The notes beneath the pieces are model-generated. The model had not been told where the DNA came from. It was given only the letters and a program-made list of their open reading frames with translations, and did no database searches. From assembly GCF_001447155.2 (NCBI RefSeq), contig NZ_CP014754.1, positions 868,001-932,000 of the forward strand: a DNA stretch of 64,000 nt, read 5' to 3'. The position numbers were made by a program, and so were the translations under genes. This stretch comes from Marinobacter sp. LQ44. Its GTDB lineage: Bacteria; Pseudomonadota; Gammaproteobacteria; Pseudomonadales; Oleiphilaceae. The stretch's first letter is position 1. Each line of letters starts with the position of its first letter. Shown one piece after another: positions 1-64,000 of this stretch.

Positions 1-1744
1 GCGTCATTACATCGATGCGCCTCAGGCTAGGGTCCCCGAGTGCGAAGTTTGAGCGGGCTCCCTGCATGATTCTTGGGAGCTCAACCTCCTGAATGTGCCC
101 GCCTTCCATCAGACGTTTGCCAACGGCAAGCAGTGCCGAGCTCCACTCGTTGAGTGAGCCCGCGATCATACCGCTCACTTTACCTGCGTTAGCGACGCCT
201 TTGATCCCGGACTCAGTCTCACTGTTCTGCTCGTTTAACTGTTTCTCAAGGTAAACCAGAGACTGCATATTCAGCCGGTTCAAGCGCTCTTCGTCGATGT
301 CTGCAGTGTCCTGAACCAGCTTTTCAAGACTTTGCATCAAAGGCTCGGCACCGTCTTCTGCGGTTTCAGGTGCCCACTTACTCAAAAATGCGCCCTCAAG
401 AACCCAACGGCGAAGCTCTTGCAGAACCCAGTCCTTACCGACAACGCCCTGAGCCTGGAGCACGCCCGGAATCTGCTGAAGCAGGTTGAGATTATCGGCA
501 ACCAGCAAGTATCCCTCGCAAATTGCAACATCCTGACAGGTTCGGTAATCCTCAAGCACTGCATCATAATCGCCGCTGCTAAGCAGTCGGCGGAGCATAT
601 CGAGGTGATGGTCAATCACGGCGATGGCATGCTGCTTTTCTTCGGTTTGAAGGGTCTGATCCAGTTTGGAGCGGTCAACGGCCGACGCATATTGGGCGAA
701 GGGGTTTTGGCCATTCGGTCGAGGGTCGAAAATCGCCTGGCGGATGAGCATTGCAGAGTGCGCCATCGGATTGTCCCGAATGGAGGCATCCACGGCATCC
801 AGATAATGCAGGGCAAGATGAAGCTGCGACATGGAATGCCGGACCTTGAACAAAGGGTCTGGCAGTGCCAGGCAGGCAATGCCCGGTTGCTGCCTCAACG
901 CAGCTAAGTGGTCTTCGCCTGGTTCACAGCTCAGATCGAACGGTGCTTCAAGCAGTCGACCGAGTTTGACGCAAAGTTCAGCGTCCGCCGGACCGTCAAA
1001 ACCCAAGACGAAATCACTGGGCTTTTCCAGCATCAGCTCAATACCAAGATCCCTCTCCCGAAGTTCCGATACATCTTCAACTCGCGAAGCCACAAAGCCG
1101 CTTTCGAAGCTCAGGCCCTCGACACTGGATGTAGCCCAGACAGGGCCAACGCCCGTTGTTCTGACATTACGAGCTGGTTCATTTTCCTCAAGGTGCTCGA
1201 TATAAGACCAATCCCATTGCACCTCACTGTAGGCCATGCGGAAGTCATGCATCACAGCCTGACCCTGCAGGAATACTGGGACCAACACGTCATCAAGCCA
1301 TTCGCCGCTGGCGGGGCGGGCAATCCTCAGGTCGGAATCAGGATCCTCCAGGTCTGGTCGGATCGCCTCTACGTCGATATCACTGAATCGGGAATCATCG
1401 CCAATCTCCAGCTCTCGCCAGAGCCTGTCTTTGCGAAAGACATACAGGTACCCCGGTCGAAGGAGCGCAACCCCCTTACCCTGATAAACCGTGACACCGC
1501 CGCTTTTGACTGGCAGATTGCTTTCAATCTCAGCAAGAGGCTTTACCCGAAGCAGGGTGTTTTCCTGATAATCCTCTCGCTCGATATTGGAGCGCGCCTG
1601 TTTCAACAATGGCACCTTGATTTTGCCGCCATCGCGCTTGGGCACAGTCAGTACAAGATCTGCGGGATCGGTATCGTCATAATCTGCTGTTCGTAAAATC
1701 GAGCGATCCCGGGATTCATCTGAAAAATCCACAGTATCCGTCAT
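1..1744 (-). CDS. VgrG-linked T6SS effector-like protein, VasX-like N-terminus (partial)
   Basis: An open frame of about 581 codons runs on the minus strand from ATG at 1744 to the left edge without a stop, so the C-terminus is missing. The start overlaps the vgrG stop as ATGA, which implies translational coupling. Near residue 85 there is a VALLRPGYLYVFRKDRLW segment. It resembles the LRPGYLYV-type motif of the N-terminal region of VasX-like T6SS effectors, which are loaded on VgrG and often form pores. The visible part is acidic and soluble, with no signal peptide or membrane segment; in VasX-type proteins the membrane segments lie further C-terminal, outside this window. The frame and coupling are seen directly. 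The effector role is inferred from motif and position. An adaptor or chaperone for the spike is the main alternative. Confidence 0.6.
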   Translation of the reverse strand, partial: MTDTVDFSDESRDRSILRTADYDDTDPADLVLTVPKRDGGKIKVPLLKQARSNIEREDYQENTLLRVKPLAEIESNLPVKSGGVTVYQGKGVALLRPGYLYVFRKDRLWRELEIGDDSRFSDIDVEAIRPDLEDPDSDLRIARPASGEWLDDVLVPVFLQGQAVMHDFRMAYSEVQWDWSYIEHLEENEPARNVRTTGVGPVWATSSVEGLSFESGFVASRVEDVSELRERDLGIELMLEKPSDFVLGFDGPADAELCVKLGRLLEAPFDLSCEPGEDHLAALRQQPGIACLALPDPLFKVRHSMSQLHLALHYLDAVDASIRDNPMAHSAMLIRQAIFDPRPNGQNPFAQYASAVDRSKLDQTLQTEEKQHAIAVIDHHLDMLRRLLSSGDYDAVLEDYRTCQDVAICEGYLLVADNLNLLQQIPGVLQAQGVVGKDWVLQELRRWVLEGAFLSKWAPETAEDGAEPLMQSLEKLVQDTADIDEERLNRLNMQSLVYLEKQLNEQNSETESGIKGVANAGKVSGMIAGSLNEWSSALLAVGKRLMEGGHIQEVELPRIMQGARSNFALGDPSLRRIDVMT

Positions 1745-3861
1745 ACAGTGTCCTCCCCATCGGTCCCTTTAATCGCTTCCACAGAACCACGCTCAAGATG
1801 CCCGCCAATCACATCAATGATCAGTTTTCGATCAGAGCCCGGTAACTGATCAAACTCCTCTTGGTCAGGAGCGGCAGATTTGCGCTGGCCGACCATGGCC
1901 AGTTCGGGGGGCCGTGGCGTTGCCGCCCCATCTTTGCCAACAAGATTTGGTAGTTCCGGATTAGCAGAACTTTGCCCAGCCCCACTCCCGGGGCTACCCC
2001 CGGAATTAATCTTGATCCCCGGCCCGCTCAGCGTCACCCCACTGGGGTCCAGTTTGATAAAACTCCCACCGCCGGAAATGGTGAGTTCAGCTCCGGCATC
2101 CAGCACCACTTTGGCCCCGGCCTTGTGATGCACTTCGGTGCCAGCTCCCGAGGCCATGGTGCGGGCGGTTTTCTGATGGTAGGTGCCGCCCACGGTCTGG
2201 CTGCAGTCAGCGCCAACGGAGACTCGGCTTTCACCATCGGTGGTGCAGTGGTCGGCCGCTTTCACATGGCTGAACTGGTGGTTGTCCACCGTCAGGTGGC
2301 TGTCGTTCCTGATGACTTCCGTGCGGTTGTTTTCGGTCAGCAGGTCCAGGTCTTTCTGGGCGTGAACGTAGATCTGTTCCTGGTCGGCTTCGTCTTCAAA
2401 GCGCAGTTCGTTGCTGCCTTCACCCTTGTGGGTCTTGGTTTTTAATGTGGTCCGGGTTTTGTGTTCCGGCAGCGCATAGGGCGGTGTGTTGGTGGCGTGG
2501 TAGGTTCGGCCGGTGATAATGGGCTGGTCGGGGTCGCCATCCAGGAAGGACACAATCACTTCGTTGCCGATTCTGGGTAGGGCCATAAAACCATACTGGC
2601 CACCGGCCCAGCCCTGGGCTACGCGTAGCCAGGCGCTGCTGTGTTCGTCGTTTTTCGAATAGCGATCCCAGGGGAAACGGACTTTCACCCGGCCGTACTG
2701 GTCACAGTGAATCTCTTCACCCTCGGGGCCGGTGACGATGGCCATCTGGGGGCCGTCCATCATGGGTTTGTGTTCACACACTGGCCGCCAGGTTTTGTCG
2801 GCCGGGATGGCGGTGAAGTCGTTGTGGTAGCTGGTGGGTTCGCTGCCGCCCTCTTCTTCCAGGGCCTGGGGCTGTTTGCCGGTGTGGGTGATGGCGGTCA
2901 GCAGCCATTCCCGGTTCAGGCTCTGGCTGTCGTGTTCCTCCAAGTCCACTTTGGCGCCGGGGGTAAAGTCCGGGCGGTTGCTTTCGCCCTTGGCCAGGGA
3001 GGCGTCGTTTCTCAGGGCGTCCAGTTTGGCCTGGGTGAAGGGCTGACCACTGGCGTCGGCTTTATAGCGGCCGGGGTAATCGTAGTGTTGGTAATCTTCT
3101 CTGTGGTTCACACCGCCGGCGCTTTGTTCGTGCATCAGGGCGTAAGCGGGGTTTTTGAAGGTGTAGTCCTTCATGGCCACGGAGGCGGCTTTGATGCGTT
3201 CTTCGTAGGCGAAGCTGAACACGCAGGCTTGTTTGCTGCTGCCGCCGGCCTGGGTGTTGCAGGGGACCGGGTCCAGTTTCGGGGCGTCGCCGTGGTGGTC
3301 GGCGATGATTAACGCCGGTTGTTCTTCGCCGTCCACGCTGCCGTGCTGGTAGCGGTAATGCCAGCCTTCTTCGGCGGCCAGGCGGTTGACGAACTGCAGG
3401 TCGCTTTCCCGGTGCTGGACACAGTATTCCCGTTCTTCAGGTGGACGTTTGAAGTCAAAGATCGTATCAATGATGCCCCGCTCTTCGAGCAGGGTGCGCA
3501 CGATGGCGTCGGTGGTCTGGGTCTGGAAGATGCGGCTGTTGTGCATCAGGCCCAGGCGCCAGGCCGGGGGCTGGATGACCACTTGATAGGCGGTGCGGCG
3601 GTGGCCGGTGTTGCCTCGGACGAATTCGTTGACCACGCCGGTGAAGCGCCGTACCGGTTGGCCGTCTTGCCAGACTACCAAGTCCACCGGCTGTTCCAGA
3701 ACGTCAGCAGCGGCCACATCGGGGTCGGTGCTCGCCAGTTCTAACCGGCCATGAAACAAGGCAGACAGCTGTTCGGCCAGCTTAAAGCCAACTACCGAAA
3801 AGTGATCTGAGGGGAATTCGCCTACACGGGCGGTGAACTGCAATCCGCTTGCCTGGGGCAT
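1741..3861 (-). CDS. vgrG: Type VI secretion system tip protein VgrG
   Basis: A 706-residue VgrG, the trimeric spike at the tip of the T6SS Hcp tube. The N-terminal two-thirds matches the phage gp27-like base, including the YCVQHRESDLQFVNRL segment near residue 150. A gp5-like OB domain follows (GPEGEEIHCDQYGRVKVRFPWD). The C-terminal part is a repetitive valine/threonine/aspartate-rich beta-helix, then a Gly/Ser/Pro-rich tail. The start is placed at 3861, giving MPQASGLQFTARVG. An open frame extends to 3984, but its first codons come from the E1 repeat and are unlikely to be native. The downstream gene overlaps by ATGA and probably encodes the cargo. No other T6SS structural genes are in the window, so this is an orphan vgrG island. 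Confidence 0.93.
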   Translation of the reverse strand: MPQASGLQFTARVGEFPSDHFSVVGFKLAEQLSALFHGRLELASTDPDVAAADVLEQPVDLVVWQDGQPVRRFTGVVNEFVRGNTGHRRTAYQVVIQPPAWRLGLMHNSRIFQTQTTDAIVRTLLEERGIIDTIFDFKRPPEEREYCVQHRESDLQFVNRLAAEEGWHYRYQHGSVDGEEQPALIIADHHGDAPKLDPVPCNTQAGGSSKQACVFSFAYEERIKAASVAMKDYTFKNPAYALMHEQSAGGVNHREDYQHYDYPGRYKADASGQPFTQAKLDALRNDASLAKGESNRPDFTPGAKVDLEEHDSQSLNREWLLTAITHTGKQPQALEEEGGSEPTSYHNDFTAIPADKTWRPVCEHKPMMDGPQMAIVTGPEGEEIHCDQYGRVKVRFPWDRYSKNDEHSSAWLRVAQGWAGGQYGFMALPRIGNEVIVSFLDGDPDQPIITGRTYHATNTPPYALPEHKTRTTLKTKTHKGEGSNELRFEDEADQEQIYVHAQKDLDLLTENNRTEVIRNDSHLTVDNHQFSHVKAADHCTTDGESRVSVGADCSQTVGGTYHQKTARTMASGAGTEVHHKAGAKVVLDAGAELTISGGGSFIKLDPSGVTLSGPGIKINSGGSPGSGAGQSSANPELPNLVGKDGAATPRPPELAMVGQRKSAAPDQEEFDQLPGSDRKLIIDVIGGHLERGSVEAIKGTDGEDTV

Positions 3862-3962
3862 GACTTCGGTCCCTGAAGAATAGTGGTTTATAACTGACTC
3901 ATCCTGAGCCCGACCGATTATAACCACCCCTCTCCAGATTACAAACCAACCACTCCGCATTT

Positions 3963-4019
3963 TTGGGGTCAGACCCCAAGACATTTCACCCCATCAAATG
4001 TTCTGGGGTCTGACCCCAA
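3963..4019. repeat. E element 1 (nested palindrome, 57 bp)
   Basis: Two inverted arms (TTGGGGTCAGACCCCAAGAC and a near-complement) surround a short loop. Each arm holds its own palindrome, GGGGTC-A-GACCCC. It lies between the phosphorylase operon and vgrG and overlaps the last eight codons and stop of the phosphorylase gene. Confidence 0.95.
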
Positions 4020-5745
4020 CTTGGTTAGAGAGCCAGACACTTTGGTAGGGTTTGAGGGTGAGCACCCCGCTCTGGTCGTCGATGGCCATACCGGAAAGCA
4101 GATCGGTCCACTGGTCGGTGCCAATGAGGTTGATGTCGGTGAGGGCCACTTGCTGCACTTCGTCGCTTATGTTGTGGATGCAGAAGATGGATTGTTCCCG
4201 GCGCATGCTCTGGCGCCAGAAGCCGAACAGCTGCAGGCCCAGGTGCAGGGTGAACTGGGTGGCGTTGGGGTGGAAGGCGGGTTGGGCGCGGCGGATGGCG
4301 ATCAGGCGCTTGAGTTCGGTGAAAGCTTTGCTGTGGTGGCTGAGTGGGTCCGCCAGGGCGGCTTCCACGGCATCCAGCTGCCACTGGCCGCGATTAATAG
4401 AGCGGAAGCGGCCGGTGTGTTCTACCCGGGCATGGTCGTTTTCGGTGGCCAGCAGGCTGTGAATATAGAACGCAGGAATACCTTCCAGCGCCAGCATAAT
4501 GGTGTGGGCGCAAAGGAATCGCTGTAACTGCCAGTGGTCTGCGCCACCCTCGGCGGTGCCTTTGAGGGCATCCCACAAGGCAATGTTCATTTCGTAGGGC
4601 TGGTCCCGGCCGTCGGCAGTGCGCCGGTAGGATACCTTGCCGCCGAAAGATTCCATGGTATTGATCAGCCGCTGCTTCTCGTCCTCGTCCAACAGGCCGT
4701 CGGTGGGCCGTAGGCCAACGCCATCATGGGAAGCAATGAAGTTCAGGTAGGTGGTGCCCATCTGCGCCGGCGGCATGCTCATCAGCCAGGTTTTCAGGTG
4801 TCGGCAATTGCCGGTGACCAGGGTATTGATCAGCAGTGGCGGTAACGAGAAGTTGTAGATTGCATGGGCTTCGTTGGCGTTGCCGAAATAAGTCAGGTTC
4901 TCCCGGTTGGGCACGTTGGTTTCGGTGATCACCACCGCATCCGGCGTGTGGTGCTCAATCAGCAGGCGCAGAATCTTAATCAGTTCGTGGGTCTGCTGCA
5001 GGTGAATGCAGGGCGTGCCCGGTTCTTTCCACAAGAACGCCACCGCATCCAGCCGGAAGATCCTGACCCCACGTTCCAGGTAATAGTGGATAATCCGGGC
5101 AAATTCGATCAGCACTTCCGGGTTGGCGAAATTCAGGTCCACCTGGTCTTCGCTGAAGGTACACCACACATGGCGTTCGCCGTCGTCGGTCTGCACCGGG
5201 GTCAGCAGTGGTGACGTCCGGGGCCGCACCACCATGCTTAAATCGTCTTTCGGGTTGCCCTCAAAGAAGTAATCCTTGCCCGGCCCCACGCGCTTGCGAA
5301 AATTCTCGAACCAGCGGCTGCGGGCCGACATATGGTTGATCACCAGGTCTGCCATCAGCTTATAGTCCCCGGCGATGGCTTCGATGTCGTTCCAGCCACC
5401 GTGGGACTCGTTCACCGCCAGGTAATCCATCACCGAAAAACCGTCGTCCGAGCTGTACGGAAAAAATGGCAGGATATGCACGGCGCTGATGACATCCCGC
5501 AGGCTGTCATCCAGAAACCGTTTCAGAGTCACCAATGGCTTCTCATCTGGCTGCTGAACGGTATCGGCATAGGTGATCAGCACGACGTCCGATGGGTCCC
5601 AATGGTTCTGGTGCGCCGGCGGCGCCTCGGCATCGGGCACCAGTGCCATGGCATCCATTAATTGCTCTGCCACAAAGGCACAGTCCACCGCCGGGTAGAC
5701 CACTTCCAGCATGGCCACCAGTTTGCTGCCCAGAGTCTGGTTCAT
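3994..5745 (-). CDS. GH13_18 glucosylglycerate/glucosylglycerol (sucrose-type) phosphorylase
   Basis: A 583-residue GH13 enzyme of the sucrose phosphorylase group. These enzymes split a glucoside with phosphate to give glucose 1-phosphate. Visible catalytic residues are Asp233 ([10 protein letters not shown]), Glu275 (ITETNVPN) and Asp341 (FIASHDGVG). It is the last gene of an operon with a glucosyl-3-phosphoglycerate synthase and phosphatase, and its ATG overlaps the synthase stop as ATGA. That context favours glucosylglycerate as substrate. Glucosylglycerol phosphorylases are also known in this subfamily, including in Marinobacter, so the acceptor is unsettled; sucrose is less likely. The last eight residues (VGVRPQNI) and the stop are encoded by repeat E1, so the native C-terminus probably ended near SVWLSNQ. 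Confidence 0.85.
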
Positions 5746-6965
5746 GGCCGGAACTCCTGGTTATCCAGTTCCACCGCTTCCAGCAACTGCTCCCGGATAT
5801 CCGGAATGGCGCTGGTTACCCGGTTCCAGCTCGGGATGAACGGCGTGTCCATGGGGTTGTCGAGGAAATAGGCGCCGGCGCGCATCACGTTCTGGGCGAA
5901 CAGCTCCACCGCTTTCTCTTCCTTGTGGCGATCGAAACTCAAACCATTGATGATGGCATCGTTCTGATAGGTTTCCACAAAATCCAGGGCAATACGGAAG
6001 TAGCTGGCCTTGATGGTGCGGAACTTTTCGTTAGAGAAAATCTCACCGTTGGTGGCCAACTTACGGAACAGCGCCTTGGAGATATCCACGCTCATCTTGG
6101 ACAAGCCACGGCTGGCGTCTTCCGGTGACAGGTCCTGATGCTTGTGGTCATAGACATCCGCCACATCCACCTGGCACAGGCGATTGGTGGCGTAGTTGCG
6201 TTTCATTTCAGACAAGACACCAATTTCCAGGCCCCAGTCACTGGGAATGCGCAGGTCGTTGATGACATCGGTGCGGAAGGAGAACTCACCCGCCAGCGGG
6301 TAGCGGTAGCTGTCCAGATAATCCAGAAAATCGTTCGGCCCACACACTTTTTTAAGTGCGCGAATCAGCGGCGTGACCAGCAGGCGGCTGACCCGGCCAT
6401 TCATGCTGCCGTCCGCCACCCGGGCATAATAGCCTTTGCAGAACATGTAGTTGAAACCAGGGTTGGCCACAGGGTAGATCAGGCGCGCGAGCAAATCCCG
6501 GGAATAGGTCAGGATGTCGCAATCGTGCAGCGCCACGGATTTACTCACGCCCGAGGCCAGTACATAGCCAAAGCAATACCACACGTTGCGGCCCTTCCCC
6601 ATCTCCGTCGGTGCCAGGCCCTGTTCCCGCAGCTTCATATCAAGGGCACGCAGCCGGGGGCCGTCGTTCCAGAGCACCTTGAACGGCTGCGGCAGCTCGG
6701 AAAAATACTCCAGAGCACGGCGGTACTGGGGTTCATCAGCGCGGTCCAAACCGATCACAATCTCGTCCAGGTAGGGAACCTTGGTCAGCTCCTGGACGAT
6801 GTTTTTAAGCGCGGCCCCCTCCAGCTCCGAGTACAGAGACGGTAACACCAGAGACATAGGCCGGGCTTTACGAAAGCTCATCAGGTCCGCTTCAACATCT
6901 TCCACGGGGCGGCGCACAAGGTTGTGCAGGGTGGTGATAATGCCATTCTGGTAAAAGTCGCCCAT
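5742..6965 (-). CDS. gpgS: Glucosyl-3-phosphoglycerate synthase, GpgS-like (GT81)
   Basis: A 407-residue GT-A-fold glycosyltransferase that joins NDP-glucose to 3-phosphoglycerate, the first step to the osmolyte glucosylglycerate. Recognisable segments are [13 protein letters not shown] at the nucleotide site, the metal-binding stretch [11 protein letters not shown], and [20 protein letters not shown]. The start at 6965 (MGDFYQNGI) is chosen because GGAGGAG sits just upstream; a longer frame to 7091 has no such site. It begins 13 bp after the phosphatase stop and overlaps the phosphorylase start by ATGA, so the three genes form one transcription unit. Cytoplasmic, no membrane segment. GpgS is favoured over mannosyl-3-phosphoglycerate synthase by the partner phosphorylase. 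Confidence 0.88.
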
Positions 6966-6978
6966 GGCGGCTCCTCCT

Positions 6979-7782
6979 TTACTGGTAGCCGTACTCAAAG
7001 AGCAAATTGAGCACGCATTCATTCCAACCCTCCGGGCCGGGCTTGAGGGAGCGCATGGCGTGCCGGGACGACGGCAACTGAACCTGGTCACTGTTCACCC
7101 CGCGAATCACCACCGGTACGTCGGCGGCCTCCAGCATGCTCTGGTCGTTGGGGCTATCGCCCAGAGCGATGCTCACAATGGGTGCTTCGCCATAGTGCTC
7201 CTGATAACGCTTCAGCAAGAACCGGGCCCCCTCCGCCTTATCAAAGGTGCCCATGGCATGCCAGAAGCGCCCGCCCTGCACCAACTTCAGGCCCGCCAGC
7301 TCAAGCGCCGCGCGGAATTGCGCCAGCTCTTCCTCCGTGCCATCCCACACCAGAGGCACCGTTGCCAAACGCTGTTTCGCCCGGGCCGCCTCCGTTACTG
7401 TCAACCGGGTGAGCGCCGCCACCTGCTCCGCAGACAGGTCATCAAAGCTCCGAAACCGTGCACCGCTTTTCCTTTGCACCAAAAGAGTGCGAACAACCTC
7501 CTGATAAGACCGGCCAACATGAACCACTTCTTCCTCCGCATTGCCCAGGCAGCCAGCAGGAATCACCACCGCCGCGCCGTTCTCCGCAATAAACGGCCCC
7601 CGCAGCCCCATCATGCTTTGCAACTCACTGATCTCCGCCGCCGTTTTGCTGGAATTGAAAATCAACGGAATGCCATTGGCCCCCAACCGCGCCATCGCCG
7701 GCTTCGCCGCCCGCCAGCTATAGCTGTCGTGATCCAGCAAGGTGCCGTCCAGATCCGTAAAAACAATCAACCGTGGTTGCAT
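6979..7782 (-). CDS. gpgP: Glucosyl-/mannosyl-3-phosphoglycerate phosphatase (HAD superfamily)
   Basis: A 267-residue HAD phosphatase of the mannosyl-3-phosphoglycerate phosphatase family. Motif I is FTDLDGTLLD with Asp10 and Asp12. The SSK segment of motif II (FNSSKTAAEI) and the late acidic motif (ALGDSPNDQSML) are present. It removes the phosphate from glucosyl-3-phosphoglycerate made by the next gene. The start at 7782 (MQPRLIVF) follows a GGGG-rich ribosome site; codons further upstream lie in repeat E2 and would add a repeat-derived tail. It is the first gene of the operon, only 26 bp from E2, so no room remains for a separate promoter outside the repeat. Confidence 0.87.
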   Translation of the reverse strand: MQPRLIVFTDLDGTLLDHDSYSWRAAKPAMARLGANGIPLIFNSSKTAAEISELQSMMGLRGPFIAENGAAVVIPAGCLGNAEEEVVHVGRSYQEVVRTLLVQRKSGARFRSFDDLSAEQVAALTRLTVTEAARAKQRLATVPLVWDGTEEELAQFRAALELAGLKLVQGGRFWHAMGTFDKAEGARFLLKRYQEHYGEAPIVSIALGDSPNDQSMLEAADVPVVIRGVNSDQVQLPSSRHAMRSLKPGPEGWNECVLNLLFEYGYQ

Positions 7783-7808
7783 TTCCCCACCCCGCTCTGC
7801 AATGTAAC

Positions 7809-7864
7809 TGGGGTCAGACCCCAAGACATTTGATGCGGTGAAATGTTCTGGGGTCTGACCCCAA
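7809..7864. repeat. E element 2 (nested palindrome, 56 bp)
   Basis: Same architecture as E1, with loop bases gatgcggtg. It occupies half of the 108-bp space between the divergent gpgP and selO starts, leaving 26 bp on each side. Confidence 0.95.
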
Positions 7865-7890
7865 ATTAGATTCAAGAAGCAGGCCAGACT

Positions 7891-9345
7891 ATGAACACGA
7901 ATGCTTTCAAGGTGGAACACCGTTATCTGGAATTGCCGGACAGCTTTTATACGCCGGTGAAGCCGACGCCTTTGTCGCAGCCGGCGATGGTGTGCTTTAA
8001 CCACAAATTGGCAGAACAGATGGGGTTTCATGTTCAGGATGAGGCCGAGTGGGCCGGTGTGGGTGCCGGGGCGGAATTGCTAGAGGGTATGGACCCAGTG
8101 GCGATGAAGTACACCGGGCACCAGTTTGGCGTGTACAACCCGGAACTGGGCGATGGCCGGGGCTTGTTACTGTGGGAAACCGTGGCGCCAGACGGCACCC
8201 GCTGGGACTGGCACCTGAAAGGGGCAGGCACCACGCCCTACTCCCGCTTTGGCGATGGCCGGGCAGTGCTGCGCTCCACTATTCGCGAATACCTGTGCTC
8301 GGAAGCCATGCACGGTCTTGGCATTCCGACCACCCGCGCCCTGTTTATGATCAGCGCGAAAGACCCGGTGCGCCGGGAATCCATCGAAACCGCCGCCGCG
8401 CTGATGCGAGTGGCGCAAAGTCATATCCGTTTCGGCCACTTCGAATTCGCCGCCCACCATGAAGGCCCCGAGGCACTGAAAACCCTGCTGGAACACGTGA
8501 TCACCCTGCACTTCCCGCACCTGATCAGCTTACCGGAAGAACAGCGCTATCAACGCTGGTTTGAAGAGGTGGTCGAGCGCACCGCCCGGCTGATCGCAGA
8601 CTGGCAGGCGGTTGGCTTCTGCCACGGCGTGATGAACAGCGACAACATGTCCATCATCGGCGACACCTTTGACTACGGCCCCTACGCCTTCCTGGACGAT
8701 TTCGACGCCGGCTTCATCTGCAACCACACCGACGAGGGCGGCCGTTACGCCTACAACCGGCAGCCCCAGACAGGCTTTGTGAATTGCCAGTACCTGGCTA
8801 ACGCCCTGCTGCCAATCATGGATGAGGACCACGTGCGCCGCGGCCTGCGCCGGTACGAAACCACCTACAACGAACATTTCAAAAACAACATGAGGGCGAA
8901 ACTGGGGCTGGAGGAAACCGACGACTCAGACATGAGCCTGATCATGGACACCTTCAGCATGCTGCATGAACACCGGGTGGACTACACACGCTTTTTCCGG
9001 GGCATCTCCAACCTGCACCGCCACGGCAACGCCCCGGTGCGGGATCTGTTTGCAGACAGAAGCGTGGCCGACGAATGGCTCGAACGTTACGAGGCCCGCC
9101 TGCAAACCGAAACCCGCGCCCACGACGAACGGGAATACGCCATGCGCCAGGTGAACCCCAAATACATCCTGCGCAACTACCTGGCCCAGCAAGTCATCAT
9201 GGAAGCCCAGAACGGCGACTACGCGCCCCTGAAAGAGCTGTTAAAGGTGCTCGAGAACCCCTTCGCCGACCAACCCGAATTCGAACACTACGCCGCCCTG
9301 CCCCCAGACTGGGGCAAACACCTCAACATCAGCTGCTCCTCCTGA
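7891..9345 (+). CDS. selO: Protein adenylyltransferase SelO (YdiU family)
   Basis: A 484-residue pseudokinase-fold enzyme that transfers AMP to Ser/Thr/Tyr of target proteins, linked to redox stress in other bacteria. Signature segments are the glycine-rich GDGRG, KGAGTTPYSRFGDGRAVLRS, and the catalytic-loop region HGVMNSDNMS followed by DYGPYAFLDDFD. Length and order match the family. It stands alone between E2 (26 bp before the start) and E3 (2 bp after the stop) and converges on the permease gene. Confidence 0.95.
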   Translation: MNTNAFKVEHRYLELPDSFYTPVKPTPLSQPAMVCFNHKLAEQMGFHVQDEAEWAGVGAGAELLEGMDPVAMKYTGHQFGVYNPELGDGRGLLLWETVAPDGTRWDWHLKGAGTTPYSRFGDGRAVLRSTIREYLCSEAMHGLGIPTTRALFMISAKDPVRRESIETAAALMRVAQSHIRFGHFEFAAHHEGPEALKTLLEHVITLHFPHLISLPEEQRYQRWFEEVVERTARLIADWQAVGFCHGVMNSDNMSIIGDTFDYGPYAFLDDFDAGFICNHTDEGGRYAYNRQPQTGFVNCQYLANALLPIMDEDHVRRGLRRYETTYNEHFKNNMRAKLGLEETDDSDMSLIMDTFSMLHEHRVDYTRFFRGISNLHRHGNAPVRDLFADRSVADEWLERYEARLQTETRAHDEREYAMRQVNPKYILRNYLAQQVIMEAQNGDYAPLKELLKVLENPFADQPEFEHYAALPPDWGKHLNISCSS

Positions 9346-9347
9346 AG

Positions 9348-9404
9348 TTGGGGTCAGACCCCAGAACATTTGACGGGGTGAAATGTCTTGGGGTCTGACC
9401 CCAA
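9348..9404. repeat. E element 3 (nested palindrome, 57 bp)
   Basis: It fills the gap between convergent selO (stop at 9345) and the permease (stop codon begins at 9406). Position and hairpin shape fit a two-way terminator, although no T-run is present. Confidence 0.95.
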
Positions 9405-9405
9405 A

Positions 9406-10734
9406 TTATTTTATGAGGGCATCCTCGGTGTCTTTTACGGGAGCCAGGGCGTCGAGCCTTGCGCCGTGGCGCATCATGTAGATAACCAGCAACACAGCTG
9501 GTATGCCCATGATGGCAGAAATTGTAAAGAACTCGGCGTAGCCGAAACTGGCCACGACAATACCGGAGAAACCGCCAAGGAACTTGCCGGGCAAGGTCAT
9601 CAGAGAGCTGAAAAGCGCGTACTGGGTCGCCGTGAAGGACGCGCTTGTCATGCTGGATAACCAGGCGATCAGGGCGACATTAGCCATGCCACCACTGAGG
9701 TTATCGGCACTCACCACCACCGCCAGGGTCATCATGTTAGGCGGGTAATTGGCCAACCATACAAACAGCAGGTTGGTGGCGGCCGTCAGAATAGCGCCCG
9801 CCAGCAGGATATTGCGCACGCCATAACGAACCACCAGCACGCCGCCAACCAACGACCCCATGATGGTCATGAAGAAACCGAAGATCTTGGTGACATCGGC
9901 CACCTGGGTTTTGCTGAAGCCCATGAAATCCAGGTAAAACGGGTTGGCCATAACCCCCATAGCAATGTCGGAAATTCGGTACACCGCCACCAGTAGAAGA
10001 ATGGCAATCGCCATTTCTTTGTAACGACGGAAAAAGTCCAGAAACGGCCCGGCAATAGCGGCATAAAACCAGCCCGCCGCCCGGGCAATGGCGGGGGGAA
10101 GGTGACCGCGCTTGCCGGCCTCTTCCTCGATCTTGTGTGCGATGTCCTGGGCAGCCGCATAGTGATTGACCCTTGGCTCCCGCACGATCAGTACCGTGGC
10201 GGCACCCACACCCACCAACGCGGCCATCACCTGATAAGATACCTCCCATGACCAGTACTCTGCGAGATACAGCGCCCCGGCCCCTGCCACCAGAAGCGCC
10301 AATCGATAGCCAAAGATATACGTTGCCGCCAGCGCTGCCTGCAATCGCTCCTCGGCGATCTCAATGCGGTAGGCGTCAATCGCGACATCCTGAGTGGCAG
10401 AGGAAAACGCCACCAGCAAGCCAAACAGAGCCAGAGTTTGTGGCGCCGCCACCGGGTCTACATTGGCCATCAGGTACAACCCGGTGGCAATACCGGCCTG
10501 GGCCAGCAAAATCCAGCTTCGGCGTTTGCCAAGCAGCCTATCCAGTACCGGCAGCTTCAGGCGGTCCACGATCGGAGCCCAGAACACCTTGATGGAATAG
10601 GTAATCCCAAGCCAGCTGAAAAACCCGATGGTGGCGGTTTGCACCCCCACATCCGCCAGCCGGGCATTAAGTGTTGAGAACACCAACAAAAACGGCAAGC
10701 CGGCGGAAAAGCCCAGGAACAGCATCGCCAGCAC
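9406..10734 (-). CDS. ampG: MFS permease of the AmpG family
   Basis: A multi-spanning inner-membrane protein of the AmpG family, which imports anhydromuropeptides for cell-wall recycling. It opens with LFLGFSAGLPFLLVFSTLNARL, the family's first helix, and contains the ATQDVAIDAYRIE motif near residue 120. About 12 membrane segments are visible. Coordinates use the first ordinary start, GTG at 10734, which gives a short N-terminus. The frame stays open to a stop at 10798, and a good AAGGAG (10803-10808, complement) is spaced 8 nt from an in-frame ATC at 10794. The native protein may therefore start about 20 residues earlier on a rare start codon. A paralogue with another substrate cannot be excluded. 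Confidence 0.83.
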   Translation of the reverse strand: MLAMLFLGFSAGLPFLLVFSTLNARLADVGVQTATIGFFSWLGITYSIKVFWAPIVDRLKLPVLDRLLGKRRSWILLAQAGIATGLYLMANVDPVAAPQTLALFGLLVAFSSATQDVAIDAYRIEIAEERLQAALAATYIFGYRLALLVAGAGALYLAEYWSWEVSYQVMAALVGVGAATVLIVREPRVNHYAAAQDIAHKIEEEAGKRGHLPPAIARAAGWFYAAIAGPFLDFFRRYKEMAIAILLLVAVYRISDIAMGVMANPFYLDFMGFSKTQVADVTKIFGFFMTIMGSLVGGVLVVRYGVRNILLAGAILTAATNLLFVWLANYPPNMMTLAVVVSADNLSGGMANVALIAWLSSMTSASFTATQYALFSSLMTLPGKFLGGFSGIVVASFGYAEFFTISAIMGIPAVLLVIYMMRHGARLDALAPVKDTEDALIK

Positions 10735-10845
10735 TTGCCAACGGGTGTAGACGTAGAGCGTGTCTAGAATCAGGGTAAGCAGGTTGCGGATGATAAGCTA
10801 AACTCCTTGGTGCAACAGTCGGGGCCTACCCCCGGGCCTGAGTGA

Positions 10846-11328
10846 TCAATCGCGAAAGTTGTTAAACTGCAGCGGAATATCCAGCTCCGCCTCGCGCAGC
10901 ATGGCAATGGCTTCTTGCAGGTCGTCCCGCTTCTTGCCGGTTACCCGCACCTTGTCGCCTTGAATGCTGGCCTGAACCTTCATTTTCTGGTCTTTGATCA
11001 TTTTCACGATCTTCTTGGCCATATCGGTTTCGATACCCTGCTTCAGGGAAAAATGCTGTTTCACCAGCTTGCCGGCCTTGCTCTCACCGTCTTCCGCCAG
11101 GGCGCGGGCGTCAATGTTGCGTTTGGCGAAGGCCATGCGCAGAAGATCAATCAGTTGCTCCAGCTGGAATTCCTGCTCGGCGCTGACGGTAATGCGCTTG
11201 TCTTCCAGCTCGATATCCGCCTGCACGTTTTTGAAGTCCCAGCGGTTACCCAGATCACGCTTGGCCTGATCCACCGCGTTGGTGACTTCGTGCATTTCAA
11301 TTTCTGAAACAATGTCAAAAGAAGGCAT
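10846..11328 (-). CDS. yajQ: YajQ family nucleotide/c-di-GMP-binding protein
   Basis: A 160-residue protein starting [21 protein letters not shown], the standard YajQ beginning, and ending with the family tail [12 protein letters not shown]. It has two ferredoxin-like halves. Family members bind nucleotides, and cyclic di-GMP in some species, and affect gene expression and phage or virulence functions. It is separate from its neighbours and is a conserved housekeeping-type gene. Confidence 0.95.
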
Positions 11329-11465
11329 GGTCGTTATTCTCCAAAGGGCACACGGGGGTATACTGTGGCGACATTAAAAATACCGGATGTTCCGAAACCG
11401 CCAAAGCATACCAAGAGCCGCGGCGAACCGCATCTGACAATGGACTGGTAAGAAGTAGACAAACG

Positions 11466-12437
11466 ATGCCAAACCTGGACCTACCCATACTCGTAGTAGA
11501 CGACGCAAAATTCAGCAGTATGGTGGTCGGCCGCACCCTGCGAAATGCCGGTTACCGCGATATACGCATTGCCAACAACGCGCCAGACGCCCTGAAGCTG
11601 ATGGAACAGCGCCAGGTCAGCGTGTTGATTGCCGATTGGCTGATGCCTGAAATGGACGGGCTACAACTGACTGACCACGTGCGCCAGCAGGATGAGCAGG
11701 ACAACCACTACACCTACGTGATCCTGCTTACTGCGCGCGAAAGCGTGGAAGCACTGTCGGAAGCTTTCGACCGGGGCGTGGATGATTTTATCTACAAGTC
11801 AGACATGACCAAGCAGCTGATCCCCCGAATCTTTGCCGCCGACCGAATGGCCGACCGCCAGAACACCTTGCTGCGGGCCAACGCACTGCTGGTCGAAAAC
11901 AACCGGGAGCTGGAATCGACCAACATCATCGACCTGGAAACCGGCCTGTGCAACAGCAAGTATGCCCGCCAGCGCCTGCAGAAAACCCTGCGCCATGCGG
12001 AATCCCGAGGCGGTTCCACCTCCTACGTGATGTGCGGCATTCGTAACTGGCAAGACCTGAAACGCAAGCACCCACCCAGCGTGATGAGCGAATTGGCCAC
12101 CGGCATCGCCCGCCGCCTGAGCACCCTGATTCGCCCCATCGACGCCCTGTGCCGTGTTGGCGACAACCAGTTTGCCATCGTCTCCTACTTCCCGAACAGC
12201 GACCATTGCTCCACCACCGCGTTCCGGCGAATTTTTGATGGTATCAACCACAAGGCCCTGAAAACCACCGCAGGCTTTATCTCGGTGGAAGCCGGCATGG
12301 TGCTGTGCCGCGCCGACGCCCAGGACGGCACACCCTCGGTGCAGGATATGGAACGGGCCGCGGTACAAGGCCTGGTAGACGCCTACGAAACCCGCCGCTT
12401 TACCGAAACCAAACCCGAGATACGGGAAGGTGTGTAG
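11466..12437 (+). CDS. Response regulator with degenerate GGDEF domain
   Basis: A 323-residue protein. Residues 1-125 are a receiver domain: acidic pair in LVVDDAKFS, probable phospho-acceptor Asp in LIADWLMPEMDG, Thr in ILLTARE, Lys in YKSDM. After a linker helix, residues from about 155 match a GGDEF fold (LTGL-like DLETGLCNSKYARQRL). The active-site loop reads CRVGDNQFAIV instead of GG(D/E)EF, so cyclase activity is unlikely. It may bind GTP or c-di-GMP, or act as a phosphorylation-dependent adaptor. No partner kinase lies next to it. A terminator follows at 12631. Confidence 0.82.
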   Translation: MPNLDLPILVVDDAKFSSMVVGRTLRNAGYRDIRIANNAPDALKLMEQRQVSVLIADWLMPEMDGLQLTDHVRQQDEQDNHYTYVILLTARESVEALSEAFDRGVDDFIYKSDMTKQLIPRIFAADRMADRQNTLLRANALLVENNRELESTNIIDLETGLCNSKYARQRLQKTLRHAESRGGSTSYVMCGIRNWQDLKRKHPPSVMSELATGIARRLSTLIRPIDALCRVGDNQFAIVSYFPNSDHCSTTAFRRIFDGINHKALKTTAGFISVEAGMVLCRADAQDGTPSVQDMERAAVQGLVDAYETRRFTETKPEIREGV

Positions 12438-12628
12438 CCCTCACAAACGGTAACAACGGGACACAGATCACAAACAGACAGGAAGGGCACGAGGGCTTAT
12501 TCTGAAACCGTGGAATCAAGCAGTATCCGCCCATGGCGGAGGAGCCGAGTAGTAACTCCGCCGTATTATGGGGCCTGACTCCACAGGATTAACGAATTTT
12601 TCAGGCACTTTCGTTCTTTCCAAATTTC

Positions 12629-12660
12629 TTAAGCCAGCTCTCGTAAGCTGGCTTTTTTAT
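12629..12660 (+). terminator. Rho-independent terminator downstream of the response regulator
   Basis: Perfect 9-bp stem AAGCCAGCT / AGCTGGCTT (12631-12653) with a short loop, followed by a T-run. Confidence 0.8.
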
Positions 12661-12668
12661 TGGTTTTC

Positions 12669-12773
12669 CGGGTCTGTCCCCGAACGGGGACTGACCCACC
12701 TTTGCCCGTCCTTGCCACTTAACTCGAACCCATGGGGCCAAGATGGGTCAGTCCCCATGCGGGGACAGACCCT
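12669..12773. repeat. Long palindrome-ended repeat (single inverted copy of the 91-bp unit)
   Basis: It starts GGGTCTGTCCCCG and ends GGGGACAGACCC. The interior is the reverse complement, with changes, of the tandem unit at 13955-14240. The two sites bracket the AraC-type gene in inverted orientation. The rest of 12438-12831 holds the terminator above, one decayed half palindrome near 12570 and no visible gene. Confidence 0.85.
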
Positions 12774-12831
12774 TAGGGACAGCCCTTGGGAGTCCCTAAT
12801 CCAACCACGAGTGGGATTGTGTAAAAGTGGG

Positions 12832-13872
12832 TCAGACCCCTTTGGGGTCAGACCCTGTAAGACCCCTTCGATAATCCCCAGGCGTCTTCCCAGCAGCCGC
12901 CTTAAACTTCCGGTGAAAAGACGTGGTCTCGCTATACCCCAACCTCAGCGCGATGTCGGGAATGCTCATATCGGTATTCCGCAAATAGTCCTCCGCCATC
13001 TGCTGGCGCACGTCATCCAGTAGCTTCTGGTAGGAAACGCCTTCCTGGCTCAGTTTGCGCTGCAGGGTGCGGCTGGTCATGCCCAGGTCTTCGGCGATCA
13101 TGTCTTGCCGGGTCACGCCGCTGGCCAGTTGTTTCTGGATGCCTTGCTTCACTCTGGAGGTCAGGTCGGTATCGGTATCCAGCAGGGCCAGCTGGGACAG
13201 CGCATGGGCTTCAAGGGTCTTGCGCAGCAACGGGTCTGGTTGGCGGAGGCGGGTGGCCAGTAGATCCTGAGGCATGGTCACCACATTCTCCGGCGCTTCG
13301 AACTCAACGGGGCAGCCCCAGCGCTCCTGATAAGCGCTCTCATAGTCAGGGCCTGGCGAGGAGCGTTTCAGGGCAACCCGGATTGGAGAAGCGTTATCGT
13401 TATCTGCCAGCCAGCGAGCATAGTTAATCCAGGAGGAAAAAACGTTATCCACCACCTGGGGCCACACCACCGGGTCGGTAAAGTTGCAGGTCCACACCAA
13501 CGACACTTCATTCCCCTTCATCCGAAGGCCGGTCGTGCCCATGTCCCCTACCAGTTTTTCATAGGGCGCAATGCGGGTAACCGCCTCCCCCAGCGTGGCA
13601 CAGCTCATGGTGATATAGCCAAGCACACTGTAGGAACCGGGCTGAACGAAATCACCGGTTTCCAGGCCAAGGATGGGATTGCCGGATGCTTCGGCCAACA
13701 GGTGAATAAACGTCTGCAACTGCTCGCCCTTCAGGCGGCCGTCATCGGTATCAAGGATATTCGGTTCAAGGCCGGCTTTGCTGAACAGCTCTGAGGTGCT
13801 GATGCCCTTGGCATCGGCATAGCGAACGTATTGACGCAGGGCGGCTACAGAGGCGGTTCCAAGAGGGGTCAT
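12832..13872 (-). CDS. AraC family transcriptional regulator (OruR/ArgR-like, arabinose-binding-type N-domain)
   Basis: A 346-residue regulator. The N-terminal ~200 residues resemble the ligand-sensing domain found in many marine AraC proteins (FSKAGLEPNILDTDDGRL; LGLETGDFVQPGSYSVLGY). The C-terminal ~100 residues hold two helix-turn-helix motifs ending in DIALRLGYSETTSFHRKFKAAAGKTPGDYR. The start at 13872 (MTPLGTASVAAL) is chosen because everything upstream in the open frame is translated repeat. The last residues (TGSDPKGV) and the stop lie inside an E-type repeat (about 12828-12856), so the native C-terminus was probably replaced or extended. Its ligand and target cannot be read from the window. 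Confidence 0.85.
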   Translation of the reverse strand: MTPLGTASVAALRQYVRYADAKGISTSELFSKAGLEPNILDTDDGRLKGEQLQTFIHLLAEASGNPILGLETGDFVQPGSYSVLGYITMSCATLGEAVTRIAPYEKLVGDMGTTGLRMKGNEVSLVWTCNFTDPVVWPQVVDNVFSSWINYARWLADNDNASPIRVALKRSSPGPDYESAYQERWGCPVEFEAPENVVTMPQDLLATRLRQPDPLLRKTLEAHALSQLALLDTDTDLTSRVKQGIQKQLASGVTRQDMIAEDLGMTSRTLQRKLSQEGVSYQKLLDDVRQQMAEDYLRNTDMSIPDIALRLGYSETTSFHRKFKAAAGKTPGDYRRGLTGSDPKGV

Positions 13873-13954
13873 GACGACTGCTTTGGTTGTTGATTTTATG
13901 CAGCGAGTATAACCGAAAATGGGTAGGGCTGGGGTGTTATGGGGTTTGTCCTCA

Positions 13955-14240
13955 GGGTCTGTCCCCGCATGGGGACTGACCCATTTTGGAACCAATGGGT
14001 TCGAGTTTCGGGGCAAGGACGGGCAAAGGTGGGTCAGTCCCCCAAGGGTCTGCCCCCGCATGGGGACTGACCCATTTTGGAACCAATGGGTTCGAGTTTC
14101 GGGGCAAGGACGGGCAAAGGTGGGTCAGTCCCCCAAGGGTCTGTCCCCGCATGGGGACTGACCCATTTTGGAACCAATGGGTTCGAGTTTCGGGGCAAGG
14201 ACGGGCAAAAGTGGGTCAGTCCCCGTTCGGGGACAGACCC
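13955..14240. repeat. Three tandem 91-bp palindrome-ended units
   Basis: Units start at 13955, 14046 and 14137 with an exact 91-bp period and few differences. Each begins GGGTCTGTCCCCGCATGGGG and ends GTGGGTCAGTCCCC. The array runs to 14240 and finishes with an inverted terminal motif. It fills most of the 380-bp gap between the AraC gene and argG; no gene is supported there. Confidence 0.93.
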
Positions 14241-14252
14241 TTGGGACAGAGC

Positions 14253-15464
14253 TTACAGCTTCCGGCCTTTCCCAGCCGCAATGCGCAACCGCAGCGCGTT
14301 CAGCTTGATGAAGCCTTCGGCGTCTTTCTGATCATACGCACCCTGGTCTTCCTCAAAGGTGGCAATCTTTTCGTCGAACAGGGAGTCGTCAGACTTCCGG
14401 CCGACTACGTCCACGTTGCCCTTGTACAGCTTCAGGCGAACGGTGCCGTTCACGTAGGTTTGGGTCTGGTCGATCAGGGCCTGCAGGGCTTCGCGCTCCG
14501 GGGACCACCAGTAGCCGTTGTAGATCACCTCAGCGTAGCGGGGCATCAGGCTGTCTTTCAGATGCGCCACCTCGCGGTCCAGGGTGATGGACTCAATGGC
14601 GCGGTGGGCGCGCAGCATGATGGTGCCGCCCGGGGTTTCATAGCAGCCACGGGACTTCATGCCCACGTAGCGGTTCTCTACGATGTCCAGGCGACCAATA
14701 CCGTTGGCACCGGCTACCTTGTTCAGGGTTTCCAGCACCTCATGGGGCTTCATGTCCTGGCCATCGACGGCAACAATGTCGCCCTTCTTGTAGGTCAGCT
14801 CCACGTACGTGGGCTTGTCTGGCGCAGCTTCCGGAGACACGCTCCAACGCCACATATCTTCCTCGGGTTCCGCCCAGGGGTCTTCCAGGTTGATGCCTTC
14901 GTAGGAGATGTGCAGCAGGTTGGCGTCCATGGAGTACGGGCTCTTGCCCTTCTTCATTTCCACCGGGATGTTGCGCTCTTCACAGTACTTGAGCAGCTTC
15001 TCGCGGGAGTTCAGGTCCCACTCACGCCAGGGAGCGATCACCTTCACGCCCGGCTTCAGCGCGTAGGCACCCAGCTCGAAACGCACCTGGTCGTTACCTT
15101 TACCGGTAGCACCGTGGGAAATCGCATCGGCGCCGGTTTCATTGGCAATATCGATCAAACGCTTGGCAATCAGCGGGCGGGCGATGGAGGTACCCAGCAG
15201 GTACTCGCCTTCGTAGATGGTATTGGCGCGGAACATCGGGAACACGTAATCGCGCACAAACTCCTCGCGCAGGTCCTCGATGTAGATTTCCTTAACCCCC
15301 AGCGCTTCGGCTTTCGCACGCGCCGGCTCCACTTCCTCGCCCTGGCCAATATCGGCGGTAAAAGTTACCACCTCACAGTTATAGGTATCCTGCAACCACC
15401 GAACAATAACGGAAGTATCAAGACCACCGGAATAGGCCAGCACCACCTTTTTAATATCAGACAT
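14253..15464 (-). CDS. argG: Argininosuccinate synthase
   Basis: A 403-residue enzyme joining citrulline and aspartate with ATP in arginine synthesis. The ATP-pyrophosphatase P-loop is [13 protein letters not shown] near residue 10. [15 protein letters not shown] (near 115) and [10 protein letters not shown] are further family signatures. The start at 15464 (MSDIKKVV) has a GGAGC-AAGG site; the longer frame to 15515 lacks family support. It is a single housekeeping gene whose 3' end lies 12 bp from the 91-bp repeat array. Confidence 0.97.
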
Positions 15465-15540
15465 GCCCTTGCTCCAGACTGAACAGAATGGATGTGTTGA
15501 AAAGAAGGGCAACATTGTACGGGATGGCGGGGGGAATGGC

Positions 15541-15573
15541 TATAAAGCCCCTACCCTGCCAAAGGATAGGGGC
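15541..15573 (-). terminator. Terminator after fliS
   Basis: Stem GCCCCTA / TAGGGGC on the minus strand (15547-15573) followed by TTTATA, 25 bp past the fliS stop. Confidence 0.65.
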
Positions 15574-15597
15574 GCCATGGGAGGTAATTGTGCGAAG

Positions 15598-16002
15598 TTA
15601 GCCAGCGGCTTGGGATTGCTGGCCGACAACTTCTTCGCGAATACCATCCCAGCCGTCCTTCACAGAACGCAACAGGTTCAGCACTTCATCCAGCTTGGCA
15701 ATGTCATTCTTGGCGCTGGCTTCCAGTAGAGTGCGCTCCATGTAGTCGTAAAGCCCTTCCAGCCGCGCTGCCAAATCACCACCTTTCTCAAAATCCAGGA
15801 ACGCGCGCAGACCGCCGATGATTTCAATAGCCTTATTGAGCAACTGGCCCTTGGCCGCATAATCCTTGGCCTGGATCTTAGACTTGGCCATATTGATGCG
15901 CTCAATCGCCCCGTTATACAGCAGCTGAATCAGCTTGTGCGGGTCTGCATCGGTGATGCTGGTTTGGGTATTAACGCGCTGATACGCCTGTAAACCGTTC
16001 AT
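15598..16002 (-). CDS. fliS: Flagellin export chaperone FliS
   Basis: A 134-residue helical chaperone that binds the flagellin C-terminus in the cytosol and delivers it to the flagellar export gate. The start MNGLQAYQRVNTQTSITDADPHKLIQLLY is a clear FliS opening. It lies 66 bp downstream of fliD, the usual order, and is probably co-transcribed from the fliD sigma-28 promoter. Confidence 0.95.
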   Translation of the reverse strand: MNGLQAYQRVNTQTSITDADPHKLIQLLYNGAIERINMAKSKIQAKDYAAKGQLLNKAIEIIGGLRAFLDFEKGGDLAARLEGLYDYMERTLLEASAKNDIAKLDEVLNLLRSVKDGWDGIREEVVGQQSQAAG

Positions 16003-16068
16003 ATATAACCTCGTTTCACCGTTGTCCGGTATGCCATGGTTGGCTGGCCAACCATCAGTATAGCTGAC

Positions 16069-18036
16069 TTAATCGTTTTGCCTGTTCGGCGCCAGGGCCG
16101 CCAGCTGCTGGCTCACGTAATCTCGTGTGCTGTTCAGCTGGGAGATCAGGGAGTCGGCAGCGCTGAATTGCTTCACCAGGCGTTCCTGATAGCTTTCAAT
16201 CCGCAAGTCCAACTTGATCCGGTCTTCCTGGATGCGCTCCAGGTCCCGGTTCAGGGCGTCAGTACGGGAGCTCAACGCACCGTCTGCCCCCAGAATGCTG
16301 GTAATAGCATCTACCGCCCGCTCGCTCACGCCCTCGATGAACTTCACCGACCCGCGATTACCAACGTCACCGCCGGTAATGCGCACCTGCAGGCCGGCGG
16401 CATCGCCACCGGCACTGTTTGCCAGGAACAGCACCTGGCCGTCGCCCTGGGCAGTCTGGCCGTTAATGGTGCCCTGGACATCCTGGCCGGCGGTGCCGGT
16501 GGCGGTGTTCAGCCCCGTGACGTTGTTCAGCCCGGTCAGGCTTACGTTAGACTCGCTACCAAAGCGGTTAGACGTGAACGTCAGCCCTTCGGTGGCATCA
16601 TAAGCGACTTGAACCGAGCGACCCGCCGCGCTCAGCGCCGCGTTTTCTCGTAAGGCTGTTTGAATGGCTGCGGCGAAATCTGCACCGGAATAGTTGCCGG
16701 CCGCAATGGATACGGTTGCGGTGGTTTCACCATCCACCCGGAAGGTGAAACTGTTATCCGCTTGAACCTGAATCGCATCTGCAGTGTTTGGGACAGAGTA
16801 ATTAAGGCTGCCCCGCGTCGCCATCTGGGTAACATTAATGCTGTAATCACCCGGGCGAGTATTAGAGCCACTACGAACAAACTCCACCTGGGAATCACTG
16901 GTTCTGCCCTGCTCGGCAAACAGAGCGGTGACATCATCCGGGTTTTCCCGAAGCTGCTGCTGAAACTTCTGACTATCAAACTGCAGCTCACCGGTGCGGA
17001 AATCCGTGCCAATGCCCACATCCGCCAGGCTGCGAACGCTGGCGTTTTCCAGCCCGGGAATGATATCTGTCAACACTCGCTTCAACTGGCTCTGGATATT
17101 CCGAACCGTGGAATCCCCGGTCAGAATACTGCCCTGCCCCGTCTCGCTATCAAATGAAGACAGCTCACGGATGGTGCCCTGCAGCTCGTTGAACTTGTCT
17201 ACGAACGCCTGAACACGCTCGGCAACCGCCGCCGTGTCCTGCTCCACTTTGATCGTGGACTTACCCTCACCGGTAATGTTGAAGGTCAGCCCATCCACCA
17301 CATTTTCAATGGTGTTGGTGGCACGGCGAATTTCCACGCCGTTGATTTCCATCACCGCATCACTCGCCGCAATGGTCTGGCGCATGCCATCCATGTTGAC
17401 GGGATCTGCCGTATCGAAAGCGAACCGGTTTAATCCCGGGGCAGCACCATCTTCCGTAACGGAAATATTCACGGCATTGGCTTCACCGGTCTCATCCGCA
17501 GACAACACCAGTTGGAAACCGTTGCCGGTATCAATCACACCGGCAGACACGCCCGCATTGGCCTCGTTAATGGCATTCGCCAGGCCCTGCAGGGTGTCGT
17601 TGGAGGAATCGATGGTGATGTTGGTGGTCTTGTCACCCACCTGAAGCGCCATGGTGCCACGGCCAACGCTGGTGGCATCCCGGTCGGCGAACACATCCCG
17701 GCTGGCCAGGGCCTGAGACTGCGCCAGACTTTTCACGTCCAGGCTGTAAGAGCCGCGGCTGGCCTTGCTGGCATCCACCGACACATCAATGTTGCTACCC
17801 GAGGAAGTGGCCGAAAACGACTTCATCGCATCCGCAGAACCGAGCTGACGCATAGGCAGGCGCAGCTCCGTAACAGCGCTGCGCAACTTGCCATAGGCAG
17901 AAATAAGCGCCTCTGTACGCTCTGTTCTTTGATCCAGCCGAACTTCCGTGGGCCTGCGCTCTGCAGCCACCAACTGGTCGACAAGATCCGACGTCAAAAC
18001 GCCGGAGCCGATACCTAACGATGAAATACTGGCCAT
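16069..18036 (-). CDS. fliD: Flagellar filament cap protein FliD (HAP2)
   Basis: A 655-residue cap protein. It assembles at the filament tip and folds incoming flagellin. The N-terminus (MASISSLGIGSGVLTSDLVDQLVAAER) and the C-terminal coiled coil (DALNRDLERIQEDRIKLDLRI) are typical. The centre carries flagellin-hook IN repeats. It is longer than many FliD proteins (about 450-480 residues), so the variable middle is expanded. A strong sigma-28 promoter lies 44 bp upstream, and fliS follows. Confidence 0.95.
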   Translation of the reverse strand: MASISSLGIGSGVLTSDLVDQLVAAERRPTEVRLDQRTERTEALISAYGKLRSAVTELRLPMRQLGSADAMKSFSATSSGSNIDVSVDASKASRGSYSLDVKSLAQSQALASRDVFADRDATSVGRGTMALQVGDKTTNITIDSSNDTLQGLANAINEANAGVSAGVIDTGNGFQLVLSADETGEANAVNISVTEDGAAPGLNRFAFDTADPVNMDGMRQTIAASDAVMEINGVEIRRATNTIENVVDGLTFNITGEGKSTIKVEQDTAAVAERVQAFVDKFNELQGTIRELSSFDSETGQGSILTGDSTVRNIQSQLKRVLTDIIPGLENASVRSLADVGIGTDFRTGELQFDSQKFQQQLRENPDDVTALFAEQGRTSDSQVEFVRSGSNTRPGDYSINVTQMATRGSLNYSVPNTADAIQVQADNSFTFRVDGETTATVSIAAGNYSGADFAAAIQTALRENAALSAAGRSVQVAYDATEGLTFTSNRFGSESNVSLTGLNNVTGLNTATGTAGQDVQGTINGQTAQGDGQVLFLANSAGGDAAGLQVRITGGDVGNRGSVKFIEGVSERAVDAITSILGADGALSSRTDALNRDLERIQEDRIKLDLRIESYQERLVKQFSAADSLISQLNSTRDYVSQQLAALAPNRQND

Positions 18037-18079
18037 AACCGTGCCTCCTCAGGGGGGCGGAATCTCTGTACTGATCAGT

Positions 18080-18106
18080 TTATCGGCAGCAGGCGGCAAA
18101 ACTTTG
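18080..18106 (-). promoter_or_regulatory. Sigma-28 (FliA) promoter of fliD-fliS
   Basis: On the minus strand, CAAA, 15 nt, then GCCGATAA. The -10 box is a full match to the FliA consensus; the -35 box has one change. Confidence 0.85.
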
Positions 18107-18159
18107 CCTCTTTTGCCCTAAATATAGAACCGATTTGTAACTGTGTGTATCTAAACTTT

Positions 18160-18249
18160 TTTAGCCACGGACGACACGGACATTCACGGACAAGAAACGA
18201 AACCGAACTGCTTGACCGTCCGTGTTAGTCCGTGTCGTCCGTGGCTAAA
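18160..18249. repeat. Long inverted repeat between fliD and flaG
   Basis: Perfect 22-bp arms, TTTAGCCACGGACGACACGG... at 18160-18181 and its complement at 18228-18249, around a 46-bp centre with further weaker copies of CACGGAC. With the hairpin at 18270 it fills the 305-bp gap; no gene is seen there. Confidence 0.9.
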
Positions 18250-18269
18250 CCAATCCTTTCAAACGCGAA

Positions 18270-18299
18270 CACCGCCGGCTCCTCTCAGAGGCGGCGGTG
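18270..18299 (-). terminator. Possible terminator hairpin downstream of flaG
   Basis: GC-rich stem CACCGCC / GGCGGTG with an inner CCTCT/AGAGG pairing. The T-run is weak, so termination is uncertain. Confidence 0.4.
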
Positions 18300-18341
18300 C
18301 TGAAATACCGTCGTTTTCATCCGCGCAAAAGCGGCAAGCTT

Positions 18342-18776
18342 TTACACCTTGATGTTAAACAACGTCAGCGGTTCGTCCTGCTGCAATTTTTCTGCCAACC
18401 TCATTGCCACTTCATCCGGGATCTGGCGGATGACTTCCTGGGTTTGCTGATCAACCACCTTTACGATGGTCTGGCCCATTTCATTATCCACTTCAAACTG
18501 AAGATCCCGCTGCACGGTTTGAACAAAGTCGTTCAACTGGCTAACCGCCTCATTCAGCTCCTTGCGCTGCTCTTCATTACGGGCCTGCAGCTTTTCAGCC
18601 TGCGAAGCCTGTTGAGCAACCTGGGGAGCCTGCACCTGGCGGGTACCGGCAGCCGAAGCTGCAAGGTCAGGGGCGTTCCGGCCCTCGGCCTGAGATGACG
18701 ACAGTGCCTTGGCCGGAGCCTGGGCGCCGGAGCGCACCAGTTTCAGGTCCGGGCTGTTCAGGTTAACGTCATTCAT
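18342..18776 (-). CDS. flaG: FlaG family flagellar protein
   Basis: A 144-residue protein. The first ~65 residues are low-complexity (Ala/Gln/Ser). The conserved FlaG domain follows: LNDFVQTVQRDLQFEVDNEMG, then VVDQQTQEVIRQIPDEVAMRLA. FlaG influences filament length in other bacteria, but its mechanism is not settled. It sits 71 bp downstream of a flagellin gene, as usual in Pseudomonas and Vibrio relatives. Confidence 0.92.
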   Translation of the reverse strand: MNDVNLNSPDLKLVRSGAQAPAKALSSSQAEGRNAPDLAASAAGTRQVQAPQVAQQASQAEKLQARNEEQRKELNEAVSQLNDFVQTVQRDLQFEVDNEMGQTIVKVVDQQTQEVIRQIPDEVAMRLAEKLQQDEPLTLFNIKV

Positions 18777-18807
18777 AGCTTTACCTCGCTATCCTTCAAC
18801 GGCGGAA

Positions 18808-18831
18808 AGCCGGAACCCGAAGGTTCCGGCT
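18808..18831 (-). terminator. Hairpin after flagellin A
   Basis: Perfect 10-bp stem AGCCGGAACC / GGTTCCGGCT with a 4-nt loop between flagellin A and flaG. Only a short T tract follows, so read-through into flaG is likely. Confidence 0.55.
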
Positions 18832-18847
18832 GCAACCGCTATGCCCC

Positions 18848-20320
18848 TTACTGCAGGAGGGACAGAACCTGCTGAGGACGGGCGTTCGCCTGAGCCAGCA
18901 CGGAGATACCGGCCTGCTGCAGTACCTGGGATTTAGCCAGGTTGGCGGTTTCTGCCGCGAAGTCAGCGTCCAGGATACGGCTGTTGGAGGCGCTGAGGTT
19001 CTCGACCGAGGTGCTCAGGTTTGCGATGGTGGATTCGAAGCGGTTTTGGACTGCACCGAGCTCACTTCGGAAACTGTTCACTGTCTGTAACGCTGAGTCG
19101 ATCCTTTTAATAGCATCGTTGGCATTAGCAACGTCGGTAACACTCAAGCTGGAGAGGTTACCAGTGGCCGCTGCAAGCTGGCCATCATCGAAACCTGCAA
19201 CCGTCGGATCGTCACCGCCGATCGTGATATCTTCAAGCGCCTCAATTGTCACTTGTCCGCGGAGCACAGCGCCTGCGGCAGTACCGATTGTCAATGCGAG
19301 CCCGGACGTGCTTCCAGTCGCCGTAGCCGCAGCGGTTCCGACAGCCGTTGTCTCAGCAGTGATGGTAATGTTTTTGCCGTCCGCATTAGTCAGGATAACA
19401 CCAGTAGAGTTGCTACTCGCAGTCAACCCCTCAATACCCTGCGCATTGATCGCGGCAGCGAGGCCTGCACTATCTAGCGAATTGGTGGAGCCGGCCGCAA
19501 TGGTCTCAGTCACGGTGACAGCAGAGGCTGTGCCCACGCTGATCGACAATGAGTATACAGTGTCGTTACCAGAAGTGGCCGCAGCTCCATCAATCGCGGC
19601 AAACGTCACATCCTGTACGTTGGTTGCCGAAACAGAGGTCAGGCCCTGAACATTGGCATCTTTTATTGCCTGAGCCTTATCTTCCGCCGAGTCCGATGAT
19701 GAGGCACCAATTGTAACAAAGTCTCCATCCCCCACCTTAATCTGCAAATCCCCAGCGGCGAGCGCAGCATCACTCACGTCAGCAGTACCAGTCATCGTGG
19801 CGAGAGACCCAATCTGCTGGAGACGAGTGCCCTGAGTAAAGTCAACACCAATCACTTCTCCGGCGTTAGCGCCGACTTGGAAGTCCTGCTGACCAAAGGA
19901 ACCGTCAAGCACCTTCAAACCATTGAACGCGGTCTGCGTTGAAATACGCTCGACTTCAGCCAGTCGCTGCTGCACCTCGTCGTTAAGTGCAGCTCGATCA
20001 GAAGAGCTGTTGGTAGCGTTAGCCGACTGAACTGCGAGCTCGCGAATCCGCTGGAGGTTGTTAGTGATCTCATTAAGAGCACCTTCAGCAGTCTGCGCCA
20101 AAGAGATGCCGTCATTGGCATTGCGGGTGGCAACGTTCAAGCCAGAAATCTGGGACTGAAACCGCGTCGAAATCGCCAGACCCGCAGCGTCATCCTTCGC
20201 GGAGTTAATACGAAGACCTGAGGACAGACGCTGCAATGCTTGGTCGTTCATCCCCTGAGACTTACTGAGTTGGTTCTGTGCGTTTAGTGACGCTACGTTG
20301 GTGTTGATACCGAGAGCCAT
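18848..20320 (-). CDS. fliC: Flagellin A
   Basis: A 490-residue filament subunit. The N-terminal D0/D1 region ([38 protein letters not shown]) and the C-terminal D0 helix ([30 protein letters not shown]) are canonical. Residues of about 230-365 form the exposed central domain, encoded by 19227-19635, which is identical in DNA to the second flagellin. AAGGAG precedes the ATG, and a sigma-28 promoter lies about 90 bp upstream. The central domain is rich in Ser and Thr, suitable for O-glycosylation by the nearby Maf protein. Confidence 0.97.
19227..19635 (-). repeat. 409-bp inverted repeat, copy 1 (flagellin A central domain)
   Basis: Read base by base against 21376-21784 in the opposite orientation, the two segments are identical over 409 bp. 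Identity ends abruptly with silent or replacement changes on both sides. Confidence 0.95.
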
Positions 20321-20408
20321 AATGCTTCTCCTTCGACTGATGTCGTCATTTCATGGATGAGGCCTAGCGCTCGACTTACATGTTAAGAGCGCCACCCTGT
20401 TATCCTGA

Positions 20409-20435
20409 TTAACGGCACTGAGCCAAATTGCTTTA
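20409..20435 (-). promoter_or_regulatory. Sigma-28 promoter of flagellin A
   Basis: On the minus strand, TAAA, 15 nt, GCCGTTAA. One mismatch to the FliA -10 consensus and correct spacing. Confidence 0.85.
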
Positions 20436-20576
20436 GAAAAAAACTGAAGATTTTGTAAAGGAATGTAAAACCGGCAATCTCTTTCCCTTCGCCTCCCACA
20501 ACACCCATCAGGTTTCAGACTCATAGCACCAGATAAAGTATTTAAAAACAAAACGATAAATCTATTTTAAAAAAAC

Positions 20577-20592
20577 TGGCACACCCTTCGCT
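20577..20592 (+). promoter_or_regulatory. Sigma-54 promoter of flagellin B
   Basis: TGGCACACCCTTCGCT, with GG at -24 and GC at -12 separated by exactly 10 nt, about 100 bp before the flagellin B ATG. The two flagellins therefore respond to different sigma factors from one 370-bp intergenic region. Confidence 0.82.
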
Positions 20593-20690
20593 TAGTGACA
20601 ACCAAGACGGTAACTCAACGAATTTCTGCCGAAGCGCACGATCCAAAATAGAGTCCTAGCTACCGGCAACTCTGAGCAAGGAGAATTGAT

Positions 20691-22169
20691 ATGCCTCAGG
20701 TGATTAATACCAACATTGCTTCATTGAACGCCCAAAGAAACCTGAATGCCTCACAAGGCGATGCAAACGTGGCACTGCAGCGACTATCCTCCGGCCTCCG
20801 AATAAATTCGGCCAAAGACGATGCGGCCGGCCTCGCCATATCCACACGGTTTCAGTCCCAAATTTCCGGTCTAAATGTCGCCCAAAGAAATGCTAGTGAC
20901 GGTATATCCCTTGCACAAACTACCGAAGGAGCATTAAACGAAGTCATTAACAACCTGCAGCGCGTTAGAGATCTGGCAGTTCAATCTGCCAACGCGACCA
21001 ACAGTGCGTCCGACAGAATCGCGCTTGATCAAGAGGTTCAGCAGCGAATCGAAGAAATACAGCGAATAGCTGAACAAACAAACTTTAACGGCCTGAAGGT
21101 TCTGGATGGGTCCTTCGGGGAGAAAACATTCCAGGTCGGCGCGAATTCGGGTGATACCATCAGCGTCGATTTGTCCCGTGGGTCTAGAGCCGATCAAATT
21201 GGCTCACTCGCATCTTCGGGCCCGCGCCAGATATCAGATGTTCCGTTAGCTGATGGTGATTTAACGATTTCTGTAGGACAAAGCGAAGCCTATCCGATAC
21301 CTGGAACCGGAACAGACGCTTCTGCCGAAGCCACAGTAAATGCCATTGAACAGGCGAACATACCAGGATTACCTACTGTTTCGGCAACCAACGTACAGGA
21401 TGTGACGTTTGCCGCGATTGATGGAGCTGCGGCCACTTCTGGTAACGACACTGTATACTCATTGTCGATCAGCGTGGGCACAGCCTCTGCTGTCACCGTG
21501 ACTGAGACCATTGCGGCCGGCTCCACCAATTCGCTAGATAGTGCAGGCCTCGCTGCCGCGATCAATGCGCAGGGTATTGAGGGGTTGACTGCGAGTAGCA
21601 ACTCTACTGGTGTTATCCTGACTAATGCGGACGGCAAAAACATTACCATCACTGCTGAGACAACGGCTGTCGGAACCGCTGCGGCTACGGCGACTGGAAG
21701 CACGTCCGGGCTCGCATTGACAATCGGTACTGCCGCAGGCGCTGTGCTCCGCGGACAAGTGACAATTGAGGCGCTTGAAGATATTACCATCGGCGGTAAT
21801 GCGCCAGAGAATGCCGGTTTTCTCGCGGGTGGCGAAACCATTACTGCCTCGGGGAACCTTGAAGGTGTTGATATTCGAACCATGGCCGGCGCCAACGATG
21901 CAATAAAACGCGTTGATTCAGCGCTTACCACAATCAATGCTATCCGAAGTGAGCTAGGCGCCGTCCAAAACCGCTTCGAGTCCACGATCGCGAATCTAAG
22001 CACCACATCAGAAAATCTGAGCGCAGCAAACAGTCGAATTCGTGACGCAGACTTCGCTGCAGAGACTGCCGAGCTTGCTCGAACTCAGGTCCTTCAGCAG
22101 GCAGGCTTGTCGGTTCTAGCGCAAGCAAACGCGAGACCTCAGCAGGTACTCCAGCTCCTCCAAGGATAA
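20691..22169 (+). CDS. fliC: Flagellin B
   Basis: A 492-residue flagellin divergent from flagellin A. The D0/D1 ends (MPQVINTNIASLNAQRNLNA; ELARTQVLQQAGLSVLAQAN) are conserved as protein but differ from flagellin A at many codons. The central domain, from 21376 to 21784, is identical in DNA to flagellin A. GCAAGGAG precedes the ATG. It has a sigma-54 promoter and a clear terminator. Flagellins under different sigma factors usually occupy different parts of the filament or are made at different stages. Confidence 0.97.
   Translation: MPQVINTNIASLNAQRNLNASQGDANVALQRLSSGLRINSAKDDAAGLAISTRFQSQISGLNVAQRNASDGISLAQTTEGALNEVINNLQRVRDLAVQSANATNSASDRIALDQEVQQRIEEIQRIAEQTNFNGLKVLDGSFGEKTFQVGANSGDTISVDLSRGSRADQIGSLASSGPRQISDVPLADGDLTISVGQSEAYPIPGTGTDASAEATVNAIEQANIPGLPTVSATNVQDVTFAAIDGAAATSGNDTVYSLSISVGTASAVTVTETIAAGSTNSLDSAGLAAAINAQGIEGLTASSNSTGVILTNADGKNITITAETTAVGTAAATATGSTSGLALTIGTAAGAVLRGQVTIEALEDITIGGNAPENAGFLAGGETITASGNLEGVDIRTMAGANDAIKRVDSALTTINAIRSELGAVQNRFESTIANLSTTSENLSAANSRIRDADFAAETAELARTQVLQQAGLSVLAQANARPQQVLQLLQG
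21376..21784 (+). repeat. 409-bp inverted repeat, copy 2 (flagellin B central domain)
   Basis: Inverted partner of 19227-19635; no mismatch found on reading. The 1740 bp between them contain both promoters and both N-terminal coding regions. Confidence 0.95.
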
Positions 22170-22183
22170 GTTTCAGACAAAGC

Positions 22184-22222
22184 ATAGCTCCGTAACGAGC
22201 CCTTCGGTACGGAGCTATTCCT
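22184..22222 (+). terminator. Terminator of flagellin B
   Basis: Perfect 11-bp stem ATAGCTCCGTA / TACGGAGCTAT (22184-22218), followed by a short T-containing stretch. Confidence 0.72.
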
Positions 22223-22285
22223 TACGCCTGACTTATAACCATATGCTAAGATGACTCAAAACTCAGCAGCATCCCGGAGTTCGCA

Positions 22286-24346
22286 GTGATTAAAAACAAA
22301 GCCCTGGAATTTGTTCGTCGTCGCGAAAACAACCTCCTTTTCTTCAAGAAATTTTACCCTGACATCTACCGTTACTACGCAAACTATACGCTGACCGAAG
22401 CTGAAGTCGTTATTAGCAACGTAGAAGACGAACTCGACCTTAATCTGGGAGAAGTATCTCTATATCAAGGACAAGGCAAACAACGAGCGCACCAAGGTGT
22501 CGAGCTCTTCAAGTCAACATTCGCGCACAATAAATTACTCCCATCGCTTCCCCCGCCTTGGCCCGGTGATTACCACCATCCTCGCTTCGCTCACCGCGCA
22601 ATCGACCAGATCATCAGGAAATCACCATTAAACAAAGAAGACTTCAAAGGATACCCAATCCCAAACTTCTACCCATTGGTTGTTTTCCAAGGCGTGGGAC
22701 TTGGCCTTCAAATTGAGGAGCTCGTCACAACAACGGATGTTGAAAACGCAATAGTGATTGAGCCTAATTTAGAAATTTTTGGTGCCAGCCTTCTAACGGT
22801 GGACTGGGCAAAAGTGTGCTCAACATTCCAGCGCGCGGGCCGATCCATACGCTTTTTAATTGGTGTCGAAAAAACGGAAGATGCGATCTGGCCAGCTCTG
22901 GTAAAACATTTGATGCACTTTACACCAATGTTCCCGGTAATGAACCTGTTCCTTAACGAGCGCGGGGACAAAACAATGGATGCAGTTGCAAAACGCATCA
23001 ACCGTGAAGCGATCACAACTCTCACAACCTGGGGCCATTACGATGACGAGGTGCGCCAATTAAATAATGCACTTCATGCTTTTCATATGGGCGTTAAGGT
23101 CATACCCGAAATAAATTCCATTCCGTCAAGTATACCAACAATTATTGTTGGGAGCGGTCCATCGCTTGATGACCGTATAGATGGATTAAAATCCAATCGC
23201 GAAAACATAATCATTGTCAGTGCTGGGACGGGGCTGAGGGCCCTCATCGAGAACGATATTTATCCTGATTTTCATGTTGAGCTGGAGTCAGATTATCTGA
23301 ACTACCGCGTGATCAGTTCTTATGATCAAAAGAAGCTCAAGTCCATCCGAATTATTGCCGCATCTCAGATCTGCCCATTAATTTGGGACCTGTTTGGAGA
23401 GCAGCGCCTGTACTTCAAGAAAGAAAACCCTATCGGAACGCTGTTCGGCTCGCCAGAAACAAGTATTGCTGGCGGCGCTCCAACCTGCACTAATGCTGCG
23501 ATTGCATTGTGTACCCAGCTTGGGCTTCGCAACATCTTCCTTTTCGGAACAGATTTCGGATTTCGTGATCATGGAAGGCACCACTCCAGGCGATCCGTGT
23601 ACATGGAGAGCGAGGACGAAACCATCGGTACAGAGCTTCAAAAGGGAGCGAACAAAGTCTTCCAACAAACGAATACCTTCAAGGTAAAAGGCGTAAACGA
23701 TAGCGTAGTTTTTACGACTCCCATCTATTTCACCGCGAAAAGAGCCGTCGAAGGTCTTATTGAGGCAACGCTAGCAGTATCATCGGCCTATAAGTTTTTT
23801 AACTGCGCAGACGGCGCAGCGATTGAAGGCTCAACCTGGATAACCGAAGCTCAATTCAACGATGCGATATTAGATCTGGGTGATAAAAACGAGAGAGCTC
23901 GCGTTCTGAAAAAACTGTTCTGCAACGAATCACAAGCCATCTCACTCGAGAACTTAGAAAACACCCTCGACGTAACTTGTGAAAAGCTGAGTCAACTCGC
24001 AAAAAAAATTGAGGGAATGATAAAGAGCCAACGCGTCAGAGGGAAGAAAGACATTACGAGACTGTCCTCTGGAATCAGTCGCTACTTAGAAGGGGAATTA
24101 ATTCAAAGCGATCCAGGGTTCTATTACATGATACGAGGCGCCGTCAGGCACCATCTCTATGCTGGGTTCGCACACGCCCTTGCCATGAACGACGAAGGCG
24201 ATGTTGCGGCTTATCTCGATCGCTGGAAGAAGAGCTTTACAGATTCAATGGCCGCTCTACCCGAACACTTCAAATCTGTCACCAGTAAACGCTACTCACT
24301 GAATGATGATCCATGGGTTCGGCAATCCATTAACGACCCAGAATAG
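22286..24346 (+). CDS. maf: Motility accessory factor (Maf)-type flagellin glycosyltransferase, DUF115
   Basis: A 686-residue protein. The central DUF115/MptE-like core is seen as IPTIIVGSGPSLDDRI near residue 290, then GGAPTCTNAAIALCTQLGL and IFLFGTDFGFRDHG near 405-430. Maf proteins transfer nonulosonic acids (pseudaminic or legionaminic) to flagellin Ser/Thr. A GTG start at 22286 is chosen, with CCGGAG nine bases before it. It follows flagellin B, as Maf genes usually follow flagellin. A legionaminic-acid segment lies in the same window (61.9-64 kb). Base composition is more AT-rich than argG or selO, which suggests transfer. Donor sugar is inferred. Confidence 0.87.
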   Translation: MIKNKALEFVRRRENNLLFFKKFYPDIYRYYANYTLTEAEVVISNVEDELDLNLGEVSLYQGQGKQRAHQGVELFKSTFAHNKLLPSLPPPWPGDYHHPRFAHRAIDQIIRKSPLNKEDFKGYPIPNFYPLVVFQGVGLGLQIEELVTTTDVENAIVIEPNLEIFGASLLTVDWAKVCSTFQRAGRSIRFLIGVEKTEDAIWPALVKHLMHFTPMFPVMNLFLNERGDKTMDAVAKRINREAITTLTTWGHYDDEVRQLNNALHAFHMGVKVIPEINSIPSSIPTIIVGSGPSLDDRIDGLKSNRENIIIVSAGTGLRALIENDIYPDFHVELESDYLNYRVISSYDQKKLKSIRIIAASQICPLIWDLFGEQRLYFKKENPIGTLFGSPETSIAGGAPTCTNAAIALCTQLGLRNIFLFGTDFGFRDHGRHHSRRSVYMESEDETIGTELQKGANKVFQQTNTFKVKGVNDSVVFTTPIYFTAKRAVEGLIEATLAVSSAYKFFNCADGAAIEGSTWITEAQFNDAILDLGDKNERARVLKKLFCNESQAISLENLENTLDVTCEKLSQLAKKIEGMIKSQRVRGKKDITRLSSGISRYLEGELIQSDPGFYYMIRGAVRHHLYAGFAHALAMNDEGDVAAYLDRWKKSFTDSMAALPEHFKSVTSKRYSLNDDPWVRQSINDPE

Positions 24347-24400
24347 CGACCAAGGGTTGCTAAATCCAAGGGGATTTCCATAACTGGATCCCCTACCCCA

Positions 24401-24456
24401 AAACTGGCACACCTTTCGCAACACCTCCCTCAAAGCACGGCAAACCGTCAAAAAAC
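24401..24456 (+). repeat. Direct duplication, left copy part 1 (56 bp)
   Basis: Identical to 30045-30100. It carries a sigma-54 promoter and is interrupted at 24457 by the IS66 element. Confidence 0.93.
24405..24420 (+). promoter_or_regulatory. Sigma-54 promoter (duplicated copy, now facing IS66)
   Basis: TGGCACACCTTTCGCA, with GG and GC 10 nt apart. It is the same as the promoter of the TPR gene at 30049. Here it points into the transposase genes. Confidence 0.78.
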
Positions 24457-24539
24457 GTAAGCGCCCATAAATTAGCACCTACATTCGGTTATCAAGATTG
24501 CCCACACTGATTTCCTCGTCAACATCAGGAGGAATCAGC

Positions 24540-24857
24540 ATGACACACGCCGAACGCAAGCGTCTCTGGCAGCAACATATCGAAGACTGGCAGGCGTCCG
24601 GTTTGTCCGGCATGGCCTACTGCCAGCAGCAGTCACTGACCTATTGTCGCTTTGTTTACTGGCGCAAAAAGCTGGCTGAGCCGGAGACCGTGATTGCGGA
24701 GCGCCCGGCTGGGCTCTCTGGCTTTGCCAAGGTGGCGGCGTTGCCTGGCCCGAAATCGTCGGAAGGCTTAACCGTGTCGTTGCCCGGTGGTGTCTCGATC
24801 ACCGGGCTGCACGCCGGTAATGTGGAGTTACTCGGTGCCGTGCTGAGGCAACTGTAA
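24540..24857 (+). CDS. tnpA: IS66 accessory protein TnpA
   Basis: A 105-residue protein with the family N-terminus (RKRLWQQHIEDWQASGLSGMAYCQQ) and an HTH-like fold. The start at 24540 has AGGAGG just before it; a longer frame begins at 24498 without such a site. Its stop overlaps the tnpB start (TAATG). Confidence 0.9.
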   Translation: MTHAERKRLWQQHIEDWQASGLSGMAYCQQQSLTYCRFVYWRKKLAEPETVIAERPAGLSGFAKVAALPGPKSSEGLTVSLPGGVSITGLHAGNVELLGAVLRQL

Positions 24858-25225
24858 TGCGCCATCGGTACCTTCGCCCCTCCTGGGATCTGCCAGAGAT
24901 TTACTTGTATCGTCAGCCGATTGATTTCCGCAAGCAGGCCAACGGATTGGCACTGATTGTCGAGCAGGAGTTAGGCCATAATCCGTTCTCCGGCGCGCTT
25001 TTCGCCTTCACCAACCGGCAGCGCAACAAGATCAAGTGCCTGATGTGGGAAGACAACGGCTTCGTGCTCTACTACAAGTCTTTGGCTGAAGAAAAATTCA
25101 AATGGCCGGGCCCAGAGGATGAGCTGATGTCGCTGAACGGCGAGCAGATCAATTGGTTGCTGGACGGCTACGACATCACCCTGCTTAAGGGCCATAAAAC
25201 TCTGTATTATGAGAGTGTTGGATAG
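24857..25225 (+). CDS. tnpB: IS66 accessory protein TnpB (Orf2)
   Basis: A 122-residue Orf2-type protein with the hallmark YLYRQPIDFRKQANGLALIVEQEL and a C-terminal DGYDITLLKGHKTL. It is needed for IS66 transposition by an unknown role. It overlaps tnpA by one base. Confidence 0.93.
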   Translation: MRHRYLRPSWDLPEIYLYRQPIDFRKQANGLALIVEQELGHNPFSGALFAFTNRQRNKIKCLMWEDNGFVLYYKSLAEEKFKWPGPEDELMSLNGEQINWLLDGYDITLLKGHKTLYYESVG

Positions 25226-25270
25226 CACTTTTTAAGTGTGTCAGGGCGTTGTTTTTGCTATAATTTCAGC

Positions 25271-26893
25271 ATGAAAACAACGCCTGATAACACCTCCAAA
25301 ACACCCGATTTCAGCGGTCTCTCCACCGCTGAAATGCTGGCTGTTATCAGCGATATGCAAGAACAACTGGCCGCAAAAGAAGCCGAGCTTCAGCAGCGCG
25401 ACCAAGCGGCCAAAGCACGTGAAAGCTACATCGCCATTCTCGAAGAGTTGCTGCGCTACAAAAAGATCCAGCAATTCGCAGCCAGCAGCGAAAAGCAGCC
25501 CAGCCAGATCACTCTATTCGACGAAGCCGAACTGGAAGTCGGGATTGACGAGCTACGCGATGAGTTGCCTGAGGATGTTGAAGAGGCCGAGGCACCGCCG
25601 CGTTCCCGCAAACGCCGTCAACGTGGCTTCTCCGACACGCTCTTGCGTGAGCGTATTGAGCTGACCCTTAGTGACGAAGAGAAAGCCGGAGCCAGCAAGA
25701 CCTTCTTCACCAAGGTGAAAGAAGAGCTGGAGTACATTCCCGCACAGTTGAAGGTGCTGGAATACTGGCAGGAAAAAGCCGTCTTCGAGCAGGGTGGCCA
25801 GGAGCATATTGTGGCTGCACCGCGCTCAGCCCACCCACTGGGCAAATGCATTGCGACCCCGTCACTGCTGGCTTACCTGATTACCTCCAAATACGCCGAC
25901 GGCCTGCCCTTGTACCGCCAGGAGCAAATGCTCAAGCGCCTGGGACACGAAGTCAGCCGAACCAGCATGGCGCACTGGATCATCCGCCTGAACGACGTGT
26001 TCAAACCGCTGATGACCCTGATGCGGGAAACCCAGAATGGCAGTGATTACCTGCAAGCTGATGAAACCCGGATTCAGGTGCTCAAAGAAGACGGCAAGAA
26101 AGCCCAATCGGATAAATGGATGTGGGTGACCCGGGGCGGCCCGCCCGGAAAGCCCTCGGTTCTGTTCGAGTACGATCCCTCTCGCGGTGGCCAGGTACCG
26201 GTGCGCCTGCTGGATGACTTCCAGGGCATCCTGCAAGCCGATGGCTACTCCGGCTATGGACAGGTATGCCGCGAGAACAAGCTGACCCGCATCGGTTGTT
26301 GGGATCATGCCCGGCGCAAGTTCGTGGACGCGTCCCGGGCAGCGCCAGCCATGGGCAAAAAAGGCCCGCCCTCAAAAGCCGACGTGGCCCTGAGCCACAT
26401 CCGGAAACTGTACGCCGTCGAGAAAGCCGCGAACGAACTGAGTGACGCCGAGCGCTATCGGGTGCGTCAGGAAAAAAGCCTGCCGCTGCTGAACACCTTC
26501 AAGGCTTGGCTGGAGAAAAACGCCAGCAAGGTGCTGAAAGGCTCGCTCACCCGCAAGGCGATGGACTATACCCTGAGTCAGTGGGGTACCCTGACGGGGT
26601 ATTGTGAACGCGGCGATTTACAGATCAGCAACGTGCTGGCCGAAAACGCCATCCGGCCCTTCGCCGTCGGTCGTAAGGCCTGGCTGTTCGCCGATACCAC
26701 CCAAGGCGCGAATGCCAGTGCCACCTGTTACTCGCTGATCGAAACGGCCAAGGCGAACAACCTGGAGCCCTCCGCTTACATCCACCATGTGCTGAAGCAC
26801 ATTGCCGAAGCGGATACCCTCGAAAAACTGGAAACATTGTTGCCCTGGAATGCTGAGTTGCCAGCTTCAAAAAAAGTGGCTCAGTACGATTAG
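25271..26893 (+). CDS. tnpC: IS66 transposase TnpC
   Basis: A 540-residue DDE transposase. In order: N-terminal coiled-coil/leucine-rich segment, a Zn-binding-type linker region, then the DDE core with YLQADETRIQVL (first Asp), ILQADGYSGYGQV (second Asp) and LAENAIRPFAVGRKAWLF (Glu). The start at 25271 (MKTTPDN) is preferred over 25238. The frame is complete, so the element may be active. Confidence 0.94.
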   Translation: MKTTPDNTSKTPDFSGLSTAEMLAVISDMQEQLAAKEAELQQRDQAAKARESYIAILEELLRYKKIQQFAASSEKQPSQITLFDEAELEVGIDELRDELPEDVEEAEAPPRSRKRRQRGFSDTLLRERIELTLSDEEKAGASKTFFTKVKEELEYIPAQLKVLEYWQEKAVFEQGGQEHIVAAPRSAHPLGKCIATPSLLAYLITSKYADGLPLYRQEQMLKRLGHEVSRTSMAHWIIRLNDVFKPLMTLMRETQNGSDYLQADETRIQVLKEDGKKAQSDKWMWVTRGGPPGKPSVLFEYDPSRGGQVPVRLLDDFQGILQADGYSGYGQVCRENKLTRIGCWDHARRKFVDASRAAPAMGKKGPPSKADVALSHIRKLYAVEKAANELSDAERYRVRQEKSLPLLNTFKAWLEKNASKVLKGSLTRKAMDYTLSQWGTLTGYCERGDLQISNVLAENAIRPFAVGRKAWLFADTTQGANASATCYSLIETAKANNLEPSAYIHHVLKHIAEADTLEKLETLLPWNAELPASKKVAQYD

Positions 26894-26922
26894 GGCAAGT
26901 GGGTCGGTTTATTGGCGCTTAC

Positions 26923-27080
26923 CCTTTGCCGCATCGAATCATGGCTGGTAACGAGGTGTTCCATGCACGTACAACATCACAACGCTCATCTTCCCCGCTC
27001 GGTTCAGGCCCAGGCGGCGCGGTTGGTTTTGCAGGCGAACCTGGCGTATGGGGAGTCCAACAGTAACGGGCTTTCCTATG
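26923..27080 (+). repeat. Direct duplication, left copy part 2 (158 bp)
   Basis: Identical to 30107-30264. It includes the 5' end of the TPR gene and stops 2 bp before a half E element. Confidence 0.95.
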
Positions 27081-27088
27081 AAGTCTGA
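26963..27088 (+). pseudogene. 5' fragment of the TPR/methyltransferase-like gene
   Basis: The ATG at 26963 and the next 39 codons (MHVQHHNAHLPRSVQAQAAR and on) are identical to the start of the intact gene at 30147. After 27080 the frame meets repeat sequence and stops at once. It is cut from its sigma-54 promoter by IS66 and has lost over 90% of the gene. Confidence 0.93.
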
Positions 27089-27097
27089 CCCCAAATT
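27083..27097. repeat. Half E element
   Basis: GTCTGACCCCAAATT, the outer half of a right arm, placed exactly at the breakpoint of the truncated TPR fragment. Confidence 0.8.
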
Positions 27098-27188
27098 TCG
27101 CTTGCCTCATCCTAGCTACCATTAGCCAATAACGCCCCCACACGCTAAACTAAGTCAATTGAACTAAGCAGCACCGAAGGTGGTCTAG

Positions 27189-27428
27189 ATGGAATCCGTC
27201 AACATGCACGAGGCAAAAACCCGCCTGTCTCAACTCGTCGCCCGCGCAGCCAAAGGCGAAGCTTTCATCATCGCAAAGGCGGGCAAGCCTGTTGCCAGGG
27301 TAACCGCCTACGATTCTCCTGAAGAGAGCCAACAGAGACGATTGGGTTTCTTGGCGGGCGAATTCAAAGTGCCGGACGATTTTGATCAGATGGGGCAAGA
27401 CGAGATAACCGAGTTGTTCGGAGGGTGA
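27189..27428 (+). CDS. Phd/YefM-type antitoxin
   Basis: A 79-residue antitoxin. MESVNMHEAKTRLSQLVARAAKGEAFIIAKAGKPVARV is the classic Phd/YefM DNA-binding and dimerisation fold. The C-terminal ~25 residues (DDFDQMGQDEITELFGG) should wrap the toxin. GAAGGTGG precedes the start, and the toxin gene begins one base after its stop region. Such pairs repress their own operon. Confidence 0.92.
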   Translation: MESVNMHEAKTRLSQLVARAAKGEAFIIAKAGKPVARVTAYDSPEESQQRRLGFLAGEFKVPDDFDQMGQDEITELFGG

Positions 27429-27429
27429 C

Positions 27430-27816
27430 ATGAACCTTCTTCTGGATACTCACCTACTGCTCTGGGCCGCAGCGGAGCCAGATAAGTTATCCCCCGAAGC
27501 GGCAGCCATGATCAGTAACGAAAATAACAGGCTGTACTTCAGCGCCGCCAGTATCTGGGAAGTGGTCATCAAAAACGGCCTGGGGCGGCCAGACTTTCAT
27601 GTTGACCCACATCTGCTCCGGCGCGGCCTGGTTGATAATGGCTATACCGAATTGGCAATTTCGTCACTGCACACCTTGGCCATTAGCCACCTGCCGGAAA
27701 TCCACAAAGACCCATTCGACAGAATTCTCGTTGCCCAGGCCGAGACAGAGGGCTTCCTGTTGCTGACGGCCGATAATCTGGTCGCACGCTATCCTGGCCC
27801 TGTCCGCCAGGTCTAA
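27430..27816 (+). CDS. PIN-domain toxin (VapC-like)
   Basis: A 128-residue PIN ribonuclease with conserved acids in LLLDTHLLLWAA (first Asp), IWEVVIKNGLG, DPFDRILVAQAE (second cluster) and LLTADNLV (last Asp). It forms a type II pair with the upstream antitoxin, and its TAA lies one base before E4. Confidence 0.93.
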   Translation: MNLLLDTHLLLWAAAEPDKLSPEAAAMISNENNRLYFSAASIWEVVIKNGLGRPDFHVDPHLLRRGLVDNGYTELAISSLHTLAISHLPEIHKDPFDRILVAQAETEGFLLLTADNLVARYPGPVRQV

Positions 27817-27817
27817 T

Positions 27818-27874
27818 TTGGGGTCAGACCCCAAGACATTTCACCCCGTCAAATGTCCGGAGGGCTGACCCCAA
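27818..27874. repeat. E element 4 (right arm decayed)
   Basis: The left arm is intact; the right arm reads TCCGGAGGGCTGACCCC, so pairing is weakened. It separates two toxin-antitoxin modules. Confidence 0.9.
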
Positions 27875-27957
27875 TCTCCACGCCTTACCTAATCACCCCA
27901 ACCAAGTTATGATAACTTTAACCTTCCACCTTCCTGAAAACGCATGAGGTAATCGCT

Positions 27958-28191
27958 ATGCATCTTGACGAGCTTATCAGCATGGTCAGACGTTTGCCGC
28001 CGGCGAGACAACAGGAAGTCATCGATTTTGCGGCCTTTCTCGAACAGCGATACGCCGCCAAGAACAATCAGCAACAAACCGACTGGCCTGAGGAAGACTT
28101 CAAGGCCATGAGTGCTGAGCAAGCCATGCGAGGCATCGAGGATGAGCCAGAGCTCTATTCAGATAAAGATATTCAGGAGCATTGGCAGTGA
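27958..28191 (+). CDS. DUF2281-type antitoxin
   Basis: A 77-residue acidic protein. LDELISMVRRLPPARQQEVIDFAAFLEQRY matches the DUF2281 helical core found in antitoxins. It overlaps the next gene by GTGA, and pairing with a MazF-like protein supports an antitoxin role. Confidence 0.8.
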   Translation: MHLDELISMVRRLPPARQQEVIDFAAFLEQRYAAKNNQQQTDWPEEDFKAMSAEQAMRGIEDEPELYSDKDIQEHWQ

Positions 28192-28535
28192 AGCAGGCTG
28201 GTGATATCGCTTTGATGCCATTCCCATTCACTAACCTGGCCAACGCCAAAAAACGGCCTGTCCTGCTGTTACGAAAGCTGGATAACAGTCACGACGACTG
28301 GTTAGTTTGCATGATCTCCTCCCAGTTACATCAGTTCAATCCAGATCTCGACTGGAAACTCGACAGTACCCACCCAGAGTTCGTTGAGTCTGGCCTGAAG
28401 ACCTCCAGTGTCTTCCGATTGTCAAGAGTAGCAGTACTCGATGGATCACTATTGCTGGGCAAACTTGGCGCTCTACCCGACACCAGACTGCAAAACCTCA
28501 AGCGCCGCTTGGCAGCCTGGATCACAGAATCCTGA
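28188..28535 (+). CDS. MazF/PemK-family toxin
   Basis: About 115 residues. KQAGDIALMPFPFTNLANAKKRPVLLL is the PemK/MazF opening; SVFRLSRVAVLDGSLLLGKLGAL holds the later conserved strand. This family consists of mRNA interferases. The start is placed at GTG 28188, which overlaps the antitoxin stop; TTG at 28182 is the alternative. Confidence 0.85.
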   Translation: MKQAGDIALMPFPFTNLANAKKRPVLLLRKLDNSHDDWLVCMISSQLHQFNPDLDWKLDSTHPEFVESGLKTSSVFRLSRVAVLDGSLLLGKLGALPDTRLQNLKRRLAAWITES

Positions 28536-28543
28536 ATGACAAT

Positions 28544-28560
28544 TTGGGGTCAGTCCCCAA
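28544..28560. repeat. Half E element
   Basis: TTGGGGTCAGTCCCCAA, one arm only. The stop codon of the minus-strand neighbour (28550-28552) lies inside it. Confidence 0.85.
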
Positions 28561-29962
28561 CTCCAGCCTTAGCAAACACCCCCTCAAACAAAGCCGTTCT
28601 CCGAAGCCGTTGCCCAGCCTCCTCGCGGAACAGCACTCGCTCCGGGTTCAGCTCAATCAACCCCAACAGCCGGAACAGGCGGATTACCCTGGAATCGAGC
28701 GCCCAGCGGGTTTGTTGTTCTTCGCTGGCATACGGCCGTGAGTGCGCCGAAAGAGGCAATTGCGGGAAGGCTGCCAGCATATCGTTTATGCAGCCATCAA
28801 CCGGCAACCAGACGCCGCCTTTCTCTGCCAGTAACCACAGGAAGAAAGGACCGACGGTTTGTATATCGTCCAGCCCGTCGTAGTGGTCCATCCAGGCCCA
28901 GTTAAATTCGGAGAACGTGGCGGCCAGCATGTCCTGGTACAGGGTTAACCAGCCTTTTGTGTGGATGCGTTTGGCGGCAGACTTCTTCAGCAGCAGCCGG
29001 CCCTTTTCCTTTCGGGTGTAGCCGGCCAACTCCAGGAGCACACGGGTGAGCTGCACGCCAAGAATGTCTTCCTCGGAACGCACAGAACCGTATCCGGCAA
29101 ACGGCACCACAACCTCCTCGCCGGCGGCCTCTATCATGGCCTTCACCTGCTTGAGCGGCAGGTTACCTTTGCCGGTCAGGCGAATGCCCTTCTCGCCCAG
29201 CTCGTTAACCAGTGCCTTTGCCATTTGCAGGATAGGTGCGGTATCCAGTTCCTGGTCAACCGTTTTTGCATTGGTCAGCGGCTTGAACACAGACGGGCAA
29301 TGCAGCGGGCTTAGCAGCAGTTCATGCATCTGGCTGGGGCTCAGGCCATGGAAATCAGCAGGCGGCAGCGCATCAACGTCGCTCTCCGCAAACAGGGCAT
29401 CCCGCTCTGGAAGCAGCTGATTGATCTCCTCCAGCTTCACAAACTCGGGATCAAACTCCCCGCCCCACCACTCCTTCACACCCTCGTGTTCCGGGTGCGC
29501 GGGGTCATGCATCGCATCCACAAACTCATAGTAGCCATGCACCCCACCCACATCCTCCGGCGGGCACTGGCGTGCGGCTTTTATACAACGGGGCAAGTGC
29601 CCTTCATCGCCTGCAGGCAGAATCTTCTCCAGCTTTACCTGGTGTTCCCAACTGTCGCCAAAATCATACTCATATTTGATGGCCTGGCCTTCCCGCGTCA
29701 GAACACTGCCCACCCGCAAGCGGGTTTCATCCCGAAACCCCATCATGTCATCTTCATCCTCCGCCGGGTCGCCAATCAGCCTGCCATCCGCCGCCTGAAA
29801 CAAATGCAGATGCGACGCCCGCCACCCCATGGCAATCTGAATTATCCGGTGTAAATCCTGAAACGTCGCCTGCGGCGAAATCAGCAAGCGCCGCCAGATA
29901 GGCGGCCTGATGCCAGAAAGCGTGACCCTTACCTGATAAACACCCATACCCTGCGCACTCAT
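28550..29962 (-). CDS. Plasmid pRiA4b ORF-3-like protein
   Basis: A 470-residue protein. The N-terminal ~190 residues match the pRiA4b ORF-3 family: VYQVRVTLSGIRPPIWRRLLISPQATFQDLHRIIQIAMGW, then YDFGDSWEHQVKLEKI and CPPEDVGG. The function of the family is unknown. The C-terminal ~270 residues are helical and specific to a subfamily; no catalytic motif is seen. The start at 29962 is set by AGGAG seven bases upstream; only this site separates the gene from E6. The C-terminus (GVGD) and stop fall inside a half E element. Confidence 0.8.
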   Translation of the reverse strand: MSAQGMGVYQVRVTLSGIRPPIWRRLLISPQATFQDLHRIIQIAMGWRASHLHLFQAADGRLIGDPAEDEDDMMGFRDETRLRVGSVLTREGQAIKYEYDFGDSWEHQVKLEKILPAGDEGHLPRCIKAARQCPPEDVGGVHGYYEFVDAMHDPAHPEHEGVKEWWGGEFDPEFVKLEEINQLLPERDALFAESDVDALPPADFHGLSPSQMHELLLSPLHCPSVFKPLTNAKTVDQELDTAPILQMAKALVNELGEKGIRLTGKGNLPLKQVKAMIEAAGEEVVVPFAGYGSVRSEEDILGVQLTRVLLELAGYTRKEKGRLLLKKSAAKRIHTKGWLTLYQDMLAATFSEFNWAWMDHYDGLDDIQTVGPFFLWLLAEKGGVWLPVDGCINDMLAAFPQLPLSAHSRPYASEEQQTRWALDSRVIRLFRLLGLIELNPERVLFREEAGQRLRRTALFEGVFAKAGVGD

Positions 29963-29976
29963 AACCGCTCCTATTT

Positions 29977-30033
29977 TTGGGGTCAGACCCCAAGACATTT
30001 CGAGTCTGCAAATGTATTGGGGTCTGACCCCAA
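29977..30033. repeat. E element 6 (nested palindrome, 57 bp)
   Basis: Loop cgagtctg. It lies 15 bp before the pRiA4b-like start and 12 bp before the right copy of the 220-bp duplication. Confidence 0.95.
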
Positions 30034-30044
30034 ATTCAAACACC

Positions 30045-30264
30045 AAACTGGCACACCTTTCGCAACACCTCCCTCAAAGCACGGCAAACCGTCAAAAAAC
30101 TGCAGACCTTTGCCGCATCGAATCATGGCTGGTAACGAGGTGTTCCATGCACGTACAACATCACAACGCTCATCTTCCCCGCTCGGTTCAGGCCCAGGCG
30201 GCGCGGTTGGTTTTGCAGGCGAACCTGGCGTATGGGGAGTCCAACAGTAACGGGCTTTCCTATG
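30045..30264 (+). repeat. Direct duplication, right (uninterrupted) copy, 220 bp
   Basis: Matches 24401-24456 plus 26923-27080 without a mismatch; only TGCAGA (30101-30106) is extra. It contains the sigma-54 promoter, the leader and the first 39 codons of the TPR gene. Confidence 0.95.
30049..30064 (+). promoter_or_regulatory. Sigma-54 promoter of the TPR gene
   Basis: TGGCACACCTTTCGCA with GG-N10-GC spacing, 83 bp before the ATG at 30147. It matches the flagellin B promoter closely, implying control by RpoN and a flagellar activator. Confidence 0.8.
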
Positions 30265-32150
30265 TGCAGCGGCTGAAGGCGCGGTTTGAATGCCGGGAGT
30301 ATCTGGACCAGGCGCTGGCGCTGGAGCCGGAAAACGCGGCGGCCCTTGGACTGCTGGGCCGGGTGGAGATGGATGATGGCCAGCTGGAGAAAGCCCATGC
30401 GCTGTTCAATGCCAGCCTGAACAGCCAGCCTGGGCAAGCGCAGCAGTACTGCAACCTGGGTTATTGGGCGCTAAAGAGCGAACGGCCGGCTCTGGCGGAG
30501 GAATACTTCCTGCGGGCACTGGAATGCGACCGGCAATCCGCCGCCGCTTTCTGCGGTGTCGCCCACGCCAAGCGCTTGCAAGGGCAATTCGATGTGGCCT
30601 ACCTGCATTACCGCAAGTTGCTGCAAACCGGCTCCCAGTGGGATTCAGTGTATTCCGGCATGCTTACCTGCGCACAGCACCTGCAGATTCACAAGGCAGA
30701 CACCGACCTGGCGCAGGATGCCATCGCCCTGCTCCGCAAAGACGGGCTGCCGCACCAGGAAATCGGCCGGTTTGTCGGCGCCATCATCCAGCAGCAGTAC
30801 GATCTGGATAACCCGAATGCCGGAGTCTTCCTGGATGCTGCCGCTGAAGACGAACTGCTGATTCTGGCCCTTCAGAAAACCCTGATGCCCAACGCCGCCG
30901 CGGAAGAACTGGTGGTGATGCTGCGCCGGGCGATCATGGCGGAAGTGGCGCAAACCGCCAGCCTGCGGGATGAGCTGCAGCCCCTGTGCCTGGCCATGGC
31001 CGAATACGCAGACCGCACCGGTTACGCCCTGGCCGCCGAAGACGATGAAGAGCGCCTGGCGGCCACGATCAACGACAGCATTGTGGCCCAATTCGCCGTG
31101 CGCGAACCGCAAGAGGCCCTGATTGGCTCGCTGATGATCAGCGCTATGTATGGTGCCCTGTTCCATCAAAGCTTTGCCATGCATTTGGGGCAATGGAGCC
31201 TGGTGGACTGGCCCCTGGCCATGCAGCCGATGATGGCCGCCAGCTACTACAGCCGCGCTGAGGAAGAAGCCATCAAACAGAATTTTGACGAGAAGGCGGA
31301 AGAACTCTGCCTGGCCAAAACCGACGTGCCGCAAGCCTGGCCGGCATGGAGCCAACTAGCCTACCGCACCGAAACCAGCCTGAAAGCCGTGATGGCCCAG
31401 GAACTTGGGCTAAATACTGATAACCTGCCCGCTACCCTGCGCATTCTGGTGTGCGGCGCCCAGTCCGGCCAGCGCGCCATGGAACTGGCGCAGTACCTGG
31501 ACGATGTAGAAGTGATCGCGGTGGACGAATCCCTGGCCAACATCGCCAAGGCCACCCGCATGGCCCAAAGCCTGAACATGGACAACATCGTGTTCTGGCC
31601 CTGGTCCATCGCCCAGCGCTTCGTGGCAGATGGCCATCAGGTCCATTGGGTGGAAGTAGGCCGCCTGCCTTCACCGGCCATGACCGAACTCTCCCTGGCA
31701 GCGCTCATCAACAGCGCTTCCATTGCCGGTGCCGTGGTGCACATGCACACCAGCATCGCCGAGCAAACCGCCGGCGACAAACAGATCCGCCGACTCATTG
31801 CGGAACACCAACTGCAACCCACCCGCACCAGCCTGCGCCAGCTACGCCGTATGGTACTGGCGAACAAACAAGACGCAGTGTGGGCCAACCTGCTGAAAGA
31901 CGACGACTTCTACAGCCTCGGCGGCTGCCGCGACCGCTGGTTCCGCCCACAAAACGCCGCCCAGCTCAAAGAACTGCTGGCGCTCGTGAGCAACGAAGTG
32001 GAATGGAAACTGGTCAAAGCTCGCGACGAAGACGGCCACAGCCTGGCCACAGCCCCGGTACAACGCCAAATACAGGCGGAAGCTCTGGGCAGCGAAGTGC
32101 AAAGCCTCATGGGCCAGAACCTCAGCGTCTACTTCCAACGCCGCAGATAA
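30147..32150 (+). CDS. TPR protein with C-terminal methyltransferase-like domain, flagellar regulon
   Basis: A 667-residue protein. Residues of about 20-200 are tetratricopeptide repeats (ALALEPENAAALGLLGRVEMDDGQ; ALLNASLNSQPGQAQQYCNLGYWALKS type units). The middle is helical. From about residue 425, LRILVCGAQSGQRAMELAQYL followed by VEVIAVDES is a Rossmann opening like SAM-dependent methyltransferases. The start at 30147 follows the sigma-54 promoter; the open frame from 30012 begins in repeat sequence. A flagellar role, for example modification of flagellin or its glycan, is inferred from the promoter and from the ancestral position next to maf. A bacterial homologue of known function was not recognised. 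Confidence 0.72.
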   Translation: MHVQHHNAHLPRSVQAQAARLVLQANLAYGESNSNGLSYVQRLKARFECREYLDQALALEPENAAALGLLGRVEMDDGQLEKAHALFNASLNSQPGQAQQYCNLGYWALKSERPALAEEYFLRALECDRQSAAAFCGVAHAKRLQGQFDVAYLHYRKLLQTGSQWDSVYSGMLTCAQHLQIHKADTDLAQDAIALLRKDGLPHQEIGRFVGAIIQQQYDLDNPNAGVFLDAAAEDELLILALQKTLMPNAAAEELVVMLRRAIMAEVAQTASLRDELQPLCLAMAEYADRTGYALAAEDDEERLAATINDSIVAQFAVREPQEALIGSLMISAMYGALFHQSFAMHLGQWSLVDWPLAMQPMMAASYYSRAEEEAIKQNFDEKAEELCLAKTDVPQAWPAWSQLAYRTETSLKAVMAQELGLNTDNLPATLRILVCGAQSGQRAMELAQYLDDVEVIAVDESLANIAKATRMAQSLNMDNIVFWPWSIAQRFVADGHQVHWVEVGRLPSPAMTELSLAALINSASIAGAVVHMHTSIAEQTAGDKQIRRLIAEHQLQPTRTSLRQLRRMVLANKQDAVWANLLKDDDFYSLGGCRDRWFRPQNAAQLKELLALVSNEVEWKLVKARDEDGHSLATAPVQRQIQAEALGSEVQSLMGQNLSVYFQRRR

Positions 32151-32153
32151 ACG

Positions 32154-32210
32154 TTGGGGTCAGACCCCCGGACATTTGGCCGCATCAAATGTCTTGGGGT
32201 CTGACCCCAA
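32154..32210. repeat. E element 7 (identical to E8)
   Basis: Loop ggccgca. It lies 3 bp after the TPR stop and 2 bp before the stop codon of the convergent toxin gene. Confidence 0.95.
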
Positions 32211-32212
32211 TT

Positions 32213-32542
32213 TCAACGCTGCAGGATTGCAATCACTCGATCAACCAGTCGGCCCGTAGCCTCATTACTCAGGCAGGCAACTTCTTTGAGCAGAATAGAT
32301 TCGTTGGCGGTGAACAACTTACCGGGCCGGGCAAAGCTCTGGCGATGGAGGGTACCTCTGGAAAACGAACTGTCGGCTATTTCGAAGGCCTCATTGTCAT
32401 AAGGCTTGCTTGTCACCTGGCACAAAATGTAATCACCTTTTCCGGCGCCCGCCAAAACCACGGCTGGTCGCAACTTCTGGCTGCTGAGATCCGAGAAGGG
32501 AAACCGAATCAGAACTACACTTCCTTTTTTAAATGCTCCCAC
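32213..32542 (-). CDS. MazF/PemK-family toxin
   Basis: A 109-residue PemK-like protein: KKGSVVLIRFPFSDLSSQKLRPAVVL opening, then DYILCQVTSKPY and GKLFTANESILLKEVACLS. A likely mRNA interferase. It overlaps the upstream antitoxin by 28 bp, which implies coupled translation. The pair is enclosed by identical copies E7 and E8. Confidence 0.87.
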   Translation of the reverse strand: MGAFKKGSVVLIRFPFSDLSSQKLRPAVVLAGAGKGDYILCQVTSKPYDNEAFEIADSSFSRGTLHRQSFARPGKLFTANESILLKEVACLSNEATGRLVDRVIAILQR

Positions 32543-32730
32543 GCTTTTTCTTCATCATCCTTGAGCCAATCCTCCGCCAGCGCTGATTCTGCAGCAGCCA
32601 GCACCTCATCCTGAGGATCCACCTCATCCAGCAAGGTAATCAAAACCCGGCGGGCACCCTTGATAGAGACCTTCTCCAACCACTCAATATGGCCCTTCTC
32701 ATTTATAACCGCTTCAACTGTATGCAACAC
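32515..32730 (-). CDS. Antitoxin partner of the MazF-like toxin
   Basis: About 71 residues starting VLHTVEAVINEKGHIEWLEKV. The GTG start at 32730 is preferred because AAGGAGG lies six bases before it; the open frame reaches 32763. The beta-rich N-terminus followed by an acidic helical C-terminus (LAEDWLKDDEEKAWEHLKKE) fits a type II antitoxin with a toxin-wrapping tail. Confidence 0.8.
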   Translation of the reverse strand: MLHTVEAVINEKGHIEWLEKVSIKGARRVLITLLDEVDPQDEVLAAAESALAEDWLKDDEEKAWEHLKKEV

Positions 32731-32802
32731 CTTAAGCCTCCTTATTGGACGGCGTTTGCTCAATTATAACCCAATTCAGCAACAATCCCGGATTCCTCGA
32801 AT

Positions 32803-32859
32803 TTGGGGTCAGACCCCCGGACATTTGGCCGCATCAAATGTCTTGGGGTCTGACCCCAA
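32803..32859. repeat. E element 8 (identical to E7)
   Basis: A 57-bp direct repeat of E7 with the same loop. It lies 2 bp beyond the sbcB stop codon. Confidence 0.95.
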
Positions 32860-32861
32860 TT

Positions 32862-34310
32862 TTACATGTAGGGGATGAGGGATTCGCCGTAGAGGTGGAG
32901 GTCTTCCAGGATCTGCTGCTTCTGGGGGGTGAGTTCCGGGTCGGCGGCGAGTTTTTGCAGGATGCGGCCGTACTCTTCGAGGGAGCGCCAGCCTTTCTTG
33001 GGATGCATCAGGCGTTGGCTGCGAAATTCTTCCCAGCGTTCCATGTCTTCGCCGCTCAGGGTGCCCGGGTAATTGCGGGCGCGGTAGCGGAATAGCATGT
33101 CTGGCAGGCGTGCGTCTTCGAAGCTCACGTCTTGCTCGCCCAGGGTATCTGCCGGCTGGGTTAACAGCCAGTTCAGTTTCTCCCGATCGGTTTTGCTGAT
33201 GAAGCCACCGGCGTAGAGTTGTTCGTCCGGGTCGGTCAGGTCGCTGCCGGCGAAATCCTGCTCGAAGGCTTGAGCGATGCGGCCTGGCAGGTCTGGCGCT
33301 TGCCGCAGTTTGGCCAGGTTGGCGCGCAGCACGTCGCCATCCAGCTCCAGTTCCGCCAGCCGTTCCGGCGACAGGGTTGACAGCATGTTGGCCGGGGCCA
33401 GCACCGGGCACTTGTTCAATTGCACACCTTTCAAGGGGAAGCGGCTAACGCCCTCACCCAGCTCTGCCTGTGACGTAAATACCCGCTCACGAATCTGCTC
33501 CACGGTGGCGTTGATCAGTTCAGTGGGGTCTTCCCGCAGGTCGTACACAATCACCTGGTTCTTGTTGCTCAGACTTTCCGCCACCGGCGCCACCAGGGCG
33601 CAGCACCCACGGGTGGCCGGGTACTTGGCAGAAATATGGAACACCGGTTTCATGGCGGCGGTGTCCAGCATTTGCCGGGCGGAGTGCTTGTCTTTGTTGT
33701 TCAGCACAAACTCAAACAGCTTGGGCTGCTTCTCTTTGATCAGCTTGGCCACGGCGATGGTGGCCAGCACGTCAGACATAGCATCGTGGGCTGCCTCGTG
33801 GGCAATGCCGTTAGCCACCGTCAATTCTTCCAGCTTGAAGCTGGGGCTGCCGTCTTCTTTCTTCGGCCAATTGATGCCTTCCGGGCGCAGGGCGTAGGTC
33901 AGGCGCACCATGTCGATGATGTCCCAACGGGAGTTGCCGTTCTGCCATTCCCGGGCGTAAGGATCACGCAGGTTTCGGTACAGGGTGTGGCGGGTGACTT
34001 CGTCATCAAAACGCAGGCTGTTGTAGCCCACGGCGCAGGTGCCGGGCTGGCTGAAGGCTTCGTTGATCTGGGCGATGAATTCCGCTTCCGGAAAGCCGTC
34101 TTCCAGCGCTTTCTGCGGAGTAATACCAGTAATCAAACAGGCTTCCGGGGAAGGCAGGTAATCGTCTGTCGGCTTGCAGAAGATCACCAACGGATCTTCG
34201 ATCACGTTCAGATCGGCATCGGTGCGAACGCCGGCGAACTGAGAGGGGCGGTCATGAACCGGGTCCACACCGAAGGTTTCGTAATCGTGCCAGTAGAAAG
34301 AACGGATCAA
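32862..34310 (-). CDS. sbcB: Exodeoxyribonuclease I
   Basis: A 482-residue DEDDh 3'-5' single-strand DNA exonuclease used in recombination and repair. WHDYETFGVDP holds the first Asp/Glu pair near residue 10. GYNSLRFDDEVTRH and HDAMSDVLATIAVAKLI supply the later acids. Length matches E. coli ExoI (475). It is a standard chromosomal gene whose 3' end touches E8. Confidence 0.96.
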   Translation of the reverse strand: MIRSFYWHDYETFGVDPVHDRPSQFAGVRTDADLNVIEDPLVIFCKPTDDYLPSPEACLITGITPQKALEDGFPEAEFIAQINEAFSQPGTCAVGYNSLRFDDEVTRHTLYRNLRDPYAREWQNGNSRWDIIDMVRLTYALRPEGINWPKKEDGSPSFKLEELTVANGIAHEAAHDAMSDVLATIAVAKLIKEKQPKLFEFVLNNKDKHSARQMLDTAAMKPVFHISAKYPATRGCCALVAPVAESLSNKNQVIVYDLREDPTELINATVEQIRERVFTSQAELGEGVSRFPLKGVQLNKCPVLAPANMLSTLSPERLAELELDGDVLRANLAKLRQAPDLPGRIAQAFEQDFAGSDLTDPDEQLYAGGFISKTDREKLNWLLTQPADTLGEQDVSFEDARLPDMLFRYRARNYPGTLSGEDMERWEEFRSQRLMHPKKGWRSLEEYGRILQKLAADPELTPQKQQILEDLHLYGESLIPYM

Positions 34311-34356
34311 GGGAGCACTCCTGCCAAACGGATCAATGGCAGGAGTCTACCAAAAT

Positions 34357-35250
34357 TCAAAACAACTTCGTCCCCATATCCACCTGATGGGTCCGCAACC
34401 GGTCTACACCCTCACCCGTTAACTGGCTCAAGTCCACTGTCATATTCGTCGGCAGGTTGATAAACACCCCCTTACCCACGCTGATGGTATTGGCGCCATC
34501 CAGGCTTTGCCAGTCAACATTCTCATCACGCTGGAACCCGATGAAAAAGCCATCGGTGAAGGCTACCTCGCCCTCTGCCGCACCTTCGTCACCCACAATG
34601 ATGGAACGCAGGTTGGTGAGCGGCGCGCAGTTCACGCCAGAAACACAAGACAAGGGCTCATCGCCATTGGGCACAATACCAATGTGGGATGCGCGGTAAT
34701 TCGTGGCTGTTTCACCGTCACCGGCAAACAATGCAGTATCGTAAATGGTGCCAGACTCTTCTTCCCGTACCTTCAGGCCGGGCATGGCGCCACTAAAGCT
34801 GGTGGTATGAGAAGACACCGAACCCCGCGCCTGCTGGAATCCCAAACGGAAGCCCGCCAGGCCCTGAGCATCTTCAGCCAGTTCGATATAAGGCCGCTGG
34901 GCCTCAAAGGGAATAACCTCACCTTCATTATAGGTTCGGCCATTGAATACTTCGCCGTCGGCACGGGCGATATGCCCTAGCGCCAGGTGGCTTGCTGAAA
35001 AATCGGTGCCGCCATCAATCTGGCCCACCTGAATATCATCCACATTGACTCGCGTTTCCACGTCCATACCCAGGGTCATCCGAGTGAAGTCATGGTTTTC
35101 GCCGGCAATGTTTTCTATTTGCATAAAGGCCTGCCCGGTCACCTCGCCCATTGCATCATCTGAAATGGGCTTAAGATCGGCCTGGGCAACGGGCGAAATA
35201 CCCAGGCAGAACGTGGCAAGGGCAGCGTATCCATACGCTTGCGTCTTCAT
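34357..35250 (-). CDS. Secreted protein with an N-terminal VTGQ motif
   Basis: A 297-residue protein with a signal peptide (MKTQAYGYAALATFCLGISPVAQA, cleavage after AQA). The mature start is LKPISDDAMGEVTGQAFMQIE. This resembles a short conserved motif seen after the signal peptide in a group of marine gammaproteobacterial secreted or outer-surface proteins of unknown function. The rest is beta-rich and acidic, with one CVSGVNC cysteine pair. No enzyme motif was recognised. Confidence 0.72.
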   Translation of the reverse strand: MKTQAYGYAALATFCLGISPVAQADLKPISDDAMGEVTGQAFMQIENIAGENHDFTRMTLGMDVETRVNVDDIQVGQIDGGTDFSASHLALGHIARADGEVFNGRTYNEGEVIPFEAQRPYIELAEDAQGLAGFRLGFQQARGSVSSHTTSFSGAMPGLKVREEESGTIYDTALFAGDGETATNYRASHIGIVPNGDEPLSCVSGVNCAPLTNLRSIIVGDEGAAEGEVAFTDGFFIGFQRDENVDWQSLDGANTISVGKGVFINLPTNMTVDLSQLTGEGVDRLRTHQVDMGTKLF

Positions 35251-35620
35251 ATTAGTGTCTCTGATTGTTTTTGTGAGTCAGTTTCCGACGCCGACTCATG
35301 CCGCCCGCTTATTTTGTTATTTCGGTGCTGGCATACGGTCATGTTATTCTATGTAACGTTTTGTGTCTTTTTGACCGTCACCAGACTATAACGGAGGCCC
35401 GCGCGTACATAGAGTGACCAAAATCACATTCACCCATTACGTAGATGTCATTTCCTCGTTAAGCATGATCGCCATCACAGGATTACACTTATCCTCACCT
35501 GCCCAAAGCACGGAAGAAACAATAACCAGCGCACCGGACATCAATGATGTAGCCTATAGATACACATCATCCGGCACTGCTATACTGAATCCCTCTACCC
35601 ATGGCACTGATCAACCACCG
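35251..35620. other. 370-bp intergenic region between divergent genes
   Basis: It must hold promoters for the secreted protein (leftwards) and the CheC-type regulator (rightwards). A TATACT at about 35580 could be a -10 box for the latter; no good -35 was seen. An upstream in-frame extension of the regulator from 35414 has no domain support. Somewhat AT-rich, nothing else recognised. Confidence 0.5.
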
Positions 35621-36649
35621 ATGTCTACCCAGATCCTGATTTGCGATGACTCCGCCCTCGCCCGCAAGCAAATGGCCCGGGCACTGCCTGCTGGCCTGGC
35701 GGATGACATCCGGTTCGCCACCAACGGCGAAGAGGCCCTGCAAATTCTTCGCGGCCACAAAGCCGAGCTTCTGTTTCTGGATCTCAACATGCCAGAGATG
35801 GACGGCTATCAGGTACTTGAGCATATCCGCAAGGAAGACCTCCCGGTCCTCACCATTGTGGTCTCCGGCGACATTCAGCCGGAGGCCCGGGAACGCGTTC
35901 GTAAACTGGGTGTCATCGACTTCATCAAAAAGCCCACAGACACCGGCCTTGTTACCAGGTTGCTCGAAGAGTACGGCTTCTACCGCCCCGGCAAATTGGA
36001 AACCGCAGCGCTGAAGGATTCCTCACTGCGCAGCACCGTCAGCAAAGCCCGGGAAATCTCCGTCAGCCTGAACGACTACCTGCAGGAGATTGCCAACGTG
36101 GCCATGGGCCGCTCGTCTGACCTCCTGGCCCGGCTACTCAGGGTGTTCGTAAAGCAGCCGATCCCGAAAGTGGCGTTTATCGCCAATTCCGAACTGCATA
36201 TGGCCATCTCCGCTGCCCAGCAAGGCGAAGCTTACTCCGCCGTGTGCCAGGGATTTACCGGCGCCGGTCTTGCGGGCGAGGCACTGCTGTTGTTCGAAGA
36301 CGCCAGCTTTCAGGAAATGGCGGAACTGCTGCATTACGATGTGGTCGAGGGCGAATCCGTTAACGTGGAAGTGTTGATGGACATGTCCAGCATCCTCTTC
36401 GGCGCCTTCCTGAACGGCATTGGCGATCAGCTGGATCTGAAACTTGGCCTGGGCCATCCCAGCGTTCTGGGCCAACATCGCCCCATCAACGAACTGCTGG
36501 AACACCACAGCAATCGGGAAGAACAACTTCTTTGTATTGAAATCAGCTACGCCATCGAAAACCGCGACATCCATTGCGATATGCTGATTCTGTTCACCGA
36601 AGACTCGGTGCCCTTCCTCGAAAAACGCCTCGAATACCTGGTGGATTGA
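35621..36649 (+). CDS. Response regulator with CheC/CheX-like domain
   Basis: A 342-residue protein. Residues 1-120 are a receiver domain (ILICDDSALARKQMARAL; phospho-Asp in LLFLDLNMPEMDGYQV; Lys in IDFIKKPTD). From about residue 145 comes a CheC-like phosphatase fold. It has one clear EIANVAMGRSSDLLARLL element, and a later VLMDMSSILFGAFLNGIGDQL replacing the second E-x3-N motif. CheC proteins dephosphorylate CheY-P, so this may be a self-limiting or cross-acting regulator. The start MSTQILICDDS at 35621 is chosen at the domain boundary. It is 2 bp from the cyclase gene, so both are made together. Confidence 0.82.
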   Translation: MSTQILICDDSALARKQMARALPAGLADDIRFATNGEEALQILRGHKAELLFLDLNMPEMDGYQVLEHIRKEDLPVLTIVVSGDIQPEARERVRKLGVIDFIKKPTDTGLVTRLLEEYGFYRPGKLETAALKDSSLRSTVSKAREISVSLNDYLQEIANVAMGRSSDLLARLLRVFVKQPIPKVAFIANSELHMAISAAQQGEAYSAVCQGFTGAGLAGEALLLFEDASFQEMAELLHYDVVEGESVNVEVLMDMSSILFGAFLNGIGDQLDLKLGLGHPSVLGQHRPINELLEHHSNREEQLLCIEISYAIENRDIHCDMLILFTEDSVPFLEKRLEYLVD

Positions 36650-36651
36650 CC

Positions 36652-37608
36652 ATGGCCTTTCAGAACCCCGAAGCAGGCGCCTTTCACTGGCTGGTAGACA
36701 TGCTCGAATCGGTCGAGGTAGGCCTCGTGGTGCTGGACCTCGATTTCCGCGTGCAGGCCTGGAATGGCTTTATGGAGCATCACAGCGGCATTACCGGCAG
36801 CCAGATCCAGAACAAAGTCCTGTTCGACGTGTTTCCGGACATCCCGCAAGCATGGCTTACCCGCAAAGTCGATGCCGTCGCCATGCTCAACACCCGGGCG
36901 TTCACCTCCTGGGAGCAGCGCCCCTACCTGTTCAAATTCCGGAACACCCGGCCCATCACCGGCACCGAAGAGTACATGTTCCAGAACCTCACCATCAGCC
37001 CGCTAACCGGCACCAACGGTGAGGTCGACAAGATCTGCCTGCTGATTTACGACGTGACCGAATTCGCCAGTAGCAAGCGGGCCCTGGAGCGGGCCAACGA
37101 ACAGCTTGCCAAACTGAGCATGACAGACCGCCTGACCGGCCTGCTCAACCGTGGCACCTGGGAAAACCTGGTAGACGCGGAATACGAACGCTATCGCCGC
37201 TACGGCCAGGCCACCAGCCTGGTGATGTTCGACATCGACCACTTCAAACCGGTCAACGATAACTACGGCCACCTGGCCGGCGACGAGGTCATCCGCCACA
37301 CCGCCCAGACCACCCGCAATAACATCCGCCAATCCGACAGCGCCGGCCGCTACGGTGGCGAAGAGTTCGGCATCATCCTGCCGGAAACCGACGCAGAGAA
37401 TGCCCGCATCATCTGCGAACGCATTCGCGAAAGCATCGAAAAAAGCACCGTGGAAACCAGCGCCGGCAACATCACCTACACCATCAGCATGGGCATCGCC
37501 CAACTCACCGACGAGCCGGAGAACTATATGCAGTGGATGCAGAAGGCGGATGAGGCGCTGTATGCGGCCAAGGAGAGTGGGCGAAATAAGGTGGTGGTTG
37601 GGGAGTGA
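36652..37608 (+). CDS. PAS-GGDEF diguanylate cyclase
   Basis: A 318-residue cytoplasmic protein. A PAS domain spans about 10-140 (VGLVVLDLDFRVQAWNGFMEHHSG). A GGDEF domain follows from 155 (LTGLLNRGTWENLV; SLVMFDIDHFKPVNDNYGH) with an intact active site, GRYGGEEFGIILPET. It should make c-di-GMP in response to a PAS signal. No RxxD inhibitory site is evident just before the GGEEF motif. It starts 2 bp after the CheC-type regulator, so the two act as a pair: phospho-input upstream, second messenger output downstream. Confidence 0.92.
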   Translation: MAFQNPEAGAFHWLVDMLESVEVGLVVLDLDFRVQAWNGFMEHHSGITGSQIQNKVLFDVFPDIPQAWLTRKVDAVAMLNTRAFTSWEQRPYLFKFRNTRPITGTEEYMFQNLTISPLTGTNGEVDKICLLIYDVTEFASSKRALERANEQLAKLSMTDRLTGLLNRGTWENLVDAEYERYRRYGQATSLVMFDIDHFKPVNDNYGHLAGDEVIRHTAQTTRNNIRQSDSAGRYGGEEFGIILPETDAENARIICERIRESIEKSTVETSAGNITYTISMGIAQLTDEPENYMQWMQKADEALYAAKESGRNKVVVGE

Positions 37609-37611
37609 TTT

Positions 37612-37668
37612 TTGGGGTCAGACCCCCGGACATTTGAGGCGGTCAAATGTCTTGGGGTCTGACCCCAA
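37612..37668. repeat. E element 9 (nested palindrome, 57 bp)
   Basis: It sits between the convergent cyclase (stop 3 bp away) and fic gene (stop 1 bp away). Confidence 0.95.
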
Positions 37669-37669
37669 A

Positions 37670-38797
37670 TTATAGAGTCAGTTGATAGCGGGCGTAGCGC
37701 CCTTTGCTTTGGATGGGAGCTAGTACATCCTGGGCGACCAGGTTCTGAAGGTCGCGGGTAGCGGTGGCTTTGGAGCAGCGTGTCAGGTTCTGGTATTTCT
37801 TTGCGTTGATTCCACCCTCAAAACCGGGAGCATCGTGCCCGTGCATTTTACGAATCAGCTTCAACTGTCTGTCGCTCAGATTACGGTTGTTCAGCGAATC
37901 CCAGAAGCGTGCCTTTTTAACCACATACTGGATAACCTGGATGCTGCCGTCCAAAGCCTCAACAACCCGCTCACCAAACCAGTTCACCCACGGCGTTACA
38001 TCCAGAGTCTCTTTTGAGGCTGCATTCAATTGCTGGTAATAGGCTTTCCGATGTTTACTTAGCACCGTCGCCAGGCTCATCATCAACGGCTGCTCTAACA
38101 TCTGTGAAACTGCCACATCGGCAACCGCCCGGCCTACCCTGCCATTACCGTCTTCATAAGGATGGATAGTTTCAAACCAGAGATGAGCAATCGCAGCACG
38201 GGCCACACCAGGCAACTCCAGCGAATCGTTATTGAACCAATCCAGAAACACCTTCATTTCCGTCGGCACCCTCGACGACGGCGGCGCCTCGAAATGCACT
38301 GTGGGATTGTGAATAGCACCCGAGACTATCTGCATAGCATCAGAGTGCATGCGCCACTGCCCAGGTGCTGTTCGCACCCCCGAAAACGGGCTTGAACCGG
38401 CCTCAGGGAGAACCAACTTGTTCCAATGGTGCAATCGCTGCTCCGTTAGAGCTTCACCATAAAGGTCCATCACCTCGAGAATGACAGCCGAGATACCCGC
38501 TGCGACCGGGTCATGCACCGCAACCTTCTCATCCGGTTTCAAGAAATGATTCTTGATGGAACTGCGCACATCTTCGCGATTGAGCGCCTCACCCTCAATG
38601 GCACTGGTCTCAATGGCAGCACTCACAAGAAGATCCAGCCTTGCCTCGCTTCCGAGATCCTCCGGAACAACCGACATCGCCCCCAGAATTCTCTGGGAGG
38701 CCGCCAGCGCTTTCTGCGTCCAAAATTCCGCTTCTGCATGATCAAAGCGAAAGTGCGGCCAGTCTTTCAGTTCCCAGGTATACATTGCGTGAGCCAT
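37670..38797 (-). CDS. fic: Fic/DOC family AMP-transferase (class II)
   Basis: A 375-residue Fic protein. The catalytic motif HPYEDGNGRVGR is at residues 212-223, with all key residues present. An N-terminal inhibitory helix motif, T-S-A-I-E-G at 64-69, marks class II, where Glu68 blocks ATP until released. A C-terminal winged-helix-like region (about 300-375) follows. It AMPylates protein targets. It is a solo gene bracketed by E9 and E10. Confidence 0.93.
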   Translation of the reverse strand: MAHAMYTWELKDWPHFRFDHAEAEFWTQKALAASQRILGAMSVVPEDLGSEARLDLLVSAAIETSAIEGEALNREDVRSSIKNHFLKPDEKVAVHDPVAAGISAVILEVMDLYGEALTEQRLHHWNKLVLPEAGSSPFSGVRTAPGQWRMHSDAMQIVSGAIHNPTVHFEAPPSSRVPTEMKVFLDWFNNDSLELPGVARAAIAHLWFETIHPYEDGNGRVGRAVADVAVSQMLEQPLMMSLATVLSKHRKAYYQQLNAASKETLDVTPWVNWFGERVVEALDGSIQVIQYVVKKARFWDSLNNRNLSDRQLKLIRKMHGHDAPGFEGGINAKKYQNLTRCSKATATRDLQNLVAQDVLAPIQSKGRYARYQLTL

Positions 38798-38869
38798 TGA
38801 AATAAGTTTATCGGCTCATATTATGAGATTTTCTGAGCCGAAGGAAGCGCTCTATCGGCTCAACAGCGC

Positions 38870-38926
38870 TTGGGGTCAGACCCCAGAACATTTCGGGTGG
38901 TCAAATGTCTTGGGGTCTGACCCCAA
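38870..38926. repeat. E element 10 (nested palindrome, 57 bp)
   Basis: Loop gggtgg. The hipA stop (38901-38903) lies in its loop, so the element encodes the end of HipA. Confidence 0.95.
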
Positions 38927-40124
38927 AAGTGATTTCGTGGCTGCTTGCGCGGAAGGTTTGGGACATGGTGGTGCCTACCTGAGTGAAGGCGGGTGTCTTG
39001 GTTGTGTACGAGTCTATCTGATCAGCAATCTCAGTGAGTTTTTGCGCCAATAACTCAAGATCTGTGCTTACCTCAGCCGTTGTCAGGCCACAGGATTGGC
39101 GGGCGAAGTTTTTCAAGTAACTCAAAGGCCACCATACCTTCCGGCCAGACAGGGTCAGCGCAGGTACATCACGCTTCAGGTAGGGCGTGGTAGAAACAAT
39201 GTCGTAGGTGGGTGCCAACCAGCGTTCACCAAACGGCTCGCAATACAACAAGCCAAAGTTCTTCAGATGGGCATCTCCATTGCGTACGGCCCATGAGAGC
39301 AGTACAGACCTGAATAACCAGCGCAAGCCTTCACGGCGGTGTTGCGGGGAGAGAAATAGCGATAATGTTTTAGCCAGCTTCTCATAACTACCAGAATACT
39401 TATCCTCAGGCAGCAATCCTTGCAGAACACAGGCATCTTCAAAACCCAACCAAGAGCCATCCGGCCGACGGTCAAAACGAGACATGATGAACAACCGGCC
39501 ATTATCAGAAAGATAGAAATCCGGTACCGGCAACCCGAACTCCCGAGCCACAGTCATGCAAAAGTACTCATTGGCTGCCAATTGCGGATAGTCATCGCCC
39601 CAGGTCTTTACAATGTAGCCTTCGGTGCGAAGCGTCGATTTTTCAGAAATAGAGGCCGGCACCAAAACCTTCGGTTGCACGCCGGAAACGCCTGAACGAA
39701 GGGCGTACTTTTCAACGAGTTCCTCAAACAACGAGTCGTCCTTGGCAGCCAGCAACCTGCCCAACGATTCGCCTTGGTGCTCATCACCCATCCCTGCAAA
39801 ATCATCAGCCGTCACGACCACTCGACCAACCTGATGCCGACCCAGTGTTGCCAGCACCGTCAGATCCCCGGAGCCATAAAGCTTGGCAACATGCTTTCTG
39901 ATGATGTCGCCCAAATAGCCCTCAGGCAGATTCTGGGCAAAGATCGGATGCACGCCATCGAAAGCATAAGACGCCTCACTCACCGGCATGGTCACCGACA
40001 CTGCAGACTGCTCGGGCACACGTTCGCGATACACAAACACCGATGGTTCCGGCCGCTCTGGTGAAGACAAGTCACCCACAACACTGCCAGATACCTCTAC
40101 CCTTGCCCGGCGAACAGAAGTCAT
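38901..40124 (-). CDS. hipA: HipA family kinase toxin
   Basis: A 407-residue Ser/Thr kinase of the HipA family; the E. coli enzyme phosphorylates glutamyl-tRNA synthetase. N-subdomain FAQNLPEGYLGDIIRKH, the ligand loop SGVQPKVLVP (near 145), the catalytic loop RNGDAHLKNFGLLY (near 290) and the following YDIVSTTPY are present, so it looks complete. It overlaps hipB by ATGA. The last residues FGVRPQDI and the stop are encoded by E10, so the native tail has been replaced or extended. Confidence 0.93.
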   Translation of the reverse strand: MTSVRRARVEVSGSVVGDLSSPERPEPSVFVYRERVPEQSAVSVTMPVSEASYAFDGVHPIFAQNLPEGYLGDIIRKHVAKLYGSGDLTVLATLGRHQVGRVVVTADDFAGMGDEHQGESLGRLLAAKDDSLFEELVEKYALRSGVSGVQPKVLVPASISEKSTLRTEGYIVKTWGDDYPQLAANEYFCMTVAREFGLPVPDFYLSDNGRLFIMSRFDRRPDGSWLGFEDACVLQGLLPEDKYSGSYEKLAKTLSLFLSPQHRREGLRWLFRSVLLSWAVRNGDAHLKNFGLLYCEPFGERWLAPTYDIVSTTPYLKRDVPALTLSGRKVWWPLSYLKNFARQSCGLTTAEVSTDLELLAQKLTEIADQIDSYTTKTPAFTQVGTTMSQTFRASSHEITFGVRPQDI

Positions 40125-40378
40125 TCCAGCCCCCGTTCATTATCTCTCTGAAGGTCTTTTAACGTCGGCAATCCCCCCATAGCACGCACCGAAAACTCCA
40201 ACCCCAGAACAGCAAGTAACCGTTCCAGTTTGGCATAGCCCATTTCCGGAAGGTGCTGATTCTCCAGTTTCGATAGGGTTGTCCGGTCAACGCCCGCCAG
40301 GTCAGACAAAGCCTGCATGGACAAGCCTGCGCGTTTGCGCTCTTTTCTGATAAACGGACCAAGTTCGAGAAGGGTCAT
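40121..40378 (-). CDS. hipB: HipB-type antitoxin, XRE family
   Basis: An 85-residue helix-turn-helix protein: LGPFIRKERKRAGLSMQALSDLAGVDRTTLSKLENQ. The start at 40378 is chosen over a frame to 40432 because the longer one runs through the operator. It neutralises HipA and represses the pair. Confidence 0.92.
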   Translation of the reverse strand: MTLLELGPFIRKERKRAGLSMQALSDLAGVDRTTLSKLENQHLPEMGYAKLERLLAVLGLEFSVRAMGGLPTLKDLQRDNERGLE

Positions 40379-40380
40379 GT

Positions 40381-40430
40381 GGATATACTCTACATTCCGA
40401 CGAATATCTTCTAGATTGTAGCGTATATTC
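40381..40430 (-). promoter_or_regulatory. Probable HipB operator
   Basis: Inverted arms GGATATACTCTAC (40381-40393) and GTAGCGTATATTC (40418-40430) match at 11 of 13 positions. They lie directly upstream of hipB and contain the GGATA core known from E. coli HipB sites. Confidence 0.65.
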
Positions 40431-40496
40431 ACAACTTGGCGAAAAGAATAGGCGGCGTAAACGAAATCGGGCCGCTGATTCCGCGGCCCGATTCAA

Positions 40497-40865
40497 TCAA
40501 TCCTGCTGCCAGCTTTGAACAGCTTCCTTACCGTGCTTTTCACGCCACTCGTTCAGAGTTTTGTGGTTACCGCCACGGGTTTTAACCACTTCACCGGTGT
40601 GCGGGTTCTTGTAGGTTTTCATCGGGCGCTTGGCGCGGGTACCGGTTGAAGCATCCGCTTTGGCGCCTGCAATCGAGGGGTCAATCGCCGCCAGAATCTG
40701 CAGAACATCCTTGGGAGATTTGTCATATTCCTTCATCAAAGCACGAACCTTGTTTTCAAATTCCAGTTCGCCTTTCAGTGCCTGGTCCTTCTCGAGCTGT
40801 TCCAGCTCAGCGGCCAGCTTTTCCATCAGCTGTTTCTTCTGGTAGTAATCGTTAATCTTTGCCAT
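40497..40865 (-). CDS. mvaT: MvaT/MvaU-family H-NS-like silencer
   Basis: A 122-residue xenogeneic silencer. An N-terminal coiled coil (about 1-60, LEQLEKDQALKGELEFENKVRAL) drives oligomers. The C-terminal AT-hook-like domain (KTYKNPHTGEVVKTRGGNHKTLNEWR) is the MvaT signature. Such proteins coat AT-rich foreign DNA; the neighbouring O-antigen and TA regions are natural targets. It has its own promoter. Confidence 0.93.
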   Translation of the reverse strand: MAKINDYYQKKQLMEKLAAELEQLEKDQALKGELEFENKVRALMKEYDKSPKDVLQILAAIDPSIAGAKADASTGTRAKRPMKTYKNPHTGEVVKTRGGNHKTLNEWREKHGKEAVQSWQQD

Positions 40866-40928
40866 GGAAATAAAACCTTATTCGATGGGTTTTAATAAAA
40901 TATTGAATATGACGAGAAGTCGCGACCA

Positions 40929-40957
40929 ATCATAATAAACAATTCACAAATTGGCAA
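40929..40957 (-). promoter_or_regulatory. Sigma-70 promoter of the mvaT-like gene
   Basis: On the minus strand, TTGCCA, 17 nt, TATGAT. Each box has one mismatch. The leader is AT-rich, as expected of a self-silenced gene. Confidence 0.6.
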
Positions 40958-40982
40958 AATAAAACGCTTACAGCCCATTAAT

Positions 40983-41014
40983 AAAAAAGCCCGACAACAA
41001 TGCCGGGCTTTTCA
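40983..41014. terminator. Terminator between mvaT and the UDP-sugar dehydrogenase
   Basis: Stem AAAGCCCG / CGGGCTTT, with an A-run on one side and a T-run on the other. On the minus strand it ends the dehydrogenase transcript after E11. Confidence 0.78.
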
Positions 41015-41016
41015 AT

Positions 41017-41073
41017 TTGGGGTCAGACCCCGATACATTTCATGCCATCAAATGTCTTGGGGTCTGACCCCAA
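41017..41073. repeat. E element 11 (nested palindrome, 57 bp)
   Basis: Loop catgcca. It lies 2 bp past the dehydrogenase stop and directly before a terminator. Confidence 0.95.
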
Positions 41074-41075
41074 TT

Positions 41076-42338
41076 TTATAGGCGCAGGTCTGCATGCCCC
41101 AACGGCAATATACCTTTCAAATCAAACAGCACACCGTTGCCATTGGTATAACCACGTAATTCATCCGCATTCAAAGCCGCGTATTCCCTGTGCGGAACGG
41201 CCAGCAAGACAGCGTCATAGTTTCCTTTCGCCGGCTCTGGTACCAATGAAATACCATATTCATGCTCTGCTTCGGCATTATCTGCCCAGCAATCGGTAAC
41301 ATCCACCTGGCAGCCATAATCCTGAAGTTCGCGCACCACATCAATCACACGGGTATTGCGCAGATCCGGGCAATTTTCTTTAAAGGTAAAGCCCATAATC
41401 AACACCCGGGAACCCGCAATGGTGTGGCCTTTTTTAATCATTGCCTTCACCAGGACCGAAGCAGCATAAGGCCCCATATTGTCATTTACCCGACGGCCGG
41501 CCAGAATAATCTCCGGGTTATAGCCGATGGCCTGGGCTTTATGGGTCAGATAATACGGGTCCACCCCAATACAATGCCCTCCCACCAGGCCGGGTTTAAA
41601 CGGCAGGAAGTTCCATTTAGTTCCGGCGGCGGCCAATACTTCATTGGTGTCAATCTTCAAACGAGCAAAGATCATCGACAACTCATTCATCAAGGCAATG
41701 TTCAAATCCCGCTGGGTGTTTTCAATCACCTTGGCGGCTTCCGCGACCTTAATGGAACTGGCCTTGTGGGTGCCGGCGGTGATGATATCCGCGTATAAGG
41801 CATCCACTTCCTCAGCAATCTCCGGCGTGGAGCCAGACGTCACCTTCATAATGGTCGTCACCCGGTGCTCTTTATCGCCCGGGTTGATCCGCTCGGGGCT
41901 GTAACCGGCGAAGAAATCCTGGTTGAACACCAGGCCAGACAGCTTCTCCAACACCGGCACACACACCTCTTCGGTGGCACCCGGGAACACCGTGGATTCG
42001 TAAATAACAATGTCACCCTTCTTCAACACCTTGCCCACACTCTCACTGGCCTTCACCAGCGGCGTCAGGTCCGGGCTTTTGTATTCATCAATGGGCGTAG
42101 GTACCGTCACAATATAGATCTGGCAATCGGCAATGCCCTCCAGCGAATCCGTAAACGACAAATGCTTTGCCGCCGCCAACTCATCCGCAGACACCTCACG
42201 GGTAAAATCCACCCCATCCTTCAGCTCGGCAATGCGCTTGCTGTTGATATCAAAACCAACCACCTCGCGCTTTTCACCAAAGGCCGCTGCCAAAGGCAAG
42301 CCCACATAGCCCAGGCCAATAACACCAATCCTTTTCAT
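41076..42338 (-). CDS. tviB: UDP-N-acetylglucosamine C-6 dehydrogenase (TviB/WbpA-type)
   Basis: A 420-residue UDP-sugar dehydrogenase that converts a UDP-HexNAc to the uronic acid with NAD. The NAD fold opens [17 protein letters not shown]. The catalytic Cys lies in [15 protein letters not shown] near residue 260. [11 protein letters not shown] and [18 protein letters not shown] also fit the TviB/WbpA group rather than UDP-glucose dehydrogenase. The start at 42338 has GGAGGATTC just upstream and lies only 13 bp from E12. It is cut off from the main O-antigen locus by hipBA and the nuclease gene. Confidence 0.9.
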
Positions 42339-42351
42339 GAATCCTCCAATT

Positions 42352-42407
42352 TTGGGGTCAGACCCCAAGACATTTTGATCGGTCAAATGTTCTGGGGTCT
42401 GACCCCA
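42352..42407. repeat. E element 12 (identical to E13)
   Basis: 56 bp, loop ttgatcgg. It directly follows a TAA (42408-42410) that may be the original hipA stop. Confidence 0.95.
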
Positions 42408-42435
42408 TTATTTGATGTTCTGCTGATAGGCTTGA

Positions 42436-43185
42436 TCAAGCTGCTGATGGATAAGCCCTGGCGCCCGATGCCTCGGGAGCCGGCAGCAACTGCCAGCGGG
42501 GAGGCTGCAATCCCGCGCGTTCTGCCAATGATAGATAAACCGCCTCACACAACCCTTCTTCATGGCCTAGTGGCAGATTGGCAGAGGTAAACTTAACCAG
42601 CCAGGCTTCATCACCAGCGATGGGCCGGGTGCGACACACGCCGTACTCCCCTTCAGCAAAATACAGTTGCGCCTTGGGCCGCGCACCTGCGGAGCTTCCG
42701 GCGGCAACCAGTTCGGCCAACACATCCGTCGTTTGCCCGTCGAATACGGCCTGCGCCTGAAGCCCAAGCTCTGCTGTTTCAATCAGCTTGTCATCCGCTA
42801 CCGGCGCAAATTCCGCCACCGGCGTATAACTCAGTGCACCGGTGCCCGTAGCGCCCACAAAAGCCAGCCTGTCCATCGGCGTTACCTGAGCTGGCAGAAT
42901 ACCCTGCTGACGAAACACCCGGTCCATCAACAGTAACCCCCAGCCATCAGGCAGAGAATCCGCGAACACCCCCGGCAGCCCGCCATGGGGATCGCGGGGA
43001 GCCAGCTGCACCGTCGCATCCCACTTCAATGCAAAGGGCGACAACGGGCTGAACCTGGCCAGGTAATCTGCATCGTACTGAAAGAATACGCCTTGCCGGT
43101 TCTGCGCCAGGCCACCAACCAGGGCCCGCTGCCCATCGCTGAACGTGCGCCAAACCGCTAACTGGCGAACCGGGGCAAAGCTCAC
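42436..43185 (-). pseudogene. hipA: Truncated HipA-like protein
   Basis: The 249-residue frame covers the HipA N-terminal part: LPGVFADSLPDGWGLLLMDR, then GATGTGALSYTP and AGSSAGARPKAQLYF. It ends abruptly after LLPAPEASGAR, before the catalytic loop (N-GDxHxxN) and the rest of the kinase lobe. The final residues AYPSAA look out of frame. In the next frame the DNA reads APGLIHQQLDQAYQQNIK and a stop that touches E12, suggesting an internal deletion that removed about 150 codons and shifted the frame. It overlaps hipB by ATGA. Kinase activity is not expected. Confidence 0.8.
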
Positions 43186-43454
43186 TGGGCAAGCACCTCA
43201 TCCAGTGAACGCGGCATAGGCTTTTGCTCCGCGCTCGTCAAATCCTGAAACCGATGAAGATCATCCACGCACTGCCACAACAGTAAAAACTGCCGTAATG
43301 AAATCTGCCCCGTGGTTTCAAATTTCTTGATGGTCGGTGCCGGCACAGTACTGCGCTCCGCAAGCACCGCCCGCGACCACTTCAAGGCCTTCCGCCGCTC
43401 CTGCACGTACGCCGCCAAGGCAACCTGTACATCCCGCCCTGAAATCAGATTCAC
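43182..43454 (-). CDS. hipB: HipB-type antitoxin/regulator, XRE-like
   Basis: A 90-residue protein. VALAAYVQERRKALKWSRAVLAERSTVPAPTIKKFETTGQISLRQFLLLW is a helix-turn-helix of the HipB type. It is the partner of the broken hipA downstream and probably still represses its own promoter. Confidence 0.82.
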   Translation of the reverse strand: MNLISGRDVQVALAAYVQERRKALKWSRAVLAERSTVPAPTIKKFETTGQISLRQFLLLWQCVDDLHRFQDLTSAEQKPMPRSLDEVLAQ

Positions 43455-43498
43455 AGAGATACCTCCATATCCAAAAGCCAGTTAATTATATCAAATTG

Positions 43499-43512
43499 GA
43501 TACAGTGGTATC
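43499..43512 (-). promoter_or_regulatory. Probable operator of the second hipB
   Basis: A perfect dyad GATAC-agtg-GTATC lies 45 bp before hipB. A further TATCC occurs at 43468-43472. Confidence 0.5.
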
Positions 43513-43521
43513 TATTTTAAA

Positions 43522-43577
43522 TTGGGGTCAGACCCCAAGACATTTTGATCGGTCAAATGTTCTGGGGTCTGACCCCA
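43522..43577. repeat. E element 13 (identical to E12)
   Basis: A 56-bp direct repeat of E12, same loop, enclosing the second hipBA pair. Confidence 0.95.
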
Positions 43578-43583
43578 CATCTG

Positions 43584-45239
43584 TTAGTTCGGTATCAACA
43601 CTGCAGCCTCAGGCACGCTATCACGCAACTTCCCCTGTAAAGCCCGCTTCGCCGCCTCATCCCCATGCACAATCCGAATCTCGCTGGGCGGTTGTGGAAT
43701 GCCCTCCACAAAGCGCAGCAAATCCTCCTGCCCGGCGTGGGCGGAATAGCCGCCTACAGTGTGCACCTGGGCGCGGATGTCGTAGCGTTCGCCATCCAGC
43801 TCTACCCAACCGCCGCGGGGGCCATAAGTCAGGATATTGCGGCCCGGGGTGCCCGCAGCCTGATAGCCCACAAACAACACATCGTTGCGGGCATCGCCCA
43901 GCATCGCTTTCAGATAATTTACCACCCTGCCGCCGGCGCACATACCGGAACCTGCAATCACCACACAGGGGCGGTGAGATTTGGCCAGATATTCGACGGC
44001 GTTGAGGTGGTCTTCGTGGGAATTGATAACGGTAAGCTGTTCGAAAGAAAGCGGGTGTCGGCCGGCGGCCACCAGGGCACGGGCTTCTTCGTCCCAGAAG
44101 GGTTTGAGGTCTCGGTAGATTTTGGTGAACTCGGCGGCCAGGGGGGAATCGACGACGATTTCCAGATTGCTCCAGGTCAGAGACTCGCTACGGGGTCTGC
44201 TACCAGGCCCGCTACGGGGTCTGTCCCCCTGGGGACTGACCCCAAACGCACCAAGTTTCGAGTTTGCCGCTGGCAGAAGGGTGGGGTCTGACCCCAAGGG
44301 GTCAGACCCCTTTGTAGCCTGCGGAATTTCTTTATCTCCAAACTCCGCAATCAGCCCCTCAATCTCATACAACAACTCCTGAGTACGCCCAATACTGAAC
44401 GCCGGTATCAACACCGTACCGCCGTCTTCCAACGCATGCTCCAGAACCGCCTTCAGCCGATAACGCCGCGTTTCCCGGTCTTCGTGGTTCTTATCGCCGT
44501 AAGTACTCTCAATCACCAGGCGATCAGCACGCTCCGGGGGCGCGGGCTCCGGCAGCAACGGGGAATGGGGCGCGCCGAGATCACCGCTGAACACAATACG
44601 CTCAGCCGCCGTGCCAGACACTACATCACACTCCACATAAGCCGAACCCAGAATATGCCCTGCCCTCTGCAGGCGCACCTTCAAACTCCCCACTTCCTCC
44701 TCAAACACCGAATGCCAGCGGCCATACGGCAGCGGCACCACCCTCGCCCTGATCAGCTCCAAAACACGGTTAATCAAACCCCGATCCCGAGTGAAGCCAA
44801 TCTTCAGGGCATCTTCCAGGATTTCCGGGAGCATGATGGCGGAAGGTTCGGAGCAGATGATGGGGCCGTCAAAGCCGGCGGCGAGCAGGTAGGGAATGCG
44901 GCCCACGTGGTCGATGTGCACGTGGGTGACCACCAGGGCGCGAATGTGGTCGATGGGGAAATCGATGGTGAGATCGGCGGCGGAGGAGCCTCGGGATTCT
45001 TCCTGGCCCTGGAACAGGCCGCAGTCTATTAGGATGCCAGCTGTGGAGATCGCCTCAGGCAGAAGGGTGGGGTCTGACCCCAAAGGGTCAGACCCCTTTG
45101 TAGCCGGCGGTGTTTGGTGCAGCCCCGAGAGGTCAGCCCCCTTTGTAGACTGAGAGCCTTTTGTAGCCTGCGACATTCGGAGTTCGTGGCACGAGCCCGT
45201 TACGCCATTCACGGCGCCGTGGTGAAGAATTTTGATCAT
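43584..45239 (-). CDS. Metallo-beta-lactamase/beta-CASP RNA-processing nuclease with repeat-derived inserts
   Basis: A 551-residue protein. The MBL core has VVTHVHIDHVGR near residue 105 (zinc site), the later RLQRAGHILGSAYVE and FSGDLG, then the beta-CASP cap (LVIESTYGDKNHED; VIAGSGMCAGGRVVNYL) and a final HTVGGYSAHAGQ. This is the YSH1/CPSF-like exonuclease family. Two in-frame inserts break the usual spacing, residues of about 22-62 and 308-350. Both contain ATKGSDPLGSDPTLLP, encoded by 48-bp E-related repeats. The frame remains open through both, so the protein may still be made. The start at 45239 is followed directly by the family N-terminus. Confidence 0.87.
   Translation of the reverse strand: MIKILHHGAVNGVTGSCHELRMSQATKGSQSTKGADLSGLHQTPPATKGSDPLGSDPTLLPEAISTAGILIDCGLFQGQEESRGSSAADLTIDFPIDHIRALVVTHVHIDHVGRIPYLLAAGFDGPIICSEPSAIMLPEILEDALKIGFTRDRGLINRVLELIRARVVPLPYGRWHSVFEEEVGSLKVRLQRAGHILGSAYVECDVVSGTAAERIVFSGDLGAPHSPLLPEPAPPERADRLVIESTYGDKNHEDRETRRYRLKAVLEHALEDGGTVLIPAFSIGRTQELLYEIEGLIAEFGDKEIPQATKGSDPLGSDPTLLPAANSKLGAFGVSPQGDRPRSGPGSRPRSESLTWSNLEIVVDSPLAAEFTKIYRDLKPFWDEEARALVAAGRHPLSFEQLTVINSHEDHLNAVEYLAKSHRPCVVIAGSGMCAGGRVVNYLKAMLGDARNDVLFVGYQAAGTPGRNILTYGPRGGWVELDGERYDIRAQVHTVGGYSAHAGQEDLLRFVEGIPQPPSEIRIVHGDEAAKRALQGKLRDSVPEAAVLIPN
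44272..44319. repeat. E-related 48-bp repeat inside the nuclease gene (copy 2)
   Basis: It opens GGCAGAAGGGTGGGGTCTGA and closes GACCCCTTTGTAGCC, with one mismatch to 45058-45105. A second palindrome pair (GTCTGTCCCC...GGGGACTGACCCC, about 44215-44244) lies beside it. Confidence 0.92.
45058..45105. repeat. E-related 48-bp repeat inside the nuclease gene (copy 1)
   Basis: Same unit and orientation as 44272-44319. Partial CCCTTTGTAG echoes follow at about 45140 and 45160. Confidence 0.92.
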
Positions 45240-45263
45240 GCAACAATCCTTGTTGTGACAACA

Positions 45264-47198
45264 TCAGTTCAGGTGCAACACCTTGCCCTCATTGGCGGCT
45301 GGCGGAGTGTTCTGCACACCATTACACCAAACCAGATCCGCCGTATCTCCGTTCGGGGTATAACCGGTCTTGGCTTCCTTGAGAATCTGTATAACACGCT
45401 TACAGTCGAAGGCATGGCTGGCTTGAGTCAATGCGGAAAGCAGCTCTTCAACCTGCCCCCAAGGCAACGAAACCTCGCGGGCCATCATAATTCTTGGATG
45501 AGACGTACCCTGAGGGTCGTCACCTATTAGCAACTCTTCGTACAGTTTCTCTCCAGGCCGGAGGCCTGTGTAGACAATTTCGATATCCCCGTCCGGGCGC
45601 TCCTCGGTTTTCTCTGTCAGCCCCATCAGGTGAATCATCTTACGGGCAAGGTCGGCGATTTTCACGGGCTCGCCCATGTCTAACACAAACACTTCACCAC
45701 CCTGCCCCATACTGCCGGCCTGCAACACTAACTGGCTGGCTTCGGGAATGGTCATGAAATAGCGGATGATATCCGGGTGGGTCACCGTCAATGGCCCACC
45801 GTCACGGATCTGGCCACGGAACAATGGCACCACGGAGCCAGATGAACCCAACACATTTCCAAACCGCACCATGGAAAATACCGTTTCACTTTGGCGCTGA
45901 GCCAGGCCCTGTAACACCAACTCTGCCAATCGCTTACTGGCTCCCATGACATTGGTGGGGCGCACGGCCTTATCCGTAGAGATCAGAACAAAGCGCTCCA
46001 CGCCCGAAGCAATGGCCGCTTCCGCCACGTGGAAGGTACCGAACACGTTGTTCTGAATGCCTTCGATGACATTGTGCTCCACCAAAGGCACATGCTTATA
46101 AGCTGCAGCGTGATAAACCGATTGCACCCCAAACGCCCGCATCACGGTTTCACACCGGCGGCGATGCAACACACTGCCCAGCAACGGCTGAATCTCTACC
46201 CCCAGGTTCTCCACCTGGTTGGTCACCGTTAACTCGCGCTCGATGTTGTACAGCGAAAACTCACTCTGTTCGAACAGCACCAATCGCTTGGGCTTATGCC
46301 GTAGAATCTGCCTGCACAACTCTGAACCAATAGAACCACCGGCGCCCGTTACCATCACAGACTTGCCATACAAGCTCTCAGACACCACCGCTGCATCCGG
46401 GCGCACGGCATCCCGCCCCAGCAAATCTTCCAGCTCCAGGTCACGGATATCGTTAATACGCGCCTGGCCGGCCACCAACTCGGTCATGGACGGCACCGTT
46501 TGCACCGGTACCTCTAACGCCTCCAGCGTGTGCAGTAAGCGCTTGCGGTCTACACCGGAGTCCGAATCCAGTGCCAATAAAATACGGCGAACGCCATATT
46601 TGGCGATATTCTTCGCCACCAAATTAATGCTCACAACGGGCAGGCCATCAATCATCGTTTTATGGTGGCTCTTGTCAAACGTCACAAACAGTACCGGGCG
46701 GTACTCCGTGCCCTGTCGAAGTGCAGACGCCAAGGCAATACCTGTTTCCCCGGCCCCAACAATCGCTACCGCTTCCTTATTACGCTGCCCGGGATGATTA
46801 ACCAGCATACGCACACCCATCCGGGTACCGCTCACAAACAAAAACGCCAAAGAACCATAGATAATAGGCACAGACCTGGGCACTGGCACCTGCAGCATAT
46901 AGCCCAGAATAATCAGCGCCACCGCCGAGGAAACCACTCCATAAACAATGGTTAGAAACGCCTTATCACCCAAAAACCGGATAACCGCCCGGTAAAGCCC
47001 CAACCGAATAAAAACGGCAATGGTAAACACTACCGTTATAGCGGCAACGATCAAATGCCCCCTGCTGGGAATCCACAACTCCTGCTCCAGCCGCAGAGCG
47101 AACGCAGCCCAGATGGCAAAAAACAGAACCACCATATCCGAGGCAACGGAAATGATGCGCTTTTGAACCCTGGGAAGATTGAGAAACCTGTTGATCAT
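45264..47198 (-). CDS. wbpM: UDP-HexNAc 4,6-dehydratase, PglF/WbpM type
   Basis: A 644-residue inner-membrane protein with four N-terminal membrane segments (residues about 10-125), a first nucleotide-binding domain (VAIVGAGETGIALA) and a C-terminal SDR domain (VMVTGAGGSIGSELCRQI; catalytic region STDKAVRPTNVMGASKRLAE). It makes UDP-4-keto-6-deoxy-GlcNAc. Being last in the O-antigen locus is the usual place for wbpM. It overlaps the priming transferase by ATGA. Its stop is 24 bp before the nuclease gene. Confidence 0.94.
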   Translation of the reverse strand: MINRFLNLPRVQKRIISVASDMVVLFFAIWAAFALRLEQELWIPSRGHLIVAAITVVFTIAVFIRLGLYRAVIRFLGDKAFLTIVYGVVSSAVALIILGYMLQVPVPRSVPIIYGSLAFLFVSGTRMGVRMLVNHPGQRNKEAVAIVGAGETGIALASALRQGTEYRPVLFVTFDKSHHKTMIDGLPVVSINLVAKNIAKYGVRRILLALDSDSGVDRKRLLHTLEALEVPVQTVPSMTELVAGQARINDIRDLELEDLLGRDAVRPDAAVVSESLYGKSVMVTGAGGSIGSELCRQILRHKPKRLVLFEQSEFSLYNIERELTVTNQVENLGVEIQPLLGSVLHRRRCETVMRAFGVQSVYHAAAYKHVPLVEHNVIEGIQNNVFGTFHVAEAAIASGVERFVLISTDKAVRPTNVMGASKRLAELVLQGLAQRQSETVFSMVRFGNVLGSSGSVVPLFRGQIRDGGPLTVTHPDIIRYFMTIPEASQLVLQAGSMGQGGEVFVLDMGEPVKIADLARKMIHLMGLTEKTEERPDGDIEIVYTGLRPGEKLYEELLIGDDPQGTSHPRIMMAREVSLPWGQVEELLSALTQASHAFDCKRVIQILKEAKTGYTPNGDTADLVWCNGVQNTPPAANEGKVLHLN

Positions 47199-47752
47199 TG
47201 TGAATCCTTCACCCGGTCCCCCGCCCCTTTGCCAGTGACGGTTTGCAAGATATACCGAAAATAACTGACAAGGTTGAGCCCTGCCAGCATACGCGCGTCT
47301 GTTTCCGCCAGTAATTGCGGAGTCGACATATCAATCTCATTCACCTGGGCCAGCCCGGTGATGCCCGGCCGGGCCTGCAGAACCCCTCGTTGCTCACGCT
47401 CCGCAATCAATTCTTCCTGGTTGAACAGGCACGGCCTTGGCCCAACCAAACTCATCTCTCCCTTCAACACGTTCCACAACTGGGGCAGTTCATCCAGCTT
47501 GGTGCGGCGTAAAAACTTTCCGAAAGGCGTGATGGCCTCTGAGCTGGCCAAATGGCTGGCTACCGAAGCCGTGTCTTTTTTCATGGTGCGGAATTTCACC
47601 AACACAAACGGCTTTTTGTGCCGACCTACCCGTTCCTGCCTGAAAATAGGCGAGCCGGTGTCAAACAGCCCAATTATTGTCAGCAGCAGCAACACCGGCA
47701 ATCCCAGAAACAACCCAATCAAAGAAAAAACCAGATCAAAAAACCGAATCAC
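47195..47752 (-). CDS. Priming sugar-phosphate transferase, short PglC/WcaJ type
   Basis: A 185-residue monotopic phosphoglycosyl transferase that loads a sugar phosphate on undecaprenyl phosphate. One N-terminal re-entrant hydrophobic segment (FSLIGLFLGLPVLLLLTIIGL) is followed by VLVKFRTMKKDT, FGKFLRRTKLDELPQLWNVLKGEMSLVGPRP and ARPGITGLAQV. Given the dehydratase and reductase beside it, UDP-QuiNAc is the likely donor (inference). Confidence 0.92.
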   Translation of the reverse strand: MIRFFDLVFSLIGLFLGLPVLLLLTIIGLFDTGSPIFRQERVGRHKKPFVLVKFRTMKKDTASVASHLASSEAITPFGKFLRRTKLDELPQLWNVLKGEMSLVGPRPCLFNQEELIAEREQRGVLQARPGITGLAQVNEIDMSTPQLLAETDARMLAGLNLVSYFRYILQTVTGKGAGDRVKDSQ

Positions 47753-47823
47753 AACGACCGCCCATCATCAGGATTAGAAACCAAGTATCGAACATTTCAC
47801 GCTTTTACGCTGCGGGGGAACAA

Positions 47824-48762
47824 TTAATCCACCCGAACCGCTCTCGCCAAGCCTTCCTCAACTGAAACAGGCGGCTGCCAGCCAAGTATTTCCCGGGCTT
47901 TGGAGATATCCACCTGTAAAGAGCCAAGCAGGCGTTGTGCCACTGCCCTTTTTCCAAGCATCGAGGCACCCAGCATCAGGAAGCCGGCCGGTACAGGGAG
48001 TAACCAGGCAGATTTTCCCATAGCATTGGCGACGCCCCGCAATAACTCCGTGGTCGACAAGTCCTGCCCATCACCGGCCAGAAAAACCTGATTTGCTGCG
48101 GCCGGATTGTCGACACAGGTAACAATAAGATCCACCAGATTATCCAAGGCTACAAGTGAACGTTTATTACCAACTGCACCAAGCGGGAGAGGCAGCCCTT
48201 TTTCCATCAGGCGGATCATGCTGGCAAAGTTGCCTTTCACGCCCGGCCCGTATACCAGCGGTGGGCGAATGATCACCAGCTCCATGCCGGTTTCCGCAGA
48301 CAGCGCCTGAAGCTGCTGCTCGGCCTCGTACTTCGAAATTCCGTAAGGATCCTCCGGAGCAGGCGCAACATCTTCCGTAAACGGATTTCCCGGCAACGTT
48401 TGCTCGCCATTTACCTTGATGGAACTGACAAATACAAAACGCTTAACGCCCGATTCCGCCGCATGTCTGGCGAGGTTCAACGTTCCGTCCACATTGACCT
48501 TTCGGTACTCGGCCAACGGGTCTTGGGTATCGTCATTCATGATATGAGCGCGGGCAGCACAGTGAACCACAACATCAACCGAGCCAAGCTTATTCCCCAA
48601 TGCTCCGAGCTCGCTGAAAGAGGAAACCTTAACTGTCTCCACGGGCAAATCCACTTCGCTACGGCCGACAGCGAACACTTCTCGATGCTCACTCAGCAAC
48701 CGTTTAATAAGTGCAGAGCCAACAAAGCCGCTTCCACCGGTAACCAGCAAACGCTTATTCAC
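47824..48762 (-). CDS. SDR reductase, WbpV-like
   Basis: A 312-residue NAD(P) sugar-nucleotide enzyme: RLLVTGGSGFVGSALIKRLL, VVHCAARAHIMND, and the YxxxK site in DPYGISKYEAEQQL. The HCAARAHIM form is typical of WbpV-like reductases that turn UDP-4-keto-6-deoxy-GlcNAc into UDP-QuiNAc. With WbpM it would supply the priming sugar. A UDP-GlcNAc 4-epimerase is the alternative. Confidence 0.82.
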   Translation of the reverse strand: MNKRLLVTGGSGFVGSALIKRLLSEHREVFAVGRSEVDLPVETVKVSSFSELGALGNKLGSVDVVVHCAARAHIMNDDTQDPLAEYRKVNVDGTLNLARHAAESGVKRFVFVSSIKVNGEQTLPGNPFTEDVAPAPEDPYGISKYEAEQQLQALSAETGMELVIIRPPLVYGPGVKGNFASMIRLMEKGLPLPLGAVGNKRSLVALDNLVDLIVTCVDNPAAANQVFLAGDGQDLSTTELLRGVANAMGKSAWLLPVPAGFLMLGASMLGKRAVAQRLLGSLQVDISKAREILGWQPPVSVEEGLARAVRVD

Positions 48763-49939
48763 ACATCGCCCCTTTCACAAAACATTCTTCCAGCCGCTCA
48801 AGAAACCGATCAAAACTCAGCGACTGGCGAAGGCTGTCACGATCCCCAGCGAACGCCTCTGCAGTAATCTCACCGCGCTCAATCGCCCTGAAAGTCTCAA
48901 CAACAGAGCCAACCGAAGGTGGAACAACCACCCCTAAACCATTACCGGACACCCATTGCGAGACACTGGTTTGCTCTCCACAAATCGCCATTACCGCAGC
49001 GCCAGAAAACACATAGGACGATGATTTGCTGGGAAACGCATAACGAGTGACCTCATCTTCAATCGGCAAAAGCGCCCATTCATAGTCACAATTCAGCTGG
49101 GCCGCTTCCGTTGCCGAAACCTGTCCCAGGTAATCAACCTGTGAGAAGCGACCTGCAAGCGCCTTGATCTCCGGCCCAAAAACACCGCCGCCTGCAAAAG
49201 CAAATTTCAGTTTGCCGCCGTTTTCAAGGTATTGGGTGATTGCATCGACAAGTAACGGAATACGCTGAAGCCTTCCGGCATTCCCGCAGAAAGACATTCC
49301 TTGTACCCGGTCGGTACGGGAAATCACCTCATCAAACGAGACTGCTGGATTGCTGATAACGTAAACCGGCACCTCTGTGCGAGAGCGCTTTCGAATCTCT
49401 TCCGCCATTTCATCGGTAATGGTGATCAGTGCCTGCGCATGGCGCATCGTAACACCATCCATCCAGCGCAGCAGTCGATATACCAACGGCTGTACCTTCA
49501 TCACCACCTTGGCTGCTTCCGGATGAATATCCTGCAAATGGTAAACGTACCGTGCGCCAAACAGCCGGGCATAGAGCATCACAACGAAAGGCACCAGAAC
49601 GGGGGGATCTGTTGATACATAGACGTTTTTCGGGCGGGTGCGTAGCAGGGCATAGATAACCCAGCACATGAAATAAACCGAATCCAAAGCACGCACCAGA
49701 ATACCGCTAGAGGAGTTAGACCAGGCCTTGCCCGGCAGAAACTCAACGCCTTCTCCCCGTTTACTCTCGGCAAGATGCATTCTGATACCCACATGATCCT
49801 GCAGGATAACCGACACGGAATAAGAGCCAGCCAGTTTTTCAGAAAACCGCAAAAGCGCTTCACCAATGACCGGATATATGGGCCAAAAACTGCGATTAAT
49901 AATGGCGATATCACGCCGACCGGAATGAGTTGTTGTCAT
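48755..49939 (-). CDS. wbuB: Glycosyltransferase family 4, WbuB-like (probable L-FucNAc transferase)
   Basis: A 394-residue GT-B enzyme. YVYHLQDIHPEAAKVV, TITDEMAEEI and VISNPA are WbuB-type features, with FAFAGGGVFGPEIKAL in the C-domain. Its neighbours make UDP-L-FucNAc, and WbuB homologues use that donor, so it probably adds L-FucNAc to the lipid-linked priming sugar. It overlaps the WbpV-like gene by 8 bp. Confidence 0.85.
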   Translation of the reverse strand: MTTTHSGRRDIAIINRSFWPIYPVIGEALLRFSEKLAGSYSVSVILQDHVGIRMHLAESKRGEGVEFLPGKAWSNSSSGILVRALDSVYFMCWVIYALLRTRPKNVYVSTDPPVLVPFVVMLYARLFGARYVYHLQDIHPEAAKVVMKVQPLVYRLLRWMDGVTMRHAQALITITDEMAEEIRKRSRTEVPVYVISNPAVSFDEVISRTDRVQGMSFCGNAGRLQRIPLLVDAITQYLENGGKLKFAFAGGGVFGPEIKALAGRFSQVDYLGQVSATEAAQLNCDYEWALLPIEDEVTRYAFPSKSSSYVFSGAAVMAICGEQTSVSQWVSGNGLGVVVPPSVGSVVETFRAIERGEITAEAFAGDRDSLRQSLSFDRFLERLEECFVKGAMCE

Positions 49940-49948
49940 GCAGGGCGC

Positions 49949-51079
49949 TCAGTACTGCTTCCAAACCGTCTGCATCACATAATCCCGATAGCTGTGGATT
50001 ATCCGAACCACCTTTTCAGCCACATTTGGCATGCTGTAGTCCTCCACCAACCGCATAGAGCGCTGGTCACCCCTGCCCTGATTGTCGAGAATCGCCAGGC
50101 CCTGCAACACGCGTTCCGTGCTCAGCCCCACCATCATGGCAGCGGCTTCTTCCATGCCTTCCGGGCGTTCGTGGGCTTCACGAATGTTCAGGGCCGGGAA
50201 GTTGAGGATGGACGCCTCTTCGCTGATGGTACCGCTGTCTGACAACACGGCCTTGGCACTCAGCTGTAACTTGTTGTAATCCTTGAAGCCCAGCGGTTTC
50301 AGGAGGCGAATATTCTGGTGGAACTGCACCCCCATGGCATCTACGCGCTTCTGGGTGCGCGGATGGGTGGAGACAATCACCGGGTAGCCGTACTGCTCTG
50401 CCACCGCATTCAGCGTATCTACCAGGGCCAGGAAGTTTTTGTCCGAATCCACGTTCTCTTCCCGGTGGGCACTCACCACAAAGAACTTGCCCTCCTCAAG
50501 CCCAAGACGGCCCAGAACATCAGACGCCTCAATGCCCTCACGGAAGTGGTTCAACACTTCAAACATCGGGCTGCCAGTTTTCACCACACGATCAGGCGGC
50601 AAGCCTTCCCGCAGCAGGTAATCCCGCGCAATGGTACTGTAGGTTAGATTGATATCGGCGGTGTGGTCGACAATGCGCCGATTGATCTCTTCCGGTACCC
50701 GCATGTCAAAGCAGCGGTTACCGGCTTCCATGTGGAAGGTGGGAATCTTACGGCGTTTGGCGGGAATTACTGCCATGCAGCTATTGGTATCCCCCAGCAC
50801 CAGCAGGGCTTCAGGCTGAACCTCCGCCAGCACCTTGTCCACCGCGATAATCACGTTACCGATGGTCTCTGCGCCACTGGCACCGGCAGCACTCAGAAAA
50901 TGATCCGGCTTGCGGATACCCAGATCCTGAAAGAAGATCTCATTCAGTTCGAAATCGTAGTTCTGGCCGGTGTGAACCAGAATGTGTTCGCAATACTCAT
51001 CCAGTTTGGCCATCACCCTGGAGAGACGAATAATCTCTGGCCGGGTGCCAACCACGGTCATTACTTTGAGTTTTTTCAT
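49949..51079 (-). CDS. wbjD: UDP-GlcNAc 2-epimerase-type enzyme WbjD/FnlC
   Basis: A 376-residue epimerase: VMTVVGTRPEIIRLSRVM at the start, HTGQNYDFELNEIFF, VLGDTNSC, and LSDSGTISEEASILNFPALNIRE. In the FnlABC/WbjBCD set it completes UDP-L-FucNAc. The start at 51079 (MKKLKVMTVV) is chosen; the frame to 51121 overlaps wbjC. Confidence 0.93.
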   Translation of the reverse strand: MKKLKVMTVVGTRPEIIRLSRVMAKLDEYCEHILVHTGQNYDFELNEIFFQDLGIRKPDHFLSAAGASGAETIGNVIIAVDKVLAEVQPEALLVLGDTNSCMAVIPAKRRKIPTFHMEAGNRCFDMRVPEEINRRIVDHTADINLTYSTIARDYLLREGLPPDRVVKTGSPMFEVLNHFREGIEASDVLGRLGLEEGKFFVVSAHREENVDSDKNFLALVDTLNAVAEQYGYPVIVSTHPRTQKRVDAMGVQFHQNIRLLKPLGFKDYNKLQLSAKAVLSDSGTISEEASILNFPALNIREAHERPEGMEEAAAMMVGLSTERVLQGLAILDNQGRGDQRSMRLVEDYSMPNVAEKVVRIIHSYRDYVMQTVWKQY

Positions 51080-51096
51080 GGTAGTTCCAGATTCGT

Positions 51097-52215
51097 TCAG
51101 GCTTCGGTACCCACCGGGCACGCGAAAGTGTCCGGGTTTTGCCGGTCAAAAATTTCATTGGCCCAGAGCATACACACAAGCTCGTCTTCACCCACGTTAG
51201 TAATGTCGTGGGTCCAGCCCGGTACGGTTTCGACAATTTCGGGCCGGGTTCCGGAGGTATGTAACTCGTAGAACTCCCCGGTGATCATGTGGCGGAAACG
51301 GAAGCAGGCCTCACCTTTGATCACCAAAAACTTCTCTGTTTTTGAATGGTGATAGTGGCCGCCACGGGTGACACCGGGGTGAGCCGTAAAGAAGGAGAAC
51401 TGGCCGGCGTCCGGGGTTTTCAACATTTCCACAAACACCCCGCGTTCATCGCCGTGCTGGGGTACCGTGTAAGTGAAGCTCTCTGGCGGCAGGTAACTTA
51501 CGTAGGTGGAATACAATGCTCGCACCAGCCCGGTACCCACAGGCTCGGTAATCAGGTTATCCCGGGTAGCTTTGAAGCGGCTTAACTGGCTTGCCAACTC
51601 GCCTACAGTGATCTGGTAAACCGGCTCAACATCCACAAACGGACCGGACTGGGCCTCTCCCTCCAACACCCTGAGAAAGCTGGCAATAACATCGTCCACA
51701 TACACCAGATTGATCACGGCATCCGGGTCATTAATCTGTACCGGCAAATCCCGAGCGATATTGTGGCAAAAAGTAGCCACCGCTGAGTTGTAATTGGGCC
51801 GCGCCCATTTTCCGAACACATTGGGCAGGCGATAAATATAGACCGGGTTACCATTGGCTTTATGTAGCGCCAGCAACGAATCTTCCGCCTCACGCTTGCT
51901 GGAGCCGTATTCGTTATCCCGCTCGGCCTGAATGGATGAGGTGTAAATGATCGGAACATTCCGACCGGTAGCCTTCACAGCGTTACACAAAGCCTGGGTC
52001 AAACCGGCGTTGCCGGTAGTAAACTCCACTGGGTCTTGCGGCCGGTTGATACCGGCCAGGTGTACAATCCAATCCACGCCGCCCAGAAGGCCTGCCAAGT
52101 CTTGCTCCGTGTGTTCCCGGGTGAAGGGAATCACCTCAAACCCACCTTTTTCCGCAAGGTGCAGTTGCAGGTTTTTGCCAATAAAACCGTTAGCGCCGGT
52201 TACCAGTACTTTCAT
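51097..52215 (-). CDS. wbjC: UDP-L-FucNAc pathway reductase WbjC/FnlB
   Basis: A 372-residue protein. An N-terminal SDR domain (VLVTGANGFIGKNLQLHL; EYGSSKREAEDSL) joins a C-terminal cupin-like domain (HPGVTRGGHYHHSKTEKFLVIKGEACFRF). That fusion is diagnostic for WbjC/FnlB, second enzyme of UDP-L-FucNAc synthesis. Confidence 0.94.
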   Translation of the reverse strand: MKVLVTGANGFIGKNLQLHLAEKGGFEVIPFTREHTEQDLAGLLGGVDWIVHLAGINRPQDPVEFTTGNAGLTQALCNAVKATGRNVPIIYTSSIQAERDNEYGSSKREAEDSLLALHKANGNPVYIYRLPNVFGKWARPNYNSAVATFCHNIARDLPVQINDPDAVINLVYVDDVIASFLRVLEGEAQSGPFVDVEPVYQITVGELASQLSRFKATRDNLITEPVGTGLVRALYSTYVSYLPPESFTYTVPQHGDERGVFVEMLKTPDAGQFSFFTAHPGVTRGGHYHHSKTEKFLVIKGEACFRFRHMITGEFYELHTSGTRPEIVETVPGWTHDITNVGEDELVCMLWANEIFDRQNPDTFACPVGTEA

Positions 52216-52218
52216 CAG

Positions 52219-53253
52219 TCAGTCCTCCGGGCTCTGGTACTCACCCCGTTCCAGGGCTCGAATGAATTCAAGCTTTCGCAACAACGCTTGCATACCGGCA
52301 ACGTCCAGCCGCTCGGTATTGTGGGAGTTGTAATCCTCCGTGTGGGAGATTTTCTCTTCCCCCTGCTCCACAAACTTACCGTAATTCAGATCACGCAAAT
52401 CCGGCGGCACCCGGTAATACCCACCCAGATCCTCCGCACAGGCCATCTCCTCACGGCTCAGCAGCGCCTCAAACAGTTTCTCTCCGTGTCGAGTACCGAT
52501 AACATTGATCGGATGGTCCGGCTGGCCGACTAGATCAGTCAATGCTCGGGCCAGCGTTTCGATAGTGGCTGCGGGCGCTTTCTGCACAAACAGGTCGCCA
52601 TTGCTGCCGTGTTCAAAGGCGTACAGCACAAGATCCACCGCATCGGCCAGAGTCATCATGAAGCGGGTCATGTTCGGGTCGGTAATGGTGAGGGATTGTC
52701 CGGCGCGAATCTGGTCTACAAAGAGTGGAATAACCGAGCCACGAGAAGCCATCACGTTGCCGTAACGGGTGCCACAGATAACGGTTTTGTCTGGATTCAC
52801 ATTGCGGGACTTGGCCACCATTACCTTTTCCATCATCGCCTTGGAAATACCCATAGCGTTGATTGGGTATACCGCTTTGTCCGTACTAAGGCACACTACC
52901 CGCTTAACTTCATTCTGGATGGCCGCCTCCAGCACGTTTTCGGTGCCGATCACATTGGTTTTCACCGCCTCCATGGGATGAAACTCGCAGGAAGGCACCT
53001 GCTTGAGCGCTGCAGCGTGGAATATGAAATCCACCCCACGGGTAGCATTCAGAATGCTGTTGTAGTCCCGTACATCGCCAATATAAAACTTCAGCTTGGG
53101 GTTGGCGTAGCGCTTACGCATGTCGTCCTGTTTCTTCTCATCCCGGCTGAAGATGCGAATCTCTTCAATATCGGTATCAAGAAAGCGGCTGAGAACAGCA
53201 TTTCCAAAAGAGCCGGTGCCACCGGTTATCAGCAAAATTTTATTACGAAACAC
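52219..53253 (-). CDS. wbjB: UDP-GlcNAc 4,6-dehydratase/5-epimerase WbjB/FnlA
   Basis: A 344-residue soluble dehydratase: ILLITGGTGSFGNAVLSRFL, then STDKAVYPINAMGISKAMMEKVMVA as the catalytic segment, and the family tail EDYNSHNTERLDVAGM. First step to UDP-L-FucNAc; 3 bp separate it from wbjC. Confidence 0.95.
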   Translation of the reverse strand: MFRNKILLITGGTGSFGNAVLSRFLDTDIEEIRIFSRDEKKQDDMRKRYANPKLKFYIGDVRDYNSILNATRGVDFIFHAAALKQVPSCEFHPMEAVKTNVIGTENVLEAAIQNEVKRVVCLSTDKAVYPINAMGISKAMMEKVMVAKSRNVNPDKTVICGTRYGNVMASRGSVIPLFVDQIRAGQSLTITDPNMTRFMMTLADAVDLVLYAFEHGSNGDLFVQKAPAATIETLARALTDLVGQPDHPINVIGTRHGEKLFEALLSREEMACAEDLGGYYRVPPDLRDLNYGKFVEQGEEKISHTEDYNSHNTERLDVAGMQALLRKLEFIRALERGEYQSPED

Positions 53254-53314
53254 TCTAATACCCCAAGGTCATGTATTTCCGAACTCCTAAACCTCGATCT
53301 GAAAACACTGACAA

Positions 53315-54763
53315 TCAGAGAAGTTCCTGAAGTTCATCAAATGTAAAAGCTTTAAAAATATTCTCGGAACATAAGGATGGGAAAATCCTCATTACGTAAA
53401 CCCGGTCTTTATCGCTAACCAATGAAGCGACCGCTTTTACCCCTCTTCTGGAGGCCTCTAGCAGTATTGTCGATTTTCTGGCAATACACACTGAGGAGCG
53501 CATAGCTTCGTCAAGATCTTCTATTTGTTCAACATTCGGAAAACGATGTTTATAATCACTTGCTGCTTCAAGAGGATGCAATTTAACAAAAACCGTAACA
53601 CCTCTTTCAGTAAGCTCCTTTATAGTCTGATAGTTTACTTCAGGATCTCGAGGCTCCGTAAAAAAACAAACCCGTTCAATCGGTTCCGAAAACTTACTCT
53701 CACTATCAACACCGTACATTGCATCGACCACGGAACCTACATAAAGAAACTTATCTTCGTCGTACAACCTGTTTAGAAAACTGGCGGCCTCCGGCGTAAA
53801 ACAATAGAAAGTGGTACCCGCTAACCCACCAGGGAATCGAAACCCATATTCAAGCCCATGGGGCAAACAGACAAGCTCCTTTTTCTCTCGAGAACATACC
53901 CTGGTCTGAAGCAAAGCGAAGCGATCGTCTTTATCTCCTGTGTAAAAGACCGCGCGTGGAGACAACCGAACAACCTCATCCAGGCATGATTCGTAAACTG
54001 CTTTGTGTGCAATGCGTTTTACATAGCCCGGGAACAACGCAAGGGTACAAGAGTTCCCTAGCATAACTCTGCCGTCCTTTAGGAAATTTTGGATATCCCT
54101 TAATGCATGAAAAGCAGAGATTACGGATATTTTTAGAATATTCCCCCAACCCACAACCGAGTATATAGAAACCCCGGGAACACTGAGCCCACCGAAGTTA
54201 TCGACAAGCGTCACTGCTGATACGGCTCTTTCTATACTTAGCCTACACTTCTGATAGGCGGCCTTAGATCTGATCAGAAAGACCGCTTGCCTATCAGCAT
54301 CAAATGCTAACGTGCTATCAGGTTCTTTTCGTCTGACAAGATAGAATGGCAGAAGAAAAGCTAGGAAAATTATCGCAAAAAAGAAAAAAACAAATAGAAA
54401 AAATGATGAAACCGTCGTTAGAAGCCGGATTATTAGTGAAACCTGATGACCGATGTCAGCCTTGGCTTTAATAAAAAGGTTCTTATCGAGGAGCCGAGCA
54501 AAAAAACTAAACCGCGAGCGGTCGCTGGATTTCAGGAGCTCATAAAACTCTAGTAACCTGACATAATGGTAAAGAAAAATCTCATTAGAATAATCAGATT
54601 GACCTACAAAGTCATGGTCATTTAAGCGATCAATGAAGTCCTCCGTGTAGCAGGTATCGGTCGAAATACTTTCCATTTCTCCAGTAGCCTGGACACGCTT
54701 CAAACCCGAACGAGTAAGATACAAGCAACTCTTTTTATCTGCCAAAACAACACCAAATGACAA
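53315..54763 (-). CDS. Glycosyltransferase-like surface-glycan protein with central membrane segment
   Basis: A 482-residue protein not firmly assigned. Residues of about 105-145 hold one or two very hydrophobic segments (SSFFLFVFFFFAIIFLAFLL). The C-terminal half resembles a GT-B enzyme of the polysialyltransferase/CDP-glycerol transferase type: LVCLPHGLEYGFRFPGG, RVCFFTEPRDPEVNY, TVFVKLHPLEAASDY and a final CIARKSTILLEASRRG. The HP/LHP histidines suggest a nucleotide-sugar site, possibly CMP-linked. AT-rich, unlike wbjB. Confidence 0.55.
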   Translation of the reverse strand: MSFGVVLADKKSCLYLTRSGLKRVQATGEMESISTDTCYTEDFIDRLNDHDFVGQSDYSNEIFLYHYVRLLEFYELLKSSDRSRFSFFARLLDKNLFIKAKADIGHQVSLIIRLLTTVSSFFLFVFFFFAIIFLAFLLPFYLVRRKEPDSTLAFDADRQAVFLIRSKAAYQKCRLSIERAVSAVTLVDNFGGLSVPGVSIYSVVGWGNILKISVISAFHALRDIQNFLKDGRVMLGNSCTLALFPGYVKRIAHKAVYESCLDEVVRLSPRAVFYTGDKDDRFALLQTRVCSREKKELVCLPHGLEYGFRFPGGLAGTTFYCFTPEAASFLNRLYDEDKFLYVGSVVDAMYGVDSESKFSEPIERVCFFTEPRDPEVNYQTIKELTERGVTVFVKLHPLEAASDYKHRFPNVEQIEDLDEAMRSSVCIARKSTILLEASRRGVKAVASLVSDKDRVYVMRIFPSLCSENIFKAFTFDELQELL

Positions 54764-54781
54764 GTAAAGTTAGTACGGGCC

Positions 54782-55429
54782 TCATATCAAATCTCGCAAA
54801 CTGGCTACAAAATCAACACTATGTTCGTCACAGTACGACTTCCATCCGGCAAACTCAGTCCACTGGTTGACAAAAATAAAATCCAACCCTGCGTTAACAG
54901 AAGCCTCGTGATCATATCGGCTATCTCCGATAAATAAGGCCGGCTTCACAATACGCCCTGCTCGTAACTCACGGGCCAGAATCTCATCTTTAGTATCGGG
55001 ACTGCCATAGATACCGCCATCAAACAGATGATCCAAGCCTTTTTCAGAAAATACTTCCCGTAACTCAGCCTGGTCACCGCCAGAAACGATGAACCATGAT
55101 GTTGAGGGGGTTTGTTCGCGCAACTCGAATAATCCGGAGTCTGCTTCGCATTCGATTAGGCCCTCGCGAACCTTGCGAGCGTATACATCAAGCAACTCCT
55201 CGAGGCCCGGCCCGATAGCATCCGGAGGCACAAGCTGATTCAGGAAATACTCAAACTTCCGGTAACGAGAGACACCACCATTCGCTACGTGATGATCAAC
55301 CAACGCCTGTGCCGGGCCTTCGCCATAGGGCAGAGCCGCTTCATAAAAAGCCTTGGTTTTTACCTTATTCGAGTTCAGCACCACCCCGTCGCAGTCAAAA
55401 ACCAGACTGCCATAACCTTCAGTATTCAC
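54782..55429 (-). CDS. HAD-family sugar phosphatase
   Basis: A 215-residue HAD hydrolase. Motif I is LVFDCDGVVLNSN; motif III/IV LFIGDSRYDHEASVNAG. It overlaps the CMP-transferase gene by 4 bp (ATGA). A role as ulosonic-acid phosphate phosphatase in the same pathway is inferred from that coupling. Confidence 0.78.
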   Translation of the reverse strand: MNTEGYGSLVFDCDGVVLNSNKVKTKAFYEAALPYGEGPAQALVDHHVANGGVSRYRKFEYFLNQLVPPDAIGPGLEELLDVYARKVREGLIECEADSGLFELREQTPSTSWFIVSGGDQAELREVFSEKGLDHLFDGGIYGSPDTKDEILARELRAGRIVKPALFIGDSRYDHEASVNAGLDFIFVNQWTEFAGWKSYCDEHSVDFVASLRDLI

Positions 55430-56166
55430 AAACCATGCTTCCGTTTAAGGGCCACTTCTACGCCTGCGACATCCTCAGGAACATCCACAGCCAGGCTACC
55501 CGGCTGGGTTTCAATCATGAGGACGCGCTTGCCCAATTCCAGAAATCGCAGGATTTCAATATCTTCACAATGCTCGAGCTCACTTTTCCGCCCAAACTTA
55601 CGAAAGGCATTAAGCTCATCGCCGGTAAATGCATAGATACAAACCTGTTTCTTATACTTTGCAGGTGCGTTATCAGGGTCTTTATAGCCTGGCAAAGCGA
55701 CACGCGACATATAGACCAACTCGCCAGCCTCGTTGGTGATAACCTTGGGAATGTTGACGTTGCCAGGGTTTTCCTGGTCTGAGACCCAACTGTAACCGTT
55801 CACCACAGCATCTATATTCGCCGCCTTGGCCTCGCCTACACGGATAATATCGGACGGATTCACCAGTGGCTCATCCCCCTGCACATTGATGAAGATATCC
55901 GCTTCAATCTGTTCTGCCGCTTCAGCAAGCCTGTCGGTGCCTGTCAAAGCCCGCCCGCTGGTCATCACCGCTTGAAACCCAGCCGCGCCAACAACCTCCG
56001 CAATACGATTATCCTCAGTCGCTATATACACGTTCTCCGAGCCAACTGCCTTGGCAGAAAGCTCCGCCACCCACAGGATCATCGGTTTTCCGAGCAATGG
56101 TACAAGCGGCTTTCCCAGGTAGCGACTGGAAGCAAACCGGGCAGGGATAACAACGACTGTTCTCAT
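55426..56166 (-). CDS. KdsB-like CMP-sugar synthetase
   Basis: A 246-residue cytidylyltransferase of the KdsB type: VVVIPARFASSRYLGKPLVPLLGKPMI opening, VQGDEPLVNPSDI, and LEHCEDIEILRFLELGKRV. It activates a 3-deoxy-ulosonic acid as CMP-sugar. A housekeeping kdsB for Kdo should exist elsewhere, and this copy sits between an aldolase and a phosphatase, so its substrate may be a Kdo-like acid for the surface glycan. Confidence 0.83.
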   Translation of the reverse strand: MRTVVVIPARFASSRYLGKPLVPLLGKPMILWVAELSAKAVGSENVYIATEDNRIAEVVGAAGFQAVMTSGRALTGTDRLAEAAEQIEADIFINVQGDEPLVNPSDIIRVGEAKAANIDAVVNGYSWVSDQENPGNVNIPKVITNEAGELVYMSRVALPGYKDPDNAPAKYKKQVCIYAFTGDELNAFRKFGRKSELEHCEDIEILRFLELGKRVLMIETQPGSLAVDVPEDVAGVEVALKRKHGL

Positions 56167-56173
56167 GGCTTCC

Positions 56174-57772
56174 TCACAGGGCGTAAATTGATTGGGCAGG
56201 GAGTGTATACCGAGTGGGTGTCACCGCAACCAACGGCACAGCTTCTGGACAAGCCTGGTATTGCGACAACAGGCTTTGCATTTCCTGGCTTCTTGGATCA
56301 TCCGCGCCATAACCATCAAAGCCCGACATAAGAACCCGCTCCGCCTTGCCGCTGGTAACAACAGCCAGCGCATAGGCTACGACCAAAGAATTCGGAACAG
56401 AACAACAGTATTGACCGAATTCGAAACTGTCAGGCAGAACCTTGAGGCCGAAATCCAGAGTCTGCTTGCTGGCAAGTGACTCTCTAACATCTTCCGGCAA
56501 CATTGAGACCGGTGTTATCAAAGGTTGAGGCAGCCGAGTATGAGCCTCGCAATCAGCAAGCAGGCGCACCGGATGGCAGGCTACACGCACATCAATAAGC
56601 TCAGCGGCTATTCCGGACTGAGTATTGAGGGCGACAACAAGGGGATTCTTTCGGCGAATGTAAGACTCAATGGCTTCACGATGATGCAAAACACCGGGGC
56701 CTGAACCGAGAAGAAAAACTTCGCGCCCTTTGATCATGGAGGATGGGTCCCAACTACCTGTGGGCTCACCCTGGTAAAAGTGTCTGGCCGCATCAAGAGT
56801 ATTAAGGCTAAACCTCTTCCCTCCCTCAACCCTGAGGTGCTCGATGACCGCAAGGATATCTTCCTCGTCGTACCTTGAGTCGTTCAGCATTTCCTGAATG
56901 TAAGTAGGGTGGATGGAGTACTTTCCTGCTAGGTAATAATAACTGTTGGTTCCCCAACCGTAACGCTCCTGCATGGGTTTGAAGTGCTCCCTGATGAGGC
57001 GCATCAGAGGAACCATATTGATCGACGAACCACGCCGCTCCGCAATTTCAATCACCAGCTCTTCAGTTCTTGCATTGCCCGGCCCACGGCCCATTCCGGT
57101 GACTGTCGAATCGACCCAGGTACACCCTTCATCAAGAGCCGTTAGCGAGTTCCGGAGTGCCAAGCCCATATTGTCGTGTGTATGAATACCCAAAGGACCA
57201 GACCACCCCTGTCGTATCCATTGAATTACTTGCCGAACCTGATTTGGGTTCATCCCCCCCATAGAGTCCGCAAAGTACAATACATCTACAGGATATCTTG
57301 AAGCTTCTCTTGCGAGATCAACGACGTCTGACTCGCCCTTATCCGCAACCTGCATAAGGTTAAACCCTACCTGATAACCATGATTTTTTAACCAGTTAGC
57401 GGCAGGGAGGACATCCTTGAACTCATGCGAGTGGCAGGCAATACGAACGAGACTAAAGCGAGCTTTGTCTGCGGAAAGTGGAAACAGGGCTCGAAGATCT
57501 GCCTCCTGAGTGTCCTGAGAAACCAGCTCACTGCCATTAACCATCACGCCAATGGTCAATTCCAAAGGAATATTAAGGCTTGCAAGAAACTCATCCGATG
57601 TGTACGCCGCAGCACCCTTAAAGCCATCCACCTTCAATGACCGGAAGCCAAGCTCGACAATATCTACACCGCCCGCACTCATGGCGTCAAGGTAGTCTTG
57701 CACTAGGTTAAGGTTGAAATCCCATGCGTTATAATATCCACCATCTCTAAATGTACAATCTAGTAAAAACAT
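56174..57772 (-). CDS. HMGL-type aldolase fused to a DUF115-like domain
   Basis: A 532-residue two-domain protein. Residues 1 to about 320 form a DRE-TIM aldolase/acyltransferase barrel: LLDCTFRDGGYYN, VDIVELGFRS, GIHTHDNMGLALRNSL and DSTVTGMGRGPGNARTE. These are 4-hydroxy-2-oxovalerate-aldolase-like, hence probably pyruvate chemistry. Residues from about 345 (VFLLGSGPGVLHHREAI ... VPNSLVVAYALAVV ... RVLMSGFDGYG) echo the GSGPS and FGTDFGF core of Maf/DUF115 proteins. It lies 7 bp before the KdsB-like gene. The combination suggests a new route to a 2-keto-3-deoxy sugar acid (inference). Confidence 0.75.
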   Translation of the reverse strand: MFLLDCTFRDGGYYNAWDFNLNLVQDYLDAMSAGGVDIVELGFRSLKVDGFKGAAAYTSDEFLASLNIPLELTIGVMVNGSELVSQDTQEADLRALFPLSADKARFSLVRIACHSHEFKDVLPAANWLKNHGYQVGFNLMQVADKGESDVVDLAREASRYPVDVLYFADSMGGMNPNQVRQVIQWIRQGWSGPLGIHTHDNMGLALRNSLTALDEGCTWVDSTVTGMGRGPGNARTEELVIEIAERRGSSINMVPLMRLIREHFKPMQERYGWGTNSYYYLAGKYSIHPTYIQEMLNDSRYDEEDILAVIEHLRVEGGKRFSLNTLDAARHFYQGEPTGSWDPSSMIKGREVFLLGSGPGVLHHREAIESYIRRKNPLVVALNTQSGIAAELIDVRVACHPVRLLADCEAHTRLPQPLITPVSMLPEDVRESLASKQTLDFGLKVLPDSFEFGQYCCSVPNSLVVAYALAVVTSGKAERVLMSGFDGYGADDPRSQEMQSLLSQYQACPEAVPLVAVTPTRYTLPAQSIYAL

Positions 57773-57826
57773 TTTAAGAGCACCTCAAAAAAATACTATG
57801 CGAGCATAAAACTAGAGAAAACGCAG

Positions 57827-59086
57827 CTAATTCGAACTCACACTGTGAGAACGAAAACGAAACCTAAGAAACCAAAATGCCAAAAAGCTATAAAGAACAC
57901 CCAAACTAAACTGCACATTCGACAAATAGTTATTAGTGAAAAACAATGCAGGAACAGTAATCAAAGAACCAAAACAAATAAACCTGTGAAAATCAACCTG
58001 CCCGAACTTGGGTGAAAAACATCTAACCAGGAAATAAAAAACAAAGCAAAAAATCAAAACCCCAACATAACTAAAGTCATACAACAGGGTTGCCACTAGC
58101 CCATTGAAGCTTGAAGCGCTACCATGTAAAGTCTGATATCTCAAATCCACATAAGAATTAACATCAAAGCCTAACCGAACAAACGCTTCGTCGAACAAGG
58201 ATCGAGAAGACTTACCATACCATAGTTTATCCAAAGTAAAGTTTCGCATCACTTCTGTACTGTTACCTACCCACTGGGAGAAATAATCAAATATAGAGTG
58301 GAGCGATCTGTTTCTAACAAAACCATCATCCGCTGCTGAATAGTAAGAAGATTCAGAAAACCTTAAATTAGTTATGAAGTAAAAGGCAAAAAAAATAGAC
58401 CCAAAAACGAAAAATGCAAAAACATTGATTTTATTTCTTATTCGAGAACCGATTGCAGAATACGCATACAAGTAAAAAAACAAATACATCAAAACAAACT
58501 GAACTATTGCGGCCCTTGACAAGCCATGAAGACCTGCAAGCGGAACATTTAAAGAAAGAATCAAAAACAAAACGCTTAGAGTTAATCTATTTCTTATTAG
58601 AAAGTAGAAGTGAAATGCGAGCGACAAAACTCCCAGTGGCGACGCAAAATTTGCAAACCTAACTAAATAAGGATTTACCCACTGCCTAATAAGTGCCGCG
58701 GCCTCTCCCTCATTTTTATATTCGGTTATATCGGCTCCACTGAGCACAATATACGAGAACGACTTGTAAACAATTAATAAATTAATGAGAAATGAAAAAG
58801 ATGAAAAAATTAAAACAAAATAAAGCAAAAACTTAAAAGAACCAGAGCTCAAAGGATCAAAAACCCGAACAACAGAGTAGCCTCGAAAAGACGAACAGAT
58901 TACAAACAAAACAAAAACAGTAAACAAAACATTAAAAAGATCAAGAAACCCTTGGATCTCCAGAAAATTCCCAACAAGTAAACCGGAAAATATCGAAAAA
59001 GATATAAACAGTAAAAGATAGAAGGCAACAGGTCTATCCCTTACGAACCGAAGTGAATAGAGAAAAAATGATAAAAAATATAGCAT
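57827..59086 (-). CDS. wzy: O-antigen polymerase Wzy-like
   Basis: A 419-residue, very hydrophobic and AT-rich protein with about 11 membrane segments and a larger loop near residues 225-300 (SESSYYSAADDGFVRNRSLHS). Such a layout fits Wzy. No sequence motif defines the family, so the call rests on topology and locus. Confidence 0.75.
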   Translation of the reverse strand: MLYFLSFFLYSLRFVRDRPVAFYLLLFISFSIFSGLLVGNFLEIQGFLDLFNVLFTVFVLFVICSSFRGYSVVRVFDPLSSGSFKFLLYFVLIFSSFSFLINLLIVYKSFSYIVLSGADITEYKNEGEAAALIRQWVNPYLVRFANFASPLGVLSLAFHFYFLIRNRLTLSVLFLILSLNVPLAGLHGLSRAAIVQFVLMYLFFYLYAYSAIGSRIRNKINVFAFFVFGSIFFAFYFITNLRFSESSYYSAADDGFVRNRSLHSIFDYFSQWVGNSTEVMRNFTLDKLWYGKSSRSLFDEAFVRLGFDVNSYVDLRYQTLHGSASSFNGLVATLLYDFSYVGVLIFCFVFYFLVRCFSPKFGQVDFHRFICFGSLITVPALFFTNNYLSNVQFSLGVLYSFLAFWFLRFRFRSHSVSSN

Positions 59087-59174
59087 CAGACAAACGTGCC
59101 TAGTTGTCGAACAAAAATATCAAATATTCTGGAATTTAAAAATGACTTCAGATTTCGACACTCAGAATCAACCA

Positions 59175-60581
59175 TCACTTTTTAGGATTGACAAAAATAA
59201 CACCTGAACGCACAGAAATATCAGCCTTACTACCACCAACCGAACCCCATTGATCATATATAAAACTCTTATTAAATCCTGAACCCTTATCTTCACTACC
59301 CACTTTTAAAAAACAAGACCTTATAGAATAAAAAAACTTTCTAGAAAAATAGAACAAAAAATCACGGTCTAAACCCGAGCTTATTAAGCTTAAAACTGTT
59401 TTACTCTTGAGAAAGTGCTCATTGAGATCCTCACATATTTTATCAATCGCATTAAACTCGCTTCTTGAGTTTTTCACATAAGGAAACAATAACTCAGCAT
59501 CTTTACGTAAAGAAGCTCTCGGTTGAGCAAGCAAGCGTTTAAAAGCAATTTCCAGCTCAGCAAAATCTCTGACCTTCTCGCCAACTTCAGATGCACCTGC
59601 AATGGCATGATCACCGGTATCTCGCGGTGAGAAGTTTATTGAGGGGACACCAATAACCGCGGCTTCCACACCGCTTGTGCTTTCCGAATGGATAAACAAA
59701 TTTGCTTGTTCGAGAGCCCGAGAAAGGTCTCCCGACTTATCTACTATAACATTGTCCAGAAATCGATAAATTGATCTATAAAGTGACGCATCTTCGCCCG
59801 GGTGAGGCCTGAAAAGAAACTGAGTATCGGGGTTACTACTTGCAAGACGGTATACTGCGTCAATAAATTGAGCCCTTTCTATAGAAACCGCACACCACCG
59901 CTTGACCTGTTCTCCAAATAATTCGCCTTCAGAAACTCCCGAAGCGCCCTCCGCCTGAAGTCTGATATTCAGAAAATTCTCTGATATCAGCGATATATCG
60001 TCTTTAGCGGGGGAAATACCTGCAAAACGACTACAAACCAGAACATACTTACTGCCTGGTTCGCAACCATTGTTATTCTCCATTCTGGACTTCCTTTGAG
60101 CTTCTAGAAATCTCAGGTAATCCAACCGTGGAGCACCTGTAACGCTCAAATCGCAATCTTCATAAGTTCTATCGAAAACCGTTCTTTGCCTATCCCCCCA
60201 GAAGTAAACTTTTTTAAGGAATGGCCGAGAGAAGTACTCTTCAGGATAGATTCTTTTTACCGCTGACTCATACTCGTTTTTGTAATAAAATGCCCCCTCA
60301 TCGTGAAGAAAGTACATCGATGAAGCAGTTTTCTGAATTTTTTTTATCAGATCCAAATCAAACCGCCCCCTTCCAGTATTTCCTCCAAACCGTCCAAATA
60401 TCAGAGCACCCCGCATCAATGATAGAACGAGATAAATATCGTGAGGCTTACCCAGCACAGTAGAAATACCTTCGTCAGCAAGTTTTTTTGCCATCAACAA
60501 CCGCCAACCTAAATCCCTACGAGGCGAATCGACCGAACTTAACACCACTTTTTTGGACCGAAAAAATTTTATAGGAATCAT
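59175..60581 (-). CDS. Surface-carbohydrate glycosyltransferase-like protein (GT-B)
   Basis: A 468-residue soluble protein. The C-half carries FLFRPHPGEDASLY and IHSESTSGVEAAVIGVPSINFSPRD, a donor-site pattern shared with capsule and surface-carbohydrate GT-B enzymes. The N-half has an acceptor-like domain with FLHDEGAFYYKNEY. AT-rich. The sugar it transfers cannot be read from sequence. Confidence 0.62.
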   Translation of the reverse strand: MIPIKFFRSKKVVLSSVDSPRRDLGWRLLMAKKLADEGISTVLGKPHDIYLVLSLMRGALIFGRFGGNTGRGRFDLDLIKKIQKTASSMYFLHDEGAFYYKNEYESAVKRIYPEEYFSRPFLKKVYFWGDRQRTVFDRTYEDCDLSVTGAPRLDYLRFLEAQRKSRMENNNGCEPGSKYVLVCSRFAGISPAKDDISLISENFLNIRLQAEGASGVSEGELFGEQVKRWCAVSIERAQFIDAVYRLASSNPDTQFLFRPHPGEDASLYRSIYRFLDNVIVDKSGDLSRALEQANLFIHSESTSGVEAAVIGVPSINFSPRDTGDHAIAGASEVGEKVRDFAELEIAFKRLLAQPRASLRKDAELLFPYVKNSRSEFNAIDKICEDLNEHFLKSKTVLSLISSGLDRDFLFYFSRKFFYSIRSCFLKVGSEDKGSGFNKSFIYDQWGSVGGSKADISVRSGVIFVNPKK

Positions 60582-60657
60582 GCTATTGGCAAAGCCTATT
60601 GAATAATAATTTTTTTACATCACAGAAAGAACGAGGCAGGAATAAAGATTCATATAC

Positions 60658-61896
60658 TTAAAAATTCAAGCCAACATCCAACCTCGATTTTTTCCATTTA
60701 CTGTATTTAATTGATCCTGAAACGGCACAACCGACAATCATAGCCGAAGTCACGGCCCAATAAGGATTGTAACGTGCTAATACAAAAACCGTAACAGAAG
60801 CGACAGCCAAACCTACCACGTTTGCAACTATAATAATCCTGTCTTGTAATGTCGCATAGAGAGCGTACTGATATATATATCCAGCCAGAAAAACACTTAC
60901 CGAAAATAGCATTCCATAAAAAAGAATAATATTATCATAATAGATTCTCTCGGTGATCATTGAAAACACGATAGGCACTGAGAGAGAGATAGAAACTATC
61001 ATAACAAACATCCATAAAAAAGCTTGCTTCTCCATGTTTTTATAGACACTCTTAAACTCAGAAAAATCACCTCGCTTATAGGCTTTCATCATCCTCGGGT
61101 AATAGAATACGAACACCCCAGACTCCATAAAGGATAGCATTGCAGCCGCAATGCTCATGTAAACACTGTACGCACCAAGTAAAGCCAAACCATTCAAGGC
61201 CTCGAAAGCATAACGATCGAATGTAAATATGGCCCTTGCTGAGATCGAAGATACCAATAAAGGGATTGCAATCAAGATACCTCGTCTTATCCACTTCCAG
61301 TCCGGACTTAAAACGGAATTCTTCCAATCAAGTTTGAGTAAAGGAGCAACCCCAAATACTATCCCCAAGGCTGCGCCGAAGACCCAAAAAATCAGCAAAG
61401 TTTCTATATTTCTCGCGGCTGGGAACATCCACATCGCCAAAATGTAGAATACTGCCCAGAGCGCCTGCTTGATAAAAATTACTATAGTAGCCAACATCGG
61501 ATTTTCGGACGCTACCAACAGGCGCATTAACTCCGAAGATAGATGTTCCAGAACTATAAGAACCAAAAACCCCGCCAAAAGCTCCAATGGTAAATGCCCG
61601 AACAGGAAAAGCAGGCTTAAAATGGGCAGAACCAAAAGATACATGATTCCAAAGAAAAGAACCTGGCTTGAAATAAGCCGAGGCCAATCACTTTTCGGCT
61701 TACCGACAAGGTCTCTCGTGCTATATGCATAAAACTCGAAGCCTACAAAGTAGATTGAGTAAGAGACTGTAACTGCAATAAGACCGTAAAGCCCTACTTC
61801 TTCAGGCGGCAGGTAGACTGCCAGGCAGATTATCAAAAAGAACTTTATCGCTAACGTGAGTCCTCGCAGGCTTACATTAATTAACCGGAGCCTCAT
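60658..61896 (-). CDS. wzx: O-unit flippase Wzx-like
   Basis: A 412-residue membrane protein with about 12 segments and the polysaccharide-transporter/MOP layout (start RLRLINVSLRGLTLAIKFFLIICLAVYL; SFMESGVFVFYYPRMMKAY). It would move lipid-linked O-units to the periplasm. It overlaps legF by ATGA. Confidence 0.85.
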   Translation of the reverse strand: MRLRLINVSLRGLTLAIKFFLIICLAVYLPPEEVGLYGLIAVTVSYSIYFVGFEFYAYSTRDLVGKPKSDWPRLISSQVLFFGIMYLLVLPILSLLFLFGHLPLELLAGFLVLIVLEHLSSELMRLLVASENPMLATIVIFIKQALWAVFYILAMWMFPAARNIETLLIFWVFGAALGIVFGVAPLLKLDWKNSVLSPDWKWIRRGILIAIPLLVSSISARAIFTFDRYAFEALNGLALLGAYSVYMSIAAAMLSFMESGVFVFYYPRMMKAYKRGDFSEFKSVYKNMEKQAFLWMFVMIVSISLSVPIVFSMITERIYYDNIILFYGMLFSVSVFLAGYIYQYALYATLQDRIIIVANVVGLAVASVTVFVLARYNPYWAVTSAMIVGCAVSGSIKYSKWKKSRLDVGLNF

Positions 61897-62603
61897 GCCT
61901 TTATTGCCATGGTTTTAATTAAATGCTCACATATCCTGAAATCTACTGCCTCATCGATATCTATTGACCGTGCCTTCGGCATTACCCAAGCCCTGACACT
62001 ATCCGTGAATAGACGCCCTGTTTCTCGCAGGGTCTTTTCAGCGGTGACGTAAACTGCACCATTCAAACGATATTCTTTTCGGTAATCCTGCGAACGTTTA
62101 CCGGTCAAATCCACGCCTTTCAAATGACCACTATCGCTGATCGTGCCAATCCAGGCTGTTGGGTGGTCCACCTCGCACACACTTACTACTGTGTCACCAC
62201 TCCCACTGTGCTCATAGGTCTCTACCGCAGCTCGAATGTCTTCAGCCGACCTGAGTGGGGATGTGGGCTGGAGTAGAATCAGTGTTTTTGCGGAATACCC
62301 GGCTTGCTGGTCAGCATCAAGCGCCTCTTTTAGCACATCGGCGGTCGTGGCGTGGTCGGTTGCCAGCTCGGCGGGACGTTTATGGGCGATCAGGCCCCTG
62401 TCAGCATAGCGCCTGGCAATGGACAATATTTCCTCATCATCGCTGGTCACCATTATGCGAGCGGTCAACCCAGTTTCTAGCGCCGCCTCAATCGTCCAAC
62501 AAATCAGCGGCTTTCCCGCGAGCGGCAGAACATTCTTGCGCGGTAATCGCTTGCTACCGCCCCGCGCGGGAATAACGATGAGTCTCTCGCTGGGCTCAGT
62601 CAT
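61893..62603 (-). CDS. legF: CMP-legionaminic (nonulosonic) acid synthetase, NeuA/LegF-like
   Basis: A 236-residue cytidylyltransferase: LIVIPARGGSKRLPRKNVLPLAGKPLI, then LILLQPTSPLRSAEDI and the later DIDEAVDFRI. It couples CTP to a nonulosonic acid. The two genes just upstream match ptmE and legG, so legionaminic acid is more likely than sialic or pseudaminic acid. Confidence 0.88.
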   Translation of the reverse strand: MTEPSERLIVIPARGGSKRLPRKNVLPLAGKPLICWTIEAALETGLTARIMVTSDDEEILSIARRYADRGLIAHKRPAELATDHATTADVLKEALDADQQAGYSAKTLILLQPTSPLRSAEDIRAAVETYEHSGSGDTVVSVCEVDHPTAWIGTISDSGHLKGVDLTGKRSQDYRKEYRLNGAVYVTAEKTLRETGRLFTDSVRAWVMPKARSIDIDEAVDFRICEHLIKTMAIKA

Positions 62604-63651
62604 TCAGCAAACCCTTCACCTCAGCTTGGGCCTTGTGGAAATCATCCATCCGCCCTATGTCCAGCCAATACTCATGAATCGGAAACATATTCACGGCGTT
62701 ACCGCCGTCAATCTGCTGTTCCAACAACGTTGGCATGTCTATCCGGGTACCAGGTTCCACACTTTTCACCAGTGCAGGGTCCAGCAAATAAATGCCTGCG
62801 TTGACAAAGAACCGATGCACCGGCTTTTCGACCATGGATTTAATCTGGGTGCCTTCGCTGGTGATTACGCCGTAAGGCACTTGATGCTCATACTCCCGCA
62901 CACACATGGTGGCTACGCCATTGTGGGTTTGATGGAACTCCAGAAAGCTGTGGAGGTTCAGGGAGGTCAGCAGGTCGCCGTTCATCATGAACAACGGTTG
63001 ATCAATCTCGTCGTGAGGCAGCAAGCCCAGAGCGCCGCCGGTGCCGAGAGGTTCTTCCTCGTGCACATACTGAATACTAATGCCCCATTTCTCGCCGTTA
63101 CCGAAGTAATCGCGGATCACTTCCGGCATATAGTGGGTCGAGATGTAGAAACGATGAAAACCGGCCTCCACAAAGTTCAGCAGAATCTGTTCAAGGATTG
63201 GCTTGTCACCCACTTTGAGCATGGGCTTGGGGCAATTGTTGGTAAGTGGCCGCAGGCGGGTACCGAAACCACCCGCCATCAGGAAGACCGGGTTATCGTG
63301 GCGGTGTTTGTTCAGAATGTCGTGCAGGTTAGCCAGCCCTACAACGCGCTTTTCAGCATCAACCAAGGGGAGCTGCAGTAATTCGTGCTGCTCCATCACC
63401 GCCAGAATGCGGCTTTCCGTCCAGGACTGATCCGCTGTCTTGGGCTGGGCGTTCATCACCTGGTTAACCGGCGTTTCCAGCGGTAAGTGTTTCAGGAGCG
63501 CTCTGCGCACGTCACCGTCGGTCAGGGTACCCAGCAACGTGTCGCTGGCATCGACCACCAGGGCGATCCGAAGTGCGGCCTTGTCCAGAACTTCAATGGC
63601 CTGTTCCAAGGTAGCGTCGCTGTTTACGAGGGCTTTACGCCAGGGCTTCAT
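62596..63651 (-). CDS. ptmE: CBS-domain sugar nucleotidyltransferase, PtmE-like
   Basis: A 351-residue protein. Two CBS motifs occupy residues 1-115 (LVVDASDTLLGTLTDGDVRRALL; RVVGLANLHDIL), then a nucleotidyltransferase domain with FLMAGGFGTRLRPLTNNCPKPML. This fusion is the GDP-GlcN-forming PtmE of the legionaminic acid route. It overlaps legF by 8 bp. Confidence 0.88.
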   Translation of the reverse strand: MKPWRKALVNSDATLEQAIEVLDKAALRIALVVDASDTLLGTLTDGDVRRALLKHLPLETPVNQVMNAQPKTADQSWTESRILAVMEQHELLQLPLVDAEKRVVGLANLHDILNKHRHDNPVFLMAGGFGTRLRPLTNNCPKPMLKVGDKPILEQILLNFVEAGFHRFYISTHYMPEVIRDYFGNGEKWGISIQYVHEEEPLGTGGALGLLPHDEIDQPLFMMNGDLLTSLNLHSFLEFHQTHNGVATMCVREYEHQVPYGVITSEGTQIKSMVEKPVHRFFVNAGIYLLDPALVKSVEPGTRIDMPTLLEQQIDGGNAVNMFPIHEYWLDIGRMDDFHKAQAEVKGLLND

Positions 63652-63666
63652 GGATTGCTCCGCAGG

Positions 63667-64000
63667 TCAGGAAAAGTCATTAGCTGACAGATTGTAAAAC
63701 TGCTTCTTGCGAATATTTTCCAGTGGGTATTCCGCAAGTACTTTGACGATCGCTTCGCTGGCACCGCCGTTTCCGTAGGGATTGGAAACAGCAGCAAGGC
63801 TGGCCTGGAATTCGGCCGAGTAGAGAGTTTTCAGCGCTGCCTGAATAGCCTCGCGGTTCGGCTCGCAATCGATCACGCTGGTCGCTTTCAGCCGGCCTTT
63901 CTGGCGATCGCCAATATTCACGGTGCCAATTTTGAAGGATGGCGCCTCTGCTAAGCCACTGGAGGAGTTACCGACCACGCCATCTATCTGCGCCAGGCAG
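63667..64000 (-). CDS. legG: Hydrolysing sugar-nucleotide 2-epimerase NeuC/LegG-like (C-terminus only)
   Basis: The last ~110 residues of a NeuC-type enzyme run in from the right edge: VVGNSSSGLAEAPSFKIGTVNIGDRQKGR is the family's C-terminal UDP-site region. It makes the 2-acetamido sugar for the nonulosonic acid. The start lies outside the window. Confidence 0.88.
   Translation of the reverse strand, partial: CLAQIDGVVGNSSSGLAEAPSFKIGTVNIGDRQKGRLKATSVIDCEPNREAIQAALKTLYSAEFQASLAAVSNPYGNGGASEAIVKVLAEYPLENIRKKQFYNLSANDFS

Follow-up and report, generated by a model that had tools for sequence, protein, structure and literature searches.

A REPIN, in the available text of Bertels and Rainey (2011, PMC3116915), consists of two inverted palindromic ends and a spacer that together form a long hairpin, and the repeats lie beside a RAYT gene; the same text merely speculates that selection would favour REPINs with useful DNA. 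The RAYT is single-copy and inherited according to the accessible part of PMC8049555. In the TIRtrons (TIRYT) of Di Nocera (2013, PMC3733652), insofar as the available portion describes them, a Y1 gene is situated between inverted repeats, many of which contain GGGGWSAS and which have no GTAG tag, some being self-complementary and some belonging to moderate repeat families. These transposases largely correspond to subclass 2.1 in the accessible text of PMC6006769. The Marinomonas REPtrons Ma and Mb, as excerpted from PMC8266576, have repeats concentrated around their transposase gene.

In the window, i.e. the whole 64,000-nucleotide stretch of Marinobacter DNA analysed here (source genome labelled G000 in all comparisons), a sequence search found all 12 full or decayed copies of an element, E, where the initial annotation had placed them (Table 1), with both arms intact in 11 and the right arm decayed at 27818, also as claimed. 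All 12 share the plan GGGGTCAGACCCC-N3-ACATTT-N9-AAATGT-N3-GGGGTCTGACCCC and a core of exactly 53 bp, a length kept by nearly all copies, and the inner stem ACATTT/AAATGT is intact in 29 of 29 genomic copies. The loops do vary as had been stated: differences are confined almost wholly to the 9-nt loop and the two 3-nt joints in 28 of the 29 genomic copies, the remaining one spanning two sequence segments. The initial annotation had not mentioned the exact core length, the inner stem or this confinement. Of the two proposed half copies, that at 28544 is indeed a single palindrome with one mismatch (GGGGTCAGTCCCC), whereas that at 27083 is an arm tail abutting another repeat. Matches to GGGGTCAGACCCC with up to two mismatches on both strands number 82 in the window, against 1.96 expected (100 shuffles, maximum 6), and a single strand of E is computed to fold into a long hairpin of -22.7 to -26.7 kcal/mol (z -7.6 to -9.7; five sequences from four sites). 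No E copy was found between 43.6 and 64 kb of the window, and scanning it with Rfam and for tRNAs gave no match. Repeats related to E, yet different, occur at 12.57-14.24 kb and 44.2-45.2 kb.

Table 1. Positions of E and of the adjoining features in the window
Feature	Coordinates	Strand	Remarks
E element	3963..4019	.	loop CACCCCATC; flanked by vgrG-like and alpha-amylase-family genes
E element	7808..7864	.	loop GATGCGGTG; same site and same loop in G018
E element	9348..9404	.	loop GACGGGGTG; selO on one side, MFS gene on the other
E-arm fragment	27083..27092	.	adjoins 158-bp repeat
phd-vapC module	27189..27816	+	Phd/YefM antitoxin, PIN toxin
E element, decayed right arm	27818..27874	.	
DUF2281-MazF/PemK module	27958..28535	+	G062 without module
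Half E (single palindrome)	28544..28560	.	
pRiA4b ORF-3-like gene	28550..30046	-	coordinates of mechanical ORF
E element	29977..30033	.	loop CGAGTCTGC
E element	32154..32210	.	loop GGCCGCATC; mazEF to its right
mazEF-like module	32213..32763	-	PemK/MazF toxin and 82-aa partner without Pfam match
E element	32803..32859	.	loop and joints identical to 32154 copy
E element	37612..37668	.	loop GAGGCGGTC; fic to its right
fic gene	37670..38797	-	
E element	38870..38926	.	loop CGGGTGGTC
hipBA	38901..40432	-	right side without E; mvaT next
mvaT gene	40497..40865	-	inside supposed hipBA module
E element	41017..41073	.	loop CATGCCATC; mvaT and ugd on either side
ugd, UDP-glucose/GDP-mannose dehydrogenase family	41076..42386	-	
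E element	42352..42408	.	loop TGATCGGTC; second hipBA to its right
Second hipBA	42436..43454	-	hipA short, apparently broken
E element	43522..43578	.	loop and joints identical to 42352 copy

The initial annotation had seen no recombinase for E, which is correct inside the window; beyond it, however, the sole PF01797 (Y1 transposase) gene of the genome lies 54 kb away, as a single copy with one E copy on either side. Out of 29 E copies in the whole genome, called with at most three mismatches across the fixed positions, 24 lie within 200 kb of this sole Y1_Tnp match, where 2.6 would be expected if they were uniform. The earlier suspicion of a RAYT-like system is thus borne out, both by this arrangement and by E-like doublets that track the gene genus-wide. 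The protein scores 57 bits with PF01797 and 78.8 bits with NCBIfam REP_Tyr_transpos (cut-off 80), and one solved structure, TnpA-REP 4er8, is related to it by sequence. The HTH (HUH type) and YIELNP motifs are kept, with no stop, in 13 of 13 genus relatives of at least 68% identity, which were extracted without requiring either motif. The T between the histidines falls outside the RAYT residue list in the available part of PMC6006769. At several of the loci listed, cysQ or metallo-hydrolase genes neighbour the transposase gene. F-type repeats were considered as the same family and rejected, since just 6 of their 12 doublets lie within 200 kb of the transposase gene.

E and its transposase are of a known kind, the REPIN/terminal-repeat family of a RAYT/TIRYT transposase. 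Like a REPIN in the accessible text of PMC3116915, E has two inverted conserved palindromic ends and a variable spacer in one hairpin, and the Y1 transposase is flanked by its repeats and single-copy, the latter as in the excerpted RAYT description of PMC8049555. E differs from the REPINs of PMC3116915 in numbering 29 copies, mostly near the gene, in bounding accessory modules and in lacking GTAG/GTGG, which was not found beside any of the 28 copies compared; the tag does occur in a different, non-E repeat at 44.3 kb. With TIRYT, as far as PMC3733652 was available, E shares its beginning, GGGGTCAG, which is present in the E on each side of the Y1 gene and fits GGGGWSAS, together with the inverted placement around that gene and the lack of GTAG; the available text, in contrast, describes neither cassettes between the repeats nor the arm-versus-loop pattern seen for E. 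Subclass 2.1 has a C-terminal helix-turn-helix domain in the accessible part of PMC6006769, whereas Pfam gave no such match at an E-value of up to 10 in two transposase proteins, a search in which HMMER filters drop weak matches. E clusters near its transposase gene as do the Marinomonas repeats, although the latter are GTAG-tagged and have no cassette link in the portion of PMC8266576 available.

The element and the transposase occur together across the genus. In a survey of 61 genomes, at least three E-like doublets were present in 12 of 13 genomes with the transposase gene (at least 68% identity), compared with 1 of the remaining 48 (Fisher p ~1e-10, which takes no account of relatedness and uses a cut-off of three picked once the counts were known). 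The one exception with the gene, G026, has a transposase at 79% identity and zero doublets. Lineages have their own element variants, beside the transposase gene too. Doublets with E's ends occur in 7 of 368 sampled genomes of other Gammaproteobacteria, with no CATTT core among the first places listed for each genome. A phage-borne origin was rejected, as the full E pattern had no match in viral contigs.

At fixed sites the arms are nearly constant while the loops drift. For 28 G000 copies compared with the relative G018, with no sequence requirement on the latter, an element is present at 22 sites; three have an aligned place without it and three more have no flank match. Over 21 equal-length pairs (38 arm positions per copy) a single arm position out of 798 differs, as do 6 of 126 in the joints and 17 of 189 in the loops; in the 22nd pair the loop is longer by one base and the arms are intact. 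The flank rate, taken from flanks with a similarity of 80% or more, is 98 differences in 1920 positions (~5%). It could be supposed that the host keeps the arms because each copy serves it, e.g. as a two-way transcription terminator, rather than the transposase; the near absence of arm changes would fit, as would the ordinary hairpin that several genomes lacking E have between TPR and sbcB, which converge there. We consider this improbable, because genomes without the transposase are almost free of doublets, and the E-like copies at the TPR/sbcB site look decayed in G063, a genome with no better transposase match than a 43% fragment.

Relatives differ in the modules that they have, which are often toxin-antitoxin pairs, and the junctions lie at E. 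Fifteen adjacent E pairs, not all independent, enclose DNA where another species has one E or a remnant, and five further comparisons, each spanning two intervals, display the same presence or absence; the pattern applied to the relatives' intervals detects copies with limited arm decay only. The clean element-to-element presence or absence to be looked for at syntenic loci is real. At both junctions read in detail against G018, the unit gained or lost is the module plus one E: a 649-bp unit of the mazEF-like module and one E is missing from G018. Likewise, fic with one E is missing from G032, which has a single E there, a single E stands in G035 at the place of the second hipBA, and in G062, whose PIN toxin is 96% identical to that of the window, one intact E separates vapC from the pRiA4b-like gene. 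One site carries mazEF, hipBA, a helicase with mazEF, or nothing, depending on the genome. A recent gain of mazEF in G000 was rejected, since G062 and G032 have it at the same place; for the same reason G018 probably lost it. Only for a few modules can gain be told from loss.

The statement that nearly every module has E at both ends was partly wrong. There is no E between hipB and the mvaT gene, which occupies 40497-40865, and the hipBA interval therefore includes mvaT. In G031 and G032 hipBA is in the same place and likewise has no E towards mvaT. The idea that all toxin-antitoxin genes are E-bound was likewise rejected, as one of the two PIN matches in the genome is in the window and the second lies at 2.42 Mb.

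Variable modules tend to have the same loop in the E on either side. Mean loop and joint differences are 2.9 versus 7.0 (p 0.00014) for 11 hand-picked flanking pairs, the five left out being four cysQ pairs and one 147-bp tandem, and 4.1 versus 7.1 (p 0.0011) for all 16, which comprise the 15 adjacent pairs and the first G014 pair from a two-interval comparison; four of the 16 come from one cysQ site, sampled in four genomes. Around the same PIN cassette, one loop occurs twice in G014 and a different loop twice in G010.

These observations bear on whether E just inserts between genes as a passive REP-like repeat, with modules turning over at those places for other reasons. Many copies do lie among shared core genes with no module change, including seven from 949 to 987 kb with both flanks conserved between species, so that the role of E as a module boundary, though real in its turnover, does not extend to every copy; the opposing picture of E among core genes with no module link is right for these unchanged copies, yet not for the cleanly exchanged modules. 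Furthermore, among 16 G000/G018 synteny events, a full E lies within 35 bp of a breakpoint in six, a half E in one and a related repeat in one, with no arm-like palindrome within that distance in the other eight; no E accompanies mazEF at the TPR/sbcB site of G077, and in the same comparison G076 has an 836-bp gap of unassigned content without E. Compared with random intergenic placement, however, breakpoints within 35 bp of E are in excess (10 of 32 versus 3.2 expected, p 0.0001), as are events with E at both ends (4 of 16 versus 0.37, p 0.00015). Together with the exact junctions at E and the loops shared within flanking pairs, this makes a passive role very improbable. G018 synteny also breaks immediately past the E at 9348..9404.

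We consider it likely that E is the terminal-repeat/REPIN-type family of one HUH tyrosine transposase (RAYT/TIRYT), that E-E recombination turns over the cassettes and that the transposase maintains the copies. Such recombination may be homologous exchange of the ordinary type or exchange between short single-strand repeats, and nicking of the hairpin may assist it. It would excise a module and leave one E behind, modules bearing E could enter at existing E sites, and the same exchange would homogenise the flanking pair, while the transposase presumably holds the arms to the sequence that it recognises. The eight events without a palindrome are a counterpoint, and all module movement is read here from genome comparison rather than from living cells.

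The transposase might itself catalyse the exchange. It would fold and cut single-stranded E, release a single-strand circle made of the module and one E, and join this circle to another E. Consistent with this are the unit of module plus one E, the long hairpin, the motifs kept in all 13 relatives, and the in vitro cutting and rejoining of single-stranded REP by related enzymes in the available part of PMC8266576, whose REPs nevertheless have a GTAG guide that E lacks. A zeta-toxin cassette found at two different sites (81.5% over 1125 bp), whose similarity stops at the E end in keeping with the likelier recombination above, has a similar E on the right at both. The region around the transposase gene in G014 holds PIN, zeta, second PIN, BrnA with ParD, AbiE and nucleotidyltransferase modules, most of them separated by full or half E; the corresponding places in G000 are occupied by single E copies. 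Since flanking pairs often share the loop found at that site in relatives, however, although a cassette of foreign origin would be expected to arrive with a loop of its own, direct catalysis seems unlikely to us.

Chromosomal integrons are cassette arrays rich in toxin-antitoxin pairs, with a folded single-strand site for each cassette. The array form and toxin-antitoxin cargo here recall them, but E has no recognised attC core, and an integron array with attC sites was dropped on sequence grounds, the arms being unlike attC core sites. The core of 53 bp in nearly all copies and the association with a Y1 gene, an HUH transposase instead of a tyrosine recombinase, make that reading next to inconceivable. 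That a domesticated HUH transposase runs a toxin-antitoxin cassette system, an integron analogue arisen from a REPIN/RAYT pair with one hairpin per cassette and single-strand exchange, is a doubtful though conceivable extension.

Our preferred reading, E-E recombination with copies maintained by the transposase, may bear on why bacteria have long retained single-copy RAYT transposases and their hairpins. Hairpins that hardly change at their sites, are nearly confined to genomes with the transposase and stand at cassette ends suggest a possible role of the REPIN/RAYT pair in gene exchange, testable in marine bacteria. Literature searches, mostly outside subscription journals, listed no seemingly relevant paper linking REPIN/RAYT to toxin-antitoxin cassettes, and nothing that seemed relevant on the E arm sequence, REP with gene cassettes, or Marinobacter with RAYT or inverted-repeat cassettes. 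Ordinary genes are also flanked by E, namely those for the alpha-amylase family, selO, a TPR protein and ugd.

The element E, an inverted repeat with two palindromic arms, is a REPIN/TIR family belonging to a RAYT/TIRYT (cf. PMC3116915, PMC8266576, PMC8049555, PMC3733652, PMC2817692 and PMC6006769). A profile search of the genome holding the window (G000) gave a single PF01797 match, a 216-residue frame with E copies on both sides. The only solved relative of this transposase by sequence is TnpA-REP 4er8, and its score against NCBIfam REP_Tyr_transpos is 78.8 bits, slightly below the cut-off of 80. Within 200 kb of the gene lie 24 of the 29 E copies, against 2.6 expected under uniform spread. 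Among 61 genomes of the genus, at least three E-like doublets occur in 12 of the 13 carrying the transposase at ≥68% identity and in 1 of the 48 others. That one is G077, whose hairpins differ from E at listed places; G026 has the transposase gene and no E-like doublets. Elements adjoining the gene show lineage-specific differences.

The initial annotation had placed twelve full or decayed E copies in the window, and these positions are correct. Allowing two mismatches on both strands, the 13-bp palindrome matches the window 82 times (shuffle mean 1.96, maximum 6). The 29 genomic copies were found with a fixed-spacing pattern (≤3 mismatches); 27 of them agree with it at all 38 fixed positions, one departs at a single position and one at two. 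Variation lies in the loop and two joints, as seen in 28 of the copies.

Positions of E, its transposase and neighboring repeats
Feature	Position	Remark
E, full or decayed (window starts)	3963, 7809, 9348, 27818, 29977, 32154, 32803, 37612, 38870, 41017, 42352, 43522
Second repeat family (window)	12570-14241	palindromic, GGGGACTGACCC...GGGTCAGTCCCC; in part 91-bp tandem array; 12 doublets genome-wide
Insertion (genome)	~944-946 kb	1.8 kb; flanked by GGGGACTGACCC...GGGTCAGTCCCC copies outside window; missing in G018
Two 500-bp arms (window)	19191-21820	92% complementary; spacing 1.6 kb; inside two divergent ORFs, ~490 aa
Direct repeat (window)	26923-27080, 30107-30264	158 bp, copies identical
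E arm fragment (window)	27083	directly after first direct-repeat copy
Third repeat family (window)	44204-45177	same palindrome plus GTAG tag; inside ORF 43584-45239 (beta-CASP protein)
Transposase gene (genome)	~986.01-986.66 kb
E beside transposase (genome starts)	985,889; 986,663

The same partition appears at fixed sites when 28 G000 copies (the one at 810 kb left out) are compared with the relative G018. An element stands at the aligned place in 22 comparisons, two G018 copies each being counted twice, for two G000 copies. Over the 21 of equal length, differences number 1/798 in arms, 6/126 in joints and 17/189 in loops, and 98/1920 in flanks at least 80% alike; the 22nd has intact arms and a loop one base longer. 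Three of the 28 have no flank match within the G018 stretches compared, and three have an aligned place without an element (displaced by other repeats, truncated and replaced, one each).

The G000/G018 alignment breaks at E: missing from G018 are mazEF with one E and, at 4228 kb, a hipBA with one E. Of the 32 breakpoints, 10 are no more than 35 bp from an E, where the null gives 3.2 on average (p 0.0001). Four of the 16 events have E at both ends, against 0.37 under the null (p 0.00015); one of these four is a G018 insertion adjoining a single E. Six of the 16 have E at one end or both (null 2.8, p 0.014). These values apply to regions picked for containing E, with a null that rests on crude gene calls, some E copies lying inside called frames. 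The remaining 10 events include one with a half E at an end and one between other-family repeats; in 8 of the 16 no arm-like palindrome was found near the breakpoint.

Across stretches from nine genomes, the outer flanks of 15 adjacent E pairs meet at a single E or remnant in another species, four of these being one cysQ site whose gene is missing in G068; five further cases, of two intervals each, join likewise. Pfam matches among the proteins tested beside E are PIN, zeta, AbiEii, ParE/ParD, Fic, nucleotidyltransferase, HipA and BrnA. Cargo of another kind comprises a T6SS effector and, judged from the reading frames only, a G035 metabolic block as well as some phosphatase-like genes of G018. 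A zeta-toxin cassette lies in the rfaH-cysQ interval in G014 and on the opposite side of the transposase gene in G068; the two are 81.5% alike across 1125 bp, from a half E to the next E. In G014, several toxin-antitoxin modules (locus L047) alternate with whole or half E elements to either side of the transposase gene.

Cassettes have probably been moved and removed through recombination between E copies. At one site, a PIN cassette has the loop TGCCATACC on both sides in G014 and TAACCGATC on both sides in G010 (one copy arm-damaged); therefore, the two members of a flanking pair change in step, the outcome expected if they recombine with each other. The transposase itself is a candidate catalyst of this recombination. 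Since mazEF also occurs in G062 and G032, it was probably lost in G018; similarly, the second hipBA (window 42436-43454), whose hipA piece is 98% identical in G062, was probably lost in G035. For the 4228-kb hipBA, the right flank could be aligned to G018, G035 and G067 and the left flank to G018 only. Of its two E copies, one matches the G018 loop exactly and the other with one change; no close match to this hipA occurs in the other genome stretches compared.

The gap between the convergent TPR and sbcB genes holds mazEF in G000 and, as far as the contig end, in G062; hipBA in G014; a 5.7-kb insert with E-like but decayed ends in G063; a lone E in G018, G010 and G068; and mazEF without E in G077. 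In G032 it holds an SNF2-type helicase and mazEF flanked by hairpins of another stem. This hairpin, which has the ends of E and the stem GGGGTCAGACCCTGGCC...ATGACAAGC, replaces E at the site (loci L119 and L117), occurring twice in G032, around helicase and mazEF, and once in G035.
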